A stretch of 64,000 nucleotides of DNA from an uncultured Clostridia bacterium. GTDB lineage: Bacteria > Bacillota > Clostridia > UBA1381 > UBA9506. The notes under the pieces are model-generated. The model had not been told where the DNA came from. It saw only the letters and a list, made by a program, of their open reading frames with translations, and searched no databases. Position 1 is the stretch's first letter. Every line of letters begins with the position of its first letter. Made by a program: the position numbers and the translations under genes. This document shows positions 1 through 64,000 of this stretch, piece by piece. The stretch spans positions 1 through 64,000 of the forward strand of contig CALYAO010000007.1 of NCBI GenBank assembly GCA_944393605.1. Direction: 5' to 3'.

Positions 1-10
1 CCATGCACAA

Positions 11-124
<114 letters not shown>

Positions 125-186
125 TACTTTGGTGAAGTGGGGATGTCTCAGGCATCCCCATTGATTCCTATCTAATTTTATGATTT

Positions 187-261
187 GGCCCGTTGGTCAA
201 GCGGTTAAGACACCGCCCTTTCACGGCGGTAACACGAGTTCGATTCTCGTACGGGTCACCA
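187..261 (+). tRNA. tRNA-Glu (TTC)
   Basis: A full cloverleaf can be drawn. The acceptor stem GGCCCGT pairs with ACGGGTC (one G-T pair), the anticodon stem CCGCC/GGCGG holds the loop CTTTCAC with anticodon TTC, and the T arm contains GTTCGATTC. The 3' CCA is encoded at 259-261. It follows the 5S rRNA and is followed at once by a terminator. Confidence 0.95.
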
Positions 262-263
262 CG

Positions 264-298
264 TCGGAACGGACTTTGCTCCGTTCCGATTTTTCTTT
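264..298 (+). terminator. Terminator after tRNA-Glu
   Basis: A perfect 10-bp stem TCGGAACGGA/TCCGTTCCGA with a 6-base loop is followed by TTTTTCTTT. It begins three bases after the tRNA CCA, so it ends the 5S-tRNA transcript. A second A/T-rich hairpin overlaps its tail at 289-313. Confidence 0.88.
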
Positions 299-341
299 GA
301 AAAAAGAAAAATCAGTCACGCGCGCCGTCGTTCCTCCTCTT

Positions 342-422
342 TCGTGAAAAGTCTCGCTTGCTGCGGCTATGCCCTTGTAAACACGGGCATAACGCCACCG
401 CAGCGCTACCAACTTTTCACGA
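342..422. repeat. 81-bp nested inverted repeat (cruciform-like)
   Basis: Three perfect inverted arms are nested around one centre: an 11-bp outer arm (342-352 with 412-422), a 7-bp middle arm GCTGCGG/CCGCAGC (360-366 with 398-404) and a 7-bp inner arm TATGCCC/GGGCATA (368-374 with 385-391). No T-run follows, so it is not a normal terminator. It could be a small structured RNA, a transposon-derived palindrome or a recombination remnant. No coding frame is convincing here. Confidence 0.7.
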
Positions 423-463
423 GTGCGCATGCGGCGCCCTGTATCATTTTGGGACAGTTTAGT

Positions 464-606
464 CACGTCGGAGCAAAGTTCGCTTTGCTCCGTTTTTCTT
501 GTGCAGAAAAACATCCGCCTGCTCCCTTGCTCCTCCTTCCCAAAAAATCCAATGATTTTTTGGGAGCCCTGACGTGGGGCGAAAGTTCCCGTATCTTTTT
601 TTGGAC
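464..606 (+). repeat. tRNA-terminator-associated repeat, copy A (no adjacent tRNA)
   Basis: This ~143-bp segment recurs in inverted orientation at 3148-3293. It begins CACGTCGG, contains the hairpin CGGAGCAAAG/CTTTGCTCCG with a T-run, then a block with CTTGCTCCTCCTTCCC and a second hairpin built on CCCAAAAAAT/ATTTTTTGGG. It ends in a T-rich TTTTTTGGAC. In copy B the first hairpin is the terminator of tRNA-Met. Here no tRNA lies directly upstream, so the copy seems orphaned. Confidence 0.85.
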
Positions 607-642
607 GATTAAGACACGTTGCAGCGGATTTGTTTGCTTAAA

Positions 643-672
643 AAAAATCCCGCTCATTTGAGTGGGATTTTT
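643..672. terminator. Bidirectional hairpin terminator
   Basis: The stem AAAAATCCCGCTC/GAGTGGGATTTTT has a 4-base loop and A/T runs on both sides. On the minus strand it lies downstream of the XRE-like remnant ending at 851. The 673-850 stretch between them holds no gene that I recognise. Confidence 0.7.
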
Positions 673-850
673 CGTATACCTTGTTACCTTGCCTGAAAAC
701 GTTACCATTGCGGCGTTACTGTTCATGCAGATGTAGGCAGGATATCTCAACTTTGCTGCTGGCCTTTCAAGGGGCATATGGTTGATATCTTTCTTGCTTA
801 TTTGCCCCACCTGCAAACGTCCGTCCAGCCTTTCGTGCATATGTTTCGTT

Positions 851-1091
851 TTATTCAAATAACCGATTGATATCAACATGCAATAGTTTGGCAATCACGT
901 AAATCTCTTTATCCGTTGCCATTCGAACCTGTCCTTCAAAGTTTTGAATAACTCGAAGGATTGATGTCAATCCCTTCCGCTTGGATTTGCGCGATAAAGT
1001 CCTTTTGTTTCAAATGCCGTTCTTTTCTGAATCGTTCAATGTTGGCTCCTACCATATTACTATTTCCGTATGCACGTTTTCTTATTTTCAT
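851..1091 (-). pseudogene. XRE-family helix-turn-helix regulator, frameshifted
   Basis: From the ATG at 1091 the minus strand reads about 49 residues with an HTH-type pattern (MVGANIERFRKER, then LKQKDFIAQIQ and INPSSYSKL) and then meets TGA. Removing one T in the run near 938-940 gives SYSKLEGQVRMATDKEIY and continues to a TAA at 851, for about 78 residues. That is the length of small XRE/Cro-type DNA-binding proteins. The continuing frame keeps the family pattern (EGQ, then DKEIYVIAKLL), so the break is probably a single-base insertion or a sequencing error. The gene diverges from the DUF4234 gene, and an operator-like palindrome lies between them. It may once have controlled both. The domain call is moderate and the frameshift reading is good. 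Confidence 0.7.
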
Positions 1092-1101
1092 AACCCGCCT
1101 C

Positions 1102-1128
1102 AATATAATTCTTATTTTGAATTATATT
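1102..1128. promoter_or_regulatory. Operator-like palindrome between XRE remnant and DUF4234 gene
   Basis: A perfect 10-bp inverted repeat, AATATAATTC/GAATTATATT, is separated by seven bases. A further half-site GAATTATA recurs at 1160-1167 over the -10 region of the downstream promoter. Palindromes like this are the usual binding sites of XRE/Cro dimers. Binding by the adjacent regulator is inferred. Confidence 0.5.
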
Positions 1129-1139
1129 ACACAATTTTG

Positions 1140-1168
1140 TTGACATTATTCCGTATAAGAATTATAAT
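1140..1168 (+). promoter_or_regulatory. Sigma-A promoter for the DUF4234 gene
   Basis: TTGACA (1140-1145) and TATAAT (1163-1168) are separated by exactly 17 bases, a full consensus. The start codon of the next gene is 37 bases downstream of the -10 box. Confidence 0.8.
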
Positions 1169-1204
1169 GAATGTAACAATCAATTTTGGAGGGGGATGTG
1201 TGAT

Positions 1205-1654
1205 ATGAACGAACAAGTTCAAGCGGGAACGAATTATCAAGCGTCAGCTGCGCCGGTCGGTCAATTGAAGACCAACAAAGGATTGCTCAAGTACATACTG
1301 CTTTCGTTGATTACATTGGGAATTTATGGAATTGTTGTTATGTCTTCTGTCAGCAATGATATCAATATTGTTGCAAGCAGATATGATGGGAAAAGGACGA
1401 TGCATTATTGCCTTTTGTTCTTTTTGGTAGGCCCCGTCACTTTGGGGATCGCATATTTGGTTTGGTTTCACAAAATATCTGCAAGAATAGGTTCAGAGCT
1501 CAAACGGAGAGGGATTTCATATCAATTTGGAGCCTCCGATTATTGGCTTTGGAATGTTTTGGGGAGCCTAATCATTGTTGGCCCTTTTATTTATTATCAC
1601 AAATTGTTTAAAGCAACCAATAGGATGTGTTCGCATTATAATAACAATGGTTGA
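1205..1654 (+). CDS. DUF4234 domain small membrane protein
   Basis: This 149-residue protein has three or four hydrophobic segments. The first carries the DUF4234 pattern ILLSLITLGIYGIVV followed by SNDIN, and later ones include LVGPVTLGIAYLVW and VLGSLIIVGPFIYY. The family is widespread in Bacillota and has no assigned biochemical role. The start at 1205 is preferred over the in-frame ATG at 1196 because the ribosome site GGAGGGGG (1188-1195) touches 1196 but lies nine bases from 1205. A consensus promoter sits just upstream. The divergent XRE remnant may have been its regulator. No clear terminator follows within 300 bases. Confidence 0.8.
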   Translation: MNEQVQAGTNYQASAAPVGQLKTNKGLLKYILLSLITLGIYGIVVMSSVSNDINIVASRYDGKRTMHYCLLFFLVGPVTLGIAYLVWFHKISARIGSELKRRGISYQFGASDYWLWNVLGSLIIVGPFIYYHKLFKATNRMCSHYNNNG

Positions 1655-1984
1655 GGACGGATCTGCAATCAGTTAACTTTCTCCGTTTTGCCATAAAAAG
1701 CGCCTTTTCTATGGTATGCCCTTTGCACATGTTTAGGCAAAGCCTTTCTTTGTAGGAAAAAAGACTTTGCGCTTCCGGCGGCTTAAAGCAGCTGATTGCC
1801 TCTCTGACAGTCCGACGTGGCCCCTATTTGTAGGCCCATTCTTATGGCAAAGCGCCTGTTCTTATAGGATGGTCCTTATGGGTATTCATACTGTTGGAGT
1901 GTTTTGTGATCTGAATCTTTGGCAACGGCATATACCATGCCGAATAAAAGAGCATACAAAATCACATTTGGAAAGAACAGCACT
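1655..1984. other. Intergenic stretch without a recognisable gene
   Basis: About 330 bases separate the DUF4234 gene from a hairpin at 1985. Open frames here are short, lack ribosome sites and show no familiar motif. Short repeats such as TTTGCC and GGCAAAG occur several times, but I cannot assign a function. Confidence 0.5.
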
Positions 1985-2020
1985 AAAAAAGGGATGGTTT
2001 TTAGCCATCCCTTTTATTTG
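1985..2020 (-). terminator. Terminator downstream of the DUF368 gene
   Basis: The stem AAAAGGGATGG/CCATCCCTTTT has A/T runs on both sides. On the minus strand it lies about 90 bases beyond the stop codon of the DUF368 gene. It could act in both directions. Confidence 0.7.
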
Positions 2021-2107
2021 CTTTGCAGCGTATCATTGCAGCTTTGCGTTGGGAACTGCGAACGACATCTGCTTCAGGGGTTCAAAAAATGAATGAGCAG
2101 ACACCCA

Positions 2108-2935
2108 TTACGCTTCCGTGTGCAATTGGCTCAGATCCATCCAACGGGCAAGCAAAAATCCTGCTACGAAGCAGATAATACTGATGAACAGTTGCATCGC
2201 GTCTGCAAATGCAGTTGGCACAATCATCAGGACGGACGAGATAACAAATCCCAAAATGAATCGGGAGAATATGGTTGCGTAATGTTTTAACAGGTAATTG
2301 ATCAAGCGGGAAAGCAGGACAAGCGTCAGCCCAAACCCAATTACAAGCGGCAGGATGACCGTCCAATCCAAATTGCCGATTCCTTGCGCCATCGGCTGGT
2401 ATAGGCCCATGAATAACAGAATGGAGGAGGAACTCAAGCCGGGAACAATCATGCTAAAGCCCCAAATAACCCCACAAAAGATATACCAACCAAAATTGGG
2501 CTGTATGGTTCCTGTAATTCCCGAGTCTAGAAAATGAAAGAAAACGAAAGAAACCAGGAGCGCCACGATAAACCAGGACCATCCCTTTTGAGAATCCTTT
2601 TGATTGGATTGCTGAAAAAGCCCCGGGATGGTTCCGCATATCAATCCTGTGAACAACGTCATGGTTGCGGTCGCGGATACGGTTAAGAGGCTTTCAATGA
2701 CCTTTGCAAGCAGCACAAATCCGATGAGACCGCCCAAAAACAGCGGCAAAAATAGTCGGTATTGTCTGCGGAGGGATTGAAAAGGGTGCGCCAAGAATGT
2801 CATCATGGGTTCATAAATACCAAATGCCACACAGAGCACGCCGCCGCTGACACCTGGCAGGATGGCACCTGTTCCAATGAGCATCCCTTGCAGGAACAGC
2901 AAAAATATGTTTGTTTTCCGTTTTTGCAACTCCAC
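2108..2935 (-). CDS. popT: DUF368 polyprenyl-phosphate transporter (PopT family)
   Basis: This 275-residue multi-pass membrane protein carries the two symmetric signature loops of the family, ILPGVSGG near residues 25-32 and a related IVPGLSSSS in the second half. That pattern fits an inverted-repeat transporter. The DUF368 family (PopT) has been shown to recycle undecaprenyl phosphate across the cytoplasmic membrane, which supports peptidoglycan and surface-polymer synthesis. The start is GTG at 2933-2935, preceded by AGGAGG (2942-2947 on the plus strand). A TTGATT-17-TATAAT promoter lies upstream and a hairpin terminator lies downstream, so it appears to be a single-gene unit. Family assignment is strong. 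The exact lipid substrate is inferred from the family. Confidence 0.87.
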   Translation of the reverse strand: MELQKRKTNIFLLFLQGMLIGTGAILPGVSGGVLCVAFGIYEPMMTFLAHPFQSLRRQYRLFLPLFLGGLIGFVLLAKVIESLLTVSATATMTLFTGLICGTIPGLFQQSNQKDSQKGWSWFIVALLVSFVFFHFLDSGITGTIQPNFGWYIFCGVIWGFSMIVPGLSSSSILLFMGLYQPMAQGIGNLDWTVILPLVIGFGLTLVLLSRLINYLLKHYATIFSRFILGFVISSVLMIVPTAFADAMQLFISIICFVAGFLLARWMDLSQLHTEA

Positions 2936-3077
2936 GTTGTTCCTCCTGTTTCAGACATGGAGAAAGGGCCGTGCTTTCGCTGCCCTTTCGTTTGCCATGC
3001 GTATTTTCGTTTGGGCCAAAGGCTGTGAATCATGCAACTTCAAGAAATCCGTTCCAATTTGGTCTTTGTTTAAGATT

Positions 3078-3106
3078 ATTATACCGTTCCCTGCCGTAAA
3101 AATCAA
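3078..3106 (-). promoter_or_regulatory. Sigma-A promoter for the DUF368 gene
   Basis: On the minus strand TTGATT (3101-3106) and TATAAT (3078-3083) are 17 bases apart, about 140 bases upstream of the GTG start. Confidence 0.65.
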
Positions 3107-3147
3107 TAGGATCCATCTGAATTTATATAAAATCGCGATTATTCACT

Positions 3148-3293
3148 GTCCAAAAAAGAGACGGGATCCCTCGGTTCACGCCAGGGCTCCCAAAAAATCA
3201 TTGGATTTTTTGGGAAGAAGGAGGAGCAAGGAAGCGGGCGGATGTTTTTCTTGCCAAAGAAAAACGGAGCAAAGCGAACTTTGCTCCGACGTG
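3148..3293 (-). repeat. tRNA-terminator-associated repeat, copy B
   Basis: This is the inverted partner of 464-606, with only scattered differences by eye until the last ~25 bases. Here it begins in the CCA end of tRNA-Met and supplies that tRNA's terminator. The two copies bracket about 2.5 kb holding the XRE remnant, DUF4234 and DUF368 genes. Confidence 0.85.
3256..3291 (-). terminator. Terminator after tRNA-Met
   Basis: On the minus strand the stem CGGAGCAAAG/CTTTGCTCCG with a TTCG loop is followed by TTTTTCTTT, starting directly after the tRNA CCA. It lies inside repeat copy B. Confidence 0.85.
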
Positions 3294-3368
3294 GTGGGCC
3301 TTCAGGGACTCGAACCCCGGACCGACCGGTTATGAGCCGGTTGCTCTAACCAACTGAGCTAAAGGCCC
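3292..3368 (-). tRNA. tRNA-Met (CAT), probably elongator
   Basis: The minus strand gives a full cloverleaf. The acceptor GGGCCTT pairs with AAGGCCC, the D arm has AGCTCAGTTGGTTAGAGC, the anticodon stem ACCGG/CCGGT holds the loop CTCATAA, and the T arm has GGTTCGAGTCC. CCA is encoded (3292-3294). The paired first base and A discriminator suit an elongator tRNA-Met, but a CAT anticodon modified to read AUA (tRNA-Ile2) cannot be ruled out. Confidence 0.93.
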
Positions 3369-3453
3369 GCATATGAAATTGCCTGCTATGACGCCCCTTT
3401 TGTCCGCTTTTTTTGCTGCGGCACATGGCATGATGCCAATGAACACGAGGTTT

Positions 3454-3482
3454 ATTATAGCAAACCATCTCTTTTTTGTCAA
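3454..3482 (-). promoter_or_regulatory. Consensus promoter for tRNA-Met
   Basis: On the minus strand TTGACA (3477-3482) and TATAAT (3454-3459) are 17 bases apart, a perfect consensus that fits a stable-RNA promoter. It lies 86 bases upstream of the mature tRNA. Confidence 0.75.
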
Positions 3483-3651
3483 TCCTTTTCGCATACAAAT
3501 CCGATTTTCGAAAATAGTATATGCGGACGCGGCAAAAAAGGTGACAGCATCGGGTCGGACAGTCTTGCACCATCTCGTTCGGCAATGGAAAAGCCGCTCC
3601 GGTGGGGCCTGGGCGCTGCTTCCTTTAAAATACTGGTATGATTCTAAAAGA

Positions 3652-3686
3652 TTTGTATTGCTTCGCAGAGGGCACCCCGATACAAT
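3652..3686 (+). promoter_or_regulatory. Promoter of the 1271-residue lyase gene with shared upstream element
   Basis: TTGCTT (3658-3663) and TACAAT (3681-3686) are 17 bases apart and lie 31 bases before the start codon. The -35 box is overlapped by TTTGTATTGC (3652-3661). The same ten bases overlap the -35 box of the AraC regulator gene at 16808-16817, with near matches at two further promoters of this locus. It is a candidate activator-binding site. Confidence 0.6.
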
Positions 3687-3716
3687 GAAACCAAGTAGGG
3701 AAAGAGGAGGGGGAGC

Positions 3717-6700
3717 ATGCTTGTTTGGCACAATGACCATATGGAGATTGTCCTGGCGGACCAGGTGAGACACCCCTGTTTCTGGTGGCCTGCGACACGT
3801 CTGTGCTATGAGATTGCATTTGAGGATCATACGGTGGACTTGGCCAGTTTGGTACTACTGGATGAGCGGGGAGAGGCGGTGCCGTGCCAGTTTTCGGACT
3901 GGCAGCAGCGGGATGGACATCGGAGTGCAGTACTTTCGTTTGTGTCTGACCTTGCCTCGGGGGCAACCAAACGGTTTTATCTGACAAAAGGAACGCCGGC
4001 TGACCATGCCGGGATAAAACGGCATCAAGAGGGCAGATTTTTGGTGTTGGACAACGGCGTTCTGCAAATCAAGCTGCCGCTGGCGCTGGTGCCGGGACAG
4101 CCGGTGGAGGCGCCCGTACATCGCATCTGCTGGAATGGCACGTGGAAGGGCGCCCATCTGCTGGACGGGGTTGGAGAGGCGCAGCTGGCTGTGCGGGAGC
4201 TGGCGTTTGGTCCCGTCTTTTGCCAGTATGAATTGACGTACACCTTTGCACAAGGCGGCACCTACACCGCCTGTGTCACGTTCACGCAAGGGTATGATTT
4301 CGTGGAGCTGGAGGAACGGATGGAGGACATCCCCAAGGAACGGGGATGGGGTGTCCTGTACGACTGGCAAGGTCTGCGGCCCACCCACAAGTATTCCTCC
4401 ACCTGGCCGGACTCCACTTTTTGGTATCCCAAGGATGGGGTATATGGCGCATATGACTGGTATCCGGCCGACCGGGTACACACCATTTCCTACTATGGGG
4501 AAGACCCGGCCTTTGCGGGCCAAACGGCGGATGAACGGGGCAGACAGCAGATTGCGGAGCGGGTTGCGCCCTATGCGCCCTTTTTTGGATATTCCATCCG
4601 GCCCACGATGGCGTATTGGAACGCTGAAACCCGGGAATGTGCGGGGGTGTTTGTGAACGGCAATGACAAATGGGACGACCGGGAGTATGCCATTTGGGCA
4701 TCGGGGGATGCGCTGGCGGGGCGGTTTTTCTGTGAGGGGGAGGTGCTCCGGTGGCGCTTTCCGTTTGCCAGCGGGCGGCGGAGCATTGCATTGGCGTGCT
4801 ACATGCGGGACCGGGACGATATGTGGTTTGCCCGCCTCGCACAGGCCGAACAGGACATTGCGGCAATGGGCGTTCCGCCCGACATTGCGCGGAAGATGGC
4901 CTGTTTTCCGACAACCTATACCGCCTTTTTGCACAATCGGTATGTGACGTTAAACTTAAATAAAGTGAAAGATTGGACGCTTACCTATGACGGGCGGCTG
5001 CCTGAGATTCCTGTCACCAATTGTCACCTCAAGACGCCGCAGGAACTGGAGCAGATGGTGTATGGAACGGGCCGGGTGGTGCTTGCGACCAAGGGCGTGG
5101 AAGAATTTCACGAACGGCCTTACACCTTTGAGGCGGTGGAAATCCGGGGCGTTTTGGAAAAGATTTCGGACGCATACCTGCGCATGTCGGATGCGCTTTC
5201 CCCCGAAAGCCGGCGGCGGATTACGGCGCTGCTGCTGCTTTCTATGTATGTCTGTGCGGGGGAGGAGGCCATCCCGACACGGTATATGCTGGGCGGTCAC
5301 CCCAACTTTTTGGGAGACATTAAAGTGACAGCTGCCATGGGAGCGGTGCTGTTCCCTGACCATCCCGATGCGCGCTATTTTGCGGATGCGTTTGAACACT
5401 ATGTGGCCTTAAACGCACGCTATCACACGCGGCCCGCGGTGCCCAAATGGGGCGCGCTGGGCGGGCGGTGGACCGAGTCCATCGGGACATATACCTGGGG
5501 CTTTTTGGCAGCCACGACCCTGGCAGACGGTCTGTTGCGCCGGTTTTATGACGGCAAAGGCCGCATGGCGAACTGCCAGGTGGCGGATGTGGCAAACTGG
5601 ATTGTGTCCCTCTTATCCGCACCCGTTGAGACCAAGACCCGCCTGTGCCGCGTGCAGCCCACACAGGGCGCGCATTCAGGGATCCGGCCGCCTTTTCAGG
5701 TGCTGGCGGTGCTGGGCCAGGAACTGGCGCGGTTTGACCCGCTGCTTGCGGAGCACATCTATGCCGTGACGGATGCGCGGGATGACCATGTGCATGAGCA
5801 CAAGCCCTCTGAGAATGCTTGGAGCGTGCTGTTTGAGGACCTGTATCCCCCGGTTGCGGCAAAACCCGACTACCAGACCCAAAAATTTACGGGGTATGGC
5901 AGCATCCTGCGGTATGGCGTGGACACGCCGCAGGAGGTGTCGGTGCATCTGCAGCAGATTGACCGCGGCCCCAACTATCGCTGGGGCATGACAGCAGAAG
6001 GGGGATGCGGCAGCATCTTTTACTTCGCGGATGGACGTGCGTGGTCCTACAACGGCAAGGAAGATGCCGGCGACCGGCGATGTGAGGACGGTACATTTAC
6101 CACCAACTTTGGCGTGTGGAAGGAAGGGACCTACCGCTCCATCGGCATGGGAGATCTCGATCAGCCGCTCTATCGGCTGGGGGAGGTTGCCTACCAGGAG
6201 CTCCATGCGCGGCAGGTCCAGCCATACAGCTGGCCCGAATATCGGGCGCGCAAAGTGCTGCTGGTGGGAGGCGACTATATCGTTACCTATGATGCGGTAC
6301 AGGATGCGGGGGTCTATACCCGGTTTACCTGGTTTGTGGAAAAGGGCAAAGAGCTGCCCGCCATCCACTTTGTGAAGGGCATCACCATAGACCGGTTTGC
6401 GGTCCCTGGGTATGCCAAAAGCGAGCATATCACCGCACAGAGCCACGGCGTCTGGTATGAGGGCATGGGGGACTGTATGGCGGTGGTGAGCCACAAGCAG
6501 GACATCGCTGTAGAGCCGACCGACTATGGCTGCGTGGTGCGCGTCTCGGGCAGCGAAGACCATATCTTCCAGGGCGTCCGGGACATGGATGTGGCCCAGG
6601 ATGGCGTTCGGTTTGTGGGGCGGACGGGCTGCATCCGCAAAAAAGCGGATGGGACGCGGGTGCTGACGCTCCTAAACGGTACTTTGGTGGGGGATGATGC

Positions 6701-7532
6701 CCTTGCCTTTTCGGTCACCAGGCCCGATACGGGCGTATGCCTGACTTGCCGTGCAGATGGCGGCATCCGGGGCCGGGTACATACGGATGGCGGAGATATC
6801 CTCACCCTGCACGGAACGGTGCCGGGCCGGGTCTACATTGACGCAGAGGAAGTGGCCGTGCAAGACGGCGGGATTGCGCTGCCGCATGGGGAACATACGC
6901 TGGAGCTGACGGACGGGCTGCCTTGTCCAGCGCGGCCGCATATCACGGGTGTGCGAGGCAGGACAGTGCGATATACGCCTGCCACGGGTACCGAGCGGCA
7001 TGAGCTGGTGTACAGCACCGACGGCGAACATTTCATACCGGCAGCTTCCGAAACGGTAATGGCAGATATTTCGTGCAAGGCAGTGCTCAAGGTGCGGGGC
7101 GTGAACGGGGATCAGGAGGGGCCATGGTCGGCGGAATATCCCTATTTCCCCGAGACAGCGGCGCCGCTGCCGCCCTATGGACTCACCTATCGGCGGGGAG
7201 TGTTGACGTGGGGCGAGGTCTATGGCGCATCCTCTTATCGGCTATACCGAAAGATGGAAGGGGAACCAGACTGGGCGCTGCTGTATGACGGGGAAGCGCG
7301 CGAGGTACAGGACGAGGCAAGTGGTCGCTGCTGGTATGCGGTTGCGGCGGTCAATGGCAAGGGGGAAGGGGAAAAGTCCCCAGCGGTAGACAACGCCCCC
7401 GATAGCTTGCTCAACGAATACCCTAGCAGCTATTTTGAGCCGTTTTGCCGGCTGACGTCTTACCTCAAAGAGCCCTACTACCCAGATTGTAAGGCGAAGC
7501 CTCACTACCCGAACGAATCAGATGGATCGTAG
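3717..7532 (+). CDS. Large polysaccharide-lyase-like protein (heparinase II/III-like plan), no signal peptide
   Basis: The product has 1271 residues. Its layout resembles alpha/alpha-toroid plus beta-sandwich lyases: a beta-rich N-terminal part (to about 380), a helical part (about 390-740) with GGHPNF near 526 and GGRWTESIGTYTW near 582-594, then a beta-sandwich region with NYRWGMTAEGGCG near 751 and FADGRAWSYNG. A fibronectin-III-like stretch near 1150-1230 (YRRGVLTWGEVYGASSYRLYR) closes it. There is no signal peptide or lipobox, so it should act in the cytoplasm on imported oligosaccharides unless exported in another way. The start is supported by AGGAGG six bases upstream of the ATG. The next gene follows after 72 bases and is probably co-transcribed. 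I cannot name a CAZy family; the lyase role is inferred from fold and setting. Confidence 0.6.
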   Translation: MLVWHNDHMEIVLADQVRHPCFWWPATRLCYEIAFEDHTVDLASLVLLDERGEAVPCQFSDWQQRDGHRSAVLSFVSDLASGATKRFYLTKGTPADHAGIKRHQEGRFLVLDNGVLQIKLPLALVPGQPVEAPVHRICWNGTWKGAHLLDGVGEAQLAVRELAFGPVFCQYELTYTFAQGGTYTACVTFTQGYDFVELEERMEDIPKERGWGVLYDWQGLRPTHKYSSTWPDSTFWYPKDGVYGAYDWYPADRVHTISYYGEDPAFAGQTADERGRQQIAERVAPYAPFFGYSIRPTMAYWNAETRECAGVFVNGNDKWDDREYAIWASGDALAGRFFCEGEVLRWRFPFASGRRSIALACYMRDRDDMWFARLAQAEQDIAAMGVPPDIARKMACFPTTYTAFLHNRYVTLNLNKVKDWTLTYDGRLPEIPVTNCHLKTPQELEQMVYGTGRVVLATKGVEEFHERPYTFEAVEIRGVLEKISDAYLRMSDALSPESRRRITALLLLSMYVCAGEEAIPTRYMLGGHPNFLGDIKVTAAMGAVLFPDHPDARYFADAFEHYVALNARYHTRPAVPKWGALGGRWTESIGTYTWGFLAATTLADGLLRRFYDGKGRMANCQVADVANWIVSLLSAPVETKTRLCRVQPTQGAHSGIRPPFQVLAVLGQELARFDPLLAEHIYAVTDARDDHVHEHKPSENAWSVLFEDLYPPVAAKPDYQTQKFTGYGSILRYGVDTPQEVSVHLQQIDRGPNYRWGMTAEGGCGSIFYFADGRAWSYNGKEDAGDRRCEDGTFTTNFGVWKEGTYRSIGMGDLDQPLYRLGEVAYQELHARQVQPYSWPEYRARKVLLVGGDYIVTYDAVQDAGVYTRFTWFVEKGKELPAIHFVKGITIDRFAVPGYAKSEHITAQSHGVWYEGMGDCMAVVSHKQDIAVEPTDYGCVVRVSGSEDHIFQGVRDMDVAQDGVRFVGRTGCIRKKADGTRVLTLLNGTLVGDDALAFSVTRPDTGVCLTCRADGGIRGRVHTDGGDILTLHGTVPGRVYIDAEEVAVQDGGIALPHGEHTLELTDGLPCPARPHITGVRGRTVRYTPATGTERHELVYSTDGEHFIPAASETVMADISCKAVLKVRGVNGDQEGPWSAEYPYFPETAAPLPPYGLTYRRGVLTWGEVYGASSYRLYRKMEGEPDWALLYDGEAREVQDEASGRCWYAVAAVNGKGEGEKSPAVDNAPDSLLNEYPSSYFEPFCRLTSYLKEPYYPDCKAKPHYPNESDGS

Positions 7533-7604
7533 TGCTCCCGTAAACGGTATATACGGTAGGGCATTGCATATAAATAAGGTATTCTTATTAAAGGAGGAGA
7601 GGGT

Positions 7605-10600
7605 ATGAAAAGAAAGATTGTGTCTTTGTGGTTGGCGCTGACGCTGCTGCTGACCTGTGCGCTGGTTATGCCCATGGCATCGGCGGCAGGGGAGTATGAT
7701 ACGCCGCCCAACTACAAAGAGTGGCTTGTAGCCAATTATGACGGTTTGATCAAGGGCAAGGATGCCCATGAGATGGCGGGTATTGCTGCACGATACTACA
7801 AGGGCACGCAGGATGCGAAGTATCTGACGGATACGGAGACCAATTTCCGAGCATTCCTTGAGCAGGACGATGGAACGCTAAACACCATCGGCAACGACTT
7901 TTTCTCGGGTATCTACGTCATGGAGGCCTATGAGGTTTTGCTGGGTGCAAACAAGCTCCAGAGCGGAGATAAGGAACGGGTGCTGCAGTACCTGGATAGT
8001 TTCTTCCGTCCATCCCTCAACGACACGCACAACCAGATTATAGAGCGTGCTGTGGCAATGGCTTGGGCCATCCAATACATTCCAGACGCGCCGAAGTACA
8101 ATGAGTGGGTGGAATGGACGGATAAGATCTGGAACAAATGGTATGCAGATAAGGATTTGAACGAAGACGCCGGAGACTATAACGGACTGGCGCTGCGGGA
8201 CGTGATTCGCTGGGCGGAGATTGCGGGCCGCACGGAGCAGCTGTTGGACCCTGAGGTACAAAAGATGTTCGAGCGGTACCGGGATCAGGTTGGCCCGAAT
8301 GGCGCCATGCCTGAGTACGGCGATGACTTCTATGGCCGTTCCGCAGACTGGATCTATATGTTTGAGTACTGTGCAAATCTGTACTGCGACCCGACCTTTG
8401 CCTATGCGGCGCGCAAGATGTATGACTGGGCGCAGAAAAATGGCACTGGTGTTTCCAATTATTTCCTTTCGGCCGAGCTGTTTGACATCATAGACAATCT
8501 GTACACAGGTGAGACCAGCCTGTATGACCAGGGCGCGACGGTATCCAAGCGGTACCTGCCGGGGCACAACGAAGCCATCAACAAGGTGCTTATCCGCCCT
8601 GACAAGCAGGCGGGCAGCCCCTATATGGTGCTGGACAACGGCTTGACAGGCGTGAGCCACGCACATGTCAATGCACGGGGCAGCATCATCCACTATGAAT
8701 ACAACAATGTGCCGCTGTATCATTCGCTGACGCGGCGGTTTGTGGACGCTCGATATCAGAATGTGCCCTTCCTGATGGATGAAGAGACAAAGGGGTATTA
8801 TCCGTTTGACTCGGCGCCTGGCAACAAACAAAACCCGAGCCGCGGTCGCAGCAACGTCTGGTTTGAGGATACGCTGTCCTTACAGGACCTGCCGGCGGCT
8901 TATGACGATCCTGACCAGCGGGAGTTTGATACGCTGTGCTTCCGGCTGAGCAAGGAAAGCCATTCTCTCCTCTACTACTATGCGGACAACATTCGGCTGG
9001 AGGGCCCTGCGGGGACCAAGATGTTGTATGACTTTGAGAGCGGGTCCACCGAGCCCTTTGCGCGCAACGACAACCCGTTTGAAGTGGTGGACGGCGGATA
9101 TGAATCGAACAAGGCCCTAAAGATTACCGTGGACGATTCGGATGTTTTCTACAATGCATCCCAGAAGGTTACCTTTAATTTGAAGGAATATGACCGTATC
9201 ACATGGAACTGGAAGGTGGAGCTGCCCGACGGCGCCGCCACCAACAACCTCTGGAGCTGCTTCCGCCTGACGGACAACGACGTGGATGAGGCGCTGACGA
9301 CGGGGATTGCGGTTGCTTCTGGCTATGGGGATGTGTATATCCAGCTCATGCCCGAGGAGATTTTAAACAATCGGACGGAGATCACCAATGCGGTTGCGGA
9401 AAACAAGGGAAGAGACAGCTATTCTGAGATTGATATGGTGAAATTCCACACCGATAATACCACGTTAAACCGCCGCATTGTGCTGACGGAAGAAGGGTAT
9501 GCCGTGATCGCGGATACCATGACGGTTGGCGCAGAAGCGGACGGCTACACCGGCGGCCCGCTGTTTACACTGTACAACCAGAGTGAATCGGGCAGCAACT
9601 GGTTCCTCCAGAAGGGGGAGAAGAAGTGGTATACTGGTGCGGACGATGCAACCGGACAGACCAATGGCATGCTGGTAAAATATGGCGTGAAACAGGGCCG
9701 TGAGGCGGGTTCTGTCAACCCGACCGAGACCAAACATACCACCTTTGTAAAAGAGAAGTTGGCGGCGGGAACACCAACGACCTTTGTGACGGTGCTGGCG
9801 CCCAATTTGGATGATAAAAAGAGCGGACAGGAGCTGGCGGATTCCATCGTCATCCAGAAGGATTTGACCAAGGATTCCCAGGTGAGCTTCCAGACCGATT
9901 CGGGCTGGGTTACGGTGAACATCACGCCAGATGACTGGTCGGTGACGCGCGGCGCGGATGCGTTTGGCGGCGTCAAGGTGAAGCTCAATGACACGTATAT
10001 GTCCTTCGACCAACCCGCCGAGCAGATTGACGACCGCGTTCTGGTTCCCATGCGCACCATCTTTGAGGCGCTGGGTGCAGAAGTGGAATGGGATGCGGCG
10101 ACTGCGACGGCGATCGGCAAAAAAGACGGCAAAGAGGTGCGCGTCTCCATTGACAACACAACGGCATACATCAATGGGGAGCAGGTGACGCTGGATGTGC
10201 CCGCGCGGCTCATCAACAGCAAGACCTTGGTGCCGGTTCGATTCGTGAGCGAAGGCCTGGGGGCCGTGGTGGACTGGGATGAGGCAAGCAAGACCGTGCT
10301 GATCACGGCATCCGTTCCGACGCCGACCCCTGCACCGACCGCGACGCCGGGCCCGGTCGTGACTGGCAATCTCGTGAGCAACGGCGACATCGAAGCGGGC
10401 AGCGAGCAATGGAGTCAGCGTGGCGTAAAAGAAGACTGTACCATTGATTCGACGGTGGCAAAGAGCGGCAGCCAATCTTTGAAGATTGAGACCAGCACGG
10501 ATAGCTGGCGCGGATGGACACACAGCGATATCTCTGTTGTGGCCGGGCAGACCTATACCATCAGCGCATGGGTCAAGACGGAGAATGTGGAAGCGCTGAG

Positions 10601-11471
10601 CTCTGTGTACATTGTGTTTGGCATCAAGGATGCAAGTGGCAATACCATCGTTTCGGACAATGACACTGAGATCAGAAAGCTGCTGATGGATCCCCAGAAG
10701 GGGACGCACGACTGGACCAAGCTGGAGGCGGAGTATACCATTCCCGAAGGCGGCGCGATCCTGTATTACTTGACCCCGCGGGTGGACACCAAGAGCATGG
10801 TGAAGCAAACCGCGTGGTTTGATGACATCTCGGTGGAGGTCAAGGGTGCGGGCTCGTCCGCGACTGCGACGCCGGCGCCGAGTGCCAGTGCAACGCCGGC
10901 TCCCTCTGCGGCGCCTACCACGGCACCCAGCGGGACGCCCAGCGGTGACAACGTCTTTGCACAGGGGACCATCGCTTCGGTGGATGGCTGGACCAAACAG
11001 AAGGCCTCGCTGGCGACGGATGAGGACAAGGAACGCGAGATTCTCTTTGATGCCAACACGTCCCACGATGCGGGTACTGGTTCGCTGATGTTCAAGCCCT
11101 CCATCGGGTACTGGCGCGGCTGGCGCAGCCCTGATATCCCGGTGGAAGCGGGCGCAACCTATAAGATCAGCTACTGGGTGAAGGCGGAGAATTTCCCGGC
11201 CGGGACGAATTCTGTGATTCGCGTCAGCTTTGGCGTCAAAGATGCCGCCGGGAATTGGATCGTGCGGGACAACGACGATACCACGACCAACCTGCTCCGG
11301 TTCCGCAAGGAAGGCACCTTTGACTGGACGTTGGTGGAGTCGGAATTCACGGTGCCTGCGGGCGGCGCAGCCCTTTCCTACTTCACCCCGCGGGTGGACT
11401 TTAAGGAAGCACATCTTGCGCCGCCGGTGACGGTGTGGATGGATGATTTCTCCGTTGTGCGGATCAAATAG
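7605..11471 (+). CDS. Secreted lyase-like enzyme with copper-amine-oxidase-like domain and two carbohydrate-binding modules
   Basis: The 1288-residue protein has a clear Sec signal peptide (MKRKIVSLWLALTLLLT, cleavage likely after ASA near 27). A helical catalytic part (about 35-350) is followed by a beta-sandwich part (about 350-780). LRDVIRWAEIAG and VSHAHVNARGSIIHYEY recall heparinase II/III-type lyases. Residues about 790-903 form a copper amine oxidase N-terminal-like domain with the usual RVLVPMRTIFEALGAEVEWD and VPVRFVSEGLGA repeats. Two Pro/Thr/Ala linkers separate two related carbohydrate-binding-like modules (about 919-1081 and 1115-1288), each ending in a WFDD or WMDD strand. The enzyme is expected at the cell surface, releasing oligosaccharides for the importer. 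The ribosome site AAAGGAGGAGAG precedes the ATG, and a strong terminator follows. Catalytic specificity is not known. Confidence 0.65.
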   Translation: MKRKIVSLWLALTLLLTCALVMPMASAAGEYDTPPNYKEWLVANYDGLIKGKDAHEMAGIAARYYKGTQDAKYLTDTETNFRAFLEQDDGTLNTIGNDFFSGIYVMEAYEVLLGANKLQSGDKERVLQYLDSFFRPSLNDTHNQIIERAVAMAWAIQYIPDAPKYNEWVEWTDKIWNKWYADKDLNEDAGDYNGLALRDVIRWAEIAGRTEQLLDPEVQKMFERYRDQVGPNGAMPEYGDDFYGRSADWIYMFEYCANLYCDPTFAYAARKMYDWAQKNGTGVSNYFLSAELFDIIDNLYTGETSLYDQGATVSKRYLPGHNEAINKVLIRPDKQAGSPYMVLDNGLTGVSHAHVNARGSIIHYEYNNVPLYHSLTRRFVDARYQNVPFLMDEETKGYYPFDSAPGNKQNPSRGRSNVWFEDTLSLQDLPAAYDDPDQREFDTLCFRLSKESHSLLYYYADNIRLEGPAGTKMLYDFESGSTEPFARNDNPFEVVDGGYESNKALKITVDDSDVFYNASQKVTFNLKEYDRITWNWKVELPDGAATNNLWSCFRLTDNDVDEALTTGIAVASGYGDVYIQLMPEEILNNRTEITNAVAENKGRDSYSEIDMVKFHTDNTTLNRRIVLTEEGYAVIADTMTVGAEADGYTGGPLFTLYNQSESGSNWFLQKGEKKWYTGADDATGQTNGMLVKYGVKQGREAGSVNPTETKHTTFVKEKLAAGTPTTFVTVLAPNLDDKKSGQELADSIVIQKDLTKDSQVSFQTDSGWVTVNITPDDWSVTRGADAFGGVKVKLNDTYMSFDQPAEQIDDRVLVPMRTIFEALGAEVEWDAATATAIGKKDGKEVRVSIDNTTAYINGEQVTLDVPARLINSKTLVPVRFVSEGLGAVVDWDEASKTVLITASVPTPTPAPTATPGPVVTGNLVSNGDIEAGSEQWSQRGVKEDCTIDSTVAKSGSQSLKIETSTDSWRGWTHSDISVVAGQTYTISAWVKTENVEALSSVYIVFGIKDASGNTIVSDNDTEIRKLLMDPQKGTHDWTKLEAEYTIPEGGAILYYLTPRVDTKSMVKQTAWFDDISVEVKGAGSSATATPAPSASATPAPSAAPTTAPSGTPSGDNVFAQGTIASVDGWTKQKASLATDEDKEREILFDANTSHDAGTGSLMFKPSIGYWRGWRSPDIPVEAGATYKISYWVKAENFPAGTNSVIRVSFGVKDAAGNWIVRDNDDTTTNLLRFRKEGTFDWTLVESEFTVPAGGAALSYFTPRVDFKEAHLAPPVTVWMDDFSVVRIK

Positions 11472-11484
11472 CAAAATGAGTGAA

Positions 11485-11520
11485 AAAAGCCCCTGCTTCG
11501 GCAGGGGCTTTTGTTTTTTT
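11485..11520 (+). terminator. Terminator of the two-lyase operon
   Basis: A perfect 12-bp stem AAAAGCCCCTGC/GCAGGGGCTTTT with a TTCG loop is followed by GTTTTTTT, 13 bases after the stop codon. Confidence 0.92.
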
Positions 11521-11940
11521 GTGAACATTCGAACCTTTTGTGCTGCGGCGGCAGGGGCTGTTTTGCGGAGAGATAGCATCGGAAGCCCTCAGGACGCTGG
11601 TGTGTTGTCAAGGGCTGGGAATGCTTTTTTGATCCGCTTTTGGGATACGCCTTGCTTTTATCTTGTGGAAGATTTTGTTAAAAGACATACGCAGGGATGC
11701 GTTGTCTTATCCAGGCAGCATACGGTCCTTCCAGTGCCCTCCCTTCCGCATTGTTTGACTCTGCCCGTTTGTGAATGTTGTTTTACGGTTGTCGCCATTG
11801 CGATTCCTTTGGCGGCGGAGTTCGAAACGACGTTGGATACAATCATAGATGTGTGTGCCGGGCCTCGGTTTGGAACAATATCCAACCGACACAACACGTC
11901 CGTGCAGCGGGATCGCAAGCATTGACAATGTTTTATGACA
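11521..11940. other. Intergenic stretch between convergent genes
   Basis: About 420 bases lie between two terminators. Several short open frames exist on both strands, but none has a ribosome site, a start in a sensible place or a motif that I recognise. It may be decayed coding sequence. Confidence 0.5.
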
Positions 11941-11973
11941 ACAAAAAGGCGCTCCCCTTGCAGGGGAACGCCT
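11941..11973 (-). terminator. Terminator of the minus-strand esterase gene
   Basis: On the minus strand the arms AGGCG...CCCC and GGGG...CGCCT pair and are followed by TTTTTGTTGT, ten bases after the esterase stop codon. Confidence 0.82.
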
Positions 11974-11982
11974 CTTTCTCGT

Positions 11983-14900
11983 TTAACCAATCTTGGTCAG
12001 CGTAAGGTCGTCAAATGTCACGGACTGGATGCCGCCCACAGTGGATGGGTCGGCCAGCGTAATCCGCAGGGACAGGTCGGTGATGGCCACCGCGCCCTCT
12101 GGGATGGTGATTTGGCAGGTGTATTGCTGGTACGTGCCGCCGTTGGCATCCGCTCCCACCTTGATGTAATTCGTGCCGTCATCAGCCCTCACGGCTTCAT
12201 TCATCTTGGACTCCGTCCAGTCGGTCGTACCGTCTGGCAGCTTGCAGTATGCGCCCGTCTGATCCTGTACAGAGAACGTGACCGTACCGTAGCTGTCGGG
12301 CACAAGGCCATCTGCTTTGGCCCACACCGAAAGCTCATAGATGCCGGGTGCGACGCTGATCGCGCCATAGCCAAGGGCGCTCCAGCCGCGGGTGGACAGC
12401 CATACCCTGACGGCATTGTCTCCGGCGTGTGCATCCGCGGTTTGCACAGGGAATTCGGTTGCGGTTCCGCCCCGCTTTGCATAACCGGCAAAGAACAGGT
12501 TCTCTTTTTGATATTCCTCAAAACCGCCGTTGTAGATGAGGTTTCCGGTTCTATCCGTCACGAGATCCCGCGCAAACGCGATGGGGAGGGTATCGTTGCG
12601 GAAGGGGGCGACGGGGATGCCTTTGCTGTTGGCCAGATTGACGCGGGGCCATCCCTCAAACGCATACCGCACTGTGACAGGGGCGGAAACGTGGGTGCTG
12701 GACAGCGTAACCGTATCTGTGCCCGTGATGGATGCGTCGGCATTGTAAAACACGCCGTCTGCGCCCGCAATCAGGAAGCCGCCGATGGCCTCCTCTTCCC
12801 GTATCTTTTGGAGCCCGTCGTACACGTTGTCAAAGGTGACGGTGAGCGTGCTGCCCGACGGCGTAATGTCCCGCACGGTGGGGTAGTCGCAGGAAACGTC
12901 CTCCCTGCCATACACCTTGGCCAGGATGGTATCCGCCACGCGCCCTGAAACGATGTCTTTGTCATAGGGGTGGATGTCATATTGGTCGCCCGTGTCGATG
13001 TTGCAGGTCATGTATATGTGGTTTGACTCGTCTGCGGCCTGCATCTGCGCCTCCCGGAGCAGCGCGGTGATATCGGTGTAGTAGCCAGGCAGCTGGATGA
13101 CGATGAAGGGCAGTTCAGGCGAGTCCAGGAGGCTCCGCCAGTCGGCCACCATGCCGGTGAGATAGTCTTTGTAGCTGGCAAAGCCATTTACGTTGCTCTC
13201 CCCCTGGTACCATACGACGCCGCTGAATTTCGTGCCTGCGAGCGGCGCGATCATGCCGTTGTAGAGGTCGTTGGACTGGGCGGTGATACCCAGCTCGGCA
13301 CGTGCTTCATTGCTCATCCACCGCTCAATGGCAGTGCCGGGAACGTTGTCCGAAACCAGCCCAATGGGGACATCGGGAAACGCATCGGCAAGTGCTTTGC
13401 CCGTCAAGTAGCCCACAGCGGAGAAGTTTTCGGCATTCGTTTGGGTGCAGTCCACCCAACTGCCGCCCGGCAGCGTTTGCTGTGGCTTGGTAAAGTCCGA
13501 AGATGCGGCATTGATGTCGGGCACCGTAAAGAGCTTGATGTTGGCGGTGTCCTCTCCGGTGAAGTTGAACCGCTTGGTGGTGTAGTCCATGTTGGACTGC
13601 CCCGTAAAGAGCCAGACATCGCCCACCGAAACGTCCTCCAGCGTGAAGCTGTTTTGGGGTCCGGTTATGGATACGGTATGGCCGACTCCCGCTTCTCGTG
13701 CGGCAAAAACGGCTTCCCAACGGCCTGTATTGTCCGCGTAGACCGTCGTGGTATCGTTGTCAAAGGAAACCGTGACAGGCATCCGCGCGGGCGCATAGCC
13801 AAAGATGGGGATGGGCTGGCTGCGCTGTACCACCATGCCGCTTTGCAGCAGGCCCGACAGCGTAATCTCCCCTTCCTTGTAGTCCCGAAGGATGACGTGA
13901 TGGAAGGGCTGCATGCTGGTAAGGGAATCCCACAAGAATGCCTCTGCCCGATATCCCCGAATCGCGTCCGCCGACACATCTTCGGGGATGGTAACCTGGG
14001 CGGTCAGCGTGGTCTCGGGCATGTCGGGGGTGTTGACGGGGAAACCGCTGTCATCAATGGAGATGTCAAGCATCTGGCCCGCTTCGTCAAAGAGCGCCAG
14101 CACCAGGACGCCGCTCTCCGCGGTATCGCTCGAATTGACGGCGGTGGCTGTGGCGGTGAGCGTCTGGCCTTGGTTGTCGCTAAAGCGATCCAGGCTAAAC
14201 TGCGGCGCGCGTACCACCAAAGACTGCTGCGCTTCCGCAAGGGCCAGGTTGTCAAACCATGCGGTTCCGGTGCCGTCTTCCACCACCAGGTCAATTCCTG
14301 CTTGGGTTGCGCCTGCGGGCACAAAGAGAGAGGCGGATACGGTTTCCCAATCGGCGGTTCCGGTGCGCTGTGCGATGGTCTGGGAAGACACCTGCTCGCC
14401 GCTTGCGTCATAGTAAGTCACGCGGATGCGGGCGTATTGCTCTGCAGCGGCGATGGCTTCGGTTTTCATATCCCCTGAAAAGGAAAGCATCCGCCCTTCT
14501 TCTACGGCGAACCGCGGCGAGGACCAAACCTCGTCCACACCGTCTGCATACCCAACAATCTTGAGGGAACGGGTGCCGTCCCCGCTGACGGTAGTGGGGT
14601 CGGTGCGCCCCAGTTTTTCCAGCGAAAAGTCGTCACAGTAGAGCGCAGCGGTCTTGGCAGGAACGCCATCTGCCGCAGCAGTACTGAACCCGTTGGACCG
14701 AACCGCATTGACTCGGTTGATGCTGTATGCGTTGGCCGGAGTGGTGATGGTGGTTTCATACGCATACCAATCCGCCGCGCCGTCTGCAATGGATACCTTG
14801 TCGCCCGCCGTATTGGGGATGGTTTCGCCGGTGCCCTTGATGTATTCAATCTCTGAGTAAATGGGCTCACCGTCCAGGTTTTCTACCTTGACATAGGAGC

Positions 14901-16617
14901 GCATGATATATTCTGCACCGCCCGCAACGGCTATTTTTCCTTCGGGCCGGGCCTGTATAGAGCCCCAGGCCTTTGATGTGCCTTCTTTGAAGGGCACGGA
15001 TGCTGCCTGTTCACCGCTGCGGACATGGGCAGGATCCTCCGTTTTTTTCACGAAATTCAGCGTAGAAACACTGCCTCCGGCATACCAGTATACGTTCTTC
15101 ACATCGTGCTCAAAACTGCCGTCGGGGAGCAGATTGCGGCCGTCTGACGTCCAGCCGATGGGGAATCCTGCTTCATCTACCTGCTCAAAATCGCCGTTTG
15201 AGAGCAGGTCGGGCGGGGGCACCAGCTGCAGTGTCCGTACCATGTATCGGTCGGGATTGTCCACGGCCGTCGCCCGGATGGTGTATGTCCCAAGCTGGGC
15301 GTCGGGTGTGATGGTCAGCACTCCGGTTTCGGGCACAATGGATACCCCCGTGAGGTCGCTGCCCGTCACGCTCCATGTGACCTGTGCTGCGGGATCGATG
15401 TCTCCGGTGTCGCCGTATACCGTGGCGGTAAATGCGATGGTGGCAGGATCCTGCGGCACAGTCATGCTGGTAACATCCGGGTTGGCTGAAATGATGATCT
15501 TGGCCCCTTCGCTTTGGAAGGGCGCAACAGATACATCGTCAAACCACGCGGTATTGCGGCCGGTCACGCCCAACCGGCACCGGACGGACATGTCCGCTGG
15601 CGGGGTGTAGATGGCGGTGTATTGATACCAACCGTTGTCTTCCGATGGGCTGCCAAACGTCACCCCTTCCACTACGAGCCCCGTTGCAGCGTCCACCAGC
15701 TGACAGAAGGTCTCCGAAAGGTCACTGCCTGTGTCTGCCTTGGCATAATAGGTGAGGGTATAGGGGGTGCCGCCTGTGAGCTGCATGGCATTTCCGGTCC
15801 AGAAGTCCTGGTTGCCGTACCCCACGATTTTCAAGGACTGGTTGCCGGTGCGTCCGGTTGTAAGGTCGACGCGGCCCAGCTTTTCAATGGCCATTTCATC
15901 CGCATAAAACGCCAGATAGGGCTGCCCTTCGCTGCGCTCTGTCGGGTTGCCGCGAATCTGGAAATTGGAAAGCGTCGCGCCCGTTCCCAGCTTTTCGGGA
16001 ACCGTCACCGTCTGGCAGAGATGCTGATAGGCGGAACCGCTGAAGGAGTATCTGGTGTACAACGCGTCAGTCTGTCCCACCCTTCGGGTACCGCCGCTGT
16101 CCGTCATATTGGCACTCAGCAGGAGCTGGTCGCCCGCTTCGTAAGCGGTGGGCATGACCCAGCCGCGGAAGAGAAAGGTGTCTCCCGCATCAATGGGGAC
16201 AGAAAGCAGAACGTCCTCACCGCCGCCCCATTTGCGGCTGTACTGGAAGAAATTGGTATACAGGCTTTGGGTTCCTGTGATGGCATTTTCGGAGGCAAAC
16301 GAGATTTCTGCATCCCCGCGGTTGCCGGTATACCATGGCTGCTGGGAGGCGGATGTCTCAAAGCTTCCGTCTGACAGGAGATTCTGCCCGTCGCTTTCCC
16401 ACCCGGCGGGGAAGGCATAGCTCCGTATGATCTCATCCTGCGTGAGGGATGGGTCCATTTTGCCAGCCATCCGCGTCCCGTAGGATTCGTCCAGCTCTTC
16501 AAAGCTGCCGTTTTCCACCAGGTTTCCGGCCTCCTGCGCCCGCACCGGCAGCTCACACCAAGCCGACAGCAGGCAGGTGCAGAGGAGCGCCGCCAAATAC
16601 CGATTGGGTCGTTTCAT
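11983..16617 (-). CDS. Secreted sialate-O-acetylesterase-type (SGNH/SASA) enzyme with nested carbohydrate-binding modules
   Basis: The 1544-residue protein starts with a signal peptide (MKRPNRYLAALLCTCLLSAW, cleavage after VRA). Two large module pairs fill residues about 30-800, with an Ig-like domain between them. In each pair a module opening NGSFE or NGDFE is interrupted after a GW.SDG motif by a complete second module, then resumes at a GR.D...SLKIVGY motif. A ~95-residue module with FLWDSLTSMQPF follows. The catalytic part has GQSNM near 1008 (nucleophile Ser), WYQGESN near 1138 and DQYDIHP near 1213, the blocks of SGNH sialate-O-acetylesterases. A last carbohydrate-binding-like module ends the protein. 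It should deacetylate glycan at the cell surface. It diverges from the AraC sensor gene and has its own promoter and terminator. A paralogue lies at 32481. The acetyl substrate is inferred. Confidence 0.8.
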   Translation of the reverse strand: MKRPNRYLAALLCTCLLSAWCELPVRAQEAGNLVENGSFEELDESYGTRMAGKMDPSLTQDEIIRSYAFPAGWESDGQNLLSDGSFETSASQQPWYTGNRGDAEISFASENAITGTQSLYTNFFQYSRKWGGGEDVLLSVPIDAGDTFLFRGWVMPTAYEAGDQLLLSANMTDSGGTRRVGQTDALYTRYSFSGSAYQHLCQTVTVPEKLGTGATLSNFQIRGNPTERSEGQPYLAFYADEMAIEKLGRVDLTTGRTGNQSLKIVGYGNQDFWTGNAMQLTGGTPYTLTYYAKADTGSDLSETFCQLVDAATGLVVEGVTFGSPSEDNGWYQYTAIYTPPADMSVRCRLGVTGRNTAWFDDVSVAPFQSEGAKIIISANPDVTSMTVPQDPATIAFTATVYGDTGDIDPAAQVTWSVTGSDLTGVSIVPETGVLTITPDAQLGTYTIRATAVDNPDRYMVRTLQLVPPPDLLSNGDFEQVDEAGFPIGWTSDGRNLLPDGSFEHDVKNVYWYAGGSVSTLNFVKKTEDPAHVRSGEQAASVPFKEGTSKAWGSIQARPEGKIAVAGGAEYIMRSYVKVENLDGEPIYSEIEYIKGTGETIPNTAGDKVSIADGAADWYAYETTITTPANAYSINRVNAVRSNGFSTAAADGVPAKTAALYCDDFSLEKLGRTDPTTVSGDGTRSLKIVGYADGVDEVWSSPRFAVEEGRMLSFSGDMKTEAIAAAEQYARIRVTYYDASGEQVSSQTIAQRTGTADWETVSASLFVPAGATQAGIDLVVEDGTGTAWFDNLALAEAQQSLVVRAPQFSLDRFSDNQGQTLTATATAVNSSDTAESGVLVLALFDEAGQMLDISIDDSGFPVNTPDMPETTLTAQVTIPEDVSADAIRGYRAEAFLWDSLTSMQPFHHVILRDYKEGEITLSGLLQSGMVVQRSQPIPIFGYAPARMPVTVSFDNDTTTVYADNTGRWEAVFAAREAGVGHTVSITGPQNSFTLEDVSVGDVWLFTGQSNMDYTTKRFNFTGEDTANIKLFTVPDINAASSDFTKPQQTLPGGSWVDCTQTNAENFSAVGYLTGKALADAFPDVPIGLVSDNVPGTAIERWMSNEARAELGITAQSNDLYNGMIAPLAGTKFSGVVWYQGESNVNGFASYKDYLTGMVADWRSLLDSPELPFIVIQLPGYYTDITALLREAQMQAADESNHIYMTCNIDTGDQYDIHPYDKDIVSGRVADTILAKVYGREDVSCDYPTVRDITPSGSTLTVTFDNVYDGLQKIREEEAIGGFLIAGADGVFYNADASITGTDTVTLSSTHVSAPVTVRYAFEGWPRVNLANSKGIPVAPFRNDTLPIAFARDLVTDRTGNLIYNGGFEEYQKENLFFAGYAKRGGTATEFPVQTADAHAGDNAVRVWLSTRGWSALGYGAISVAPGIYELSVWAKADGLVPDSYGTVTFSVQDQTGAYCKLPDGTTDWTESKMNEAVRADDGTNYIKVGADANGGTYQQYTCQITIPEGAVAITDLSLRITLADPSTVGGIQSVTFDDLTLTKIG

Positions 16618-16675
16618 TTTTTTCTTCTCCCCTTCCTTTTTTTGGTTATCAAATGGGTATGGTTATCCTAGTTTC

Positions 16676-16710
16676 ATTATATAATGGATAAGGAGGATGA
16701 CAATACAAGG
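16676..16710 (-). promoter_or_regulatory. Promoter of the minus-strand esterase
   Basis: On the minus strand TTGTCA (16698-16703) and TATAAT (16676-16681) are 16 bases apart, about 60 bases before the ATG. The bases CTTGTATTGTCA run across the -35 box and resemble the element at the lyase, regulator and transporter promoters. Confidence 0.65.
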
Positions 16711-16787
16711 ATTTTAGTATCATGCAAAGATTTCGTGCAAGTGGAAGGGATGGAGCCTTGTCTGATCTTGCGCAATACCAATAATTT

Positions 16788-16842
16788 TTTTGTATAAACG
16801 AAGAAATTTTGTATTGCAGCCAAAGGGCATAAAAGGTACAAT
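16788..16842 (+). promoter_or_regulatory. Promoter and direct repeat upstream of the AraC sensor gene
   Basis: TTGCAG (16814-16819) and TACAAT (16837-16842) are 17 bases apart. TTTTGTAT occurs twice, at 16788-16795 and 16807-16814, 19 bases apart (about two helical turns), and the second copy overlaps the -35 box. Paired direct repeats at the -35 box are typical of AraC-type activator sites, so autoregulation is likely. Binding is inferred. Confidence 0.6.
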
Positions 16843-16950
16843 AGAAACTGTCCTATGATTCGAACTGTATAGGGATGCGCGCTGGCATTTGCCATGGCAT
16901 ATGTGTGGTGTATGCTGCAAGCGTAGAACAGATGGGAGAGATGTGCCGGA

Positions 16951-19260
16951 ATGAATATTTTCAAAAAATTCAATACCATTCTGTTCAAGCTGACAGCTTC
17001 CTATGTGCTGATCATCATCTTGAGCGTACTGCTGACAGGCGGATGCGCCAATCTTTATTTCAAATCCTATTTCAATGAACAGACGACATCCGCCAATCAG
17101 CGGATTTTGTATGATTTGGAGGAATTCATCAACAAAGACATTTTAGAAAAGATCGATGCTTTATATTTACGTCTCATTACCGAGACAGATACCAATCAGT
17201 TTTTTATCAATGCGTTTTCCGATCCCGAGCTAGATGATTACATGATCATCAACCAAATCAAAAATTACTTGCTTGAAAACCAGGTGTTGCAGTCCAATTG
17301 GCTCAACGGGATTTTTGCCTATTTTATCCAATCGGAGACGCTGGTGAGTACCAGCGGACTGTTGTATAAGCGGGGGAATCGGGAAAACTTGAAACCCGCT
17401 TGGCTGGAGGACATGCTCGCGGGCAAGCCGGGCTTTGCATACATACCAACGGCGCCGTTTGACAATGTGTATGAGTCCCGAAAGGAGAATGTCTGCCTGT
17501 TGGTCCGCAAATATCCATCCTATTATGCGGATGCGATCCCGAATGTGTTGCTGTTTTTTGAGGTCAAAGAATCCGTCTTCCGTGCGATTTTGCAGCAATC
17601 GGCGGACGCCCAGCGGGGTGAACGCATCTACCTTTTAGATGAATATGGAAATGTCATCAGCGGAAGTGAGGCATGGACTTATCCCAGCAACGTGGCGGAA
17701 GAGCCCGCCTTTGCAATGCTGCAGCAGCAGGAAACAGCCAACGGCAACTTTGACGCGGACATCGGCGGCAGCAAAAATGTGGTGTCTTATACGACGCTTT
17801 CGAATTACCACTGGAAGCTGGTGAGTGTGACACCGTGGGATTTGTATTATCAGGCATCTGGGCGGCTGCAGGTTACGGTCGTGATTATCTGTGTGCTGGC
17901 GATTTTGCTGGGGCTTTTGGTGTCCAATTTCTTTGCACATCGTATCTATAATCCGCTGAAAGGTATTGTAGAAAAAATCTCTCGCACGATGGGGAGAGAA
18001 GGCGGACAGGATGGGAATGAATATGCGACCATCAACCGTGCGATCAGCTCCATGGCAAGCCAGATCAGCGATCTGACACGCACCTTGGATTCCAACCGTC
18101 CGCTTATCAAACAGAATATGGTCAATTCCCTGCTGTTCAACAAGATTGGGGATACGGAGGAGCTGCAACAGTTCCTGCGCATCACGGGTGCGCGGCTGTC
18201 CGGGGAATGCTATGTGGCGGTCATTGTGCGGCTGGACCGTGACATGCTGCAAAATCTGACGGTGGAGAATGCCAGTTTTTTGGTGTACCACATGGTGGAA
18301 GAAATTGAACGGATGGACGGCGGCGCCACATACCTTGCGTCGGGCTTGGAGGATGACAAGCTGGCGGTGTTGTCGGGCAGGAAAACATGGGACCGGCATG
18401 CGCTGGCGCGGGACATTCAGTATATCATTGACTATCTGTTTTCCAATTTTTATATGACGGCGACCGCTTTTGTGGGGGAACCCTGCGACGCAGTACGGGA
18501 GCTGCACCGCTCCTATGCCAGTGCGCAGACGGCCCTCAAGTATCAGATGTTTTTGCCCAAAATGAGTCTGGTATTCGCGTCGGATATTTTGCCGCGGGAA
18601 CAGAGCAAAAAGAGATTGCCCTCTGCCATGCTAACGGGGTTTCAGACCATGCTGCATGCGGGCAAAACCGAAGATGCCGGATGGCGGCTGCATGACATCG
18701 TGCAAGAGCTGGTCACAGGGGAATACAGTGCGGCGTATTGCAACACCGCGCTGATGGAAGTGGTGTCTGTGGTGTCGGCCTATCTCAAGGAACTCAATAT
18801 CAAGTCGTCGGATATCTTGGATGAAGATCTGCTGGTTAGCTTCAATACCATGGAAAACATCTATGCGTTTGAAACCTGGATGGGACAAGTGATGGTCCGG
18901 GTGGCGGACTACCAAGCCAACCGGGAGGTCAACGCCAATACCCAGATTGTGGAAAAAGCAAAACAGTACATTGAGGACAATCTGGCGGGCGACCTGTCTC
19001 TCAGTAACCTGTCCGACCAGGTGTATATCAGTACCCAATACCTCTCTCGCTTGTTCAAGGAGGAAACGGGGATGAACCTGTCCGACTATGTGACCAACGC
19101 GAGAATGGAGAAGGCGCGGGAACTGCTGCTCAGCACCAATCTCAATGTAGAAAGCATTGCCGAGCGGGTGGGATACAATACGCCCCACTATTTTATTAAA
19201 AAATTCAAAGAAAAGTATGGCATGACCCCCAAAAACTATAAAATGCATCATGCCCCATAA
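16951..19260 (+). CDS. Membrane-spanning AraC-family sensor/regulator 1
   Basis: This 769-residue protein has transmembrane segments near 13-33 and 306-328 enclosing an extracellular sensing region of about 270 residues. A linker and central cytoplasmic region follow, and the C-terminal ~105 residues form an AraC-type double helix-turn-helix (DLSLSNLSDQVYISTQYLSRLF and SIAERVGYNTPHYFIKKFKEKYG). Such one-component regulators are common beside LplB/YtcP importers in Bacillota and are thought to sense extracellular carbohydrate. It diverges from the esterase and is followed at 80 bases by the GH105 gene, probably in one transcript. The ATG has only a weak GGGAGAG site. Good candidates for its targets are the promoters sharing the TTGTATTG element. 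The ligand is unknown. Confidence 0.9.
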   Translation: MNIFKKFNTILFKLTASYVLIIILSVLLTGGCANLYFKSYFNEQTTSANQRILYDLEEFINKDILEKIDALYLRLITETDTNQFFINAFSDPELDDYMIINQIKNYLLENQVLQSNWLNGIFAYFIQSETLVSTSGLLYKRGNRENLKPAWLEDMLAGKPGFAYIPTAPFDNVYESRKENVCLLVRKYPSYYADAIPNVLLFFEVKESVFRAILQQSADAQRGERIYLLDEYGNVISGSEAWTYPSNVAEEPAFAMLQQQETANGNFDADIGGSKNVVSYTTLSNYHWKLVSVTPWDLYYQASGRLQVTVVIICVLAILLGLLVSNFFAHRIYNPLKGIVEKISRTMGREGGQDGNEYATINRAISSMASQISDLTRTLDSNRPLIKQNMVNSLLFNKIGDTEELQQFLRITGARLSGECYVAVIVRLDRDMLQNLTVENASFLVYHMVEEIERMDGGATYLASGLEDDKLAVLSGRKTWDRHALARDIQYIIDYLFSNFYMTATAFVGEPCDAVRELHRSYASAQTALKYQMFLPKMSLVFASDILPREQSKKRLPSAMLTGFQTMLHAGKTEDAGWRLHDIVQELVTGEYSAAYCNTALMEVVSVVSAYLKELNIKSSDILDEDLLVSFNTMENIYAFETWMGQVMVRVADYQANREVNANTQIVEKAKQYIEDNLAGDLSLSNLSDQVYISTQYLSRLFKEETGMNLSDYVTNARMEKARELLLSTNLNVESIAERVGYNTPHYFIKKFKEKYGMTPKNYKMHHAP

Positions 19261-19340
19261 AACCAATCTTCACATCGAAGCATGGTATGTGGCGCTTATG
19301 TGCGATGTACGGGGCATCAGCCGGAAGGAGGAATATGGCA

Positions 19341-20366
19341 ATGAACAATCAAAAGGACGTCAAACGCTTGGTCGACCGGGTGATCTACGCCAAAGATCCC
19401 AAAGGAGCAGACATGAACATAGAACGGGTGGAATGGCCCGAGGGCGTGGGGTTGTATGGTTTGCTGCGGGCATACCAGACCTATGGCTTTTCGGACTGCG
19501 GCGCGTTTTTAGATGGCTGGATTGAACGGCATAAGCGAGAGATTTACGATGAAAGAACCATCAATGGTACTGCGCCGGTGATGACTATATTGGAAAAACT
19601 TGGGAAACATATCTCGCCAGAGGACCTTGGGATCTGTACCGACCGTGCGGAGTTTCTGCTGCGGGATGCGGCCCGGCTGCCCAACGGTGCGCTGGAGCAC
19701 ACGGTGCATGACACGGTGTTCAAAAACCAAATGTGGGCGGATACGCTGGTGATGGCTTGCATGCTGCTGGCCAAGCTGGGTGTACATACGGGAGATAGGC
19801 GGTATACCGCAGAGGCGCAAAAGCAGCTGGTGCTGCATCATAAGTATCTCAAAGACCCCGACACAGGCCTGTTTTTCCACGGGTATTCGGAGGACACGGG
19901 AGATCATCTGTCCGCCGTACGGTGGGGCCGTGCCAATGCGTGGATTACGTTGAGCACGGTGGAGATGCTGGAACTTCTGCCCCCCGATTTTGCGGGCCGC
20001 CAGGAGGTCTTGGAATCCCTGCAAGGACAGGTGGCAGCGCTTGCATCCTGTCAGCGCGCAGACGGGATGTTCGGCACCGTGTTGGACTGGGAGGGCTCAT
20101 ACAACGAAGCCTCCGCAACGGCGGGGATTGCGTATGGCATCTGCCGTGGCATCAAGGATGGCTATATCGGCAGACAGTATGCCGGGGTTGCACAGCGGGC
20201 ACAAGAGGCGGTACGAAGCCGCATCAATGCCGCGGGTGAGCTGGAGGATGTGTCGTGGGGCACGCCCATCCTGCCCTCGAAAGAGGAGTATAATGCCGTT
20301 GCGATACGCCCCATGCTATATGGGCAGGCGCTGGCCATTTTGATGCTGTGTGAGATGGAGGGCTGA
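19341..20366 (+). CDS. GH105 unsaturated (rhamno)galacturonyl hydrolase
   Basis: The 341-residue protein matches the length and plan of the YteR family, an alpha/alpha barrel. KNQMWADTLVMACMLLAKLG (near 128-147) carries the expected catalytic Asp (D134), and RWGRANAW (near 194-201) lines the substrate pocket in the family. These enzymes remove the 4,5-unsaturated uronic acid that lyases leave at the non-reducing end. No signal peptide is present, so it works on imported oligosaccharides. ATG 19341 is preferred to ATG 19335 because AAGGAGG ends at 19331 (nine bases against three). A terminator follows at once. GH105 members act on pectin, ulvan or arabinogalactan fragments; which applies here is open. 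Confidence 0.87.
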   Translation: MNNQKDVKRLVDRVIYAKDPKGADMNIERVEWPEGVGLYGLLRAYQTYGFSDCGAFLDGWIERHKREIYDERTINGTAPVMTILEKLGKHISPEDLGICTDRAEFLLRDAARLPNGALEHTVHDTVFKNQMWADTLVMACMLLAKLGVHTGDRRYTAEAQKQLVLHHKYLKDPDTGLFFHGYSEDTGDHLSAVRWGRANAWITLSTVEMLELLPPDFAGRQEVLESLQGQVAALASCQRADGMFGTVLDWEGSYNEASATAGIAYGICRGIKDGYIGRQYAGVAQRAQEAVRSRINAAGELEDVSWGTPILPSKEEYNAVAIRPMLYGQALAILMLCEMEG

Positions 20367-20370
20367 GCTC

Positions 20371-20410
20371 AGGGGAACAGGCGGAACAAAACGCGTCTGT
20401 TCCCCTTTTA
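20371..20410 (+). terminator. Terminator after the GH105 gene
   Basis: AGGGGAACAG pairs with CTGTTCCCCT around a 16-base loop that has a small hairpin of its own, and TTTTA follows. It begins four bases after the stop codon. Confidence 0.8.
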
Positions 20411-20517
20411 TACGCGTTGGGCGCAGCAAAGCCAATTGCGGCACAGATTGGGCGTAAAACATCAGACTTTTGTGTGCGTTTGACAAACAGGTGCGCCCGA
20501 AGGCCTTTTTAAAAACT

Positions 20518-20537
20518 GGGCCTGAAAGACTCGAACC
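20518..20537 (-). pseudogene. tRNA 3'-end fragment (T-arm and acceptor strand)
   Basis: On the minus strand GGTTCGAGTC followed by TTTCAGGCCC resembles the T-arm and 3' acceptor strand of the tRNA-Met at 3292-3368 (about 16 of 20 positions). No anticodon arm or 5' acceptor strand can be found beside it. It may be a scar of integration next to a tRNA or a chance match. Confidence 0.3.
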
Positions 20538-20617
20538 GCTGTGCCCCGCAGCTGGCAAGTCCCGGCGCGGCCCGTGCTGGGGCGCATTGGATAAGATTGT
20601 TGTATGATCCTAATTTA

Positions 20618-20652
20618 TTGGTATTGCATTCACGGCGCGCTTACCATACACT
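20618..20652 (+). promoter_or_regulatory. Promoter of importer operon 1
   Basis: TTGCAT (20624-20629) and TACACT (20647-20652) are 17 bases apart, 30 bases before the first permease. TTGGTATTGC (20618-20627) spans the -35 box and differs in one base from the TTTGTATTGC element at the lyase and regulator promoters. Confidence 0.55.
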
Positions 20653-20681
20653 GATACCATCATGAAGGGAGGGAATGTGGC

Positions 20682-21632
20682 GTGCGTGTCAAAACCAGCA
20701 CAGTCAGCCTATCGACCGGCAGAAAGCGGGGTCTCAGCCAGAGTATATACTGGAAGCAACGCTATCTGCTCCTTCTGTTTCTGCCGGCGATCGCATACTT
20801 TATCATCTTTCATTACATCCCGTTGTATGGTGTCATCATCGCGTTTAAGGACTACAAATTCAACGAGGGAATCCTTGGAAGCCCTTGGGTCGGGCTGGAA
20901 CACTTTCGGATGCTTTTTGGGATGGAGAGCTTTTGGCAGGTGTTTCGCAATACCATCATCATTGGATTTTGGAAGTTGGTGTTCGGCTTCCCGGCCCCCA
21001 TCCTGTTTGCGCTGTTCCTAAATGAGGTGCAGCACAGCACACCCAAGAAGATCGTGCAGACCATCAGTTATCTGCCCCACTTTGTGTCCTGGGTTATCAT
21101 GGGTGGGATCCTAACGCAGCTGCTGTCTCCGTCGACTGGGCCTATCAATATTGCGCTGAAGGCGATGGGGTTTGAGCCCATCTATTTCTTGGCCGATCCA
21201 AAATGGTTCCGCGGTGTTTTGGTTGCTTCCCATGTGTGGAAGAGCATTGGATGGGGCTCCATTGTGTATTTTGCGGCGCTGTCCAGCGTTGACCAGGAGA
21301 TCTATGAGGCGGCCATGATAGACGGTGCGGGGCGGTTTCAGCGCATGTTCCGTATCACCATTCCGGAGATTACGCCCGTTATTACCATCATGCTCATCCT
21401 GGCGGCGGGCAGCCTGATCAAAGACGACTTTGACCAGGTATTCAATCTGTATAATTCCAACGTTTTAAGCGTCGGGGATGTGCTGAGTACCTATACCTAC
21501 CGGGCGGGCCTGGTGGATATGGAATACAGCTTTGCGACGGCAGTGGAACTGTTTAAAAATGTCATTTCAGTGACGTTGGTGCTTCTTACAAATTTTGCCA
21601 GCAAACGCATCAACGACTATGGGATCTGGTAA
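20682..21632 (+). CDS. ABC sugar importer permease, LplB type (importer 1)
   Basis: The 316-residue membrane protein has about six transmembrane segments and a cytoplasmic EAA loop (EAAMIDGAGRFQRMFRITIP) that docks the ATPase. The N-terminal PLYGVIIAFKDYKF pattern is typical of the LplB/YteP group of oligosaccharide importers. The start is GTG, preceded by GGAGGG eight bases away. The partner permease follows 15 bases later and the lipoprotein after that. The ATPase subunit is missing from the window, as is usual for this group, where a shared MsmX-type ATPase serves many importers. The substrate is probably the unsaturated oligosaccharides made by the neighbouring lyases (inference). Confidence 0.92.
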   Translation: MRVKTSTVSLSTGRKRGLSQSIYWKQRYLLLLFLPAIAYFIIFHYIPLYGVIIAFKDYKFNEGILGSPWVGLEHFRMLFGMESFWQVFRNTIIIGFWKLVFGFPAPILFALFLNEVQHSTPKKIVQTISYLPHFVSWVIMGGILTQLLSPSTGPINIALKAMGFEPIYFLADPKWFRGVLVASHVWKSIGWGSIVYFAALSSVDQEIYEAAMIDGAGRFQRMFRITIPEITPVITIMLILAAGSLIKDDFDQVFNLYNSNVLSVGDVLSTYTYRAGLVDMEYSFATAVELFKNVISVTLVLLTNFASKRINDYGIW

Positions 21633-21647
21633 AGGAGGGAGTGCAAT

Positions 21648-22526
21648 ATGGTTCGGATGAAAAAGCATGCGGGGGATTGGGCCTTTGACATCTTCAATTT
21701 CCTGCTCATGACGTTTTTGTGTTTTATTACGGTTTATCCGTTTCTGTACCTGTTGTCCTTGTCCTTTACTAGTGGGGATGTGCCGTTGACGCAGAACTAC
21801 ATCATCCCGCCGAAGGTGACACTGGATAACTATGCAAAGGTGCTGACCAATTCGGACATCGGCAACGGCTTTATCATGACCATTGCGCGGACGCTGCTTG
21901 GCACCGCGATTTCGCTGGTGTGTACAGTGTGTACCGCGTATCCGCTGTCCAAGAAATATTTTGTGCACCGCAACTTGTTCACCTCATTTGTGGTCATCAC
22001 GATGTTTGTGAGCGGAGGGACCATCCCGTCTTACCTGCTGGTCAAGTCCATCGGGTTAATGGACACCATCTGGGCATTGGTATTGCCGGGCGCGATCAGT
22101 GCGTATAATGTGGTCATCTGCCGGAATTTCTTCATGGGCATCCCCGATTCGCTGGAGGAGTCAGCGCGGATCGACGGGGCCAATGACATCATCATTCTGT
22201 TTCGGATCATCCTGCCCGTTTCGCTGCCCATCATCGCAACGCTGACGCTGTGGGTGGCGGTGGCGAACTGGAATGCGTGGTTTGACAGCTTGATTTATAT
22301 CACAACCTCCAGAAAACAGGTTCTGCAAGTGGTCATGCGGCGCATTGTGCTGGAAGGGACACAGGAGATGATGAATCCCGACCCCGAGCTGGAGGCCATG
22401 CTGGTAAATCCCGAGACCATCAAGGCAACAACGGTCATGGTCACCACGCTGCCCATCCTGTGTGTGTATCCATTCATTCAGAAGTACTTTGTCAAAGGGG
22501 TTATGGTTGGCTCGCTTAAGGGCTAA
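21648..22526 (+). CDS. ABC sugar importer permease, YtcP type (importer 1)
   Basis: The 292-residue protein has about six membrane segments and the EAA-type loop EESARIDGANDIIILFRIIL. The C-terminus (FIQKYFVKGVMVGSLKG) is characteristic of YtcP/AraQ-like partners. AAGGAGGGAG lies just upstream of the ATG. It forms the heterodimeric channel with the preceding LplB-type permease. Confidence 0.92.
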   Translation: MVRMKKHAGDWAFDIFNFLLMTFLCFITVYPFLYLLSLSFTSGDVPLTQNYIIPPKVTLDNYAKVLTNSDIGNGFIMTIARTLLGTAISLVCTVCTAYPLSKKYFVHRNLFTSFVVITMFVSGGTIPSYLLVKSIGLMDTIWALVLPGAISAYNVVICRNFFMGIPDSLEESARIDGANDIIILFRIILPVSLPIIATLTLWVAVANWNAWFDSLIYITTSRKQVLQVVMRRIVLEGTQEMMNPDPELEAMLVNPETIKATTVMVTTLPILCVYPFIQKYFVKGVMVGSLKG

Positions 22527-22571
22527 AAAAATAGCAAGGGAAATCAATTCATTCATTTGGGAGGGAAAGCA

Positions 22572-24203
22572 ATGAAACGGACAAAACGTGTGATTGCCGC
22601 AGCAGTGTTCTGTTGTCTGCTGGCGGGTGTGGCTGTTGGATGTGGACAGAAGACGGAGCAGACCGATTCGGGTCAGACGTACAACTACACCATGACCATG
22701 TACCAGACCGAACCGGCAAACCCGGATTCGGTGCTGAAGAAGGAATTTGAAGAGCGGTTTGGGGTCACGGTGGATGTGTGGGACATTGAGTGGCAGAAGT
22801 ATGACGAGATTTTAAACCTCAAGATGGCGGGCGGTGAGGTGCCGGACATCATCTATGTGAAGACGGCACAGGCTGCACAGAAGTATGTGGATCAGGACAT
22901 CGCGGCGCCCATCCCCTTGGAGGACCTCGAGCGCCTGGCGCCCAACATGCTAAAGCGCATCAACGATGATTCGGAAGGGCAGCTCAAGTATTACTATATT
23001 GACGACGAGCTGTACTCGCTTCCTTCCTATTCGGTGGGTGCAGGTGCGTCGGGCATCCCCATGGTGTGGCGCGGGGATTGGCTCAAAAACGTCGGCATTG
23101 ACAAGGTGCCTGAGACGCTGGATGAATATGAAGAGGCGTTTTATAAGTTTGCAAAGGAAGATCCCGACGGCAACGGCAAAGATGACACCTATGGCCTGTC
23201 CCGATCGGGCCTGACCAGCGTCTTTGCAGCATATGGCTTTGTGCCGTCGCTGGGTCAGACAGGGACGCCGCAGGGCTACTGGCACAGCCGGGACGGCCAG
23301 TTGGTATATTCTGCCATTCAGCCTGAGATGAAGACGGCGCTGGAACGCATCCACCAGTGGTATGTGGATGGCGTGTTGGATCCCGAGTTCATCACGGGAG
23401 AAAACAAAGGTGGCTATTGGGCCATCTCCCATCAGTTTATCAATGGCATCATCGGCTTTACCTCTCATGGCATGAGCTATCACTGGGAACCGCTGTTCTA
23501 TGTGGACGCCGATCCCAGCACGTCGGGACAGGATCGGTATGAACTGTCCAAGCTCAACAAAGAGGCTTCGGATGCGTTGGAAGTGAGCGGTAAGCCGCCC
23601 AAGCTGACCGAAGGTGAACAGCCGACCTATCCGCCCAAGGAGTATGTGCGCGGGGAACGTTGGATGTTTAGTAAGGACCTCTTGGCCGATCAAGGCAAGT
23701 GGGAGAAGCTGCTCTCCATTTACAACGAAATGTATTCCTCCAAGGAGACCTTTGATGAGATCTCCATGGGCAAAAAAGGCGTGGTCTGGGACTACGAGGA
23801 TGCAGCAACGGTGGACGGCAACACCTACCAGCGCACCATCTATCTTGGGGACTGGAAGGATCAGGAATACCGCAACGACAACACCTTTAACTTTAGGCTC
23901 TTTAGCCCCAACTTCTTGGAGGCGGAGCGCGTGAAGACACCGCGGGATGACTGGGCCGACCCCAAGGGGTTCAACATGCCCTATTTCCCGTATAACGAGT
24001 TGTATATCAACTTGCCTTCGACCAACAGATACAACTCCGAACTCACCAAGATTGAGGATGAGGCCTATGTCCAGATCATCACAGGGGACCAGCCCATCGA
24101 CTATTTTGATGAATTTGTGGAGAAATGGCGCGCTTCGGGCGGGGCACAGCTAGAAAAAGAAGCCCAGGAATGGTTTGACGAGGTCAATCAGAACCAATCA
24201 TAA
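22572..24203 (+). CDS. Extracellular solute-binding lipoprotein (importer 1)
   Basis: This 543-residue lipoprotein has a signal peptide ending in VAVGC, so Cys24 is the likely lipidated residue. A family-1 solute-binding fold follows. The acidic stretch DPDGNGKDDTYGLS matches the calcium-binding-like loop of LipO/YtcQ proteins, and aromatic clusters would stack on sugars. The ATG at 22572 is chosen over the upstream in-frame TTG because GGGAGGG lies directly before it and the signal peptide then starts with MKRTKR. It is the third gene of importer 1. A large SLH surface protein follows after about 136 bases. A G/C hairpin at 24209-24236 has no T-run and might only reduce read-through. Confidence 0.9.
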   Translation: MKRTKRVIAAAVFCCLLAGVAVGCGQKTEQTDSGQTYNYTMTMYQTEPANPDSVLKKEFEERFGVTVDVWDIEWQKYDEILNLKMAGGEVPDIIYVKTAQAAQKYVDQDIAAPIPLEDLERLAPNMLKRINDDSEGQLKYYYIDDELYSLPSYSVGAGASGIPMVWRGDWLKNVGIDKVPETLDEYEEAFYKFAKEDPDGNGKDDTYGLSRSGLTSVFAAYGFVPSLGQTGTPQGYWHSRDGQLVYSAIQPEMKTALERIHQWYVDGVLDPEFITGENKGGYWAISHQFINGIIGFTSHGMSYHWEPLFYVDADPSTSGQDRYELSKLNKEASDALEVSGKPPKLTEGEQPTYPPKEYVRGERWMFSKDLLADQGKWEKLLSIYNEMYSSKETFDEISMGKKGVVWDYEDAATVDGNTYQRTIYLGDWKDQEYRNDNTFNFRLFSPNFLEAERVKTPRDDWADPKGFNMPYFPYNELYINLPSTNRYNSELTKIEDEAYVQIITGDQPIDYFDEFVEKWRASGGAQLEKEAQEWFDEVNQNQS

Positions 24204-24339
24204 TTGCATGGCGGACGGGGCAGCAATGTCCCGTCCTATGCCCGTATTGGTAAAATGCCCCGGCGGCGAAAGACGTTCATAAGGCGGAGACGGTGAGCTT
24301 GTCTTGGGGCCGAACGGAATTGGAAAGGGGAGAACAGGA

Positions 24340-27300
24340 ATGAAGCATTGGAGAGGCTGTTTGGCCGTGACCCTGTGCTTTTTGATGCTGTCAGCGAACT
24401 TGCCCGTTTTGGCGGAAGATGCGGGCAATTTGGTCCCAAATGGCGGGTTTGAACAGGCGGATGCTGTTGGTTTTCCTGTCGGATGGCACTCGGATGGGCA
24501 AAACTTGATGGTAAACGGCGGCTTTGAGGACGGCATGGACAGCAATTGGAAAGCGACTTCGGGCAGTTATGCGCTCTCGGCCGTGCAGAAGTCTGAGGCA
24601 CCTGACTATGTGCGGACAGGAGACCAGGCCGGCAAAGCTGATGTGACAACTGCGACATGGGGCAGTTTTCGGACGCAGTCGTCTACGCTGCAAGCCATTC
24701 CGGTGGAACCGGGACAGCAATACCTGCTGCGCGGTTATGCCAAAACGGTTGGTATGGGCAACATCAAGTTTTATATGACGACGGAATTTGAGGGTGCAAG
24801 CAAGTGGACATCCAAAAACATAGAGATTCCGGACGGTGCTGCGGATTGGACCGAACTCGCAGATACCATGACCATTCCGGATGGTGCGACTTCCATCAAA
24901 CTGATTGACACCGCGCGCACCGGCGCGGGCGTGGTAGGTGCGGCTGTTTACCATGACGATTTCGCAATCGAGAAGATGGGACGGACGGATGCGAATGCCC
25001 AGGCGGGGGAGAAGTCCCTCAAAATTGTAGGCTATGGCGACCGGGACGTCTGGACGAGTGATGCGTCCATCTCTCTTGCGGCTGGTAAGGCATATCGGAT
25101 CAGCTATTACGTCAAGATGGACGGCAATGCTGCCTTGTCGGAGCAGGAGGCCGTTCTGGTGGATACGGTGACAAGTGAGCCGATTTCCGTGGATTTTAGC
25201 AGCTCAAATGCAGGGGATGGCTGGACCAAGATGGAGGCCACCTTCCTGACAAACGGCGCCCAGACGGTCAATTTGGAACTGGCTGTGACCGGGAATGCCA
25301 CGGCGTGGTTTGATGAGGTTTCGGTGACAGAAGCAAAGAGCGGGTCGGGCAGCGTGGAGATTACGGCAGATCCCGACGTGGAGACCCTGGCCATTACAAC
25401 AGCCGAGCAGACCATCCAGTATACGGGTACCGTATTAGATGGCGTTGGCATGCCGGTGCCGGGTGAAACGCTGGTGTGGCGCTTGGAAGGTGACGACACG
25501 ACGGGCGTCATTTTAGATGAGACGGGGCTGCTCACGGTTCGTCCCATCGCAGTGCCCGGCACGTATACCATCCGTGCGGAGGCGGCGAGCGATCCATCCC
25601 TGGTGGGAACAGCGGCTCTCACGCTGACGGCGGCACAGACGGAGCAGGTGAATCTGTTTACCAACGGCGGATTTGAAGAGGCGGATGATGCCGGATTCCC
25701 CACTGGTTGGACATCGGATGGGCAGAATCTGATGGTAAACGGCGGGTTTGAAGACGGCAAAACCTCAGATTGGCAGACCAGGACGGGCTGGATGACCATT
25801 GGGGCCACGCAGAAAGGTGCAGAGCCCGACTATGTGCGGTCGGGGGAGCAGGCCGGCAAGGGGACGATGACCGCCGGCCAAGAAAGTATCAGCTATGCCA
25901 GCTTCCAGACACGTTCAACCGCGATCAAAGAGTTATCGGTGCAGCCGGGGCAGCAATACCAGCTGCGTACTTTTCTCAAAACGGTGAATATGTCGGGTGT
26001 GAAATTCCATATGGAAGTGGAATTTGCAGGCACGAGCAAGGTGGTATTAAAATCAGAGGAAGTGGAGGTGCCAAGCGACGCTGCGGATTGGTTTGAGCTG
26101 AGCTGGACGGTGACGGCGCCTGAAACTGCGTCTGCCATCAACCTCATTGATGTCGCACGTGTTCAAATTACGGGCACAGACGGCATGACGGTCTATTTGG
26201 ACGATTTCTCGCTGGAGAAGATTGGCCGGACGGATGCGGATGCCCTGACAGGGGACAAATCTCTGAAAATCGTCGGATATGGCGAGCAGGATACCTGGCG
26301 GAGCGGTACCGTGGCGCTGACAGAAGGCGTCCCCTACACCTTCTCATACGCGGTGAAGGGAACGGGAACGGGGCGCCTGGTGGATGCGGACAGCGAGGCG
26401 GATATTCAGCTGGGTGATCCGGCAACCGTCGATCTAGGCAATGGCTGGACAAAGTATACGTATACGGTTACCCCCGCGGCAAACGGAACGGCGTTTTGCG
26501 CGCTGGACGTCACGGGCAATGATGTCGCATGGTTTGACGATGTCATGCTGACGACTGCGCCCACTGTGGAAGCGGTTTCGGTGTATCCAATGGATAATAC
26601 CGACTATCTGGAGCGCATGGAGGGCACCACCGGGGATCTCACCAAGCAGTTCGCAGCGGTTTTGGCAGATGGGACAGGCGGCCGCGTGGACGGTGCGGTG
26701 ACCTGGGCAATCGAGCCCGCCATCACAGGAGTCAGCGTGGATGCAGACGGCCTGGTGACCGTAGCGGACACGGTGGCTGAGGGGACTGAGATTACGGTGG
26801 CGGCTTCGGCCGGAGATGTGACAGGGAAACGGGCTTTCACCATCGTGAGCGGAACCCCCGTGCCGGTGCGTGCGGTCATTGAAGGTACGCAGCAGATGGG
26901 TACTTGGCAGGACGGAAAACCTGCCAGTGAAGCATATACCCTCCGGGTGACGGACCAGCACGGCGATCCGTTGACGGATGGGGACGTGGCCTGGGAGATT
27001 GTGCCCGGCCAGACGACCGCTACGGGTTTTTCCATCGACGATATGGGGGTCCTTGCGGCAAGTGAGACGGCGACAGCGGGGATTATTGCGCTGCGCGCGA
27101 CGGTGTCGAAAAATGGAACGAGCTGTACCAGCGCTGTGTTTTTGATACAAGTACGCCAGTCTGTGCGGGGCGTGTCGTTTGTCAGCCATGCGGCCAATTT
27201 GACCGTGGGTGCCAGCCGCGTGTTTACGGCGAGCATTCAGCCTGCAGATGCGGCCAATCAGACCGTGCTCTTTACGACCGATGCACCAGATGTGATAAGC

Positions 27301-29613
27301 CTTTCTGCGGATGGCCCGGCTGTAACGGTCACGGCGCTGGCAGAGGGGGATGCCGTTGTGACGGCGACGACGGAAGACGGCAGCTACACCGACCGCATGA
27401 CGGTGCATGTGACAGCTGGAAGCGCAGAACTGGACCTGACCTTTGAGCAGGACGGTGCGGGTTGGACCTATACCCCGGTCAACCTGGTGCCCAACCCGGG
27501 TTTTGAGGCGGATGAACTTTGGACGAATGCCCGGAAAGATATTGCAGATGCGCGCTATGTGGATCGGTCTGAGATGGCGCCCCACAGCGGGAATCGGTGT
27601 GCAGCGGTGGAATATACCCCGTCGGGGACTTCTTGGGCGGCCTTCCGCAACAGCACGACGACTGCGGAGGTCAATCCATACTCCTCCTATGAGGTAGGCG
27701 CTTGGCTTAAGATGAGTGGAACGCCGGCCAATGGTTCGGCGGAGCTGAGCTTCCGGGTGGTGGATACGCCCGACGCCAAGGTGACCATTCAGGGGGAGGC
27801 ATCTGGTATCGCGCGAATCACACAGGATACCGACGAATGGACCGAAGTTTCAACGACGTTTGAGATTGGGGAAAAGGACGGCGCGGTGGGCCGATATGTG
27901 CAGCTGTTTGCGGCACGCACACAAAATGGCGCTGCCAATTTCAAGGCCTATTTTGATGACTTCCGCTTTGAAACCATTGGCGGCATCGTTGCGGCGGATG
28001 CATATGCGGGCACAGGTGCTATGCGGATTGGCGCATACAACGGGCTGCATGGGGCCCAAGCGGAGCAGGTGCTGTCCGATGTGCTGCCCGTGCAGGCAAA
28101 TAAGACCTATACGGTGCAGGCTATGGCAAAAAGCAGCATGCGAGATACCGCGACATCTGCCAATGCAGCGGTTGGTATCCAATTTGTGGATGCCGCGGGC
28201 GCAGTGGTGGCGGCCCAGCGGGGAGAGACGGTAACCAACACCGCATATGGTCCTGTTTCAGTCACAGCGACCGCTCCTGCGGGTGCGTCAGGCATGCGGA
28301 TCGTGCTGGCAGCAGGCGGAACGGGCTTCTCGTGGTTTGACAATGTTTTCTATGCAGAGGAGATCTCCGAAGCGGCAGGCGTGATCGTTGAGGGACCGGC
28401 AACGGTGGCGCTGCCGGTGTCGGATATGGTTACCAAGACCTATGTGGCCTCGGTGGTGGATCAGTTTGGCGTCAAGATGCCTGGGGAAAGCGCAGCGCTT
28501 TCGCTCGCGTCGCCTTATGCGGGCGTGAGCATGGACAATGGCGTGCTGACGGTGACAAAGGATGCTGCGGCGGGCACAGTGCAGCTTCTGGCCCAAGGAG
28601 CAGGCTTTACGGGTACCATGGATGTGTCGCTGGTGGATGTCGGGGCGTTTCGAATTGTAGGCCTGCCTACGAACATGAGCCTTCCGTCTTCCACACAGAC
28701 TTACACGCTCACGGCTGCATATACCGATGCGGATGGCCAAGAGGTGTCGGTTGCGGCGGAGGATGTGATCTTTTCGCTGGCGAGTACGCTAAACGGCGTG
28801 ACGCTGACAGACAATGTATTGACGGTTTCCCGGGATGCACAGGTCGGAAGCGTGACGGTGCATGCCGTCTGGAAGGCAGATGACAATGTGACAGCGGACG
28901 CGAGCTTTACGCTGTCCAACGGAACGACTACGCCGGGTGGTTCAGGCGGCAGTCCGAGCGGCGGCGGTGGTTCAGGCACGGGTTCGGGCGGAGGCGGCGT
29001 TCCCTATGTGCCGGGCAGTCCCCAATCGCCCGGTACCGTGAATGACCCAACGGCAAGCATCCCCAAGAGCGCATTTGCGGATGTGCCCGCGGAGCACTGG
29101 GCCTTTACCCCCATCAATGCATTTGCGGAGCTCGGCTTTATCAATGGGAAGGATGGAACCAATTTTGACCCGGACGGCATGGTTACCCGGGCGGAATTTG
29201 TGAAGATGCTTTCGAGTGCGATGGGGATTGCAACGAGCGGCACCGTGACCTTTACGGATGCCCAGCCGGGCGACTGGTATTATCCCTATGTGGCGGGAGC
29301 GGCCCAGCTGGGGATTGTGCAGGGTTATGAGGACGGTAGTTTTGGCGCAAACCGCGCCATCACGCGGCAGGAGATGGCAACTCTGGTAAAACGTGCCGCA
29401 GATGCACTGGGCAAGGCTTTGCCGACAGATCGGGCACAGATTGGTGCATTTGGCGATCAAGCAGCGATTGCAGCCTATGCCGTAGACGGCGTGGAGGCGC
29501 TTCGGCAGGCGGGTGTTCTGTCGGGGGATACTGCGGGAAATTTCTGCCCGCAGAACAATGCCACCCGTGCGGAAACGGTCAAAATGCTGTACCAGGTTTA
29601 CCTGTTGAGATAA
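24340..29613 (+). CDS. SLH-anchored surface protein with two nested carbohydrate-binding module pairs (SLH pair 1, first member)
   Basis: The 1757-residue protein has a signal peptide (cleavage after VLA). Residues about 29-335 and 438-740 are two versions of one arrangement. An opening strand (NGGFE...GFP.GW.SDG) is interrupted by a complete module (QNLMVNGGFEDG to an IEKMG or LEKIG ending), then resumes with GRTD...KSLKIVGYG and ends AWFD. Ig-like or Big-type domains and another binding module (about 1045-1340) follow, then a Gly/Ser-rich linker. Three C-terminal SLH repeats (about 1580-1757) carry FADVPAEHWA, MVTRAEFVKML and ITRQEMATLV. SLH repeats bind pyruvylated cell-wall polymer. No catalytic motif is visible, so a glycan-capturing scaffold is likely. 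The ATG has AAGGGGAG upstream. The next gene is a second SLH protein, repeated in region 4. Confidence 0.85.
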   Translation: MKHWRGCLAVTLCFLMLSANLPVLAEDAGNLVPNGGFEQADAVGFPVGWHSDGQNLMVNGGFEDGMDSNWKATSGSYALSAVQKSEAPDYVRTGDQAGKADVTTATWGSFRTQSSTLQAIPVEPGQQYLLRGYAKTVGMGNIKFYMTTEFEGASKWTSKNIEIPDGAADWTELADTMTIPDGATSIKLIDTARTGAGVVGAAVYHDDFAIEKMGRTDANAQAGEKSLKIVGYGDRDVWTSDASISLAAGKAYRISYYVKMDGNAALSEQEAVLVDTVTSEPISVDFSSSNAGDGWTKMEATFLTNGAQTVNLELAVTGNATAWFDEVSVTEAKSGSGSVEITADPDVETLAITTAEQTIQYTGTVLDGVGMPVPGETLVWRLEGDDTTGVILDETGLLTVRPIAVPGTYTIRAEAASDPSLVGTAALTLTAAQTEQVNLFTNGGFEEADDAGFPTGWTSDGQNLMVNGGFEDGKTSDWQTRTGWMTIGATQKGAEPDYVRSGEQAGKGTMTAGQESISYASFQTRSTAIKELSVQPGQQYQLRTFLKTVNMSGVKFHMEVEFAGTSKVVLKSEEVEVPSDAADWFELSWTVTAPETASAINLIDVARVQITGTDGMTVYLDDFSLEKIGRTDADALTGDKSLKIVGYGEQDTWRSGTVALTEGVPYTFSYAVKGTGTGRLVDADSEADIQLGDPATVDLGNGWTKYTYTVTPAANGTAFCALDVTGNDVAWFDDVMLTTAPTVEAVSVYPMDNTDYLERMEGTTGDLTKQFAAVLADGTGGRVDGAVTWAIEPAITGVSVDADGLVTVADTVAEGTEITVAASAGDVTGKRAFTIVSGTPVPVRAVIEGTQQMGTWQDGKPASEAYTLRVTDQHGDPLTDGDVAWEIVPGQTTATGFSIDDMGVLAASETATAGIIALRATVSKNGTSCTSAVFLIQVRQSVRGVSFVSHAANLTVGASRVFTASIQPADAANQTVLFTTDAPDVISLSADGPAVTVTALAEGDAVVTATTEDGSYTDRMTVHVTAGSAELDLTFEQDGAGWTYTPVNLVPNPGFEADELWTNARKDIADARYVDRSEMAPHSGNRCAAVEYTPSGTSWAAFRNSTTTAEVNPYSSYEVGAWLKMSGTPANGSAELSFRVVDTPDAKVTIQGEASGIARITQDTDEWTEVSTTFEIGEKDGAVGRYVQLFAARTQNGAANFKAYFDDFRFETIGGIVAADAYAGTGAMRIGAYNGLHGAQAEQVLSDVLPVQANKTYTVQAMAKSSMRDTATSANAAVGIQFVDAAGAVVAAQRGETVTNTAYGPVSVTATAPAGASGMRIVLAAGGTGFSWFDNVFYAEEISEAAGVIVEGPATVALPVSDMVTKTYVASVVDQFGVKMPGESAALSLASPYAGVSMDNGVLTVTKDAAAGTVQLLAQGAGFTGTMDVSLVDVGAFRIVGLPTNMSLPSSTQTYTLTAAYTDADGQEVSVAAEDVIFSLASTLNGVTLTDNVLTVSRDAQVGSVTVHAVWKADDNVTADASFTLSNGTTTPGGSGGSPSGGGGSGTGSGGGGVPYVPGSPQSPGTVNDPTASIPKSAFADVPAEHWAFTPINAFAELGFINGKDGTNFDPDGMVTRAEFVKMLSSAMGIATSGTVTFTDAQPGDWYYPYVAGAAQLGIVQGYEDGSFGANRAITRQEMATLVKRAADALGKALPTDRAQIGAFGDQAAIAAYAVDGVEALRQAGVLSGDTAGNFCPQNNATRAETVKMLYQVYLLR

Positions 29614-29644
29614 GCGGCAGGTCAGAATGAGAGGAGTTGAGAGC

Positions 29645-32350
29645 ATGTTAAAAAAGATCGGTTCCTGCCTGCTTGTTTGGATGATGATACTCAGCTTGGG
29701 GCTGTGCTGGGTCTCGGCGGAGGATGATATCACGGGGACGGCCTATGAAACGCCTGTCCGGGTGCTGGCGGCGCTCGGCATCCTGGGTGGGTATCCCGAT
29801 GGAACATTTCAGCCCGAGGCGCGCATGACCCGGGCGGAGTGCGCAACGGTCATTGCGCGAATTCTGTTTGCGGGAGAGCTGCCGGCGGCGGGCAACGAAA
29901 CGATATACCAAGACGTCCCGGTTGGTTACTGGGCAGCGGGCAGCATCAACGCGCTCGCGCGCGCCGGCGTCGTGGACACCTACGTGGAGGGATTCCGGCC
30001 TGAAGAAGCGGTCACCTATTACCAGGTGATCAAGATGCTGCTGCATGTGATGGGCTATGGCGATGTGGCGCTGCGGTCGGGCGGCTATCCCGACGGCTAT
30101 CTGTACATCGCCACCCTGCGGGGCATGCTGAGGGATACGCAGGGGACCAACGATTCGGTTGGTACGACGCGGGGGACCATCGCCCGGCTGCTGTATAACG
30201 CGCTGGAAGTGCCGTTCCTAGAGAGCGGGATTGAGACCACTGGTCAGGACGGTCCCACCATTCTGTCCCGCATGCAGGTGTATAAGGGTCAGGGTACCGT
30301 GGCTGCCACCGAAGTGGTTGCGCTGGAAGGGTATAACAAGGCCCCGAGGGGCAGTGTGATCATTGTGGACAGTACGCAGTCCATCGAAGCGGAAGTGGGC
30401 AATTCAGATGTGGCAAGTGCGTTTGGACAGACCGTCACGTATTATATCAAGGAGGGGGACGATCGGGATGTGGTGCTGTACGCACGCGGTCCCGGCGGCA
30501 GCGACATGCTGTATATCAACGGCAAGAGCATTGTGACGGTGGACAAAACCAGCATCACCTACACCGATGATGATTACCGGGATATTACCGAGACCTTTGC
30601 GGAGGATCTCAAGGTGGTATACAACGGGACAGAGGTGGAAGCGACCGACAAGACCCCTTACCTGCAGCCCAAGATTGGTTCGGTCACCCTGCTGCACATC
30701 GACGGGAGCAGTGGATACAACATGGCGTATGTGACGGATTATGAAGCCTATGTGGTGGAAAAGGCCATTGCGGCGGAGTCGCGGATTGTGTTTAAGCCCT
30801 CCTTGGGGACGCTGAGCAGTTTGGATGTGAGCCGCTATGACGAGGTGAGCATCCTGCGGGACGGTGCTCCCGCCACGCTGGACCAATTGGCGCCGTGGGA
30901 TGTGGTGCATGTAGCGCGTGGGCTGGAAGAGAAAAAGGTGGAGATTGTGGCTTCCTCCACCAATGTGCTATCGGGCACCATCACCGAGATGAGCGGTGAC
31001 AGGGTGTACGTCAATGGCGCGGCAATTGAGATCGATCTGGCCGTGGTGGAGGATAACCTGTATGGGGCGCTTCGGCTGGGGGATGCGGCTACCTTGTACT
31101 ACAACGACAACGGTGTCGTATTTGCGTATCAAATTGGCACATCTGCGGGCAAACAGTATGCCTATCTCTTCAAGATGGACAGCAAGGGCTCTCTGGGCGG
31201 CAATGTCTCTGTGAAGCTCTATACGACAGACGGCCTCATGCAGATCCTGCCGATTGCGGACAATGTGTCCTTAAACGATGACCGGATGACTGCGGAGGAC
31301 TTCTATAACAGCCCGGTCTGGCGGACGCAGACAGTGGTGAACGGCGTGACCCAGACGGTCTTTTATGACCAGCTGGTGGAATATGCGACAAACAGCGAGG
31401 GGGAAATCAGCAAGGTCAAGACCGCCAAGGATATTAAGACGTTGCCAGGCGGAGAGCTGGGGTATAATGAACAGGAGTTTACGCTGGTGATGCAAAATGA
31501 GATTGACCCCGAAAACCCCGCCAACAGCAAGTATGTCACCATGGACAAATTCAACGGCTGTAAGTTTGGGGAAACCTACCTTGCTATGCCCACCACGCGG
31601 GTGATCATGGTGCCCGATACGCTGGAGGATGAATTCTTTACCATATCCACCGTCAATGACGCTTTCCCATATAAGGACGACAAGAACATCGATGGCGGCA
31701 TGGTGATGCTCTACAATGCGGACCGGTTCATGCAGGTGCCGCTGGTGGTGTATAAAACCGACCAGATGCGAAAAGGCGGCAGTAATCAAATTGAAACCAA
31801 CTCCTCTGTCTTTATTGTGGACCAGTTGTCACAGGGCGTGGACAGTGAAGGCAATGTGAAAACGGTTTTAAATGGGCTGTATGAAGGTGAGACGATCTCT
31901 CTGCGGGTTTCCACCAGCGTCAGCCTGGATATGAGCAAATTGGTGGAAGGTGCGGTCATCCAGTATAAGCTGGACAAAAACGGCGAGATCATCGCGGTGC
32001 GTGTTCTGGGCAACTGCCGCGAGACGGACACCACCTACGTGCGCTCTATGGACAACAAGGCGGGCGAAAACAGCACTGCGGGCTGGATTGACAACCTGTT
32101 GGTATTCTGCGGGGATGTGTATGGCAAGTCGGACAGCGGCGAGCAGCTGGTTATCAGCACAGGCCAGGATTGGGATCACTACCGCGGTTTTTACGCAAAA
32201 GGTGCGCGGGTATATGTGTACAATAAGTCCAAAGAGCGGCTGTCGGTCGGCTCAATGGACGATTTGGTGGCAACCCGCAATTCGCCCGTTCGTGTGCTGT
32301 TCCGGTCCTACCGGTCTGCCATCAAAGACCTCATTATCATTGAGGAGTGA
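29645..32350 (+). CDS. Surface protein with N-terminal SLH repeats and long beta-rich body (SLH pair 1, second member)
   Basis: The 901-residue protein has a signal peptide (cleavage near WVSA-ED). Three SLH-like repeats lie at about 30-75 (GYPDGTFQPEARMTRAECA), 92-135 and 150-190; the last two are degenerate. The remaining ~700 residues are rich in short beta-type repeats with no catalytic motif that I know, for example GTITEMSGDRVYVNG and GAVIQYKLDKNGEI. The protein at 48656 has the same order of elements, including GTITEM and GDIIRYEL, so the two are paralogues. The start at ATG 29645 is chosen because AGAGGAGT precedes it and the ATG at 29627 has no site. It lies 31 bases after its SLH partner. 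A wall-bound structural or glycan-channelling role is inferred. Confidence 0.75.
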   Translation: MLKKIGSCLLVWMMILSLGLCWVSAEDDITGTAYETPVRVLAALGILGGYPDGTFQPEARMTRAECATVIARILFAGELPAAGNETIYQDVPVGYWAAGSINALARAGVVDTYVEGFRPEEAVTYYQVIKMLLHVMGYGDVALRSGGYPDGYLYIATLRGMLRDTQGTNDSVGTTRGTIARLLYNALEVPFLESGIETTGQDGPTILSRMQVYKGQGTVAATEVVALEGYNKAPRGSVIIVDSTQSIEAEVGNSDVASAFGQTVTYYIKEGDDRDVVLYARGPGGSDMLYINGKSIVTVDKTSITYTDDDYRDITETFAEDLKVVYNGTEVEATDKTPYLQPKIGSVTLLHIDGSSGYNMAYVTDYEAYVVEKAIAAESRIVFKPSLGTLSSLDVSRYDEVSILRDGAPATLDQLAPWDVVHVARGLEEKKVEIVASSTNVLSGTITEMSGDRVYVNGAAIEIDLAVVEDNLYGALRLGDAATLYYNDNGVVFAYQIGTSAGKQYAYLFKMDSKGSLGGNVSVKLYTTDGLMQILPIADNVSLNDDRMTAEDFYNSPVWRTQTVVNGVTQTVFYDQLVEYATNSEGEISKVKTAKDIKTLPGGELGYNEQEFTLVMQNEIDPENPANSKYVTMDKFNGCKFGETYLAMPTTRVIMVPDTLEDEFFTISTVNDAFPYKDDKNIDGGMVMLYNADRFMQVPLVVYKTDQMRKGGSNQIETNSSVFIVDQLSQGVDSEGNVKTVLNGLYEGETISLRVSTSVSLDMSKLVEGAVIQYKLDKNGEIIAVRVLGNCRETDTTYVRSMDNKAGENSTAGWIDNLLVFCGDVYGKSDSGEQLVISTGQDWDHYRGFYAKGARVYVYNKSKERLSVGSMDDLVATRNSPVRVLFRSYRSAIKDLIIIEE

Positions 32351-32419
32351 CAGGCGGCCTTGGAAGCGATCGGCTATCCAGTGATGGGAAAGCATGGCCG
32401 AGCAATGGGTATCACAGTA

Positions 32420-32455
32420 GAAAAAGGGGCGGCAAACGTCGCCCTTTTTCCACTT
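32420..32455 (+). terminator. Terminator after SLH pair 1
   Basis: AAAAAGG-GCG pairs with CGC-CCTTTTT around an 8-base loop, 70 bases after the stop codon and just before the next gene's ribosome site. Read-through into the esterase is possible. Confidence 0.7.
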
Positions 32456-32480
32456 TTCTTGCGGAAAGGAAGGAAGAGGC

Positions 32481-35400
32481 ATGAAAAAGGTATGGTGTTT
32501 GCTGCTTGCGGCAGCTCTGTGGTTTGTTGTGATGGGTGCGGTGCCCGTCATGGCAGTAGACGAGACGGGCAGCACGACGGAGTTTGTGCGTAATCTGTTG
32601 GGAAACGGTGGGTTTGAGACGGCGGATGCATTGGGTTTTCCCGTTGGATGGAACTCGCCGGGCACGAACCTCGTCCCCAATGGCGGCTTTGAAGACGCCG
32701 AACCCGCATGGACGGCAAATGGAGGTCTGCAGGCGGTGGACCTTTCGCATACGGGGGATGCACATTCGGGCTCAAAAAGCGCAAAATTGGTATTAAATGG
32801 AAACACAAGCTGGGGTGCACAGGTGTATCAAAATGTTTCGGGCATCCATATCACCAGCACGGTGCCCTATGTATTCCGGATGTTCGTCAAAACATCGGGG
32901 ATGGAGCAACTGGACAGTACGGATAAGGGGGCGCAGCTGGCGGTTACCACATACAATCCGGAGGTCAACCCAAGTGCGCCTTGGAATGACAGCACCAACC
33001 TCATCTGGGGAAATCCCGCGCTCACAGCCGCTACCACGGAAAATTGGGCGGACTGGCAGATGATTGAGGAAACACGGACGTTTGGCACAAGGAGCGGCAA
33101 TCCGTCCAAACTACTGGGACAAATTGCGGGGCGCGTTGGGGTCGGTGCGGACCGTGCGGCTGGGATTACGGTACTGTATGACGACCTGTCCATTGAGAAG
33201 CAGGGCCGGACGGATACTTCTACGGCGGCAACCGGAACGCGTTCATTAAAAGTGGTGGGCTATGACGATGCGGACGGCGCGGGCGAATGCTGGACGTCCG
33301 ACCGCGTATCCATACCGGCGGAGGCGGACGTTCGGTTTTCGGTGAACTATAAGACCGAGGCGATTGCAGGACCCGCCAAGCTCATCGTACGGTTTTATTC
33401 AGAATGTGGCTCCAAGATTTCCGAAAAGACGTTTGAGCTGGAAGACGCATCCGATTGGACCCACTTCTCGGGCCAGACCACGTCTCCTATGACCACGACT
33501 CACGCGGAACTGGAGGTATGTATCCCCGAAGGGACGGGGACCGCATGGTTTGACGACGCAGCGTTGGGGGTCTATGACGAGTCACTCTTGATCGGGGATC
33601 CGGTCTTTAATCTGTCAGATCTGTTTGGCCACTGCGGTGAAACGCTGACCACCACTTGTACGGTATACAACACCATGCAGGAAGCGGCGGAGGTGACGCT
33701 GGTGACCGCACTGTATGACGGCGGCAACCGGCTGGTGGACGTTCGGGTCAACGCGGAGACGCTGCCATCTTCAGTAGACGCCCAGACCCTCCAGACCAGT
33801 CTTCCCATCCCTGACCTTGCCAACCCCAGTGACATCCAGAATTATAAGGTGAAGGTCCTGCTTTGGGACAGCCTTGCTTCCCTGCGTCCGCTGCGCGAGG
33901 CGGTGGTATTTCCTGAGCAAAGCAGTACATTCTCGGTCAATGCCATCTTTCAGGATCATATGGTGCTCCAGCGGGAGAAGCCCATCCCGGTGTATGGCAC
34001 GGGGACGCCAGGGGAGCCCATCACCGTGACGCTGGGGGAGGGTGCACCGGTGTCGGGTGCGGTGGATGCGGACGGCACCTGGCGCGTGGAGCTGCCGGCG
34101 CTGCCGGCCAGCAAAGAGCCCACGGTGCTGACGGTCACGGGCCGCGGACGGACGCTGACTTTTGATGATATCCTAATCGGGGATGTTTGGGTGATCTCGG
34201 GGCAGTCCAATGCGGCACGGCGGCTGGACCTCACCACCTGGAACGACAACAAAGAAAACGAACCGGCCAATGACATGCTGCGGCTGCTCACCATGGCGGA
34301 TGGTGACGCGAATGGCCCAACCGCCCCGCAGACCGAGATTCCCGCAGGGACGGTCTGGACTTCCTATGATCCGGCGACGTCTGCAGAATTTTCTGCGGTT
34401 GGCTATTACTTTGGGCGGGAGATCAACCGGGAATTGGACATTCCGCTCGGGCTCATCAAGGCAGCCATCGGCGGGACGCGGATCGAGCGGTGGTTTACGC
34501 CCGAGCTGGTGCCAGAGGTCAACAATGTGCAGCCCACCTGTGTGCTGTACAACCGGATGATTGCGCCGCTCACCCAGTCCCCCGTCAAAGGCGTCATCTG
34601 GTATCAGGGGGAGGCGAACAGCGGCGCGGCTGATATCTATGATGAACAGCTTCGCAGCCTGATCCAAGGCTGGCGGGACAAGTGGGGCCAGGGAGCTGAC
34701 TTAAACTTCTTAATCTGCCAGCTGGCGGGATATAACCCCGATAGCTATGCCCTCATTCGGGATGCGCAGCTGGCCGTGACCGAGGAGACCGAAAACTGTG
34801 AACTGGTGCAGACCATCGACGTGGGGGATGAGTTTGACGTGCACCCCACCGACAAGGAGACGGTCGGGGTGCGCGCCGCAAACATCGCGCTGGACAAGTG
34901 GTATGGGAAGCCCAATGCTGCCTATGGCCCCACGTTCCAGACCATGGCCATAGAGGACGGCTCGCTGCTGCTGACCTTCGACAATGTGGGGGACGGGATC
35001 AAAACGTCGGACGGCGGCGCTCCAAAGGGGTTCTTCATTGCGGATGACGACTACCGCTTTTATCTCGCGGATGCCGAACTGATCGGCACCAATCAGATCA
35101 GGATTTCGTCTGACCGAGTATCAAACCCTACCCAGGCACGGTATGCGTTCTTTGGCTACCCCTATCCCGATGAGGCCAACTGCTATGGCAGCAACGACAT
35201 GCCCATGCTGCCCTTCCGGACGGATGACTGCGCCTATGCGTTTGACGTGGATATGGTGACGCGCTGGGCGGTCGACGGCGGGGAACTGGTTGCCAACGGC
35301 GATTTTGAGCTCGTGGATGAGAGCAATGTCATTGCGCATTTTACCACCCGGAATAACAATGGTGCGCTATCCTTGCTGACGGGCAACGATGCGTGTGACG

Positions 35401-35855
35401 GGAATTATGCCATCGGCATTACAAACAGTGTGGATGAATGGTGCGGCTTTGTGGGCAACAGCGACAACAATCCAATTCGTGTGGAGCCTGGCACCTATCA
35501 GCTGTCCATGGACGTCAAGACGGATATGAGCGCTCCTGATACCTTCTTTACCGTCTCCTTCAGCCTGCATGACAAATATGGCAACATCCTGACCGCGCCC
35601 TTTGTGGCGAACGGGGAAGCAGTGGATGGAGGCGCCGCACTGCAGTGGAATGCCAACAATGTCATGAACAAACTGATGATGCCCATTATTACGACAGGAA
35701 CGACGGATGGGTATGTACATCAAGAAATGACTTTTGAGGTACCCGAAGGTGGCGCATACCTGTATGCGCTGACGCCGCGGATGCAGATAACGGGTGCCGG
35801 CGGCCAGCCGCAGAGTTTCTGGCTGGATAACTTAAGTCTCAGAAAGCAACCGTAA
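32481..35855 (+). CDS. Secreted sialate-O-acetylesterase-type enzyme, paralogue 2
   Basis: The 1124-residue protein has a signal peptide (cleavage after VMA). One nested carbohydrate-binding pair comes first: NLLGNGGFE, then an inner NLVPNGGFED, then the outer module resumes at GRTD...RSLKVVGY and ends AWFDD. A ~95-residue module with LLWDSLASLRPL follows. The catalytic region has GQSNA near 574, WYQGEAN near 707 and EFDVHP near 784, the three SGNH/SASA blocks. A C-terminal binding module ends the chain. It shares most parts with the minus-strand esterase at 11983 but has one nested pair fewer. GGAAAGGAAGAGG precedes the ATG, and a terminator follows the stop. It should remove acetyl groups that block lyases. 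Confidence 0.82.
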   Translation: MKKVWCLLLAAALWFVVMGAVPVMAVDETGSTTEFVRNLLGNGGFETADALGFPVGWNSPGTNLVPNGGFEDAEPAWTANGGLQAVDLSHTGDAHSGSKSAKLVLNGNTSWGAQVYQNVSGIHITSTVPYVFRMFVKTSGMEQLDSTDKGAQLAVTTYNPEVNPSAPWNDSTNLIWGNPALTAATTENWADWQMIEETRTFGTRSGNPSKLLGQIAGRVGVGADRAAGITVLYDDLSIEKQGRTDTSTAATGTRSLKVVGYDDADGAGECWTSDRVSIPAEADVRFSVNYKTEAIAGPAKLIVRFYSECGSKISEKTFELEDASDWTHFSGQTTSPMTTTHAELEVCIPEGTGTAWFDDAALGVYDESLLIGDPVFNLSDLFGHCGETLTTTCTVYNTMQEAAEVTLVTALYDGGNRLVDVRVNAETLPSSVDAQTLQTSLPIPDLANPSDIQNYKVKVLLWDSLASLRPLREAVVFPEQSSTFSVNAIFQDHMVLQREKPIPVYGTGTPGEPITVTLGEGAPVSGAVDADGTWRVELPALPASKEPTVLTVTGRGRTLTFDDILIGDVWVISGQSNAARRLDLTTWNDNKENEPANDMLRLLTMADGDANGPTAPQTEIPAGTVWTSYDPATSAEFSAVGYYFGREINRELDIPLGLIKAAIGGTRIERWFTPELVPEVNNVQPTCVLYNRMIAPLTQSPVKGVIWYQGEANSGAADIYDEQLRSLIQGWRDKWGQGADLNFLICQLAGYNPDSYALIRDAQLAVTEETENCELVQTIDVGDEFDVHPTDKETVGVRAANIALDKWYGKPNAAYGPTFQTMAIEDGSLLLTFDNVGDGIKTSDGGAPKGFFIADDDYRFYLADAELIGTNQIRISSDRVSNPTQARYAFFGYPYPDEANCYGSNDMPMLPFRTDDCAYAFDVDMVTRWAVDGGELVANGDFELVDESNVIAHFTTRNNNGALSLLTGNDACDGNYAIGITNSVDEWCGFVGNSDNNPIRVEPGTYQLSMDVKTDMSAPDTFFTVSFSLHDKYGNILTAPFVANGEAVDGGAALQWNANNVMNKLMMPIITTGTTDGYVHQEMTFEVPEGGAYLYALTPRMQITGAGGQPQSFWLDNLSLRKQP

Positions 35856-35861
35856 TCTGCC

Positions 35862-35893
35862 CGAAAAAGGCACTCCTTCGGGGGTGTCTTTTT
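35862..35893 (+). terminator. Terminator after esterase 2
   Basis: AAAAAGGCACTCC pairs with GGGGTGTCTTTTT (two G-T pairs) around a TTCG-type loop and runs into TTTTTTT, seven bases after the stop codon. Confidence 0.85.
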
Positions 35894-35916
35894 TTGACAT
35901 TGCATCAAAAAATGCC

Positions 35917-35945
35917 TATTGTCAAACGGAGCGCCATGCGATATA
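35917..35945 (+). promoter_or_regulatory. Sigma-A promoter for the PL8 lyase gene
   Basis: TTGTCA (35917-35922) and TATAAT (35940-35945) are 17 bases apart, about 78 bases before the GTG start. It opens a new transcription unit after the terminator at 35893. Confidence 0.75.
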
Positions 35946-36022
35946 ATGAAGGCAATTTGGAAGGCAGAAAAGGCAACGGCTGCGGCGGATCCGGCGTTCG
36001 CGGTCTGAAATGGGGGAGTGCC

Positions 36023-38092
36023 GTGGAATCTGATAGAGGGGACTTTTGGTTGATCAAAGCGCGCCTGCGGAAACAGCAGACCGTCTTGCCTTTGGACGGG
36101 GAGCTGGCAGCGGCATGTGTACAAAATATGCGCGCGGATGGCAGTTGGGCGGACGTGGATTATGAGACCAACAGCGGTACGGTGTGGGAGGCACGCGAGC
36201 ATTTGGCGCGTCTGCTGCATCTGGCGCGGGCTTATGCAAAAGCCGGCGGGGACTTCTTGGGCGATGCGGCGGTGCGGGAGGCTGTGCTGCGGGGGCTGGC
36301 ATTTTGGTATGCCGGTGCATTTTGCAATCCCAACTGGTGGCAGAATGACATCGGTAAACAGCTGGAACTGCGGGAGATCGCCCTGTTGATGGAGGCAGAG
36401 CTGCCCCAAGAACGAATGGAAGCGGTTGTGGCGGACTTGCAGACCGAGGTGCCTGCATCCTATACAGGGGCCAATGCGCTGTGGATCGCGCAGAACGTCC
36501 TCTACCGCGGGCTGTTTACCCACAATGCAGAGCTGGTTCGGTATGCGGTGGCGCAGATGGCAGCAACCGTCCGGATGGCACAGAGTATGGAGGATGTGGA
36601 TGGCATCCAGCCCGACTACAGCTTTACACAGCATGGGCGGCAGCTGTACAGCAACGGATATGGGCGGTCTTACTTCACGGGGATAGCTGCGTGGTGTTTC
36701 CTTCTGCGGGATACCTTTGCTGCGTTCCCGCCGCAGGCCATTCGGTTGGTGACTGATTTGTTTTTGAATGGACATCGATGGATGTTTCGATATGATGCAT
36801 GCGACTATGGGACGCTGGGCCGGGAATTCACCCGGCAGCACCATGCGGGACGGCTGGCGATGCAGGACTACCTGCCTGCGCTTGGGATGCTGGCAGAGCT
36901 GCAGGAGGACCCTGTGCGCCGAGCTGGGTTGGAAGCGGCTATGGCGCACATCCGCGGCGAGCAAGCGACGCCTGGGGTCACCGGAAATCGCATGTTTTGG
37001 CGGGTGGACTACATGGCCCATCTGCGGGCACCTTTTTTTGCATCGGTGCGTATGCTGTCGCGGGATGTGACGGGAGGCGAGGAGATCAACCGGGAAAACC
37101 TGGTGGGGGGCTTTGGCGCCTATGGCGCATCTTGTTTTATGACGCATGGGGCAGAATACCAAGGCATCTTTGGCCTGTGGGACTGGACGCACCTGCCGGG
37201 TGTTACGGCGCCGGCGGTTGCACTGCCCACCGGCTTGGGTGCACACATGGATAGCACCTTTGTGGGCGGCGTTTCGGATGGGACGTTTGGCATGGCGGCG
37301 ATGTGTCTGGACAAGACCTATCAATGGCCCGAAGGCGCCGCATCGGCCCGGTTGGCGGGAAAAAAGGCGGCCTTCTTCTGGGAGGACGGCGTTCTGTTTT
37401 TGGGGGCTGGCTTGGCATGTGATGCCCCCCAGCCGGTGAATACGACAATTAACCAGTGCCATCTGCGCGGCAGGGTTTTATTGGACGGTGCTGCTGTACC
37501 TCAGACGGATGCTTTGACGGTGCGGCATGGGACAGTGGTTTGGCACGATGGGATCGGATATGTCTTCCCTGATGGGCAGGATGTCTTGCTGAAAAATGGA
37601 CCGCAGACAGGCAATTGGCGCACCATCACCCAGGCGCCCGACGCCCCGCAGGAGGACGTGTCAGGGGACATTTTTTTGCTGTGCCTGTCCCACGGGGTGC
37701 ATCCGCAGGGTGGTACATATTGTTATGCGGTACTGCCGGGCATTTCCCAGGACTGTGCGGCGGCATACGCGGCGGACGGCTTGCCGTGGGAGATTCGCAA
37801 TGACGATGTTGTACAGGCGGCATGGCACAGCGCCCTTGGCGTGGGGATGGCGGCGTTTTATACGGCAGGGGAGACGGTGCTGGGTGGACAGACCATACGC
37901 GTAGACAGCCCTTGTCTGTTGCTTCGCCGCCGGACGGACCAGGGAGATAGCTATGTGTTATCCTGTCCCTATCGCTGCGGCGGCAGCGTGGGTGTGACGG
38001 TGACGGACCGCAGCGGATGCCGGCGTGTGGCGGTTCCGCTGCCCACGGAAGCAATCAGGATGGGGGCGTCGGTGCCCTTTTCCGTGTCCTAA
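36023..38092 (+). CDS. PL8-family polysaccharide lyase without signal peptide
   Basis: The 689-residue product matches PL8 lyases (hyaluronate, chondroitin AC or xanthan lyases). NWWQNDIG sits near 104-111, TGANALW near 148 supplies the expected Asn (N151), and HGRQLYSNGYG near 204-214 supplies the His/Tyr pair (H204, Y213) with the nine-residue spacing known in the family. The beta-sandwich half follows from about 360 with GNRMFWRVDYMAH. PL8 enzymes cleave uronic-acid-linked polymers by beta-elimination and are normally secreted. None of the start options here gives a signal peptide, which points to cytoplasmic action on imported fragments. GTG 36023 is chosen because GGGGGAG lies five bases upstream; the longer frame to 35894 overlaps the promoter. 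Substrate is undetermined. Confidence 0.85.
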   Translation: MESDRGDFWLIKARLRKQQTVLPLDGELAAACVQNMRADGSWADVDYETNSGTVWEAREHLARLLHLARAYAKAGGDFLGDAAVREAVLRGLAFWYAGAFCNPNWWQNDIGKQLELREIALLMEAELPQERMEAVVADLQTEVPASYTGANALWIAQNVLYRGLFTHNAELVRYAVAQMAATVRMAQSMEDVDGIQPDYSFTQHGRQLYSNGYGRSYFTGIAAWCFLLRDTFAAFPPQAIRLVTDLFLNGHRWMFRYDACDYGTLGREFTRQHHAGRLAMQDYLPALGMLAELQEDPVRRAGLEAAMAHIRGEQATPGVTGNRMFWRVDYMAHLRAPFFASVRMLSRDVTGGEEINRENLVGGFGAYGASCFMTHGAEYQGIFGLWDWTHLPGVTAPAVALPTGLGAHMDSTFVGGVSDGTFGMAAMCLDKTYQWPEGAASARLAGKKAAFFWEDGVLFLGAGLACDAPQPVNTTINQCHLRGRVLLDGAAVPQTDALTVRHGTVVWHDGIGYVFPDGQDVLLKNGPQTGNWRTITQAPDAPQEDVSGDIFLLCLSHGVHPQGGTYCYAVLPGISQDCAAAYAADGLPWEIRNDDVVQAAWHSALGVGMAAFYTAGETVLGGQTIRVDSPCLLLRRRTDQGDSYVLSCPYRCGGSVGVTVTDRSGCRRVAVPLPTEAIRMGASVPFSVS

Positions 38093-38209
38093 CATCTCAC
38101 ATTTGCAAGAATAGACGACGGAACGTAACTATCATTTATAAAAACGAAGGCTGTGCCCCGTGAAGCATGGGACATTGGCCGATGCGACAAACAGGGGGAC
38201 AGGAGCACA

Positions 38210-39526
38210 GTGGAGATTTCAGTACGGGATTGTGAGACAACATATGACATTGTGGTGGCAGGCGGCGGCCCGGCGGGCTGTGCCGCGGCAGTTGCGGCGG
38301 CGCGGCAGGGGGCGCGTGTGCTGCTCGTTGAGAGCACCTGTGCACTGGGGGGCATGGGCACCAGCGGCCTGGTGCCGGCATGGAGCCCCTATTCCAATGG
38401 GGAAGAGCTGGTCTATCGAGGGATTGCACAGGAGATCTTGGAGCGCGCCAGAAAGGCGGTGCCCTTTGTGCCCGAAGAGGTGTTAAACTGGGTGCCCATC
38501 AGTGCGGAAGATCTGAAGCTGCTGTATGATGATCTGGTGATTCAAAGTGGCGCAGACGTCCTGTTTGGCACGTTGATATGCGGCGCAGAGCGGGAAGGGG
38601 ACCGGATTGCGCGGCTGCTGCTTGCCAACAAGCAGGGGCTCTTTGCCCTGCGGGCATCCGTTTTTGTGGATGCCACTGGGGATGCCGATGTGGCTGCTTA
38701 TGCGGGCGTGCCCTTCCATAAGGGAGGCGACAGCGGGGAACTGCAGCCTGCGACGCTTTGTTTTACGCTTTCCAACGTGGACATGGCGGCCTATCATGCG
38801 GGAGAAAATCTGCATCCTGCCAACCCCAATTCTCCCGTTTATGATATTCTGCGTTCGGGTAAATATCCCATCATCCCAGATACGCATCTGTGTAACAACC
38901 AGGTGGGGCCCGATACGGTGGGGTTTAACGCGGGACACCTCTGGGAGTCGGATGGCACCGATCCCTGGCAGGTTTCCCGCAGCATGATGCGGGGTCGGAA
39001 GCTGGCGCGGGCCATTCGCGACGCGCTGGCGGAATACCAGCCTGCGGCATTCGGCGCATCCCATGTGGTGCAGACAGCGCCCGCGCTGGGGACACGCGAA
39101 TCCCGGCGCATTGTGGGGGAATATACGCTCACCAGGGAGGATTATTTGGCGCGGCGGACCTTTCCCGACGAGATTGCCCGAAACTGTTATTATTTGGATG
39201 TGCATCCCACAGAGCGGGAAGCGGCTTCTATCACGCGGGAGGAGACCGAATCCCGCACCTTTCGGTATGGGCCGGGGGAAAGCCACGGGATACCGTTTAG
39301 ATGCTTGGTGCCCACGGGGGTGGACAATTTGCTGGTTGCGGGGCGCACCATCTCCTGTGACCGAGATGTGATGGGCAGCGTCCGTGTGATGCCATGCTGT
39401 TTGACCACGGGAGAAGCCGCGGGTGTTGCGGCGGCGCAGGCCGCATCGCGCGGCGTTGGCGTCCATGCGGTGGACGTGGCGCAGCTGCGGGAGACACTGC
39501 GGGCGTGCGGGGCATATTTTCATTGA
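38210..39526 (+). CDS. FAD-dependent oxidoreductase
   Basis: The 438-residue protein opens with a dinucleotide-binding Rossmann motif (VVAGGGPAGCAAAVAAARQG, near 16-35) and an acidic residue at the end of strand two (VLLVES). The C-terminal FAD-contact segment DRDVMGSVRVMPCCLTTGEA is typical of the FAD_oxidored (PF12831) group. No signal peptide is present. Members of this group often sit in polysaccharide loci, but their sugar substrates are mostly unknown. Oxidation of a sugar hydroxyl before glycosidic cleavage is one possibility (inference). The start is taken as GTG 38210 with AGGAG four bases upstream; an in-frame GTG at 38153 would add 19 residues. It lies 117 bases after the PL8 gene with no clear promoter of its own. 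Confidence 0.83.
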   Translation: MEISVRDCETTYDIVVAGGGPAGCAAAVAAARQGARVLLVESTCALGGMGTSGLVPAWSPYSNGEELVYRGIAQEILERARKAVPFVPEEVLNWVPISAEDLKLLYDDLVIQSGADVLFGTLICGAEREGDRIARLLLANKQGLFALRASVFVDATGDADVAAYAGVPFHKGGDSGELQPATLCFTLSNVDMAAYHAGENLHPANPNSPVYDILRSGKYPIIPDTHLCNNQVGPDTVGFNAGHLWESDGTDPWQVSRSMMRGRKLARAIRDALAEYQPAAFGASHVVQTAPALGTRESRRIVGEYTLTREDYLARRTFPDEIARNCYYLDVHPTEREAASITREETESRTFRYGPGESHGIPFRCLVPTGVDNLLVAGRTISCDRDVMGSVRVMPCCLTTGEAAGVAAAQAASRGVGVHAVDVAQLRETLRACGAYFH

Positions 39527-39569
39527 TAAAAGAGCTGAAAAATGCACCAGATTTCCTAAAAACACACCC

Positions 39570-39598
39570 TTGTCAAGGGAACTGTCGTATGATATCAT
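39570..39598 (+). promoter_or_regulatory. Promoter of the URO-D-like / GHL6-like operon
   Basis: TTGTCA (39570-39575) and TATCAT (39593-39598) are 17 bases apart, 40 bases before the ATG. The ribosome site GAAAGGAG lies between. Confidence 0.7.
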
Positions 39599-39637
39599 GC
39601 TACCTAGTTCATGAATGTGGGAAAGGAGCAATGACAG

Positions 39638-40735
39638 ATGGCATTGATATTTTCGCAGGACAGATGGGAACGGATTTGCGCGGACTACACCGCATGGTGG
39701 GAGGGCAGGCTGGACCGGCCCCTGATCAAGGCAGTTGTACCGATGGAGCAGCGTGGGGAAGCGTGTCCGCCCGCACCTGCGCTGACGCAGGAAACCTGCG
39801 CGGACCTTCGGTGGAGCCCCGAGGAGATCGCAGCGCGCATGGAGTATGAGCTGGGACAGTTTGCGTATTTGGGGGATGCATTCCCGCTGATCAATCTCGA
39901 CAGCTTTGGCCCGGGCGTCTTGGCGGCATTCTGCGGTGCGCGGCTGGACAACTCCTCGGGCCGGGTGTGGTTCTATCCGCCCGAGGGGCAGGAAGGCCGT
40001 GCCATCGAGGATATCCATATCGAGCTGGATGAGCACAATCCTTGGTTTTGCCGTGTAAAGGACATCATTGCAGCGACGGGCAAGCGGCTGGCCGGCCGGG
40101 CGGTTATCGGGACGCCTGACCTGGGCGGCGCTTTGGATGTGTTGGCGACGTTTCGGGGAACGGATACGCTGCTGTTGGACCTGTATGACCATCCCGAGGA
40201 GGTAAAACGGCTGTGCCGCGAGATCGAGGATGCTTGGATGGCGGCATTTCGGGCGCTTGCCGCGGTGCAGGACGAATGGCGGATCGGGTATTCGGACTGG
40301 GCGGGGCTCTTTAGCAAGACGCCGTCCTATGTCCCGCAGTGTGACTTTGGGTATATGATTGGGCCCGCCATGTTTGAGGAATTTGCGCTGGGCAGCATCC
40401 AGCAGCTCGTAGAGACGCTGGATCATACCATGTTTCACCTGGATGGCACGGGGATGCTGCCCCATCTGGATTTCCTGCTCGGGATGGACGGTTTGCAGGC
40501 CATCCAGTGGCAGCCCGGTGACGGGGCGCCTTCGCCCAAAGATTGGCCTGAGGTGTACCATCGGATCCGGAACGCGGGCAAGCAGATGCACGTGGTGGGC
40601 GATTTTGCGGATCTGGAAGCGGTTGCAGCGGAAGTTGGCCCGCAGGGGCTGTATCACATAACATGGCTGAGAGAACAGGAAACGGTAAAGGAGCTAAAAA
40701 ACCGACTGGCGCGCTTTGGCGTCCGGTCCGAATAA
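39638..40735 (+). CDS. Uroporphyrinogen-decarboxylase-fold protein
   Basis: The 365-residue protein looks like the URO-D/methyltransferase barrel family. Helpful segments are RPLIKAVVPMEQ near 26, VIGTPDLGGALDVLATFRG near 167 and HLDGTGMLPHLDFLLGMDGL in the C-terminal half, in the position where barrel residues bind substrate or metal. The true haem enzyme has conserved N-terminal Arg residues that I do not see, so a role in haem synthesis is unlikely. Relatives include corrinoid and zinc-dependent methyltransferases and many uncharacterised proteins in gut polysaccharide loci. Removal or transfer of a methyl group from a sugar is a speculative option. It has its own promoter and lies 23 bases before the GHL6-like gene. 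Confidence 0.65.
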   Translation: MALIFSQDRWERICADYTAWWEGRLDRPLIKAVVPMEQRGEACPPAPALTQETCADLRWSPEEIAARMEYELGQFAYLGDAFPLINLDSFGPGVLAAFCGARLDNSSGRVWFYPPEGQEGRAIEDIHIELDEHNPWFCRVKDIIAATGKRLAGRAVIGTPDLGGALDVLATFRGTDTLLLDLYDHPEEVKRLCREIEDAWMAAFRALAAVQDEWRIGYSDWAGLFSKTPSYVPQCDFGYMIGPAMFEEFALGSIQQLVETLDHTMFHLDGTGMLPHLDFLLGMDGLQAIQWQPGDGAPSPKDWPEVYHRIRNAGKQMHVVGDFADLEAVAAEVGPQGLYHITWLREQETVKELKNRLARFGVRSE

Positions 40736-40758
40736 AATAAGATAAAGGGGAGACGAGC

Positions 40759-42744
40759 ATGAAGTTTCGGCAGGTTCATCTGGATTTTCATACGAGTGAG
40801 CACATACCTGACATCGGTGCAAAGTTTGACAAAGAGCAGTTTCAGGCAGCGCTTCGGGCGGGACATGTGGATTCTATCACGGTGTTTTCCAAGTGCCACC
40901 ATGGCTGGTCCTATCACCCAACCGAGGCAAACGTGATGCATCCGCACCTTTCGTTTGACCTGCTTGGCGCGCAGATAGAGGCAGCGCATGAGATTGGGGT
41001 CAATGTGCCTGTCTATATCTCGGCGGGCTATGATGAGAAGACCGCGCGGCAGCATCCCGAGTGGCTGGTGCACCGGATGGTGGATGGACAGGTGGAAGCG
41101 CCCGACTTTACCCGGCCTATGTATCACTATCTCTGTCTCAATACCGCCTATCTGGATGAGCTGCTCGCGCAGATCAAAGAGATGCTCTCCCGCTATGACG
41201 CAGACGGCCTGTTTTTGGATATCGTAAACGTCCTTCCCTGCTGCTGTGAGACGTGTCGTGCGGCACTTCTTGCGTCTGGGAAGGACCCAGAAAACGAAGC
41301 GGATGTGCTGGCGCTGGCCGAGCAGGTATATGCGAACTACACCAGGCGCGTCCGGGAGACGGTGGACAGCGTGAAACCCGGCCTGCCCGTCTTCCACAAC
41401 GGCGGGCATATTCGCACGGGGCGCCGGGACCTGGCGCACATGAATACCCATCTGGAGCTGGAGAGCCTGCCCACCGGAGGCTGGGGCTATGACCATTTTC
41501 CCATGTCGGCGGCCTATGCCCGCACCCTTGGCATGGACTTCCTGGGCATGACGGGCAAGTTCCATCGGTCTTGGGGGGAATTTGGCGGATTTAAGCATCC
41601 CAATGCGCTGCGGTATGAAACGGCGCTGTCGGTGGCAAACGGCGCATGCTGCTCGGTGGGAGATCAGCTTCATCCGTCGGGAGAGATGGATATGGCGACC
41701 TACCAGTTGATTGGTGCGGCCTATGCGGAAGTGGAGGCCAAGGAGCCTTGGCTGGCACATGCCAAACACGTTGCGGATGTCGCGGTGTTTACCAGCGAGG
41801 CCGCAAGCAACTACTATAAAAGCGGGGCTTTCCGGTCGGAAGTGACTAGCCTCATTGCCCGGAGCGACACGGGGTGCACGCGCATGCTGCTGGAGGGGCA
41901 TTACCTGTTTGACGTGCTGGACATCGATGCTGCATTTGATGGGTACAAGGTCATCATCCTGCCCGATGCCATTCGGGTGGCAGGCAGACTGCAAGAGAAG
42001 CTGGCGGCATTCGTGGCAGGCGGCGGCAAGGTGCTGGCGACAGGAGAGTCGGGCCTCGCGCGGGAGGACGATGCGTTTGTGCTGGACTTTGGCGCGGACT
42101 ATGCGGGCAGATGCTCCTATCAGCCTAGCTACGTTCGGCCGCGCTTTGCGCTCCGGTCGCCGGAAAATGCGGCCTTTGTGCTGTATGCGGCGGGCCATGA
42201 ACTGTCGGTGCGGGATGGCGAGGTGCTGGCAGACCGCGTGAATCCCTATTTCAACCGGACAGTAGATCACTTCTGCTCCCACCTGCATACGCCGCCCAAT
42301 ATGGCGGATACAGCGCCCGGCATGGTTTCGGGCAAGGACGGCATCTACATTGGATGGAATCTGTTTGAGGAGTATGCGGAGCAGGGATGCTTGGCTGCAA
42401 AGGAAATTTTCTGCCATGCGCTGGACCAGCTGCTGGGGAAAAACAAATCCATAGAGACCACACTGCCGGCCCAGGGCGTCGTGGCACTGACGCGGCAGGC
42501 AGGCCGGTATGTCAGCCATCTGCTCTATGCATCCCCTGTGAAGCGGGGCAGGGATGTTGAAGTGATTGAGGATATCCTGCCCTTGCACGATGTACAGGTG
42601 TGCGTCCGGGTGGAAGGCAAGGTGACGCGGGTGTATCTTGCGCCGCAGGAGGAGGACATCCCCTTTGTGCAGGAGGGGAATCGGGTGACCTTTGCGGTGC
42701 CCTCGATGGAAAACCACCAAATGGTGGCGATGGAGCTGGCGTAA
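40759..42744 (+). CDS. GHL6-like glycoside hydrolase with beta-galactosidase-trimerisation-like domain
   Basis: The 661-residue protein starts with a TIM-barrel-like part (to about 330). SITVFSKCHHGW sits near 39-50, and ADGLFLDIV near 148-155 has an acidic residue (D154) in the position of a family nucleophile. NVLPCCCETCR right after it is an unusual cysteine cluster. From about 355 (VADVAVFTSEAASNYYK) a flavodoxin-like domain like that of beta-galactosidase trimerisation follows, with VIILPDAIRV and GGGKVLATGESG. A small beta domain ends the protein. No signal peptide is present, so it is cytoplasmic. It probably cleaves an oligosaccharide made upstream; the linkage is unknown. AAAGGGGAG precedes the ATG, and prmC follows after 58 bases. 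Confidence 0.7.
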   Translation: MKFRQVHLDFHTSEHIPDIGAKFDKEQFQAALRAGHVDSITVFSKCHHGWSYHPTEANVMHPHLSFDLLGAQIEAAHEIGVNVPVYISAGYDEKTARQHPEWLVHRMVDGQVEAPDFTRPMYHYLCLNTAYLDELLAQIKEMLSRYDADGLFLDIVNVLPCCCETCRAALLASGKDPENEADVLALAEQVYANYTRRVRETVDSVKPGLPVFHNGGHIRTGRRDLAHMNTHLELESLPTGGWGYDHFPMSAAYARTLGMDFLGMTGKFHRSWGEFGGFKHPNALRYETALSVANGACCSVGDQLHPSGEMDMATYQLIGAAYAEVEAKEPWLAHAKHVADVAVFTSEAASNYYKSGAFRSEVTSLIARSDTGCTRMLLEGHYLFDVLDIDAAFDGYKVIILPDAIRVAGRLQEKLAAFVAGGGKVLATGESGLAREDDAFVLDFGADYAGRCSYQPSYVRPRFALRSPENAAFVLYAAGHELSVRDGEVLADRVNPYFNRTVDHFCSHLHTPPNMADTAPGMVSGKDGIYIGWNLFEEYAEQGCLAAKEIFCHALDQLLGKNKSIETTLPAQGVVALTRQAGRYVSHLLYASPVKRGRDVEVIEDILPLHDVQVCVRVEGKVTRVYLAPQEEDIPFVQEGNRVTFAVPSMENHQMVAMELA

Positions 42745-42802
42745 TAGGAGTCGAACGGCAGGCGGGACGTGTTTCCGCCTGCTTTTTCGGGAGGAGATCA
42801 GA

Positions 42803-43636
42803 TTGACCATAGCGGAATGCTTAAAACGGGGCAGAGAAGTGCTACCCGGCGGCTCGGATGCAGCGGTGTTGCTGGCACATGTGCTGGGGTGTGAGACGGC
42901 CATGCTTTCGGTGCGGCGGGAGGAGCGGCTGACGGAATTGACGGTGCAACAATACGAAGCCTTGGTGGCGCGTCGTGCAGCGGGGGAACCCGTTGCCTAT
43001 CTCACTGGGGAGCGGGAGTTTATGTCGTTGCCCTTCTCGGTTGGGCCGGGCATCCTGATCCCGCGGCCCGACACCGAGACACTGGTGGAATGGGCCATCG
43101 CGCGCTGGCGGGACAAGCCTTGCCGGCTGCTGGACCTGTGTACGGGGAGCGGATGCATCGCGGTGAGCCTGGCGCACTACCTGCCGCAATGCACTGTGAC
43201 GGCGGTGGATGTCTCGGACCGCTGCGTGGACTGTGCGCGGGACAATGCGGCCCGAAACGGTGTGGCCGACCGGGTGACGGTGGCGGCGGGAGACCTGACG
43301 CAGCCCCCGCAGTTTACGGGCCCCTTTGACGGCATTTTGTCCAACCCGCCCTATATTCGGCCCGATGTGATTGCGACGCTTGCGGCCGATGTGCGGGACT
43401 ATGAGCCTCGTAGCGCGCTGGATGGCGGGCCGGACGGCCTGCGGTTTTACCGGCACATCCTGACGTGGGCGGAGACGCTGCTGGTACCGGGCGGGGTGCT
43501 CGCGGTGGAGATTGGCTATGACCAGGCAGCAGCGGTCTGTGCGTTGGTGGAGAACGATGGCAGATATTTACCGCCGCAGGTGCTCCGGGATTTGGGGGGC
43601 AATGACCGGGTGGTATGGGCGGAGCGAGTATCATAG
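42803..43636 (+). CDS. prmC: Peptide chain release factor N5-glutamine methyltransferase
   Basis: The 277-residue protein is PrmC (HemK). It has an N-terminal helical domain, the SAM-binding motif LLDLCTGSGCIAVSLA (near 109-124) and the catalytic NPPYI (181-185). It methylates the Gln of the GGQ motif of release factors RF1 and RF2. The start is TTG at 42803, supported by AGGAG six bases upstream; there is no better ATG. It is a housekeeping gene, normally beside prfA, so its place at the end of a glycan-use run is unusual and it probably shares their transcript. Confidence 0.93.
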   Translation: MTIAECLKRGREVLPGGSDAAVLLAHVLGCETAMLSVRREERLTELTVQQYEALVARRAAGEPVAYLTGEREFMSLPFSVGPGILIPRPDTETLVEWAIARWRDKPCRLLDLCTGSGCIAVSLAHYLPQCTVTAVDVSDRCVDCARDNAARNGVADRVTVAAGDLTQPPQFTGPFDGILSNPPYIRPDVIATLAADVRDYEPRSALDGGPDGLRFYRHILTWAETLLVPGGVLAVEIGYDQAAAVCALVENDGRYLPPQVLRDLGGNDRVVWAERVS

Positions 43637-43854
43637 CAGACTGCGATCAACATGGATTTTTATTCTTACATTTTTTGACATCTTGATCTTTTGACACAAT
43701 ACCTTTGAAGTGATCCCGTGGCGTTAACGGTTGTCCCGTTGTAGCAAATACATGCGGACTTGCTGCCAGCTGTTGATGCAATGATTCGGTTGGATCCTTT
43801 TTTGAAATTCCAATCATTGGAATGTGCATTTTCTGACCTATCCGCAAAATCACA
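43637..43854. other. Intergenic stretch after prmC
   Basis: About 220 A/T-rich bases. A 68-codon frame on the minus strand (43647-43853) has no ribosome site and no recognisable motif. Base composition differs from the neighbouring GC-rich genes, so it could be decayed sequence. Confidence 0.4.
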
Positions 43855-43891
43855 ACAAAAAAGCCGATAGCTTATGCTATCAGCTTTTTGA
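43855..43891. terminator. Bidirectional terminator between prmC and regulator 2
   Basis: AAAAAGCCGATAGC pairs with GCTATCAGCTTTTT (one mismatch) around a short loop, with A and T runs on both sides. It lies just after the regulator's stop codon on the minus strand and can also end the prmC transcript. Confidence 0.85.
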
Positions 43892-43905
43892 TGTGCGCAA
43901 TTGTA

Positions 43906-46197
43906 TTATTTGTCACCCAAATTTTTTACATATTCACCAGGTGAAATCCCGTCATATCGCTTGAAGATGCGGATAAAGGTGCCGACGTTGTTACACCCGA
44001 CGGCCCCGGCGACCTCTGCTATCTTTCGGCTCGGGTCTTTTGCCAGCATTTCTTTGGCGCGCTGAACCCGGTATAGATTGAGGTAATCTTTAAACGTGGT
44101 TTTCGCCTCGTTTTTAAACAATCGGCTGATGTATCCCGTTGAGATATGGAATCGGTCTGCAATATCAGTCAGCGATACGTCCCGGTCATAGTTGTCCCGC
44201 ACAAATGCCAGCACCCGTTCAATCAGGCTCTGGCCTGCCAGGTCAACGCCTTCATGCGCCTTGTTGAAGATGGCGGTGAAGGCGGCTATGATCTTCTCTT
44301 CCAGCTGCTGTGGCGTTTCACAGTAACGGAAGTCCAGATACAATATGCTGCCTTCTTCAAAGACGTCCTCTGGGCGCAGCTCAAGCTGCTGCAAGGTGCG
44401 CTTGATGGTGGCCACAATGGAGTAGATAAACTCATTTAGGACTTCTTTGCTCAACGCATGGTCATACAGGTTGATTTTCAGCAGGCGGCGCAATAGCGTC
44501 AGCGCCTTTTCCATCTCCCCTTTCTCGATGTACAGAAGCAGATTGCGTTCCATGTCGATGGGGTAATAGAAACTGGTTTCCTGCAGCCCTGCCATGTCTT
44601 CGGCTAAAATCACCGGACGTTTGAAACCCGTAAACTTATTTTCCAGCATAAACATGGCATCCGAAAAAGAATCGGGAGCCTCATACAACGAATCGACCTG
44701 TTTTCCCACAAAGGCGAGCAGGCTCACATCCAAGCTGTCTTCCATATTCCGGATGGCACTCGTTAAAACATCCCGCAGCGGCTCTCGTTCCCGACAGGGC
44801 ACAATGACTGTAAATCGTTTGTAATCCAGTTGGAACGCCATACTGTCCGGATAAGAAACCGTGAGTAACTGCCCGATGCCAACCAACACCGCCTGGTTGG
44901 TCTCCACCCAGACATCTCGGTCGGCATCCAAGTCGATGTAATCTGCGAATTCCATCACAACCACGCACAGCGGGGTCAAATACCGCTCCAAATGATAGGT
45001 TTTCACCATGCGGTCAATATCCTCCCGCTTCAAAAGGCCATACAAAAGCTCACTGAACACCTTGAGTTTTAGGCTCTCTTCCCGGTCTTCCAGCTCCTGC
45101 GCGAGCTCCTCATTGGTATTGTTGATGGAAATAATCGCATTTTGGATAAATGCCATCTCATCTTTGGGAAGACCGACCCCTTGGCCGCGCAACATGGTGA
45201 TAATCGCACGGATGGGCGAATAGCTGCGTTTGGTGTTGGTAAATGCAACAAATGAACCAACCAGCAAAACCAGCAGAACCACCAGCAGCGTCGTCAGCAG
45301 GATATTGTACACCATAAGAGATCCCTGCCGAACGGCATAGACATAGTTCCAGTTTGGAATAAGCCCGCTGCGTACGACGTAAAATCGTTCCCCGCCATGC
45401 TTGACATATTGACATTCCTGCCCGACATCCTGTATCAGCTCTTCATTCGCCAATACCATCTCGGTGGTTTTGTCCCAATAGGCGGGCGTACTGCTGGTAA
45501 CTACGGTGCCGCTGTCCAAAACCGCAAAGCCCTCCGCTTCCGTGTTTTCAAACGTGGGCAGCGTATCCTGTTGATAAAAAAAGATGAAAAAATCCAAGAC
45601 GCCGATGTCTGGATATTTTTTGCGATATACCACCGTAAAGGCAACATCCCGTTTTTCCACGACTTCCACTGAGCTGTTGATGGTATAGTAAGACTGCTGC
45701 GTAAACTCTGTATTCGCCAGATACGTCGCCAACGCCCCAATGGTTTCTGCAGAAAGGCCCCAATCCGAAAAATAGGCATTAAAAGTATCGGAGGAGTCGG
45801 AATCCACAATCATGTCCGAATGTTCTTTCCGGCATGCGACTGAAAACCCCAAGCCTGCCAGCGGATTCACAATACGGCGCAGCCGATTGCTGGCAATGGC
45901 ACGCCAATAAGGGCTGTCGCTGTCATCCCGGCAATAGGAGACGAATTGCTCGTCGCTTTCTAAAATGCCGATGGCCTGCATGGCAACGCTCAGGCGCGTG
46001 TCAATCCGGTCCCGCTGCTGCTCCAAAAAGACGCTGTGGTTGGCCGTAATTTGTGTATTTTCGACATAGTTGCGGTTATAAAACGTGAGGCCCCCTACAA
46101 TCACGGTCAACATAAAAACCAGCACCATATTGCCAACAAACAATGTCCGAAAATAGGCGGATTGCCGCATATGCTGTTTCCACAGCAGGCGTTTCAT
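43906..46197 (-). CDS. Membrane-spanning AraC-family sensor/regulator 2
   Basis: The 763-residue protein has membrane segments near 18-40 and 297-319 around an extracellular region of about 255 residues, a central cytoplasmic region, and a C-terminal AraC-type domain (VSLTDIADRFHISTGYISRLF and AEVAGAVGCNNVGTFIRIFK). Its plan matches regulator 1, but the sensing domains are not obviously alike, so it may see a different fragment of the same glycan. GGAGGG lies just upstream of the ATG. It is divergent from SLH pair 2 and importer 2, the probable targets. The second helix pair has CNNVGTF where family members usually have an aromatic (Y or F) residue. Confidence 0.9.
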   Translation of the reverse strand: MKRLLWKQHMRQSAYFRTLFVGNMVLVFMLTVIVGGLTFYNRNYVENTQITANHSVFLEQQRDRIDTRLSVAMQAIGILESDEQFVSYCRDDSDSPYWRAIASNRLRRIVNPLAGLGFSVACRKEHSDMIVDSDSSDTFNAYFSDWGLSAETIGALATYLANTEFTQQSYYTINSSVEVVEKRDVAFTVVYRKKYPDIGVLDFFIFFYQQDTLPTFENTEAEGFAVLDSGTVVTSSTPAYWDKTTEMVLANEELIQDVGQECQYVKHGGERFYVVRSGLIPNWNYVYAVRQGSLMVYNILLTTLLVVLLVLLVGSFVAFTNTKRSYSPIRAIITMLRGQGVGLPKDEMAFIQNAIISINNTNEELAQELEDREESLKLKVFSELLYGLLKREDIDRMVKTYHLERYLTPLCVVVMEFADYIDLDADRDVWVETNQAVLVGIGQLLTVSYPDSMAFQLDYKRFTVIVPCREREPLRDVLTSAIRNMEDSLDVSLLAFVGKQVDSLYEAPDSFSDAMFMLENKFTGFKRPVILAEDMAGLQETSFYYPIDMERNLLLYIEKGEMEKALTLLRRLLKINLYDHALSKEVLNEFIYSIVATIKRTLQQLELRPEDVFEEGSILYLDFRYCETPQQLEEKIIAAFTAIFNKAHEGVDLAGQSLIERVLAFVRDNYDRDVSLTDIADRFHISTGYISRLFKNEAKTTFKDYLNLYRVQRAKEMLAKDPSRKIAEVAGAVGCNNVGTFIRIFKRYDGISPGEYVKNLGDK

Positions 46198-46273
46198 ACC
46201 ATACCCTCCAAAAACAAGCCGCGGTTGTCAAATTCTGTTGCGGTTTGTGCAAAATTTTACAAGAACGGTTTTT

Positions 46274-46302
46274 ATTATACTGTATTTCGCTTTGCGTTTC
46301 AA
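46274..46302 (-). promoter_or_regulatory. Promoter of regulator 2
   Basis: On the minus strand TTGAAA (46297-46302) and TATAAT (46274-46279) are 17 bases apart, about 77 bases before the ATG. Confidence 0.7.
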
Positions 46303-46479
46303 GTCTTTTTTGGGAGGCATCCATATTTTGGGATTTTTGGCACATGCGAAATTCTCAATTTTTTCTGTTTGTTATTTGTATTGCAACCTCACGTAAAAAA
46401 TGGCTTGTTTTGAAAACTTCCGGTATCTGTCAGCAAAAAACAGGCCAAATCACCAAAGAATGTGCTTTCAAAGTTGCTA

Positions 46480-46536
46480 TTTTGTACATTGTATACAAAA
46501 TGCTCATTGACCTTTTGGCAATGTTGCCACTATAAT
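46480..46536 (+). promoter_or_regulatory. Promoter and two palindromes upstream of SLH pair 2 / importer 2
   Basis: TTGACC (46507-46512) and TATAAT (46531-46536) are 18 bases apart. An inverted repeat TTTTGTA/TACAAAA with a 7-base spacer (46480-46500) lies just upstream of the -35 box, and GGCAA-TG-TTGCC (46517-46528) lies in the spacer. The first suits an activator site and the second a repressor site. The TTTTGTAT half-site also occurs at regulator 1. Confidence 0.65.
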
Positions 46537-46792
46537 TGATCCGTAAGGTTTCGCAACGGATGTGCGGCCGGTGCCTTGGCTTGACGAGAATGGTCGCTCA
46601 CGGGTTTGTTTGGAAGAGGACCGTTTCACAAAATATGTTTTTCATTTGTTTTCTGTGCGTGTGTCCGTGTGAAATGCGGAAAATGAAATCCATAGGGCCA
46701 TGAATGAACGGGTTTTATGGATGGAAAAAGCATACATCCCTTCGCTGCATGATGCTATGCAGGAAGGGGGATCACAATTCAAAGGAGAGATG
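46537..46792 (+). other. Long untranslated leader before the SLH operon
   Basis: About 250 bases separate the -10 box from the first likely start codon. The stretch is rich in T runs and has partly complementary segments (TTTTCATTTG and GAAAATGAAA near 46637-46687). No known riboswitch pattern was recognised. An in-frame ATG at 46700 would start a 638-residue version but has no ribosome site. Confidence 0.4.
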
Positions 46793-48616
46793 ATGGCTTT
46801 GCGAACAAAGAGACGAAGAAGCAGAGTGGTGGCTGGTTTGGTTGCGATTTGTCTGCTGCTTGGCATGGTGCCGGTGTATGGGGCGGAAACCGCTTTGAGC
46901 CCTGGAGCGGATTTTGCCTTTCAGCTGGACATTGAACAGACTCCGCCTGTTGTCACCGTCAGTGGCATCCTTGCGGACAACCCCGCATACCGTTTGGTTG
47001 GCATGCAGGTGCTCTACTGTGGCCCGCTGACCGGCAATGTGGACGAGGCGCAGAGGCTGGCACAGTATGAGACTGCAAAAGCGGCGCTGGGCGGCAGTGC
47101 TGCGGGTGTGGACTTTTCGGACACCTTGTTTTATTACGATCAACAATTGACCGATGCGGCCGGCAACTATGCGTTCACCTTTACACAGGATGGGGAAGAT
47201 GGCCTGTATGCGGTTCGTTTATTTACGGAAAACAGCCAATCGCTGGGCTATTATTTCTACAATTTCTTTGATCCGGCAGATATCGCCCAGACTGTCTTGC
47301 GTCTGGACACTGCGACCCCGGAGGAAATGGTTCAGATTATCGCAGATAACAGCTTTAAGCTGAACATGGATCTTGCTGGCTACGATACGCTGGATGAAGC
47401 GGGCAAGCGGGAGGTATGCCGGATTGCGGCCGTAAACCGGGAGGCATTGGGCGGCACTTTTGGCGGACTCAACGGCTTCCTTGCAGTGTTTGGGGAGGCA
47501 AAGATATTGCATCAGCTCAACACGGCTGCTGACGCCGACACATTTATGGCGCAGGCAACAGCCAATGAGTCCTTGTTCGGGTTGGCGCAGGAGGCCGCAT
47601 ATGAGACGTATGTGGGTCTTTCGGAAGAGACCCAAACGCTCATTGGGGATGCGCTGGCGGCCATGCAATTTGATTTGGCGGCGGATGTGGCTGCGGCATT
47701 CCGGGAAACAACGGTGCTGCTGGGGATACATAAGGTTGTATACTCCAACGAAGTGGGGGATATCCTGCGGCAGAACAGCGCATGGCTGACGGCGGAATTC
47801 GAGTTTGATTTTACGGACTATAACGCGGATGAGGACCTTGCGGAAGCGGTGAATAAGGAGTTGGCCGGGCATTTATACGGCGACATTGCGAAGCTGCGAA
47901 GCGCGTTTGTCGCAGCGATGGACGATACGGAGGAGGATAACCAGGGCGGACAGAGACCGGGCAGCAACACGGGCGGCGGCGGTTCTTCGGGCAGCCGTCC
48001 TTCGGGACCTACCATCAGCACAGGCGGCCAGCCAACCCAGACCGCGACGCCCGCACCCACTGCATCGGTGCGGTTCTCGGACATGGAAGATGCGGCATGG
48101 GCGATTGAGGCCGTGGACCACCTGGCAGGCCTGGGGATTGTAAACGGACGGACGGATGGCTTGTATGAACCCAATGCAACCATCACACGGGAGGAGTTTA
48201 CCAAGCTGCTGGTGGTGGCGTTTGACCTTATGAAGCCGGGTGCACGCTGTAAGTTCACCGATGTGGCACGGGAGGACTGGAGCTATGATTACATCGCGAG
48301 TGCCGTTCGTGCGGGCATCGTCAGCGGCAAATCTGAGACGCTCTTTGGCGTCGGAGAGAATATCACGCGGCAGGAGATGGCGGTTATGATTGGCAGGACC
48401 GCTGACCGGTTGGGGCTGGTGCTGCCGCCGCAGGCGGAGGCAGTGACCTTTGCGGACGATGCGGAGATTGCGGAGTATGCGAAAGAGACGGTCAGCAAGA
48501 TGCAGGTGGCAGGGATCGTCTCGGGGGTTGGCGATAATCGATTTGACCCGCTGGGGACTGCGACTCGTGCACAGGCGGCGGTTATCATTGATAAGTTATA
48601 CCGCATTGCTAACTGA
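46793..48616 (+). CDS. Surface protein with C-terminal SLH repeats (SLH pair 2, first member)
   Basis: The 607-residue protein has a basic N-terminus and signal peptide (VVAGLVAICLLLG, cleavage after VYG-A). The body (about 35-375) opens with an Ig-like part and then a helical, Asp/Ala-rich part with no catalytic motif that I recognise. A Gly/Ser/Pro/Thr linker near 400-430 leads to three SLH repeats: FSDMEDAAWAIEAVDHLAGLG, then TREEFTKLL and FTDVAREDWSYDYI, and a last one with FADDAEIAEYA. ATG 46793 is chosen over 46790 and 46700 because AAAGGAG lies five bases upstream of it. It heads the operon after a long leader and is the counterpart of the 24340 protein, but without carbohydrate-binding modules. 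A second SLH gene follows. Confidence 0.83.
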   Translation: MALRTKRRRSRVVAGLVAICLLLGMVPVYGAETALSPGADFAFQLDIEQTPPVVTVSGILADNPAYRLVGMQVLYCGPLTGNVDEAQRLAQYETAKAALGGSAAGVDFSDTLFYYDQQLTDAAGNYAFTFTQDGEDGLYAVRLFTENSQSLGYYFYNFFDPADIAQTVLRLDTATPEEMVQIIADNSFKLNMDLAGYDTLDEAGKREVCRIAAVNREALGGTFGGLNGFLAVFGEAKILHQLNTAADADTFMAQATANESLFGLAQEAAYETYVGLSEETQTLIGDALAAMQFDLAADVAAAFRETTVLLGIHKVVYSNEVGDILRQNSAWLTAEFEFDFTDYNADEDLAEAVNKELAGHLYGDIAKLRSAFVAAMDDTEEDNQGGQRPGSNTGGGGSSGSRPSGPTISTGGQPTQTATPAPTASVRFSDMEDAAWAIEAVDHLAGLGIVNGRTDGLYEPNATITREEFTKLLVVAFDLMKPGARCKFTDVAREDWSYDYIASAVRAGIVSGKSETLFGVGENITRQEMAVMIGRTADRLGLVLPPQAEAVTFADDAEIAEYAKETVSKMQVAGIVSGVGDNRFDPLGTATRAQAAVIIDKLYRIAN

Positions 48617-48655
48617 GGGCGGATGCGAGACAATATGGAAAGAGGGGGAACGATA

Positions 48656-51502
48656 GTGAAACGGACATGGTCATATGTGTTACCCATGCTGTTGGCCGCG
48701 CTGCTGATGTGGCAGCTGACGGTTGGGGCGGAGGATAATAGCGCAGCCGAGGAGGCCGAGGCAGATGTGGCGCAGGGTTCCCGGTATGCGGAGGCCATTG
48801 ACGTCATGACAAAGCTCTTTTTGGTGAGCGGATACGACGAGGCGACCTTTGATGAGAATCAGGTGATCACCCGGGCAGAATTTACGGGTCAGGTCATGAT
48901 TTACTACAAAGGCGTGCAGAGCGAATTCAATCCAGATGTCGCGAATATCTTCCTGGACGTGGGCATTGACAACCAGTATGCGAATGATATCAATCTGGCA
49001 TACCAGATCGGTATTGTGTCGGGGGAAAGCGATCGGAAGTTTAACCCGGGCAGGGCAGTGTCGTACAATGAGGCGGTCAAGATGGTCGTAACGCTGCTTG
49101 GCTATGATGTGAATGCGGCCTACAAGGGCGGATATCCGACCGGGTATCTGCGGATGGCAAGTGAGCTTGGGCTACTTCGCGGGCTGGATACGAATCAGGA
49201 GCAGATGACCTGGGGTGCCGCCATCCAGCTGTTGTACAACGCGATTGACGTGGAGGTGCAGGTACAACGGGAGTTTGGAGAGCAATCAGTTTATGAGCTG
49301 GGAAAGCCGCTGGCGGAGGAGATGCTGGGCTTCATCAAAGAAGAGGGTACGGTCAACGCCATCGGGTTTAAGCGCCTTGGCAACGTTCGGGTTGACGCGG
49401 ACCAGATTTTGATCGGGGATAAAACGCTGGATATCGCCTTCGTGAAGGTGCCCGATTTGCTGGGATACAACGTGGACTACTACTATAAGGTGGACGAAGA
49501 CACTGAACGCAACACCTTACTTTACATAGCGGCCAATGATCAAAACGAAAATATGCTGGAAATCTCCCGCAGGGACCTGCTCAGCTACAAGGAACGTCTA
49601 TTCTCCTACTCAGAGCCGGGCAGCGATAAGGTGATCTATGAGCAGATTGCGCCTTCTACCGATGTGATCTACAACTATGCGCCTGCGGATGGGGACTACG
49701 AGACACTGATTGGCGGCGTCACCAATGGTGTGTTTCGGTTTATCGATGCCAACAATGACGGCACCTACGAGGACCTACTCATCATAGAGCCGAAGGACTA
49801 TGCGATCAAGTACGTAAATGAGGACAGCGAGTTCATCGTACCCATGTTTACCAATACCAATATTGCAATCCCGACCGCATCAGACGACACCTATACCCGC
49901 ATCATAAATGCGGATGGGATCGAGATGAACAGCATCCGCGGCCTGGGACTTGAGAAGTGGGATATGCTGTCAGTGATCAAAAGCCTGGACGGCACGGTGA
50001 CAGAGGTGACCATCTGCACAGGCACGGTGGAGGGTACCATCACCGAAATGGAGCAAGATGGCAGCACCATGACCGTTACGATTGAGGGAACTGAGTACAC
50101 CGTGACGCCCGATTGCGTGTCGGATATGATCGGCGTGAATTTCACGGGGACCTTCTACCTCAATGCACAGGGGGAGATCGCGGCAGTCAATACCGACATG
50201 GACGGGCAGACCATGCAGGTGGGATTGATCACCCGTGCGTCGCTGACCTCCAGTCTGGATGCGCGGCTGATGCTGGAGATCCTGACGCAGGAGAACCAGC
50301 TGGTACAGTATACCTTACGCAAGGATATTACGCTGGACGGGGAGAAATGTACCGAGATTGGGGAAAAGTATGCGCAGTATCTGGCAGGTGATATGTCCGA
50401 AAACGGCCTGTGGGGCCAGGGCGTCACCATCAAACGGGACCTCATTCGGTACCGGCTCAACGGTGAGGGGCTCATCACAGAGATTGATACGCCACGCACC
50501 TCCCCCTATGAGAGCTCATATGACGCCTTAAATGTGCTAAATACCGGCTTTACCAGCCAGGCGTCATCTGGTGGGACGGAGATCAAGGTGGCGGATACTG
50601 GAGAACGGGTGAAATATAACAAAACCCTCAATAAGCTGACCAGCGACAGCAAGAACGACGTCTTTATGAATGCGGAAACGACGGTTTATTTTGCACCCAC
50701 CGACCCTTCGGATTGGGACGAACGGCAGTATCGGGTTGGGACGACCACCATGTTCAGCAATGGGAAGTATTACCAAATTATGGCATATAACACCACGCAG
50801 CACAGCAAATATGCGACCCATGTGATTTACTACAAGACCGGCACGACGGGGGCACAGCTGACTTCGGACACGCCGCCGACGATCGTCTCCGAGGTGACCA
50901 AGGTGGTGGACGGCGAGGATATCGTCTGTAAGTTTACGGGGTTCACCTGGGAGAAGAACAAAATGGTGCGGGTGGAGGCACTGTGCGTGGACGAAAACAC
51001 GCTGGACAACGTGGCTTCTATGGGGAATACCAACGACACCTACAAGGTGGAGCCGGGCGACATCATTCGCTATGAGCTCAACGACTTTTCGCGGGTGGAT
51101 TCCATCGTGATGCTGTATAAATACAACCAGGACAGCATGGTGGCGGGCAATCCGATCGGACAGGGAAGCAATGGCGTTACCATGCCGGCCAAAAAGACGG
51201 AACAGTTCCGGCTATCCCGTGTGTATGTGTATGAAAAGATGGATGAATTTCTCACTTTCTCGTTTGAGGATCCCCGGAACTATGAGAGCTATGATCCCGA
51301 TCTGCTCCCCGCAGACAATGAACTGCACAAATGCACCAATACCGTTATTGTCTTATATGACAGCAAAGCGGGGGATGCACGGCGCGTGCGGCAGGGCAGC
51401 ATCTCGGACGTGAACGACTATGTGAACAACGGGGATCAGATGTCAGAGGTGTTCTTCTATAGCCGGTATGAAGAACCCAGAATGATCATTCTGTATCGGT
51501 AG
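48656..51502 (+). CDS. Surface protein with N-terminal SLH repeats and long beta-rich body (SLH pair 2, second member)
   Basis: The 948-residue protein has a signal peptide (WSYVLPMLLAALLMWQLTVG). Three SLH-like repeats lie at about 40-80 (ENQVITRAEFTGQVM), 90-140 (GIVSGESDRKFNPGRAVSYNEA) and 145-195. A beta-rich body of ~750 residues follows with phrases matching the 29645 protein: LLGYNVDYYYKVDED, GTITEMEQDGSTMTV, GDIIRYEL and a final EPRMIILY. No catalytic motif is seen. The GTG at 48656 is chosen because AGAGGGGG precedes it and the signal peptide then begins MKRTW. It lies 39 bases after its SLH partner and 40 bases before importer 2, so all are probably one operon. Confidence 0.77.
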   Translation: MKRTWSYVLPMLLAALLMWQLTVGAEDNSAAEEAEADVAQGSRYAEAIDVMTKLFLVSGYDEATFDENQVITRAEFTGQVMIYYKGVQSEFNPDVANIFLDVGIDNQYANDINLAYQIGIVSGESDRKFNPGRAVSYNEAVKMVVTLLGYDVNAAYKGGYPTGYLRMASELGLLRGLDTNQEQMTWGAAIQLLYNAIDVEVQVQREFGEQSVYELGKPLAEEMLGFIKEEGTVNAIGFKRLGNVRVDADQILIGDKTLDIAFVKVPDLLGYNVDYYYKVDEDTERNTLLYIAANDQNENMLEISRRDLLSYKERLFSYSEPGSDKVIYEQIAPSTDVIYNYAPADGDYETLIGGVTNGVFRFIDANNDGTYEDLLIIEPKDYAIKYVNEDSEFIVPMFTNTNIAIPTASDDTYTRIINADGIEMNSIRGLGLEKWDMLSVIKSLDGTVTEVTICTGTVEGTITEMEQDGSTMTVTIEGTEYTVTPDCVSDMIGVNFTGTFYLNAQGEIAAVNTDMDGQTMQVGLITRASLTSSLDARLMLEILTQENQLVQYTLRKDITLDGEKCTEIGEKYAQYLAGDMSENGLWGQGVTIKRDLIRYRLNGEGLITEIDTPRTSPYESSYDALNVLNTGFTSQASSGGTEIKVADTGERVKYNKTLNKLTSDSKNDVFMNAETTVYFAPTDPSDWDERQYRVGTTTMFSNGKYYQIMAYNTTQHSKYATHVIYYKTGTTGAQLTSDTPPTIVSEVTKVVDGEDIVCKFTGFTWEKNKMVRVEALCVDENTLDNVASMGNTNDTYKVEPGDIIRYELNDFSRVDSIVMLYKYNQDSMVAGNPIGQGSNGVTMPAKKTEQFRLSRVYVYEKMDEFLTFSFEDPRNYESYDPDLLPADNELHKCTNTVIVLYDSKAGDARRVRQGSISDVNDYVNNGDQMSEVFFYSRYEEPRMIILYR

Positions 51503-51542
51503 GAACCTAGTGGACGACGTGTAACAAGGGGGCGCAAACAGC

Positions 51543-52508
51543 TTGAGCGTAAACGCAATACCAAAACGCAAGACCACCGCGCTGGCAAGGCCGCTGGATC
51601 GGAAAAGGACCTTTTGGGCCAACATGAAACGGGACAAATTCCTTTATCTGGTAATTTTGCCGAGCGTGGTATACTATCTGATCTTTTTATACAAGCCCAT
51701 GTGGGCACTGCAAATCGCATTTAAGGATTACACCCCCTACCGGGGGGTGATGGGGAGCCCGTGGATTGGGTTTGAGCACTTTATCAGCTTTTTTACGGGA
51801 CCTTACTTCTGGAGGACGCTGCGCAATACCTTGGTCATCAACCTCTATTCGCTGGCATTTGGATTTCCGGCGCCCATCATTTTGGCGCTCATGCTCAATG
51901 AGGTGCGGAGCAACAAGTTCCGGCGGACCATCCAGACCATCACCTATATGCCGCATTTCATTTCCGCGGTGGTTGTGGTGGGCATTGTGACCAACTTTTT
52001 ATCTCCCACAACGGGGATTATCAATGTCATCATTGAAAAACTGGGAGGCGAGAAGACCTACTTTTTGACCAAGCCCGAATATTTCCGTGGGATCTACACC
52101 ATTATGGGCATTTGGAAAGAGGTTGGCTTCAATTCCATCGTGTACATTGCGGCGCTGTCGGGCATCGATGTGCAGCTTTATGAGGCGTGTACCATTGACG
52201 GCGGCGGCCGGTGGGCTAGGATCTGGCATGTGACGCTGCCGGGCATCCTGCCTACGGTTGTCATCATGCTCATCATGAAAGTCGGGAGCCTGCTGGAATG
52301 TGGGTATGAGACCATCATTCTGCTGTATCAGCCCGCGACTTACGAAACGGCGGATGTCATCAGTTCCTATGTGTACCGCGTGGGTCTGACGGACGGGCGG
52401 CATAGCTTTGCAACAGCAGTCGGCCTGTTTAACTCCGTGGTTGCGCTGATTTTGGTGGTTGGCGCCAACTATGTGAGCCGCAGGGTGACCGAAACCAGTT
52501 TGTGGTAA
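51543..52508 (+). CDS. ABC sugar importer permease, LplB type (importer 2)
   Basis: The 321-residue membrane protein has about six segments and the EAA-type loop YEACTIDGGGRWARIWHVTL. MWALQIAFKDYTPY near the first segment is typical of LplB. The start is TTG at 51543 with AAGGGGG about ten bases upstream; no ATG has a better site. It is a paralogue of the importer 1 permease. Its ATPase partner is not in the window. Confidence 0.9.
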   Translation: MSVNAIPKRKTTALARPLDRKRTFWANMKRDKFLYLVILPSVVYYLIFLYKPMWALQIAFKDYTPYRGVMGSPWIGFEHFISFFTGPYFWRTLRNTLVINLYSLAFGFPAPIILALMLNEVRSNKFRRTIQTITYMPHFISAVVVVGIVTNFLSPTTGIINVIIEKLGGEKTYFLTKPEYFRGIYTIMGIWKEVGFNSIVYIAALSGIDVQLYEACTIDGGGRWARIWHVTLPGILPTVVIMLIMKVGSLLECGYETIILLYQPATYETADVISSYVYRVGLTDGRHSFATAVGLFNSVVALILVVGANYVSRRVTETSLW

Positions 52509-52523
52509 AGGAGGGGATGCGAA

Positions 52524-53396
52524 ATGAAAAAGACAGCGGGTGAATGGATTTTTGAAGGGATCAATGGGCTGCTGCTGATCCTGCTGGCATGTGCGACCGC
52601 ATACCCCATCCTGTATGTGCTGGGAGCGTCCTTTTCCAGCCCGGAGAGTATCTATCGTGGGGAAGTTTGGCTATTGCCCAAAGGGTTTTCCACCGAGGCG
52701 TATAAGAATGTGCTGACCGATCCATCCATTTGGTCTTCCTATGGGAACAGCATCTTCTACACCGTAGTGGGCACTGCGCTCAGCGTGGTATTGACTGTGA
52801 GCGGCGCATATCCCATCTCCAAAAAACGGTTTCAGGGGCGGGTGTTCTTCACGTTCTTGTTTGCGCTGACCATGTGGTTTAATGCAGGGCTCATTCCGGC
52901 GTACCTCAACATCCAGGAATTGGGGTTGTACAATACGCGGCTGTCGGTGCTGCTGGTGGGCGCGTGTTCCGCCTTTTATATCATTTTGGTGCGAACCAAT
53001 TTTCAGGCGATTCCCGATTCTTTGGAAGAGGCGGCGACCATAGACGGTGCCAATGATCTGACGATTCTGATGCGCATCTATCTGCCGCTTTCCAAACCGG
53101 CCATTGCAACCATCACGCTGTTCTATGCAGTGAGCCGGTGGAATGGATATCTGTGGCCCATGATCTTGCTCAAAGACCTGGACAAGATGCCGCTGCAGGT
53201 GTTGCTCAAAAAACTGGTGGTGGAGTCGGGCGCGGGCGGTGAGCTCGCCGCCGTCATGGACATCACATCCCCCATTTCGCAGGAGACGATGGTGTATGCG
53301 ACCATCATTGTCGCAACCATCCCAATGCTGCTGGTTTATCCTTTTATTCAAAAATACTTTGAAAAAGGGATGATGATCGGTTCGGTGAAAGGGTAA
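52524..53396 (+). CDS. ABC sugar importer permease, YtcP type (importer 2)
   Basis: The 290-residue protein has about six membrane segments, the loop EEAATIDGANDLTILMRIYL and the family C-terminus FIQKYFEKGMMIGSVKG. AAAGGAGGGG precedes the ATG. It pairs with the preceding permease. Confidence 0.92.
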   Translation: MKKTAGEWIFEGINGLLLILLACATAYPILYVLGASFSSPESIYRGEVWLLPKGFSTEAYKNVLTDPSIWSSYGNSIFYTVVGTALSVVLTVSGAYPISKKRFQGRVFFTFLFALTMWFNAGLIPAYLNIQELGLYNTRLSVLLVGACSAFYIILVRTNFQAIPDSLEEAATIDGANDLTILMRIYLPLSKPAIATITLFYAVSRWNGYLWPMILLKDLDKMPLQVLLKKLVVESGAGGELAAVMDITSPISQETMVYATIIVATIPMLLVYPFIQKYFEKGMMIGSVKG

Positions 53397-53430
53397 ATAA
53401 AACATTTTTATCAAGAAGGAGATGGCATAC

Positions 53431-54996
53431 ATGAAAAAAAACAAGGTTTTGTCCGCCGGCTTGGCGGCATGCCTGTGCGTGAGCGCACTGGTTGGCTGTG
53501 GGGAGAAGGATACGAGTACCAGCAATACGCCGGGGCATGAACAGACGGAGTATTCGGTCAGTGAAGATTTGCTCAATCTGGACTTTTTCTATATGGGTGC
53601 GAGCACGGTGCTGGACTGCACAACGCCCATGTTCCAGGAGGCGGAGCGGCTGACCAACGTCAAACTGACCAACACCCTATCTCAGGCGACATCCGATGCG
53701 AAGCAGTCCTTTACCATCATGATGGCGTCAAAAGAACTGCCCGACATCGTCGCGTACTATGGCCGGGAAGAGTATTTTGCCTATGGCATGGATGGGGCGT
53801 TTGTGGCGCTCAACGATATGATTGATACGCAAATGCCCAACTTCAAGAAATTCTTGGAGGAACGGGATGACGTCCGCAAGTTCATCACCGCGCCCGACGG
53901 CAATATCTACTTCATCCCCTTTGTGCCCGACGGCAAGACCTCCAAGGGCTGGTTTGTCCGGCAGGATTGGCTGGATGCGCTGAACCTTGAGACGCCAACC
54001 AACGTGGAGGAGTATTACAACATGCTGGTGCAGTTCAGGGATGGAGACCCCAACGGCAACGGTGAACAGGATGAGGTGCCCTATTTTAACCGGAATATGG
54101 GAACCAATTACGAAGAGGGCATCTCGGATTTGTATAGCTTCTGGGGCGCACACAAGGAATTTTATGCGGACGAGGATGGTAAGGTGCACTTTGGCGCCAT
54201 CGAACCTGAGTTTAAAGAGGCTATCATAAACATCCAAAAATGGTATCAAGAGAAACTCATTGACACCGAAATCTACACCCGCGGCGGCAAGGCACGGGAT
54301 TACATGCTGGGCAATAACCTGGGTGGTTCCACGCATGACTGGTTTACATCCAATTCCACGTATAACACGTCTTTAAAAGACAAGATTCCGGGCTTTCAGT
54401 TTGTATCCATCGCGCCGCCCAGCGGCGTGGAGTATTCCAGCCGTCAGCTCATTCCCATTGGCTGGGCTATGACGTCGCAAAATGAGCATCCCGAAGAGAC
54501 CATCAAGTTTTTTGACTTCTGGTGGACGGAGAAGGGGCGGAATTTGGCAAACTTTGGAATCGAAGGAGAGCATTGGAACATGGTGGACGGGGAGCCGACC
54601 TTTACGCCAGAACTGCTTGAGAAAATCAAAAGTGATAACAGCATTCTGTTCAAAGAGTATGGCATTCAGTCGCAGATCGGCTTTCAGCAGGACTTCCGGT
54701 ATGAAGAACAGTGGGCAGACCCGGCCGCGCTGGAGGGCATGCAGAGCTATATCGACAACAACTATATCGAGGAGCCCTATCCGCCCGTCGCGTTTACGCC
54801 TGAAGAACAAAAGCGGTACAGTGAACTGCTGACCGCAATTAACACCCATCGGGATGAGCGGACGCAGCAGTGGATTTTAAACGGATCGGACGTGGAAGCG
54901 GAATTTGATGATTACCTAGAGAAGATGAAGGCGCTGGGCGTGGAGGAACTCATCGAACTCCAGCAAACTGCCTATGACCGGTACATGGAGGCGTAA
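53431..54996 (+). CDS. Extracellular solute-binding lipoprotein (importer 2)
   Basis: This 521-residue lipoprotein has a signal peptide ending SALVGC, so Cys23 is the likely lipid site. The family-1 solute-binding fold includes the acidic loop DGDPNGNGEQDEVPY. ATG 53431 is preferred to ATG 53422, which directly abuts the AAGGAG site (53416-53421). It resembles the importer 1 lipoprotein in plan, but only short stretches look alike, so the ligands may differ. Confidence 0.9.
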   Translation: MKKNKVLSAGLAACLCVSALVGCGEKDTSTSNTPGHEQTEYSVSEDLLNLDFFYMGASTVLDCTTPMFQEAERLTNVKLTNTLSQATSDAKQSFTIMMASKELPDIVAYYGREEYFAYGMDGAFVALNDMIDTQMPNFKKFLEERDDVRKFITAPDGNIYFIPFVPDGKTSKGWFVRQDWLDALNLETPTNVEEYYNMLVQFRDGDPNGNGEQDEVPYFNRNMGTNYEEGISDLYSFWGAHKEFYADEDGKVHFGAIEPEFKEAIINIQKWYQEKLIDTEIYTRGGKARDYMLGNNLGGSTHDWFTSNSTYNTSLKDKIPGFQFVSIAPPSGVEYSSRQLIPIGWAMTSQNEHPEETIKFFDFWWTEKGRNLANFGIEGEHWNMVDGEPTFTPELLEKIKSDNSILFKEYGIQSQIGFQQDFRYEEQWADPAALEGMQSYIDNNYIEEPYPPVAFTPEEQKRYSELLTAINTHRDERTQQWILNGSDVEAEFDDYLEKMKALGVEELIELQQTAYDRYMEA

Positions 54997-55028
54997 TTCA
55001 CCATCAGCGGATAACAGGAGGACGAACA

Positions 55029-56498
55029 ATGGCAAGATCCATGGAGAGGAAAAAAATCACAGCAATGCTGGCCGCGGCCATTTTGCTGTGCGGGTGCCTG
55101 CTTTTGGCCGGCGGCCCTGTTGCCGGTGCAGCAGAGGACGTGGTTGAAAGAGAGCTGGATTTTGAGAATTTTGAGGATACCACTCCGGGGAAATTGGCGC
55201 CGCTGGAAGGGGACCCCGGAAAGCTCACGCAGATTGCGGGGACCAACTATCAGTATACCCAGCGGGAATTGGAATTTGTGGAGATTTTAGAAGAACCTGA
55301 GACCCTTGTGGGGGAGGAAGAGCACGGAAACGTGCTGTTGTTCCAGCAGGATGCCGGGAAAAGCATCCGCAATGATGCGGTACTGGAATACAAAGGCAAA
55401 GGTATGCAAGAAAATTATATCATTTCAGCCAATAGCAAGTTTGTGTTTGAGGTGGATGTCTGTTTTGGGCCGGGGACCATCATTCCGAGCTTTGCGCTAG
55501 AGCTGGAACGCAATAACAGCAACAAATTTGCGGGCATCTTTAGCACAGACCGCGCCGGCAAGACATTTTCGGCCAACGGCATCAAGATCTCGGTGGTGGA
55601 AAACAAATGGTATGCGCTCCGGGCGGAGGTGGACTTGGCAAGCAAAACTGCCAGCGTATATGTGGATGGCGCGCCGCTGTCCGACGGGACCAAGACATCG
55701 GAGAATTTCTCCATCAGCGGCATGCAGGACGTCATCAAAAACGAAGGTGTTACCAAGCTGCGGCTCAAGGTGAAGGCACAAAACGACAAGTCCTCGTTCC
55801 AGTTTTATGTGGACAATCTTCGCATCGCGGGCCTGCTGGAAGCACCCCGGGCAGTCGGACTTTCTTATACCAAAGATGGTACAACTGCGAGTGCGGGAAG
55901 CGATGTGCCGGTGGATGCGGCGTCCATCACCGTGGGCTTTAACAATGCAATTGTAGCATCGGCTCTAAAGGAGATGCCGCCCACCCTTGTCTGGGTGGAT
56001 GGGGATGTGGAGCGCCCTATGCCTGTCCAGGCGCCAGCTTTGGAGGAAGGCACATCGGTCAACCAGTATACCATGACGCTTAATGGCACATTGCGGGAGA
56101 ACGCTACCTATCGCGTGGACATCCCAGCAGGCCTGACGGATGAAAATGGATTTGTGACGGAGGCGCAGACGCTGACCTTTTCCACAGTGAAGCCGGCTTG
56201 TTACCTCGAAACGGTGACCTTTGGCGGGACACTGGCATCCATGTCGGAGGGCGGCACGGCGGAGCTGGTATTTGCCAATACGGGGGAGGAGGCGCAAGTA
56301 GTGCTGGTTGCGGCCCTGTATAAAGGCGGCGAGATGCTGCGTGTGTTCTGCCAGCCTGAGACCATCGCCGCAGGGGGTGCTGCAAAGACCTTCTTGATCC
56401 CTGCACTGGGGGACACGTCAGGCTGCACACTCCGGGTATATGCATGGTCGGATCTGGTGGATTTTGCGCCGTTCCCTGTGAGCGGCGAGCTGCAATAA
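55029..56498 (+). CDS. Secreted concanavalin-like/Ig-like protein with C-terminal WDSL-type module
   Basis: The 489-residue protein has a signal peptide (MLAAAILLCGCLLLAGG, cleavage near GAA). Residues about 45-270 look like a concanavalin-type beta-sandwich (FVFEVDVCFGPG, then WYALRAEVDLASKTASVYVDG and FYVDNLRIAG), as in LamG-like glycan-binding domains. Residues about 275-390 resemble an Ig-like domain (ITVGFNNAI, then TLNGTLRENATYRVDIP). The last ~95 residues form the short module shared with other secreted proteins here, with YAWSDLVDFAPF in the motif place. No catalytic residues stand out, so binding or scaffolding is the better guess. AGGAGG precedes the ATG. Confidence 0.65.
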   Translation: MARSMERKKITAMLAAAILLCGCLLLAGGPVAGAAEDVVERELDFENFEDTTPGKLAPLEGDPGKLTQIAGTNYQYTQRELEFVEILEEPETLVGEEEHGNVLLFQQDAGKSIRNDAVLEYKGKGMQENYIISANSKFVFEVDVCFGPGTIIPSFALELERNNSNKFAGIFSTDRAGKTFSANGIKISVVENKWYALRAEVDLASKTASVYVDGAPLSDGTKTSENFSISGMQDVIKNEGVTKLRLKVKAQNDKSSFQFYVDNLRIAGLLEAPRAVGLSYTKDGTTASAGSDVPVDAASITVGFNNAIVASALKEMPPTLVWVDGDVERPMPVQAPALEEGTSVNQYTMTLNGTLRENATYRVDIPAGLTDENGFVTEAQTLTFSTVKPACYLETVTFGGTLASMSEGGTAELVFANTGEEAQVVLVAALYKGGEMLRVFCQPETIAAGGAAKTFLIPALGDTSGCTLRVYAWSDLVDFAPFPVSGELQ

Positions 56499-56532
56499 AT
56501 AGACATCAGAAGCAAGAAAGGGAGGATGCGTT

Positions 56533-58416
56533 GTGTTGAAAGGGAAACAAATACTGGCAATGGTGGTTACAGCAGTCCTGATGATGGCTGTCATGCCCGT
56601 ATTTCCCGCCTTTGCGGCGGAAGGGGATTCGGTGGAAACGGTTTACCCCTACAAGGATGGGCTTACGGTGAGCAAGGAAGCGGGTGTTGCGATTGGCATC
56701 CGCATCCAGCTGGCGGATGGTACCTATGTGGGGGCCAATGCGGGGAAGGCTGGCTTCACCCAAAAGAAAGCAACGGTGGAATTCTACAATGGCGAGACCC
56801 TGATCGGAACCATGGAGAACGTGTATCCCAATGCGAATCTGCTGGACGGGACCACGAATCCGGCAACCAAAAGCGTGTTTTGCTACATCTGGGATGCGCC
56901 CGTGGGCGGCCCTTATACCGTGACGGCCAAGGCATATGACCTGACCGACCCCGAGAGCCCGGTACTGATCGGCACCTCTGAAGCGCGCACCGTAACGGTC
57001 AAGCAGTTTCAGGAGGAAACGGGTGCGTATACCGAAGGCTTTGACGGTGATACGCTGTCCCTGACAGAGGACCCCGCCCTGGCGGACGTTGCGGCAGCTG
57101 CCGAAAAGACCTATCAGCTGACCGATTCGGCGGGCAATTTCACCTTTGACATTGGATCGCACAATGCGGATACCCAGCTCACTGCGGTGACGCTCAAAGA
57201 TACCGCTGCGCTTTCCAATACCGCCCCCGAACAGGCGCCGGCGCCAGGGAAAAGCCTGGGCATCCTGCGTCAGAGTGAGCTGGGTGTGACCGAATCCAGA
57301 GGACCGAGCACGCCGGCAAAACTGACCCTCAATCATACCATTCCGGCAGGTAAGATCATTGCTTTTGATCTCAAATATTACTACCCCACCACCGAGCAGA
57401 TCGAACAGGTGGTGACGCCGGGGACCTTTACCATCTTCCAGCTTAAGAGCGGAAGTGGGACGGTGGGAGCGCTCACCATGGACGCCAGCGGTAACATTTG
57501 CATCAACGGCTCCCGCACGGGCTCGACGGCCAAGGTGCATGGGAAGTGGTACAGCGTTCGGGTTGTGATGGACATGGTACAGCGGTATTCGGACATCTAT
57601 CTGGACGGGGAATTGATCGGCGGCCAGATTCCGTTTAAGGACAGCTGGGATATGAGCGGATTTGACACAAACGGCGTGGAAGAGATCAATATCACCAGTG
57701 CGTATAAGAAACAGGAAGGATATAATGCATCGCAGGAGAAAGGACCGCGCACGGGGATCTATCTGGACGATATCCGCATTGCAACGCTGGTGATTGACAA
57801 CAGTGCACCGGTCAACACGGCGCCTGTGGTGGCGTCGCTGACGGCCAATGGTGCATCGGACAGTTTGACGGTGGAGGAGGGGACCGAGGTCACCTTCCAG
57901 GCGGCGGCGACCGACGCGGACGGCAACCTGGCTTCCATCACGCTGTATGATGGAGAGAATCAGCTTACGACTTCTGCGACATCCCCCCTCACCTTTGCCA
58001 CCAGCACCTTGTCTGCCGGACCGCATACCATCAAGGTGGTCGCAGTGGATAGCGAGGGTATGTCGGCGGAGAAAACCATGACGGTGACGGTCAACGGGGC
58101 GGCAGAGCCCGTCTTTGCGGTGCAGGAGGTCAACTTTGTGGAGGAAGGCGGCAATGCGACGGCGACCGTGACCTTCCTAAACACCACTGGGGAGGCCAAG
58201 GATGCTGTGGTCTTGGTGGGCCTGTATCAGAATGATGTGTTGGTGAAGGTTGCGGTTTCGGCGGGCGGCAGTGTTGCGTCGGGCGCGCTGCCCAGCGACG
58301 TGACGGCTACGGTGACGGTGGACGGTGTGACCTACGACATGGCGCGCGTGATGGTTTGGGACAGCCTGTCGGGCATGCGTCCGCTGCATACGGTAACGGA
58401 TTTCCCGCAGAGTTGA
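56533..58416 (+). CDS. Secreted Ig-like/concanavalin-like protein with WDSL module
   Basis: The 627-residue protein has a signal peptide (cleavage after AFA). An N-terminal Ig-like part (about 30-155, PYTVTAKAYDLTD) precedes a concanavalin-like sandwich (about 165-425, KWYSVRVVMDMVQRYSDIYLDG and TGIYLDDIRIA). A bacterial Ig domain (about 440-530, FQAAATDADGNLASITLYDG) and the ~95-residue module with MVWDSLSGMRPL end the chain. It follows its neighbour by 34 bases with AAAGGGAGG upstream of a GTG start. Function is probably glycan binding, or a lyase without obvious catalytic residues. Confidence 0.65.
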   Translation: MLKGKQILAMVVTAVLMMAVMPVFPAFAAEGDSVETVYPYKDGLTVSKEAGVAIGIRIQLADGTYVGANAGKAGFTQKKATVEFYNGETLIGTMENVYPNANLLDGTTNPATKSVFCYIWDAPVGGPYTVTAKAYDLTDPESPVLIGTSEARTVTVKQFQEETGAYTEGFDGDTLSLTEDPALADVAAAAEKTYQLTDSAGNFTFDIGSHNADTQLTAVTLKDTAALSNTAPEQAPAPGKSLGILRQSELGVTESRGPSTPAKLTLNHTIPAGKIIAFDLKYYYPTTEQIEQVVTPGTFTIFQLKSGSGTVGALTMDASGNICINGSRTGSTAKVHGKWYSVRVVMDMVQRYSDIYLDGELIGGQIPFKDSWDMSGFDTNGVEEINITSAYKKQEGYNASQEKGPRTGIYLDDIRIATLVIDNSAPVNTAPVVASLTANGASDSLTVEEGTEVTFQAAATDADGNLASITLYDGENQLTTSATSPLTFATSTLSAGPHTIKVVAVDSEGMSAEKTMTVTVNGAAEPVFAVQEVNFVEEGGNATATVTFLNTTGEAKDAVVLVGLYQNDVLVKVAVSAGGSVASGALPSDVTATVTVDGVTYDMARVMVWDSLSGMRPLHTVTDFPQS

Positions 58417-58455
58417 TGCGGGTCCCAATAAATGGAAGGAGTACGCATACATACC

Positions 58456-59655
58456 ATGGAGATGGAACCAATGAACCAAATTTTGGAACGCATTGCAAAA
58501 AATGCGGCAGCCTTGGGCACCAAGCATCCCGACGTCAACACCATGGACAACGACCTGCACTATGGACGTGGCCATGGGGGTTCCTGGGTGGATTCCTTTT
58601 GGGTGGGGATGCTGTATCTGGCCTATGCGTATAGCGGGGACAGCACATATCTAACCTATGCGGACGGTTACCAGCCTTTTTACCGGCTCCGCATCAAGGA
58701 CACCGATGCGGTCTGTGAGGCCCATGGCTTTATGAAGCTGGACCATGATACCGGGTTTCTGTTCACCCTTTCGCAGGTGGCGCGCTTTAAGCTCACGGGG
58801 GACCGGGAGGCACGGGACATGGCGCTGCGTGCGGCGGATATTTTGGCAGCACGCTTCCATGAGAAGGGCAGCTTTATCCGCGCATGGGATACTTGGAAAT
58901 GGGATACCAACCCCGCATTTATCCGGGAAAAGAAGGGAAAAACCATCATCGACAGCCTGATGAATCTGCCGCTGTTGATGTGGGCGTTTGGGGAAACGAA
59001 TGATAGTCGGTATGGGGACATTGCCGTCCGGCACGCGGATACCGTTCTGCGGTACATGGTGCGCGCGGACGGCTCCACCTGCCACACCTTCAACTTTGAT
59101 CCGGATACGGGGGAGCCCATCGGGGAAAAAACCGGACAGGGTTATGCGGATGACTCCTGCTGGAGCAGAGGACAGAGCTGGGCGGTCTATGGCTTCGCGC
59201 TGCTGTATGCGTATACGGGCGAAAAGCGGTATCAGGATGCCTTCCTGCGGGTGGCGGACTATTTTTGGGATCACCTGACCACGGTCAAGGTGCCGGTTTG
59301 GGATTTTGCGGTGCTGACGGATGACACGGCCCCCTATAAGCCATGGGACAGTTCGGCGGGCTGCATTGCGGCCTGTGGCATGCTGGAGATGGCGGCGCAT
59401 CTGGGAACGGATGGGGCCCGCTACCGCGCACGTGCGGCCGCGATTTTAGACCATACCACCCGACTGTGTGCAACTTTGGGGATCGCCGGGGCAGAGCCCA
59501 TCTTGCTGCATGGCTGCGGCGGCCCGGCTTACCGGCGGGAGGATCCGTCCCGCATCAAGCCCGGCATCTGTGATACGCCGCTCTTGTTTGGGGATTATTT
59601 CTATACCGAGGCGCTCATGCGGATGGAGAAGCCTGACATGGTGCGCTTTTGGTAG
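58456..59655 (+). CDS. GH88 unsaturated glucuronyl hydrolase
   Basis: The 399-residue protein matches the UGL family (alpha/alpha barrel). KLDHDTGFLF near 94-103 holds one catalytic Asp (D98) and TIIDSLMNLPLL near 163-174 the other (D166). WSRGQSWAVYGFALLY near 236-251 is also conserved in the family. The enzyme hydrates the 4,5-unsaturated glucuronyl residue left by lyases on glycosaminoglycans, gellan or xanthan, releasing a keto-acid. No signal peptide is present, so it is cytoplasmic. The start is uncertain. AAGGAG ends at 58441, leaving 14 bases to ATG 58456; ATG 58432 lies before the site and ATG 58471 is another option. Confidence 0.88.
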   Translation: MEMEPMNQILERIAKNAAALGTKHPDVNTMDNDLHYGRGHGGSWVDSFWVGMLYLAYAYSGDSTYLTYADGYQPFYRLRIKDTDAVCEAHGFMKLDHDTGFLFTLSQVARFKLTGDREARDMALRAADILAARFHEKGSFIRAWDTWKWDTNPAFIREKKGKTIIDSLMNLPLLMWAFGETNDSRYGDIAVRHADTVLRYMVRADGSTCHTFNFDPDTGEPIGEKTGQGYADDSCWSRGQSWAVYGFALLYAYTGEKRYQDAFLRVADYFWDHLTTVKVPVWDFAVLTDDTAPYKPWDSSAGCIAACGMLEMAAHLGTDGARYRARAAAILDHTTRLCATLGIAGAEPILLHGCGGPAYRREDPSRIKPGICDTPLLFGDYFYTEALMRMEKPDMVRFW

Positions 59656-59666
59656 GGGGGGATGGA

Positions 59667-62429
59667 ATGCGAAAACAGATAGCGGTGCTGCTCGTGATGA
59701 TGCTAATGGCCGCGGTGCTGCCGCACACGTGGGCGCTTTCGACGGTTACCATACAAAAACCGGCATCAGACATTGCGGTGCCTGTTGGGTATGACCTCGT
59801 ATTGGAGGCACAGGCGCCCGGCGCAGATCGGGTGGAGTTTTGGGAAGCGGGCCGCGTTGTGGGAACAGCGGCCCAATCAGATGGCATCTATCAGTTTGTG
59901 TGGCAAAATTTACCAAAAGGAGACCATGTTATCACGGCCCGGGGCTATGACGCAGCAGGCGGCTATGTGGACTCTGAACCCGTCACGGTGCGGACGACGG
60001 ACTATCAGGCTGTGGAGACCTTTGCGGAGGAGCATTTTGACGACCTGGACATCTCGCTTGCCAGCAGAGGGAACAAGGCATATACCAATGTGGTAACGGA
60101 TTTCGCGCTGTATGGCGAGTTTCATGACACCATCAGTACGCAGCCTTCCCCACAGGGGACGGGTCAGCCAGCCAAGACGGGGAAAAGCCTGTTGATCGAG
60201 AAGGGGGCGGGGGACTATGGCGCCGGCAAGCTGGCGAGCGTGACCTACCAGGGGCCCGGCATCGAGACGGCCACCCGGAACCAGATTGGGAAAGGGCAGC
60301 GGCTGCGTTTTGCGGTGAGCGTCTATGCGGAGCAGACGGATGTGGCGTTTTCTCCGCTGGAGATCATCAATGGGACTTCGGGCAATACGTTGGCGTTTTT
60401 GAAGTTTGAACGGACGGGCCAGATCGTCTATTCCTATTATACGGATGTCGACGGCACGGAAAAGGAACAAAAGTTGGCGGTTGGGACGTATGAGGCGAAC
60501 AAATGGTATCAGCTGCGGTATGAATTTGACACCCAAAATATGCTGGTGGACTGCTGGCTGGATGGGGAACGCATCGTGGCGCAGCAGCCGTTTCGCCTCC
60601 CGTCCAACTTCCAGTCGGGCAATCTATATGGCATTCGAACCCGGATGGAATCCCGGCAGGGCTATGACTCCCGCATCTATGTGGACGACCTTACGTGGGA
60701 GCACGATGTGCCGCCTGCTTCCACTGAAGTGATTTGGGTGGACCAGACGGGTGCGGACGGTGCATACACCACCATCCAGGCAGGCATTGATGCGGCGCAG
60801 ACCTCGGGTGCGACGGTTTTGGTGCGGGACGGCATCTATGAAGAGGATGTCCTGTTTACCAAAGCCGGCAGCAAGTATGATAAATTCACGCTGCAGGCCG
60901 TTGGGGATGGCGCAGTCATCCGCGGCAGTGTGACCATGGCCGAAAGCGCGCCCTATATCCGGGTGGAAGGATTTGAGCTGGACGGACAGGCTAAAATCCC
61001 GTATACCGAGGAGCAGCTGGCATATATCGCGGCTTCCTTTGCGGAAGGCGGCACTCCGCTTACCCAGGCGGAAAAAGAGGCCTTTTGGGCACAGGAAGAT
61101 GCCGCAACGCGCAGCGCATTTACGGTGAAGAGCAGAGGCTGTGAGGTGGTGGGCAACGAGATACACCATTTCATGGGATATGGGGTGAGCCTGGCCTATG
61201 ATAAGGGCGTGGATGCCTATGTGGCCGGCAACCGCATGGACAACTGTTCGGGCGGCGTGTACGTCGCGAGCGGCGCGGTGGTGGAGTACAACGAGATTGC
61301 AAACATCAACATCTTTGGCGGTGCGAACGTGGCGGGAGATATCTTCCGCATCTTTGGCAGCGACATCATCATCCGCGGCAATTACAGCCACGGCACCACG
61401 CGGGAGGGCGTGAAGAAGGTGCTGCCAACGTCGGCGGGGGACTGGCTGGCCCATGCGGACGTGATCCAAAGCTGGGATACTTATGCGGCCTACATCCAGA
61501 ATGTCCTGATAGAAGACAACGTGTTTTTGGGCTTTTATCACCAGGGCGTCATGTTGGAAAACGACAACTTTGGCGCGGGCGGCGGCCCGCTTTACATCCG
61601 GGATTGGACGCTCCGAAACAACATATTTTCGGGGTTTGAAGCGTGGGCCATCTGCGGCGGCAAGACGGATGGCGGCGTGCCTGGCATGGTGGTGGAAAAC
61701 AACGTGTTCCGCGCGCACCAGGATGGGTCACACAACGGCGTGGTATTCCGGGGACGGGGCGCTTCGGGCATCGCGCGCAACAATGTTTTCATTGGCAAGG
61801 GCCTGGCCGTCATGGAATCTGCGACGGTACAGGCGGACTACAACGTCTATCTGAACGGTGCGGTCGCTGGGTCGGGCTGTGCGGGCGCGCATGACCAAGT
61901 GCTGGCGGCGGTGGCGGATGCGTGCTTTGTGCGGTTCAATGCCGCCGATGCCAATGACGATAATCCGGCCACCATGAGCGATTACCATCTGCTCGCGCAG
62001 TCACCCCTCATTGATGCGGGGACGGATGTGTCCTTTCCAACGGATCAGGACGGGCTTCCGCGCAAGATTGGGTCGCACGTGGACATTGGCCCGTATGAGT
62101 ATGACAGCCGGCCGCAGGTTGCGGCGGAGATCGTGCAGGAGGGGACGAGCCTGATGGGGAGCGTCACGATCCAAAATCGAGGGGATACTGCTATTTCGGC
62201 AATATGCGCCCTGGCCAGCTATCGGGACGGGGAGCTCCTGGACATTGATTACCAGCCCGTCACGGTGCCGGCAGGGGAGCACCATTATGCGCTGTCGCTC
62301 GCGGATGTCCCGGCGGATATGACGGAAGCGAAGCTGTTTGTTTGGGATGCGGGGATGGTTCCCCTGCTGCCAGAGCCCGCTGTGTTTGCAGGCGGCGCCA
62401 ACGAGATGAGAAAGGGAGAAGCGGAATGA
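59667..62429 (+). CDS. Secreted right-handed beta-helix protein, probable polysaccharide lyase
   Basis: The 920-residue protein has a signal peptide (cleavage after TWA). An Ig-like part (25-110) and a concanavalin-like part (115-345) precede the beta-helix (about 350-810), which opens with ADGAYTTIQAGIDAAQ and then ATVLVRDGIYEEDVL. The rungs include HADVIQSWD, YHQGVMLEND, RDWTLRNNIFSG and ICGGK, shared with the next gene. Parallel beta-helix enzymes of this look include PL6, PL9 and related lyases and epimerases. The last ~90 residues resemble the WDSL module (KLFVWDAGMVPL). GGGGGG precedes ATG 59667; an in-frame TTG at 59649 is less likely. The helix family is clear and the catalytic role is inferred. 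Confidence 0.72.
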   Translation: MRKQIAVLLVMMLMAAVLPHTWALSTVTIQKPASDIAVPVGYDLVLEAQAPGADRVEFWEAGRVVGTAAQSDGIYQFVWQNLPKGDHVITARGYDAAGGYVDSEPVTVRTTDYQAVETFAEEHFDDLDISLASRGNKAYTNVVTDFALYGEFHDTISTQPSPQGTGQPAKTGKSLLIEKGAGDYGAGKLASVTYQGPGIETATRNQIGKGQRLRFAVSVYAEQTDVAFSPLEIINGTSGNTLAFLKFERTGQIVYSYYTDVDGTEKEQKLAVGTYEANKWYQLRYEFDTQNMLVDCWLDGERIVAQQPFRLPSNFQSGNLYGIRTRMESRQGYDSRIYVDDLTWEHDVPPASTEVIWVDQTGADGAYTTIQAGIDAAQTSGATVLVRDGIYEEDVLFTKAGSKYDKFTLQAVGDGAVIRGSVTMAESAPYIRVEGFELDGQAKIPYTEEQLAYIAASFAEGGTPLTQAEKEAFWAQEDAATRSAFTVKSRGCEVVGNEIHHFMGYGVSLAYDKGVDAYVAGNRMDNCSGGVYVASGAVVEYNEIANINIFGGANVAGDIFRIFGSDIIIRGNYSHGTTREGVKKVLPTSAGDWLAHADVIQSWDTYAAYIQNVLIEDNVFLGFYHQGVMLENDNFGAGGGPLYIRDWTLRNNIFSGFEAWAICGGKTDGGVPGMVVENNVFRAHQDGSHNGVVFRGRGASGIARNNVFIGKGLAVMESATVQADYNVYLNGAVAGSGCAGAHDQVLAAVADACFVRFNAADANDDNPATMSDYHLLAQSPLIDAGTDVSFPTDQDGLPRKIGSHVDIGPYEYDSRPQVAAEIVQEGTSLMGSVTIQNRGDTAISAICALASYRDGELLDIDYQPVTVPAGEHHYALSLADVPADMTEAKLFVWDAGMVPLLPEPAVFAGGANEMRKGEAE

Positions 62430-64000
62430 ATGTGTCAAGCAAAGGCGTTTGGGGATGGAATCTCCCCAAACGGATCATTGCGGTATGTGCCGCATGCATT
62501 ATGGCGATACTGCTGCTGCCAAGGCCGGCATGGGCTGCCAAGGACGAGAAGATCATTTATGTCAGCGCCAACGGCGTCTACTGTCATTATAAGACCATCA
62601 CCGAAGCGCTTGCTGCGGCAACGCCAGGGACAACCATCCTGGTGCGGGACGGTGTTTACAACGAAGGACAGATTGAAATTACCAAATCGGGGGAGGCGGG
62701 TGCGCCCATCACCATCAAGGCAGAGAAGGAGAATGCAGTGCTGCCGCTGGGCCAGTTCACCCTCAATGCGGAGTATATTGTGTTAGACGGCCTCAAGATG
62801 GACGGCAAACAGGGGACGGCAAAGTATAGCGCGATTGTGAACAACCGCCCCAACAACACCATCATCATTATGGATATCCGGGAGTATGCGGGGTATACCG
62901 TATACTGCGCCACGGCACGCAACAGCAATGTGGGTGGGACCAATGCCTATATCGCGTACAACTATGCGGAGACCATGGGCGCCGGCTATTACCTTGCCAG
63001 CGATACCGTGCTGGAATACAATGAGCTAAAAGGGGTTAAAACGTATGATGACCCCGGATTGGCGGGAGACTTTTGCCGGATATTTGGTGTAAACATTGTG
63101 GTCCGTGGAAATTTTTACCATGGCACGGAGGCGGCCAACTTGCATTTGCCCGGCCGGGAGGACGTCCATGCGGATTTCATCCAGTCTTGGGATGACTTGG
63201 GCATTGATGTGGCAAACGTCTTGATTGAGGACAATCTTGCATACGGAAAATACCATCAAGGTATTATGCTGGAGAACGACCGATATGGACCAGAAGGTAA
63301 GCTCTATATCCATGACTGGACGGTGCGCAACAATGTCTTTGCAGGCTATAATGCCTGGGGCATCTGCGGCGGCAAGGCGCCGGGCGGCATTCCCAACATG
63401 CATGTGTATAACAACACCTTTGTGGCGGATGTTTCAGGCGGCACGAAAACCTGGAACGGTGTCGGCTTTATCGGCGTCGGCGGGTCGGGGACCTGCTATA
63501 ACAACATCTTTGTGGGGCAGGTGTCCGCCAGCTATTTCGCACAGGACGGTGCGACCATGGAGGCGGACAACAACCTCATCTACAATGCGCCTGCGCCGCT
63601 TACACCGGGGCCCAATGATATCATCGGCAGTGACCCCATGTTTGTGCAGTATGACCCTGAACGCAAAGAAGAAGGGCTGCTGGAGAATGATTACCGCCTG
63701 GCGGACGTGTCGCCATGCATTGACAAGGGAGCCGTCACCGACACCAACGTGGACATTGACGGTAACAAGCGGCCCGCCAATGCAGCCTATGACATTGGCG
63801 CCTACGAATTTCAGGGGGAGCCGGGCAATACCGCGCCGATCGTGCTGCTAAATGGCGTATCCAATGGGTCGGTGATCAAGGAGGACACCGAGCAAACCTT
63901 CACGGTGGAAGCAACCGATCCAGACGGCATCACAAGGGCGGAATTCTATTTTAATGATGAATTGGTGCAAACCTGTGAGCAGGAGCCCTATACTTACACC
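62426..64000 (+). CDS. Secreted beta-helix protein, tandem paralogue, cut by the window end
   Basis: From ATG 62426 the frame stays open to the window edge, at least 525 residues. It overlaps the previous stop by four bases (ATGA), suggesting translational coupling, and GGGAG lies upstream. A signal peptide (IIAVCAACIMAILLL, cleavage after AWA) is followed directly by the beta-helix (about 40-455), with AAATPGTTILVRDGVYNEG at the start and rungs HADFIQSWD, YHQGIMLEND, HDWTVRNNVFAG and ICGGK. It lacks the Ig and concanavalin parts of its neighbour. A bacterial Ig-like domain begins near 475 (TFTVEATDPDGITRAEFYF). It is probably a lyase working with the neighbour on the same glycan. The C-terminus is unknown. 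Confidence 0.75.
   Translation, partial: MNVSSKGVWGWNLPKRIIAVCAACIMAILLLPRPAWAAKDEKIIYVSANGVYCHYKTITEALAAATPGTTILVRDGVYNEGQIEITKSGEAGAPITIKAEKENAVLPLGQFTLNAEYIVLDGLKMDGKQGTAKYSAIVNNRPNNTIIIMDIREYAGYTVYCATARNSNVGGTNAYIAYNYAETMGAGYYLASDTVLEYNELKGVKTYDDPGLAGDFCRIFGVNIVVRGNFYHGTEAANLHLPGREDVHADFIQSWDDLGIDVANVLIEDNLAYGKYHQGIMLENDRYGPEGKLYIHDWTVRNNVFAGYNAWGICGGKAPGGIPNMHVYNNTFVADVSGGTKTWNGVGFIGVGGSGTCYNNIFVGQVSASYFAQDGATMEADNNLIYNAPAPLTPGPNDIIGSDPMFVQYDPERKEEGLLENDYRLADVSPCIDKGAVTDTNVDIDGNKRPANAAYDIGAYEFQGEPGNTAPIVLLNGVSNGSVIKEDTEQTFTVEATDPDGITRAEFYFNDELVQTCEQEPYTYT

Follow-up and report, generated by a model that had tools for sequence, protein, structure and literature searches.

A tandem-repeat operator across the -35 box points to a putative regulon of a dCache–AraC regulator in an uncultured Clostridia bacterium

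From the perspective of operator architecture, one of the closest described systems is XylS of Pseudomonas putida, a member of the AraC/XylS family that responds to benzoates and whose operator at the Pm promoter is described as two direct repeats, each made of a box A and a box B (TGCA/GGTA) that accommodate both recognition helices of a monomer, and as overlapping RNA polymerase sites (PMC5481539). From the perspective of gene content, the AraC-family carbohydrate regulons of Caldicellulosiruptor bescii are also informative, as local AraC-type regulators (such as PecR, PecR2, and HemR) are reported there in the neighborhood of ABC importers and lyases; their tandem-repeat sites lie upstream of promoter elements, and the regulators are taken as activators (PMC8579813). 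Here, we describe such an arrangement in a window of 64,000 nucleotides (the whole stretch of DNA that was analyzed), in which one operator precedes four units of a glycan-related cluster surrounding the AraC-type regulator Reg1. The putative regulon is of a known kind; in the titles and abstract openings of the papers listed by our searches, we found no description of the operator or of the Reg1 clade.

A sequence-only reading of this DNA had singled out a piece of 8–10 bp across the -35 box of four promoters and had proposed that it ties them to the neighboring AraC-type regulator. All four pieces are present, as TTTGTATTGC at 3652–3661 and 16808–16817 and TTGGTATTGC at 20618–20627 on the plus strand, and as CTTGTATTGT on the minus strand at 16700–16709, which corrects the 16699–16710 given before. 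However, such a piece is not the whole element: each TTGTATTG-like sequence forms the downstream part of a tandem repeat of 35 bp, with consensus TAAnATTnTTnTATnATnnTAAAnTnnTTGTATTG and a period of 19 bp, whose upstream half had been missed. With both halves, the sites read GTATGAT-N12-GTATTGC at 3636 and 20602, GTATAAA-N12-GTATTGC at 16792, and GCATGAT-N12-GTATTGT at 16700 (minus strand). Neither the repeat period (lag-19 peak of 0.176, next 0.054) nor the upstream TAA box was used for picking sites, and the TAA and TTGTAT boxes within the lag-19 repeat make the DNA side compatible with putative tandem AraC/XylS half-sites.

As the sequence-only reading had it, the last TTG of each piece doubles as the start of a -35 box, with a -10 box 17 bp on at three promoters and 16 bp on at the esterase promoter (table 1). 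The -35 boxes of the lyase, Reg1, and importer 1 promoters each depart from TTGACA at three positions, and that of the esterase at one. Across all 14 listed sites, the operator adjoins or overlaps a -35 box with a -10 box at 16–18 bp carrying 0–2 mismatches, that is, 15 mismatches in total versus 47 expected. The -10 box was not used for picking sites, and the -10 contexts of the 10 non-window sites, which come from loci beside Reg1 orthologues, were seen before listing; the four sites first seen by the operator alone (two in G045, one each in G037 and G076) hold 3 mismatches over their four -10 boxes.

Table 1. Operators, promoters, and genes of the putative Reg1 regulon (positions in the window).
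Feature	Position	Strand	Description
Operator 1	3626–3661	+	Upstream of the lyase-like gene at 3717; TAAAATACTGGTATGATTCTAAAAGATTTGTATTGC; also in G045 and G076 orthologue promoters
Operator 2	16700–16735	-	Upstream of the esterase gene
Operator 3	16782–16817	+	Upstream of Reg1; TAATTTTTTTGTATAAACGAAGAAATTTTGTATTGC
Operator 4	20592–20627	+	Upstream of importer 1; TAAGATTGTTGTATGATCCTAATTTATTGGTATTGC
Fifth operator-like site	about 16772–16807	-	Weaker, inverted; intergenic, between esterase and Reg1 promoters
Lyase promoter	3658–3686	+	-35 TTGCTT, 17 bp, -10 TACAAT (3681–3686)
Esterase promoter	-10 at 16681–16676	-	-35 TTGTCA, 16 bp, -10 TATAAT
Reg1 promoter	-10 at 16837–16842	+	-35 TTGCAG, 17 bp, -10 TACAAT
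Importer 1 promoter	-10 at 20647–20652	+	-35 TTGCAT, 17 bp, -10 TACACT
Lyase-like operon	3717–11471	+	Putative Reg1 target
Lyase-like gene	3717–7532	+	1271 aa; orthologues 40% (G045), 46% (G076)
Second gene of lyase operon	7605–11471	+	1288 aa; Cu-amine-oxidase N-type domain and CBM_4_9
Hairpin terminator	11485–11512		After second gene of lyase operon
Esterase gene	11983–16617	-	1544 aa; SASA carbohydrate esterase and CBM_4_9; putative Reg1 target
Reg1 and GH105	16951–20366	+	Putative Reg1 target
Reg1	16951–19260	+	769 aa; dCache-like sensor, GGDEF_2-like domain, C-terminal AraC double HTH
GH88/GH105-type unsaturated glycuronyl hydrolase	19287–20366	+	26 bp behind Reg1
Importer operon	20682–32350	+	Putative Reg1 target
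Importer 1	20682–24203	+	Two ABC permeases and solute-binding protein (20682–21632, 21648–22526, 22557–24203)
Two SLH-domain surface proteins	24304–32350	+
Terminator-like hairpin	32422–32449		Strong; end of importer operon

In the genome, the bipartite pattern with at most one mismatch has 13 matches (9 for the pattern read backward as a control), four of which are the window operators, the other nine all lying inside long open frames. When each site was held out in turn from the four-site matrix, it ranked directly below the three training sites among some 128,000 window positions. A matrix built from the 10 sites of other genomes places the window operators at ranks 1–4 of 127,932 window positions, a ranking that is partly circular since those 10 were chosen for resembling the window sites; the four operators score at least 26.9, versus 18.3 for the fifth site at rank 5 (16.2 in another scan), behind which by-eye inspection saw no -10 box. 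A model from four orthologue sites puts window sites first and second in the whole genome of the bacterium, and the matches of the orthologue-only model R3 at E up to 10 do not include the Reg1 and importer window sites. Autoregulation, also part of the sequence-only reading, is its weakest arm, with the site at the Reg1 promoter absent from the R3 matches and yet third in the window with the 35-bp matrix; Reg1 probably also activates its own gene.

The operator is also found upstream of orthologues of the putative Reg1 targets in four genomes with Reg1 orthologues (G045, G037, G076, and G280), where it precedes lyase orthologues (G045, G076), GH105 genes (G045, G037), importers (G076, G280), and an esterase-like gene (G076). 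The selection of these sites is partly circular, as the search for them relied on resemblance to those of the window; with a model from the four window sites, the top sites in G045 and G037 are those adjoining Reg1 orthologues, and the list of model R2 (E up to 2) lacks the G076 importer site. In each of the five orthologues found later and held out, the best matrix match outscores 97 or more of 100 shuffles. In a tree of 84 HTH rows (one sequence under 200 aa was dropped), Reg1 falls in a clade of 10 (support 100/99) that includes every site-bearing regulator known at that stage, among them G173, labeled as such in the tree and no longer counted, its best adjacent matches falling within the shuffle range. 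A convincing site is missing in three of 15 related regulators, all members of the Reg1 clade (G173, G169, and G072); a G169 match (L140:2157) reached by only one of 100 shuffles was left uncounted because it lies 14 kb from the regulator. Over the flanks of 85 regulator loci (L093 and L056–L058, the latter being the same records as G045, G037, and G076, were set aside), the top scores occur at Reg1 and its near orthologues, and none of 255 ORF chunks reaches 8; two Paenibacillus response-regulator loci (L084 and L109) score 14.0, adjoining other AraC proteins. Equally high scores do arise elsewhere by chance, as at G034 C107:17844 and G022 C12:7529, both rejected as operators for lying inside ORFs. 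Overall, the site lies at the promoters of functionally linked genes and is conserved with the regulator, which, together with the held-out orthologues, gives good support to the proposal of a regulon of the neighboring AraC-type regulator.

Reg1 itself is predicted to be a membrane protein, its dCache-like sensor being placed outside the cell, between two predicted membrane helices (read by eye from sequence and model), as in membrane dCache–AraC regulators. Its structural model (pLDDT 77, with an overall pTM of only 0.41) matches dCache ligand-binding domains in Foldseek at E about 1e-7 (TMt up to 0.70), and its C-terminal double HTH of about 100 residues (HTH_18/HTH_AraC) scores 80.0 bits for HTH_18 against a cut-off of 33.6. 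The GH88/GH105-type gene is probably cotranscribed with Reg1, and the two SLH-domain surface protein genes are probably part of the operon of importer 1, whose orthologues in G045, G037, G076, and G280 are 57–77% identical. The lyase label is unproven because the protein has no match in Pfam, NCBIfam, or PDB (its structure model, from two sequences, reached a pLDDT of only 30.5); the second gene of its operon has a 50% orthologue in G076, behind the lyase orthologue. The earlier view of four units in one circuit takes a revised extent: the circuit probably reaches about 32.35 kb and no further, because a strong terminator-like hairpin follows the importer operon and, in the window scan with the 10-site matrix, the genes beyond it have no operator in front.

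Could strong-promoter context alone, that is, a -35 TTG with AT-rich, UP-element-like upstream DNA and no common regulator, account for these sites? Taken by itself, the short element would allow it: in the window, TTGTATTG is observed 4 times for 1.95 expected, a nonsignificant count that 12 of 100 shuffles reach, and of its five genomic occurrences with a TAYAAT box 19–21 bp on, three lie in the window and two at unrelated, housekeeping-like promoters elsewhere in the genome. The short element alone is not diagnostic, and we rejected it as evidence on these two grounds, as we did a third exact TTTGTATTGC at 46375 as a promoter element, which shows neither upstream half nor visible -10 box. 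Equal frequency at unrelated promoters, which the sequence-only reading had named as counting against a regulon, thus applies in part to the short element and not to the full operator. Both unrelated promoters have a consensus-like TTGAC -35 and no upstream half; in the window, by contrast, the -35 box is poor at three of the four promoters. Promoter context also explains neither the constant 19-bp spacing of the repeat, nor the ranking over the whole genome, nor the sites of the orthologues, and we regard it as highly improbable.

A real operator owned by another regulator, Reg1 being a mere neighbor, is conceivable in a genome rich in AraC-type proteins (39 candidates at first look, 10 scored), and yet very unlikely, given that the site accompanies the Reg1 clade in several families and classes, adjoining the regulator itself, and that Reg2 and importer 2 have no operator in the scan of the same window with the 10-site matrix. 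Repression is the other alternative: Reg1 would bind the operator and block RNA polymerase at the -35 box until released by its ligand, which the overlap with the -35 box would equally suit, and the extra inverted site could serve to repress the esterase and Reg1 promoters. On the other hand, -35 boxes with three mismatches suit activator-dependent promoters, and AraC regulators with tandem sites upstream of promoter elements are taken as activators in Caldicellulosiruptor (PMC8579813), making a repressor unlikely.

On this basis, the four elements are very probably sites of Reg1, acting as a membrane-bound class II activator at sigma-70-type promoters that would switch on the cluster. The tandem two-box layout is what would be expected if each of two Reg1 protomers placed its pair of recognition helices in consecutive major grooves, the putative half-sites having the same orientation and each pairing a TAA box with a TTGTAT box about one helical turn away. 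As the downstream half-site extends into -35 boxes that are mostly poor, bound Reg1 would contact RNA polymerase there, and ligand binding by the sensor would switch on the promoters; the ligand presumably derives from the breakdown of a uronic-acid polysaccharide. A motif first seen by eye is thereby turned into a defined operator, for which a regulator is named, targets are listed, and a test on held-out orthologues is available, and the lyase-like protein, esterase, hydrolase, importer, and surface proteins of a bacterium known here from a draft assembly only can be assigned to one response. The operator may also be used for finding targets of related sensors in other Bacillota. More tentatively, and with confidence a little short of even, we suggest that membrane-tethered dCache–AraC activators of the Reg1 clade share a single, rigid operator across Clostridia and Paenibacillaceae, its two tandem TAA/TTGTAT half-sites set in a 19-bp register relative to the -35 box, while the controlled genes change. 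If so, the operator would be a code for reading regulons, and hence the polysaccharide sensed, from genomes, for a large class of one-component glycan sensors that has been little studied and whose members would have to bind DNA from a fixed place in the membrane.

With regard to known systems, the AraC-type DNA-binding domains of AraT (6swi) and YesN (3lsg) superpose on the C-terminal domain of the Reg1 model at 1.0–1.2 Å rmsd with 43–44% identity; both come from two-component response regulators, whereas Reg1 carries its own sensor and a domain search found no receiver domain in it. The C. bescii regulons, as described, resemble the Reg1 cluster in layout and in tandem sites (PMC8579813). 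XylS at Pm shares with the Reg1 operator the direct repeats with two boxes each and the overlap with the RNA polymerase site, whereas the Reg1 operator differs by its 19-bp period, its TAA/TTGTAT boxes, and a sensor that is a predicted extracytoplasmic dCache-like domain.

The sequence-only reading placed a short element across the -35 boxes of four promoters, at positions that, read in the sequence, are confirmed to within about one base. Taken on its own, TTGTATTG is unsurprising in 64 kb (4 found vs 1.95 expected, with 12 of 100 shuffles reaching 4), and the finding rises above chance because a second similar element, missing from that reading, precedes each of the four by 19 bases. Genome-wide, five copies of the short element have a TAYAAT box behind them at promoter spacing. 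Three are in the window; the other two, ahead of what we take to be tRNA-Leu and lipoate-protein-ligase-like genes, have TTGAC-type -35 boxes and lack the upstream half. The prospect that the element might be as frequent at unrelated promoters is thus partly borne out for its short form but not for the full operator, which these promoters do not share. A third exact TTTGTATTGC has neither an upstream half nor a -10 box and looks like chance.

Coordinates of the features discussed (in the window unless a locus is named)
Feature	Position	Strand	Detail
Operator, lyase-like gene	3626-3661	+	GTATGAT-N12-GTATTGC at 3636
Operator, esterase	16700-16735	-	GCATGAT-N12-GTATTGT at 16700
Operator, Reg1	16782-16817	+	GTATAAA-N12-GTATTGC at 16792
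Operator, importer 1	20592-20627	+	GTATGAT-N12-GTATTGC at 20602
Fifth, inverted operator-like site	16772-16807	-	score 18.3, rank 5 in window
Third exact TTTGTATTGC	46375-46384	+	upstream of gene 46700
Gene of 1271-aa protein	3717-7532		
Terminator-like hairpins bounding targets	11485-11512; 32422-32449		
Genes past second hairpin	32481-42744		SASA esterase, chondroitinase-AC-like PL8 (35894), FAD oxidoreductase, GHL6
PrmC-like methyltransferase	42692-43636	+	PrmC N-terminal domain
Reg2	43906-46197	-	AraC-type
Second importer	51543-54996	+	
Two operators, G076 locus L193	7342-7430		back to back
Operator-like TTTTTAAGATGACAGAATTTTTGTATTTTC	L084 10865; L109 10868	+	after Paenibacillus YesN-like regulators

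When a 29-bp matrix was built from three sites, the fourth ranked first among untrained positions in 4/4 cases (~128,000 positions). Simulated windows (20, first-order Markov) gave best scores of 5.7 to 17.9 with the 4-site matrix, and the four sites themselves score 32.2 to 37.4, values that are high by construction. Across the 2.5-Mb assembly, where the window represents the first 64,000 of the 65,112 bases of its contig (C7), the bipartite pattern with at most one mismatch has 13 matches, namely the four window sites and nine inside long open frames; its backward-read control has 9. A sequence-only model of eight sites (R1; four from the window and four from orthologues, hence partly circular) gave three genome matches at E < 0.001, all within the window, the Reg1 promoter site being reached only at E 6.5. 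Model R3, trained only on the four orthologue sites, had the lyase site as its best genome match and the esterase site as its next best; up to E 10 it listed neither the importer site nor that of Reg1. A fifth, inverted site occupies the region between the promoters of the esterase and Reg1, ~72 bp from the esterase operator; it has a TGTATA box in common with the operator of Reg1, which is on the opposite strand, and could have a role in looping or repression.

When the promoters of the window and the relatives are aligned, conservation is confined to two blocks, which are the operator and the -10. The operator's conserved stretch, taken over 14 sites, is 35 bp long, TAAnATTnTTnTATnATnnTAAAnTnnTTGTATTG, and the self-similarity of its base profile peaks sharply at lag 19 (0.176; next 0.054); the operator is therefore a tandem repeat of TAA...TTGTAT units, the two boxes of each unit lying about ten bases apart and the upstream TAA box having played no part in site finding. 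The -35 begins with the operator's last TTG. Summed over the 14 sites, the -10 boxes at 16-18 bp have 15 mismatches, where random local offsets would give 47 (none of 20,000 draws went as low), in a set chosen with -10 contexts already seen; the four sites found by operator alone have 0, 1, 2 and 0.

Full-length relatives of Reg1 are rare: besides its own genome, three were found among 101 genomes (33-42% over full length), G037 again and three more at 27-29% among 391 genomes of the class, and, in the named collection, Paenibacillus helianthi (29%) and P. illinoisensis (26%) plus the three close orthologues again. By pattern search alone, the operator adjoins 3/3 close orthologues, with two sites in G045 and one in G037 that show no mismatch, and one in G076 with two mismatches. 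G076 has three more sites, of which two share a divergent intergenic region and the third precedes an 809-aa gene. G280 and P. helianthi have one site each, as does P. illinoisensis, though a weak one. At G076 locus L193, lyase and esterase orthologues have divergent promoters with one operator each. According to blastp, the genes behind the relatives' sites are orthologues or relatives of window targets: the lyase-like gene (40% in G045, 46% in G076), the second lyase-operon gene (50%, behind the lyase orthologue in G076), GH105 (50% and 53%), the importer permease (71% in G076, 64% in G280) and the esterase-type gene (36% in G076). For the P. helianthi and P. illinoisensis sites, the similarity of the following gene to the window is confined to an SLH region.

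As held-out set, five new orthologues (26-29%) were drawn from 398 genomes of the phylum, and each 5.3-kb locus was scanned with the 35-bp matrix of the 14 sites. The best match per locus beats 97, 98, 100, 97 and 100 of 100 shuffles; the G791 and G830 sites, being very similar to the one from P. illinoisensis used in training, are not fully independent. In four of the five loci the match sits directly upstream of the regulator and on the strand opposite to it, and in G810 it lies past the regulator's 3' end on the same strand. Matrix scans revealed no convincing operator near the regulators of G173, G169 and G072, which leaves 12/15 clade members with a site. A tree of the HTH places the ten members then known in one group (support 100/99). 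Operator-like TTTTTAAGATGACAGAATTTTTGTATTTTC also occurs at L084 and L109, whose regulators' HTH falls outside this clade.

Reg1 harbors HTH_18 and GGDEF_2-like domains. In its predicted structure (pLDDT 77, pTM 0.41), the N-terminal part resembles dCache ligand-binding domains of chemoreceptors and kinases, and the DNA-binding part matches those of AraT and YesN at 1.0-1.2 A. Reg1 and its relatives in G045, G037 and G076 have almost the same second recognition helix (YNT[PT]HYF[IT]KKFKE).

The window matrix scan found no Reg1 operator at the genes past the second hairpin, nor at the second importer and Reg2, an AraC-type regulator of the same build as Reg1; these last two probably form a separate circuit. 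The 1271-aa protein is well conserved, at 40-46% in two further genomes; it has no match in Pfam, NCBIfam or PDB and may represent an undescribed enzyme family. A PrmC-like methyltransferase sits at the edge of the polysaccharide cluster. As judged from gene content, the GH105-type hydrolase of the cluster, the heparinase II/III-like domain in the G037 operon and the downstream PL8, itself without operator, point to a uronic-acid polysaccharide as the putative substrate.

Overall, the operator and its regulon are real and conserved, which supports the earlier reading of the shared promoter element as a regulon and sharpens it into a full two-part operator conserved beside Reg1 relatives. Membrane one-component regulators are a little-studied class, for which it offers a clean and testable cis-trans pair. 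In the most economical reading, an activator would sit on a tandem pair of half-sites, with the proximal one abutting the -35. For AraC and XylS, the usual distance between half-sites is 21 bp. The predicted operator is like that of XylS at Pm, which has direct repeats with two boxes each (PMC5481539), and, with tandem repeats ahead of promoter elements, like the sites of the C. bescii AraC-type carbohydrate regulators, which were regarded as activators (PMC8579813).

Follow-up and report, generated by a model that had tools for sequence, protein, structure and literature searches.

The window, by which we mean the whole stretch of 64,000 nucleotides of DNA that was analysed, encodes three proteins, the surface protein P0001 beginning at 24340 and the esterases P0002 and P0003, in which motif search and translation reveal a CBM_4_9-like module that is interrupted, past its first strand, by a second, complete module of the CBM_4_9-like kind. 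The first-pass annotation had listed five such nested cases in these proteins, with the same order of parts and the same junction throughout; all five are present as described, order and junction were seen in each once exact boundaries had been set, and a sixth pair (A3) that it had missed was added. The hosts and their parts are as follows.

24340..29613, + strand: P0001, host protein with three nested pairs, a Big_2 domain and three C-terminal SLH domains
24427..24501, + strand: P0001 pair A1, outer first strand (NLVPNGGFE...GWHSDGQ)
24502..24978, + strand: P0001 pair A1, complete inner module (NLMVNGGFE...AIEKM)
24979..25335, + strand: P0001 pair A1, outer remainder (GRTD...SLKIVGY...AWFDE)
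25651..25725, + strand: P0001 pair A2, outer first strand
25726..26223, + strand: P0001 pair A2, inner module
26224..26559, + strand: P0001 pair A2, outer remainder
27427..27480, + strand: P0001 pair A3, divergent outer first strand (ELDLTFEQDGAGW)
27481..27981, + strand: P0001 pair A3, inner module (NLVPNPGFE...FETIG)
27982..28359, + strand: P0001 pair A3, outer remainder
11983..16617, - strand: P0002, SASA-type carbohydrate esterase with a GQSN motif, two nested pairs and one ordinary C-terminal CBM_4_9 module
16384..16524, - strand: P0002 pair B1, outer first strand
15877..16383, - strand: P0002 pair B1, inner module
15517..15876, - strand: P0002 pair B1, outer remainder
15136..15210, - strand: P0002 pair B2, outer first strand
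14611..15135, - strand: P0002 pair B2, inner module
14230..14610, - strand: P0002 pair B2, outer remainder
32481..35855, + strand: P0003, SASA-type carbohydrate esterase with a GQSN motif, one nested pair and one ordinary C-terminal CBM_4_9 module
32592..32666, + strand: P0003 pair C1, outer first strand
32667..33203, + strand: P0003 pair C1, inner module
33204..33575, + strand: P0003 pair C1, outer remainder

The junction occupies an identical position in the split modules of P0001, P0002 and P0003. In the five pairs listed originally, the outer opening strand carries the signature NG(G/S/D)FE followed by FP.GW; the inner module starts with NL..(N/D)G(G/S)FE, runs unbroken and ends in IEK or LEK; and the outer module resumes with GR(T/V)D...SLK(I/V)VGY...AWFD. 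The outer first strand is as a rule 25 residues long (range 18-47, with 47 in B1), the inner module follows it directly and spans 159-179 residues, and the outer remainder comprises 112-127 residues. The first strand of B1 (16384-16524) contains 22 extra residues separating NGSFE from FPAGW, which are found in none of the other pairs. Pair A3 (27427-28359) is divergent, with an LDLTFE..AGW opening strand, an inner module running NLVPNPGFE...FETIG and a resumption of the form GIVAADAYAG...SWFDN, and matches the profile of the other five pairs with an E-value of 1.8e-21. Judged by sequence, the recurrence of the architecture is far beyond chance, because identity to the first pair ranges from 27 to 50% across about 300 residues and the same architecture occurs in 12 other genomes. 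The hosts had been taken for unrelated enzyme contexts; this does not apply to the two esterases, which are related SASA-type enzymes, but is borne out by the third host, an SLH-anchored protein in which a domain search recognised no catalytic domain.

Probable insertion of one module into the fold of another

The inner module of A1 (P0001 residues 67-200) matches positions 2-127 of the 136 positions in the Pfam CBM_4_9 profile (PF02018), and P0001 as a whole scores 105.7 against a cut-off of 25.9. In the intact proteins, the best CBM_4_9 stretches are the inner or ordinary modules. For the C-terminal part of the outer module taken alone, the match begins at profile position 30-34 (five pairs tried). 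When the first strand was spliced back, the start moved to position 2-8 in all five pairs, yielding near full-length matches and a gain of 7-12.5 bits: from 27.2 to 38.2 for A1, 20.7 to 33.2 for B2, 13.1 to 24.6 for C1, 17.7 to 24.6 for B1, and 15.3 to 22.6 for A3. The spliced outer modules of A1 and B2 thus exceed the cut-off of 25.9, and those of B1, C1 and A3 fall just below it. Aligned with hhalign, the profile of the inner modules and that of the spliced outer modules show homology over their length (99.2%), which places both in the same superfamily.

AlphaFold2, run on an alignment of six sequences (pTM 0.67), modelled the whole A1 pair with a mean pLDDT of 84.6; in the first strand, residues 1-10 reach 91 and residues 11-20 reach 83. 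When the first strand and inner module were modelled without the outer remainder, residues 1-24 dropped below a pLDDT of 50 and formed a spurious helix; the strand is therefore predicted to be ordered by the outer remainder and not by the inner module. The packing of the strand was judged from model confidence together with secondary structure and sequence; a Foldseek search with the predicted pair returned multi-domain alignments of high rmsd that are uninformative on this point.

Across 36 distinct pairs, the NGxFE acid of the outer first strand occurs together with the Asp of the outer WFD motif in 25 pairs, and the two are missing together in 11, with no mixed case. The inner Asp is retained in all 11 pairs lacking the outer acids, and the outer acids are retained in all seven pairs in which the inner Asp is lost or partly lost. 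The co-loss is mostly found within one sequence group and so may reflect one or few events. The Glu and Asp that vary together may bind a structural calcium; a literature search found no papers on GH101 domain structure or on structural calcium in CBM4/CBM22. The spacing is invariant in 36 of 36 pairs, with 5 residues from the outer Trp to the start of the inner module and 7 between the inner Asp and the point where the outer module resumes.

An arrangement without insertion, in which the NGGFE strand would be a remnant or a small element of its own, followed by two tandem modules of which the second lacks its first strand, would fit the shortness of that strand (18-47 residues) and the fact that intact proteins give confident Pfam matches for inner or ordinary modules only. 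We consider it highly improbable: the outer profile match improved upon splicing in each of the five cases tried, the first strand is predicted to be ordered only together with the outer C-terminal part, and its variation follows the C-terminal Asp of the outer module and not that of the inner one, while its spacing to the inner module is invariant. The insertion into the outer sandwich that had been proposed from the five cases is thus supported by profile splicing, differential structure prediction, residue co-loss in 36 pairs and fixed junction spacing, and the opposite outcome, a first strand pairing with the inner module alone or forming its own domain, was not what we found. In sequence and model alike, the outer fold appears to be completed from both sides of the insert, and both parts occur elsewhere as continuous modules, the outer type unbroken and the inner type as single matches. 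Hence, each case is very probably a true domain insertion, with one CBM_4_9-type jelly roll lodged in the loop past the first strand of another, in putative binding heads of surface proteins and esterases that appear to be re-paired as cassettes and sockets. The N- and C-termini of CBM_4_9-type modules lie side by side in the fold, so that such a module could be inserted without upsetting either fold. The joints are short and do not vary in length, conserved landmarks lying 5 and 7 residues away.

Distribution and separate histories of inner and outer modules

A search for the same junction in other genomes, suggested in the first-pass annotation, recovered the architecture in 12 more. Full nested pairs were detected in 13 sampled genomes, 12 of them in the same order as the window genome, where they represent 12 of the 95 genomes sampled. 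Within the window genome's own family, the window genome alone carries nested pairs (1 of 20). Another family of the order accounts for 11 genomes, among which G023 encodes ten pairs on one contig. The remaining genome, G357, belongs to a further family of the class, and among the genomes sampled from its family and order it is alone in having a nested pair. In the window genome, the architecture is confined to the window. A separate scan of genome contigs gave, among the matches read, only unbroken single-module relatives. In 391 genomes of the class and 398 of the phylum, with five candidates scored per genome, the remaining matches are single modules. Most of the single-module matches read are unbroken outer-type modules (for example, NGGFETTDGEGVPEGW...GKALKI), represented in the class by L063, L049, L053, L046 and others, and also by L009 and L010; inner-type modules were found as single matches in class genomes as well. 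The locus in G023 is orthologous to that in the window, with identities of 46% for P0006, 50% for P0004 and 37-38% for P0005. The patchy spread, together with this orthologous locus, is compatible with horizontal transfer of the locus. In L022, L025, L026, L081, L082, L083 and L028, nested SLH giants of related genomes with two nested pairs in tandem, the pairs lose the conserved Asp in opposite ways, from the inner module in the first pair and from the outer module in the second.

The pair had been proposed to move as one unit. This holds for deep divergence: across the 36 pairs, inner and outer distances are correlated (Mantel r 0.80, relatedness uncontrolled) and the two trees share 12 splits. 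It does not hold within the loci of G000 and G023, for which the best joint tree of 16 pairs is rejected both by the inner data (p-AU 9e-5) and by the outer data (p-AU 0.018). The pair fb of G023 shares 58% identity with pair e2b in the outer module and 30% in the inner one, and its inner module groups with that of e1c. The conflict is two-sided: the inner data reject the grouping of fb with e2b (p 0.0008) and the outer data reject that of fb with e1c (p 0.001), although these p-values are optimistic because the clades were picked after the trees had been viewed, and the branches are long. In fb, identity shifts at the junctions. A mirror case is the comparison of slh1 and e1a, with 52% identity in the inner and 37% in the outer module. 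Within the window, the outer remainder of B1 scores 213 and 207 against A1 and A2, compared to 217 between A1 and A2, whereas its inner module scores 57 and 33, compared to 396. B2 combines an A-like inner module with a C1-like outer module. Clade tests restricted to the window were one-sided and indecisive, with a non-significant inner-side conflict (p 0.149 for A1+A2+B1) and several long branches; exchange was therefore assessed by the joint-tree test and by pair fb.

The significant conflict between the two trees suggests that inner modules were swapped between copies, or that the outer modules around them were converted, the two processes leaving the same signature; either would explain why the histories differ within the G000 and G023 loci. 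If instead the pair had been inherited and copied strictly as one unit, the conflict would be noise of fast, uneven evolution. The deep co-divergence (Mantel r 0.80 and 12 shared splits), the weak window-only conflict for the inner data and the several long branches agree with such inheritance, but rejection of the joint tree by both partitions and the two-sided conflict of fb, with its change of identity at the junctions and its mirror image in slh1/e1a, make it unlikely. A fuller version of the exchange scenario, to which we give about an even chance, is that of a conserved outer mount acting as a socket, with complete inner modules exchanged as cassettes at exact junctions among the S-layer proteins and esterases of one locus, so that glycan recognition would diversify faster than the surrounding enzymes. 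Re-pairing of cassette and socket would in this way change what is recognised while the mounting geometry stays.

Locus context, known insertions and likely function

The window also encodes a PL8 lyase (35894-38092) closest to chondroitinase AC (E-value 4e-88), two GH88-type proteins, parts of sugar transporters and AraC regulators. The PL8 lyase, the two GH88-type proteins and the SASA esterases are probably components of a uronate polysaccharide utilisation locus. The substrate that the nested heads would hold at the cell surface and on the esterases is probably a uronic-acid polysaccharide, given the lyase near chondroitinase AC, the two GH88-type proteins and the transporter parts.

Further genes of the locus encode large or surface-associated proteins. 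P0005 (29627-32350), an SLH protein of 907 residues, directly follows P0001; each of the 95 genomes of the order encodes relatives, and many hold more than one copy. A P0005-related SLH protein of about 830-907 residues adjoins a nested SLH protein in the window and in six other genomes compared directly, and the two may form a conserved two-gene surface unit. P0006 (3717-7532; 1271 residues), 46% identical lengthwise to a protein of the G023 locus, gave no Pfam, NCBIfam or meaningful PDB match and is possibly an undescribed polysaccharide-active enzyme. P0004 (7605-11471), 50% identical to a G023 protein, begins with some 780 residues that match no Pfam family, followed by a Cu_amine_oxidN1 domain and two ordinary CBM_4_9 modules.

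Insertions of carbohydrate-binding modules (CBMs) into other domains have been described. CBM4 modules are inserted in GH10 xylanases (Xyn10C type, Pm25), likewise in frame, in a loop of another domain and at many related loci, but there they sit in a catalytic TIM barrel and not in a module of the same superfamily (PMC7848910). In the GH5 endoglucanase MtGlu5, a CBM29-like module, again a jelly roll within a loop, is inserted in a catalytic recipient, and the enzyme without it is less efficient and has a lower affinity for the substrate; unlike the present case, it has a solved structure (PMC9063844). The 'evolved Dit' proteins of phages carry CBMs within a galectin domain, that is, a sugar-binding beta-sandwich module inside another beta-sandwich domain, although with long linkers and with a galectin-fold phage tail domain, not a homologous CBM, as the recipient (PMC9437275, PMC9692632). 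Searched against solved structures, the nested profile gave weak sequence matches to CBM16, CBM22 and CBM4 structures, no nested homologue and no PDB chain matching both of its halves. The best fold and sequence matches, the tandem CBM22-CBM22 of Paenibacillus Xyn10C (PDB 4xup) and CBM16 (PDB 2zew), the latter also from an S-layer associated protein (an endoglucanase), have the same jelly roll but modules placed end to end, without nesting. In the open-access literature, most subscription journals being outside this scope, we found no paper on a CBM within a homologous CBM.

The rigid two-site binding head envisaged in the first-pass annotation is plausible because the modules are joined without linkers. 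The two modules would form a compact, linker-free head; P0001, attached to the cell surface by its SLH domains, would display three of these heads there, and in the esterases they would serve to hold the substrate. Alternatively, the inner module might be a structural spacer or a degenerate copy without sugar binding, leaving binding to the outer module only, or to neither. Surface proteins encoded by related genomes indeed have the conserved acid missing from one module of the two (the inner in most first pairs, the outer in the second), so the standard residues are not required in both. Counted against a spacer are the probable role of those acids, structural and not ligand-binding, their retention in the inner and the outer module of each of the six pairs in the window, and the strong diversification of the inner modules, for which a spacer would have no need; we regard this alternative as rather unlikely.

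CBMs are commonly pictured as beads on a string. If confirmed, a module that is plugged into a homologous one at a fixed joint, occurs dozens of times and is re-paired through recombination would represent a different route to multivalent binding heads, and the nested pair would be a ready-made engineering scaffold. For annotation, it matters that present profiles detect the inner module and mostly miss the split outer one. For the bacteria that carry these loci, re-pairing would diversify what the cell surface and the esterases grip.

Follow-up and report, generated by a model that had tools for sequence, protein, structure and literature searches.

In the gpPULs of Roseburia and E. rectale, polysaccharide-degrading enzymes, a carbohydrate transporter and a regulator lie together in one locus (PMC5320581). 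Paenibacillus sp. JDR-2 takes another route, in which SLH-anchored multimodular CAZymes with carbohydrate-binding modules (CBMs) work with ABC transporters (PMC4765114). By comparison with the SusC/SusD route, far less is understood of the way in which monoderm gut bacteria collect long polysaccharides ahead of ABC import. These gpPULs and SLH enzymes were what we found in the open-licence literature; a description of the gene pair treated below was not found there, which does not exclude one elsewhere.

The pair was noticed in a window of 64,000 nucleotides from the genome of an uncultured Clostridia bacterium (GCA_944393605.1, contig CALYAO010000007.1). According to the original prediction, a gene for a protein with C-terminal SLH repeats (C-SLH) is followed, 31–39 bases later, by a gene for a protein with N-terminal SLH repeats (N-SLH) and a beta-rich body of about 700 residues, and this couple occurs twice. 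Both couples are indeed present as described, at 24340-32350 and 46793-51502. We refer to the N-SLH protein family as BODY and to a module common to most C-SLH partners as SHORT:

24340-29613, + strand: couple 1 partner (ATG, 1757 aa); five CBM_4_9 domains, Big_2 and three C-terminal SLH repeats (Pfam)
29645-32350, + strand: couple 1 BODY (ATG, 901 aa); N-terminal SLH, then a body of ~700 aa
46507..46536, + strand: promoter-like site 5' of couple 2 (TTGACC-18-TATAAT, 11/12; consensus match only)
46793-48616, + strand: couple 2 partner (ATG, 607 aa); SHORT module (beta then helical), Gly/Ser linker, three C-terminal SLH repeats
48656-51502, + strand: couple 2 BODY (GTG, 948 aa); three N-terminal SLH repeats, then a predicted chain of OB-like barrels

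The intergenic gaps are 31 nt in couple 1 and 39 nt in couple 2. All four genes (starting at 24340, 29645, 46793 and 48656) have an RBS-like stretch upstream and a signal-peptide-like start, and Pfam SLH matched all four proteins. The two BODY proteins of the window are homologous (E 4e-23, 23% identity across 596 aa), and the phrases GTITEM and (A/D)-I-(Q/R)-Y-(K/E)-L, which had been picked out as common to both, occupy aligned positions. Each couple had also been placed beside an LplB/YtcP importer, a lipoprotein and an AraC sensor. Both loci proved to hold permeases of these types, together with a solute-binding protein and a large regulator of the AraC type:

16951..19260, + strand: large AraC-type regulator, locus 1 (C-terminal NCBIfam AraC-family matches; local AraC profile match)
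20682..21632, + strand: LplB-type ABC permease, locus 1 (BPD_transp_1 E 6e-13; 44% identity to the locus 2 LplB)
21648..22526, + strand: YtcP-type ABC permease, locus 1 (BPD_transp_1 E 3e-8)
22557..24203, + strand: solute-binding protein, locus 1 (SBP_bac_8 E 2e-8)
32481..35855, + strand: SASA-type carbohydrate esterase with CBM_4_9, adjoining couple 1 (Pfam)
35894..38092, + strand: polysaccharide lyase family 8 (Lyase_8 E 1e-62; N- and C-terminal PL8 domains)
43906..46197, - strand: large AraC-type regulator, divergent from couple 2 (HTH_18 E 2e-19)
51543..52508, + strand: LplB-type ABC permease, locus 2 (BPD_transp_1 E 4e-15)
52524..53396, + strand: YtcP-type ABC permease, locus 2 (BPD_transp_1 E 2e-13)
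53422..54996, + strand: solute-binding protein, locus 2 (SBP_bac_1 E 4e-7)
58432..59655, + strand: GH88, unsaturated uronyl hydrolase family, locus 2 (Glyco_hydro_88 E 5e-13)
59649..62429, + strand: beta-helix/Big_7 secreted protein, locus 2 (Beta_helix E 8e-6, Big_7; choice-of-anchor Q)

The importer genes (LplB-YtcP-SBP) come before couple 1 but after couple 2. Both window loci hold the minimum of a gpPUL, that is, enzyme, transporter and regulator (PL8, SASA, GH88, LplB/YtcP/SBP, AraC). From what is known of their families, the enzymes PL8, SASA and GH88 suggest that the substrates in the window may be polysaccharides containing uronic acids. Further large genes lie upstream of locus 1: a 1544-aa SASA/CBM_4_9 protein at 11983-16617 (-), and two very large frames of 1271 and 1288 aa at 3717-11471 (+), the second with CBM_4_9-like matches.

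BODY is one unnamed family. Its paralogues first came to light when the couple 1 BODY was used to search the bacterium's own genome; a profile built from 15 bodies then gave 23 matches in this 2.5-Mb genome. The family is present in all 41 genomes of a set comprising this genome and 40 relatives (1 to 28 matches each) and in 82 of 291 genomes sampled across the class; in a sample of the phylum, just three weak partial matches were obtained besides the own genome. These partial matches (G394, G430 and G435, from outside the class, one of them a single-contig genome) could help to trace the origin of the family. A scan of named genomes was run with an alignment of the solitary core orthologues described below, the BODY alignment being too divergent for such a scan; most of the genomes matched were MAGs from the gut of ruminants and other hosts, and a few were others, e.g. 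Acetivibrio sp. MSJd-27 and Candidatus Aphodoplasma.

Identity among BODY paralogues is very low, about 20%, and a G-D-I/V-I-x-Y motif is nearly invariant among the 15. The bodies are acidic and contain less than 1% Trp. No known CBM, lectin or other Pfam family was found in the 15 bodies beyond weak sub-threshold matches, and no conserved catalytic-looking set of residues was found among the invariant columns. As had been predicted for the two long bodies of the window, no enzyme family matches either, and a catalytic role for the bodies was rejected on these grounds. Two variations were seen along the way. Several BODY proteins (L054:422-4570, L049:7620-11075, L050:10320-13430, L103, L137, L140, L143 and L156) have 150-480 additional residues before the SLH repeats, with no SHORT match in them. 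On G000, contigs C35/C36 and C69/C70 carry similar SLH or BODY matches at near-identical positions, possibly strain variants or recombining alleles of surface genes.

SHORT, also unnamed, occurs in 49 of 55 partners, just before the SLH repeats; it was not detected by profile search in the couple 1 partner (24340-29613). Fifty-six of the 291 class genomes have it, and 51 of those 56 also have BODY. In a poor single-sequence AlphaFold model (pLDDT 37), it looks beta then alpha. The partners are bimodal in length (537-602 aa and 666-2495 aa), and some of the large ones additionally carry CBM_4_9, F5/8C, Big or GDSL esterase domains. A known CBM is present in the large partners at 24340-29613, L055, L117 and L140; none was found in the short partner P0003, in L049, L059 or L137, or in the SHORT module. 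A viral connection was rejected: the partner alignment found no relative in the viral contigs scanned, and structural matches to viral proteins outside the SLH part seem to be spurious alignments of long beta stretches. BODY and SHORT are two families for which Pfam has no model, and they are therefore worth naming.

Are the two genes of a couple neighbours by chance? The original prediction was exposed to a survey in which such SLH genes might have proved to be randomly scattered; run on the own genome, the order and the class, the survey instead found the adjacency of C-SLH and N-SLH genes to be recurrent. Outside the window, genes were called from codon usage, by a model trained on the window, rather than taken from curated annotation, and the relatives' 57 non-core loci were picked by BODY matches, blind to their neighbours. 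In the own genome and its order, a C-SLH gene lies directly upstream of 56 of 74 non-core BODY genes, with a median gap of about 40 bp. On the same strand and in direct succession, the arrangement was seen at 14 of 17 own-genome loci (non-core, upstream gene visible) and at 42 of the relatives' 57, to which the counter adds one locus without an upstream gene in view. In the remaining 15, the two genes are fused (four loci), the partner is directly downstream (four) or one gene away (three), or there is no partner (four). Among class-level non-core loci outside the order, 14 of 19 are adjacent, part of these loci having been chosen by partner positions. As background, a C-SLH gene stands directly upstream of 26 of 823 other genes (Fisher p about 1e-52 vs. 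BODY) and of none of 21 other N-SLH genes in the own genome and order; these counts reject chance clustering of SLH genes. At the level of sequence evidence, the pairing is established. An apparent fifteenth pair lies near a contig edge (G000:C82:356-3591), where a BODY match comes after a short frame with three SLH repeats.

The fusions merit separate attention. Four genomes each contain a single open reading frame (L114, L118, L132 and L152; 1373-1433 aa) that runs SHORT, three SLH repeats, SLH, BODY; the frames preserve the domain order of the gene pair and have no internal stops. In addition, a 1402-aa frame of G210 holds SHORT and BODY matches together. The fusions are classical gene-fusion evidence that the two genes share a function, and a joint function of the pair at the wall is likely. 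Divergence of the partner also tracks that of BODY (Mantel r 0.39, p 5e-4; 49 pairs, permuted within genomes); within the own genome alone, where identities are near saturation, pair divergences are uncorrelated (r 0.08, p 0.29). In one rival account, the pair is nothing more than SLH-anchored glycan proteins of the ordinary kind known from Paenibacillus, set next to each other by operon convenience and forming no joint device. Paenibacillus sp. JDR-2 offers a precedent for it (PMC4765114); however, two specific enzyme-free families in fixed order, with four fusions and near-exclusive co-occurrence, would not be expected from it, and we consider it quite improbable.

The surroundings of the pairs were examined for importers and CAZymes. 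The proposed siting of a couple next to every sugar importer is true of the window but not of the whole genome: only 7 of the 19 LplB-type permeases of the own genome lie within 12 kb of a BODY, and roughly one pair in two lacks an importer within a distance of six genes. Counted from the BODY side, a permease occurs within six genes at 8 of 17 own loci and at 23 of the relatives' 57; in the own genome, the proximity exceeds chance at p about 0.002, a rough binomial estimate. Genes no more than four positions from pairs include those for GH36, GH10, GH42, GH53, GH141, CBM9, F5/8C, GDSL and beta-helix proteins. The commonest family near pairs is a copper amine oxidase N-terminal-type domain (PF07833; 8 of 68 proteins), which is absent from the list of core neighbours. 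A third SLH protein, its SLH repeats N-terminal or central, often follows the pair, bears pectin-lyase-like, GH141-like or CBM9 domains and may be a third component (examples: L056:15408-19460, L099:10132-14124, L125:10117-13473 and L064:4368-8183).

With such neighbours, the pair might position the secreted enzymes of the locus at the wall without itself touching glycan, in the manner of a cell-bound cellulosome scaffold. Several neighbour proteins are large and multidomain, some with SLH repeats of their own, and a train of barrels would suit the task. Yet no cohesin or dockerin is among the families listed for the pair proteins or their neighbours, and enzymes that carry their own SLH repeats would not need docking. 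We regard this account as unlikely.

One BODY lineage stands alone. A tree sets apart a slowly evolving BODY clade, which we call the core (it includes L051). Core BODY genes are solitary in the own, relative and named loci, conserved at 46-62% identity, and have mostly housekeeping genes as neighbours. In codon bias among 364 genes of the own genome, the core gene is at the 99.5th percentile and BODY paralogues range from the 12th to the 85th; the core body has 0 Cys and 18.7% D+E. Since it is solitary, sits among housekeeping genes and is biased in codon usage in the way typical of highly expressed genes, the core orthologue is probably the cell's main S-layer or surface protein, a reading drawn from codon bias, composition and architecture only. 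We infer that the paired BODY copies belong to the family of the core protein. Just upstream of the core gene (loci L177, L178, L187, L190, L191, L195, L202, L205 and L208), a SLH protein of ~600 aa without a SHORT match is often encoded in divergent orientation.

The kinship with the core raises another alternative: the pairs may be interchangeable S-layer subunits, switched on as the growth state changes, to evade phages or the host or to maintain the wall, and sited in glycan loci through shared regulation only and handling no glycan. Acidic, Trp-poor bodies related to a core with highly-expressed-type codon bias would fit such coats, as would paralogues about 20% identical, which is what surface variation should produce. 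The carbohydrate-binding and esterase domains on some partners speak against it, however, as does the fact that the surroundings of the pairs are rich in CAZymes and those of the core copy are not. We judge these alternative coats to be rather unlikely.

Structural prediction agrees with the claim of a beta-rich body following the SLH repeats. The AlphaFold2 model of the couple 2 BODY (pLDDT 75, pTM 0.55; region 816-919 unreliable) consists of three SLH repeats and then beta modules. Its residues 31-214 match the SpaA-SLH trimer (Z about 18, rmsd 2.5-2.9), and the body is predicted to form a row of small barrels, for which the top structural matches are OB-like and weak (Z 5-8). DDB1-like PDB matches were discounted as spurious long-beta alignments. 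No sequence relative of the body was found among solved structures; a missing structural match is no proof of a new fold. The OB-like barrel train, poor in Trp, points in the model to a scaffold more than to a lectin.

CsaB, which is expected where SLH domains are anchored, is encoded in the own genome (TIGR03609, 265.6 bits; cut-off 213.1). Neither a TonB plug (PF07715) nor Omp85 was found there, an absence that is strong but not absolute given that the assembly has 97 contigs and is 95% complete. Together, the gene content is consistent with a monoderm wall bearing a pyruvylated polymer. A SusC-type outer-membrane reading was rejected for want of plug and Omp85, and so was the idea that the protein is a porin like OmpM, tethering the outer membrane in a diderm Firmicute. 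OmpM likewise carries an N-terminal SLH domain, and solved SLH-domain proteins (8bym, 8bys and 8bz2) match weakly, in the SLH part only; the model, however, has several small barrels one behind the other instead of a single large one. This account is exceedingly improbable.

We favor, with moderate confidence, the reading in which the two proteins of each couple function as a unit, namely a surface platform that is anchored to the wall and belongs to a polysaccharide-utilisation locus, substrate-specific and S-layer-related. In this platform, the N-SLH/BODY protein would be a diverged paralogue of the probable main S-layer protein, its SLH trimer anchoring to the pyruvylated wall polymer and its OB-like barrels forming a scaffold in the surface layer. 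The C-SLH partner would anchor beside it and present SHORT plus, in larger versions, carbohydrate-binding or esterase domains. Upon induction of the locus, the two proteins would together form a patch of surface layer specific for the substrate, where glycan is held or let in close to the locus enzymes and the ABC importer. Secretion, anchoring and fold of the pair proteins are predicted features; a physical complex and incorporation into the S-layer would follow from the proposal. A putative role in capturing or holding glycan is plausible, with CBMs on some partners and not on the bodies.

A bolder proposal, which we advance tentatively, is that of a categorically new kind of glycan-acquisition device: a large clade of gut Clostridia may have repeatedly duplicated an S-layer protein, giving each copy a dedicated wall-anchored partner, such that each locus has its own substrate-specific patch and the whole is a monoderm counterpart of SusC/SusD. 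If true, it would show that evolution has repeatedly co-opted an S-layer protein family for nutrition. The two unnamed families, conserved as a pair in fixed order, with natural fusions and as many as about 28 copies of BODY in a single genome, supply concrete genes to test, and the pair type could help to predict the glycan targets of uncultured Clostridia.

How, then, does the pair compare with the described systems? A gpPUL is defined without a surface pair, whereas the present loci have a dedicated SLH pair as an extra element; many pairs elsewhere have no ABC permease nearby. With Paenibacillus sp. JDR-2 it has in common SLH triplets, CBMs and ABC transporters that come together at the wall; there, however, the SLH repeats are on one large catalytic enzyme, while here they are on two proteins, of which BODY has no enzyme domain and is related to a probable S-layer protein. 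The SLH trimer fold (Z 16-18) and an encoded CsaB recall SpaA of Paenibacillus alvei and Sap of Bacillus anthracis. Unlike them, the present body has no sequence relative among solved structures, is predicted to be a train of OB-like barrels and comes in locus-specific duplicates with partners. The likeness to SusC/SusD that had been proposed at the outset does not extend to molecular kinship: SusC/SusD is an outer-membrane transporter with a lipoprotein, whereas the proteins here are anchored to the wall by SLH, and import would be via ABC transporters. It does hold for genome organization, in that, as in the PULs of Bacteroidota, many divergent paralogous pairs per genome keep a fixed order within glycan-utilisation loci.
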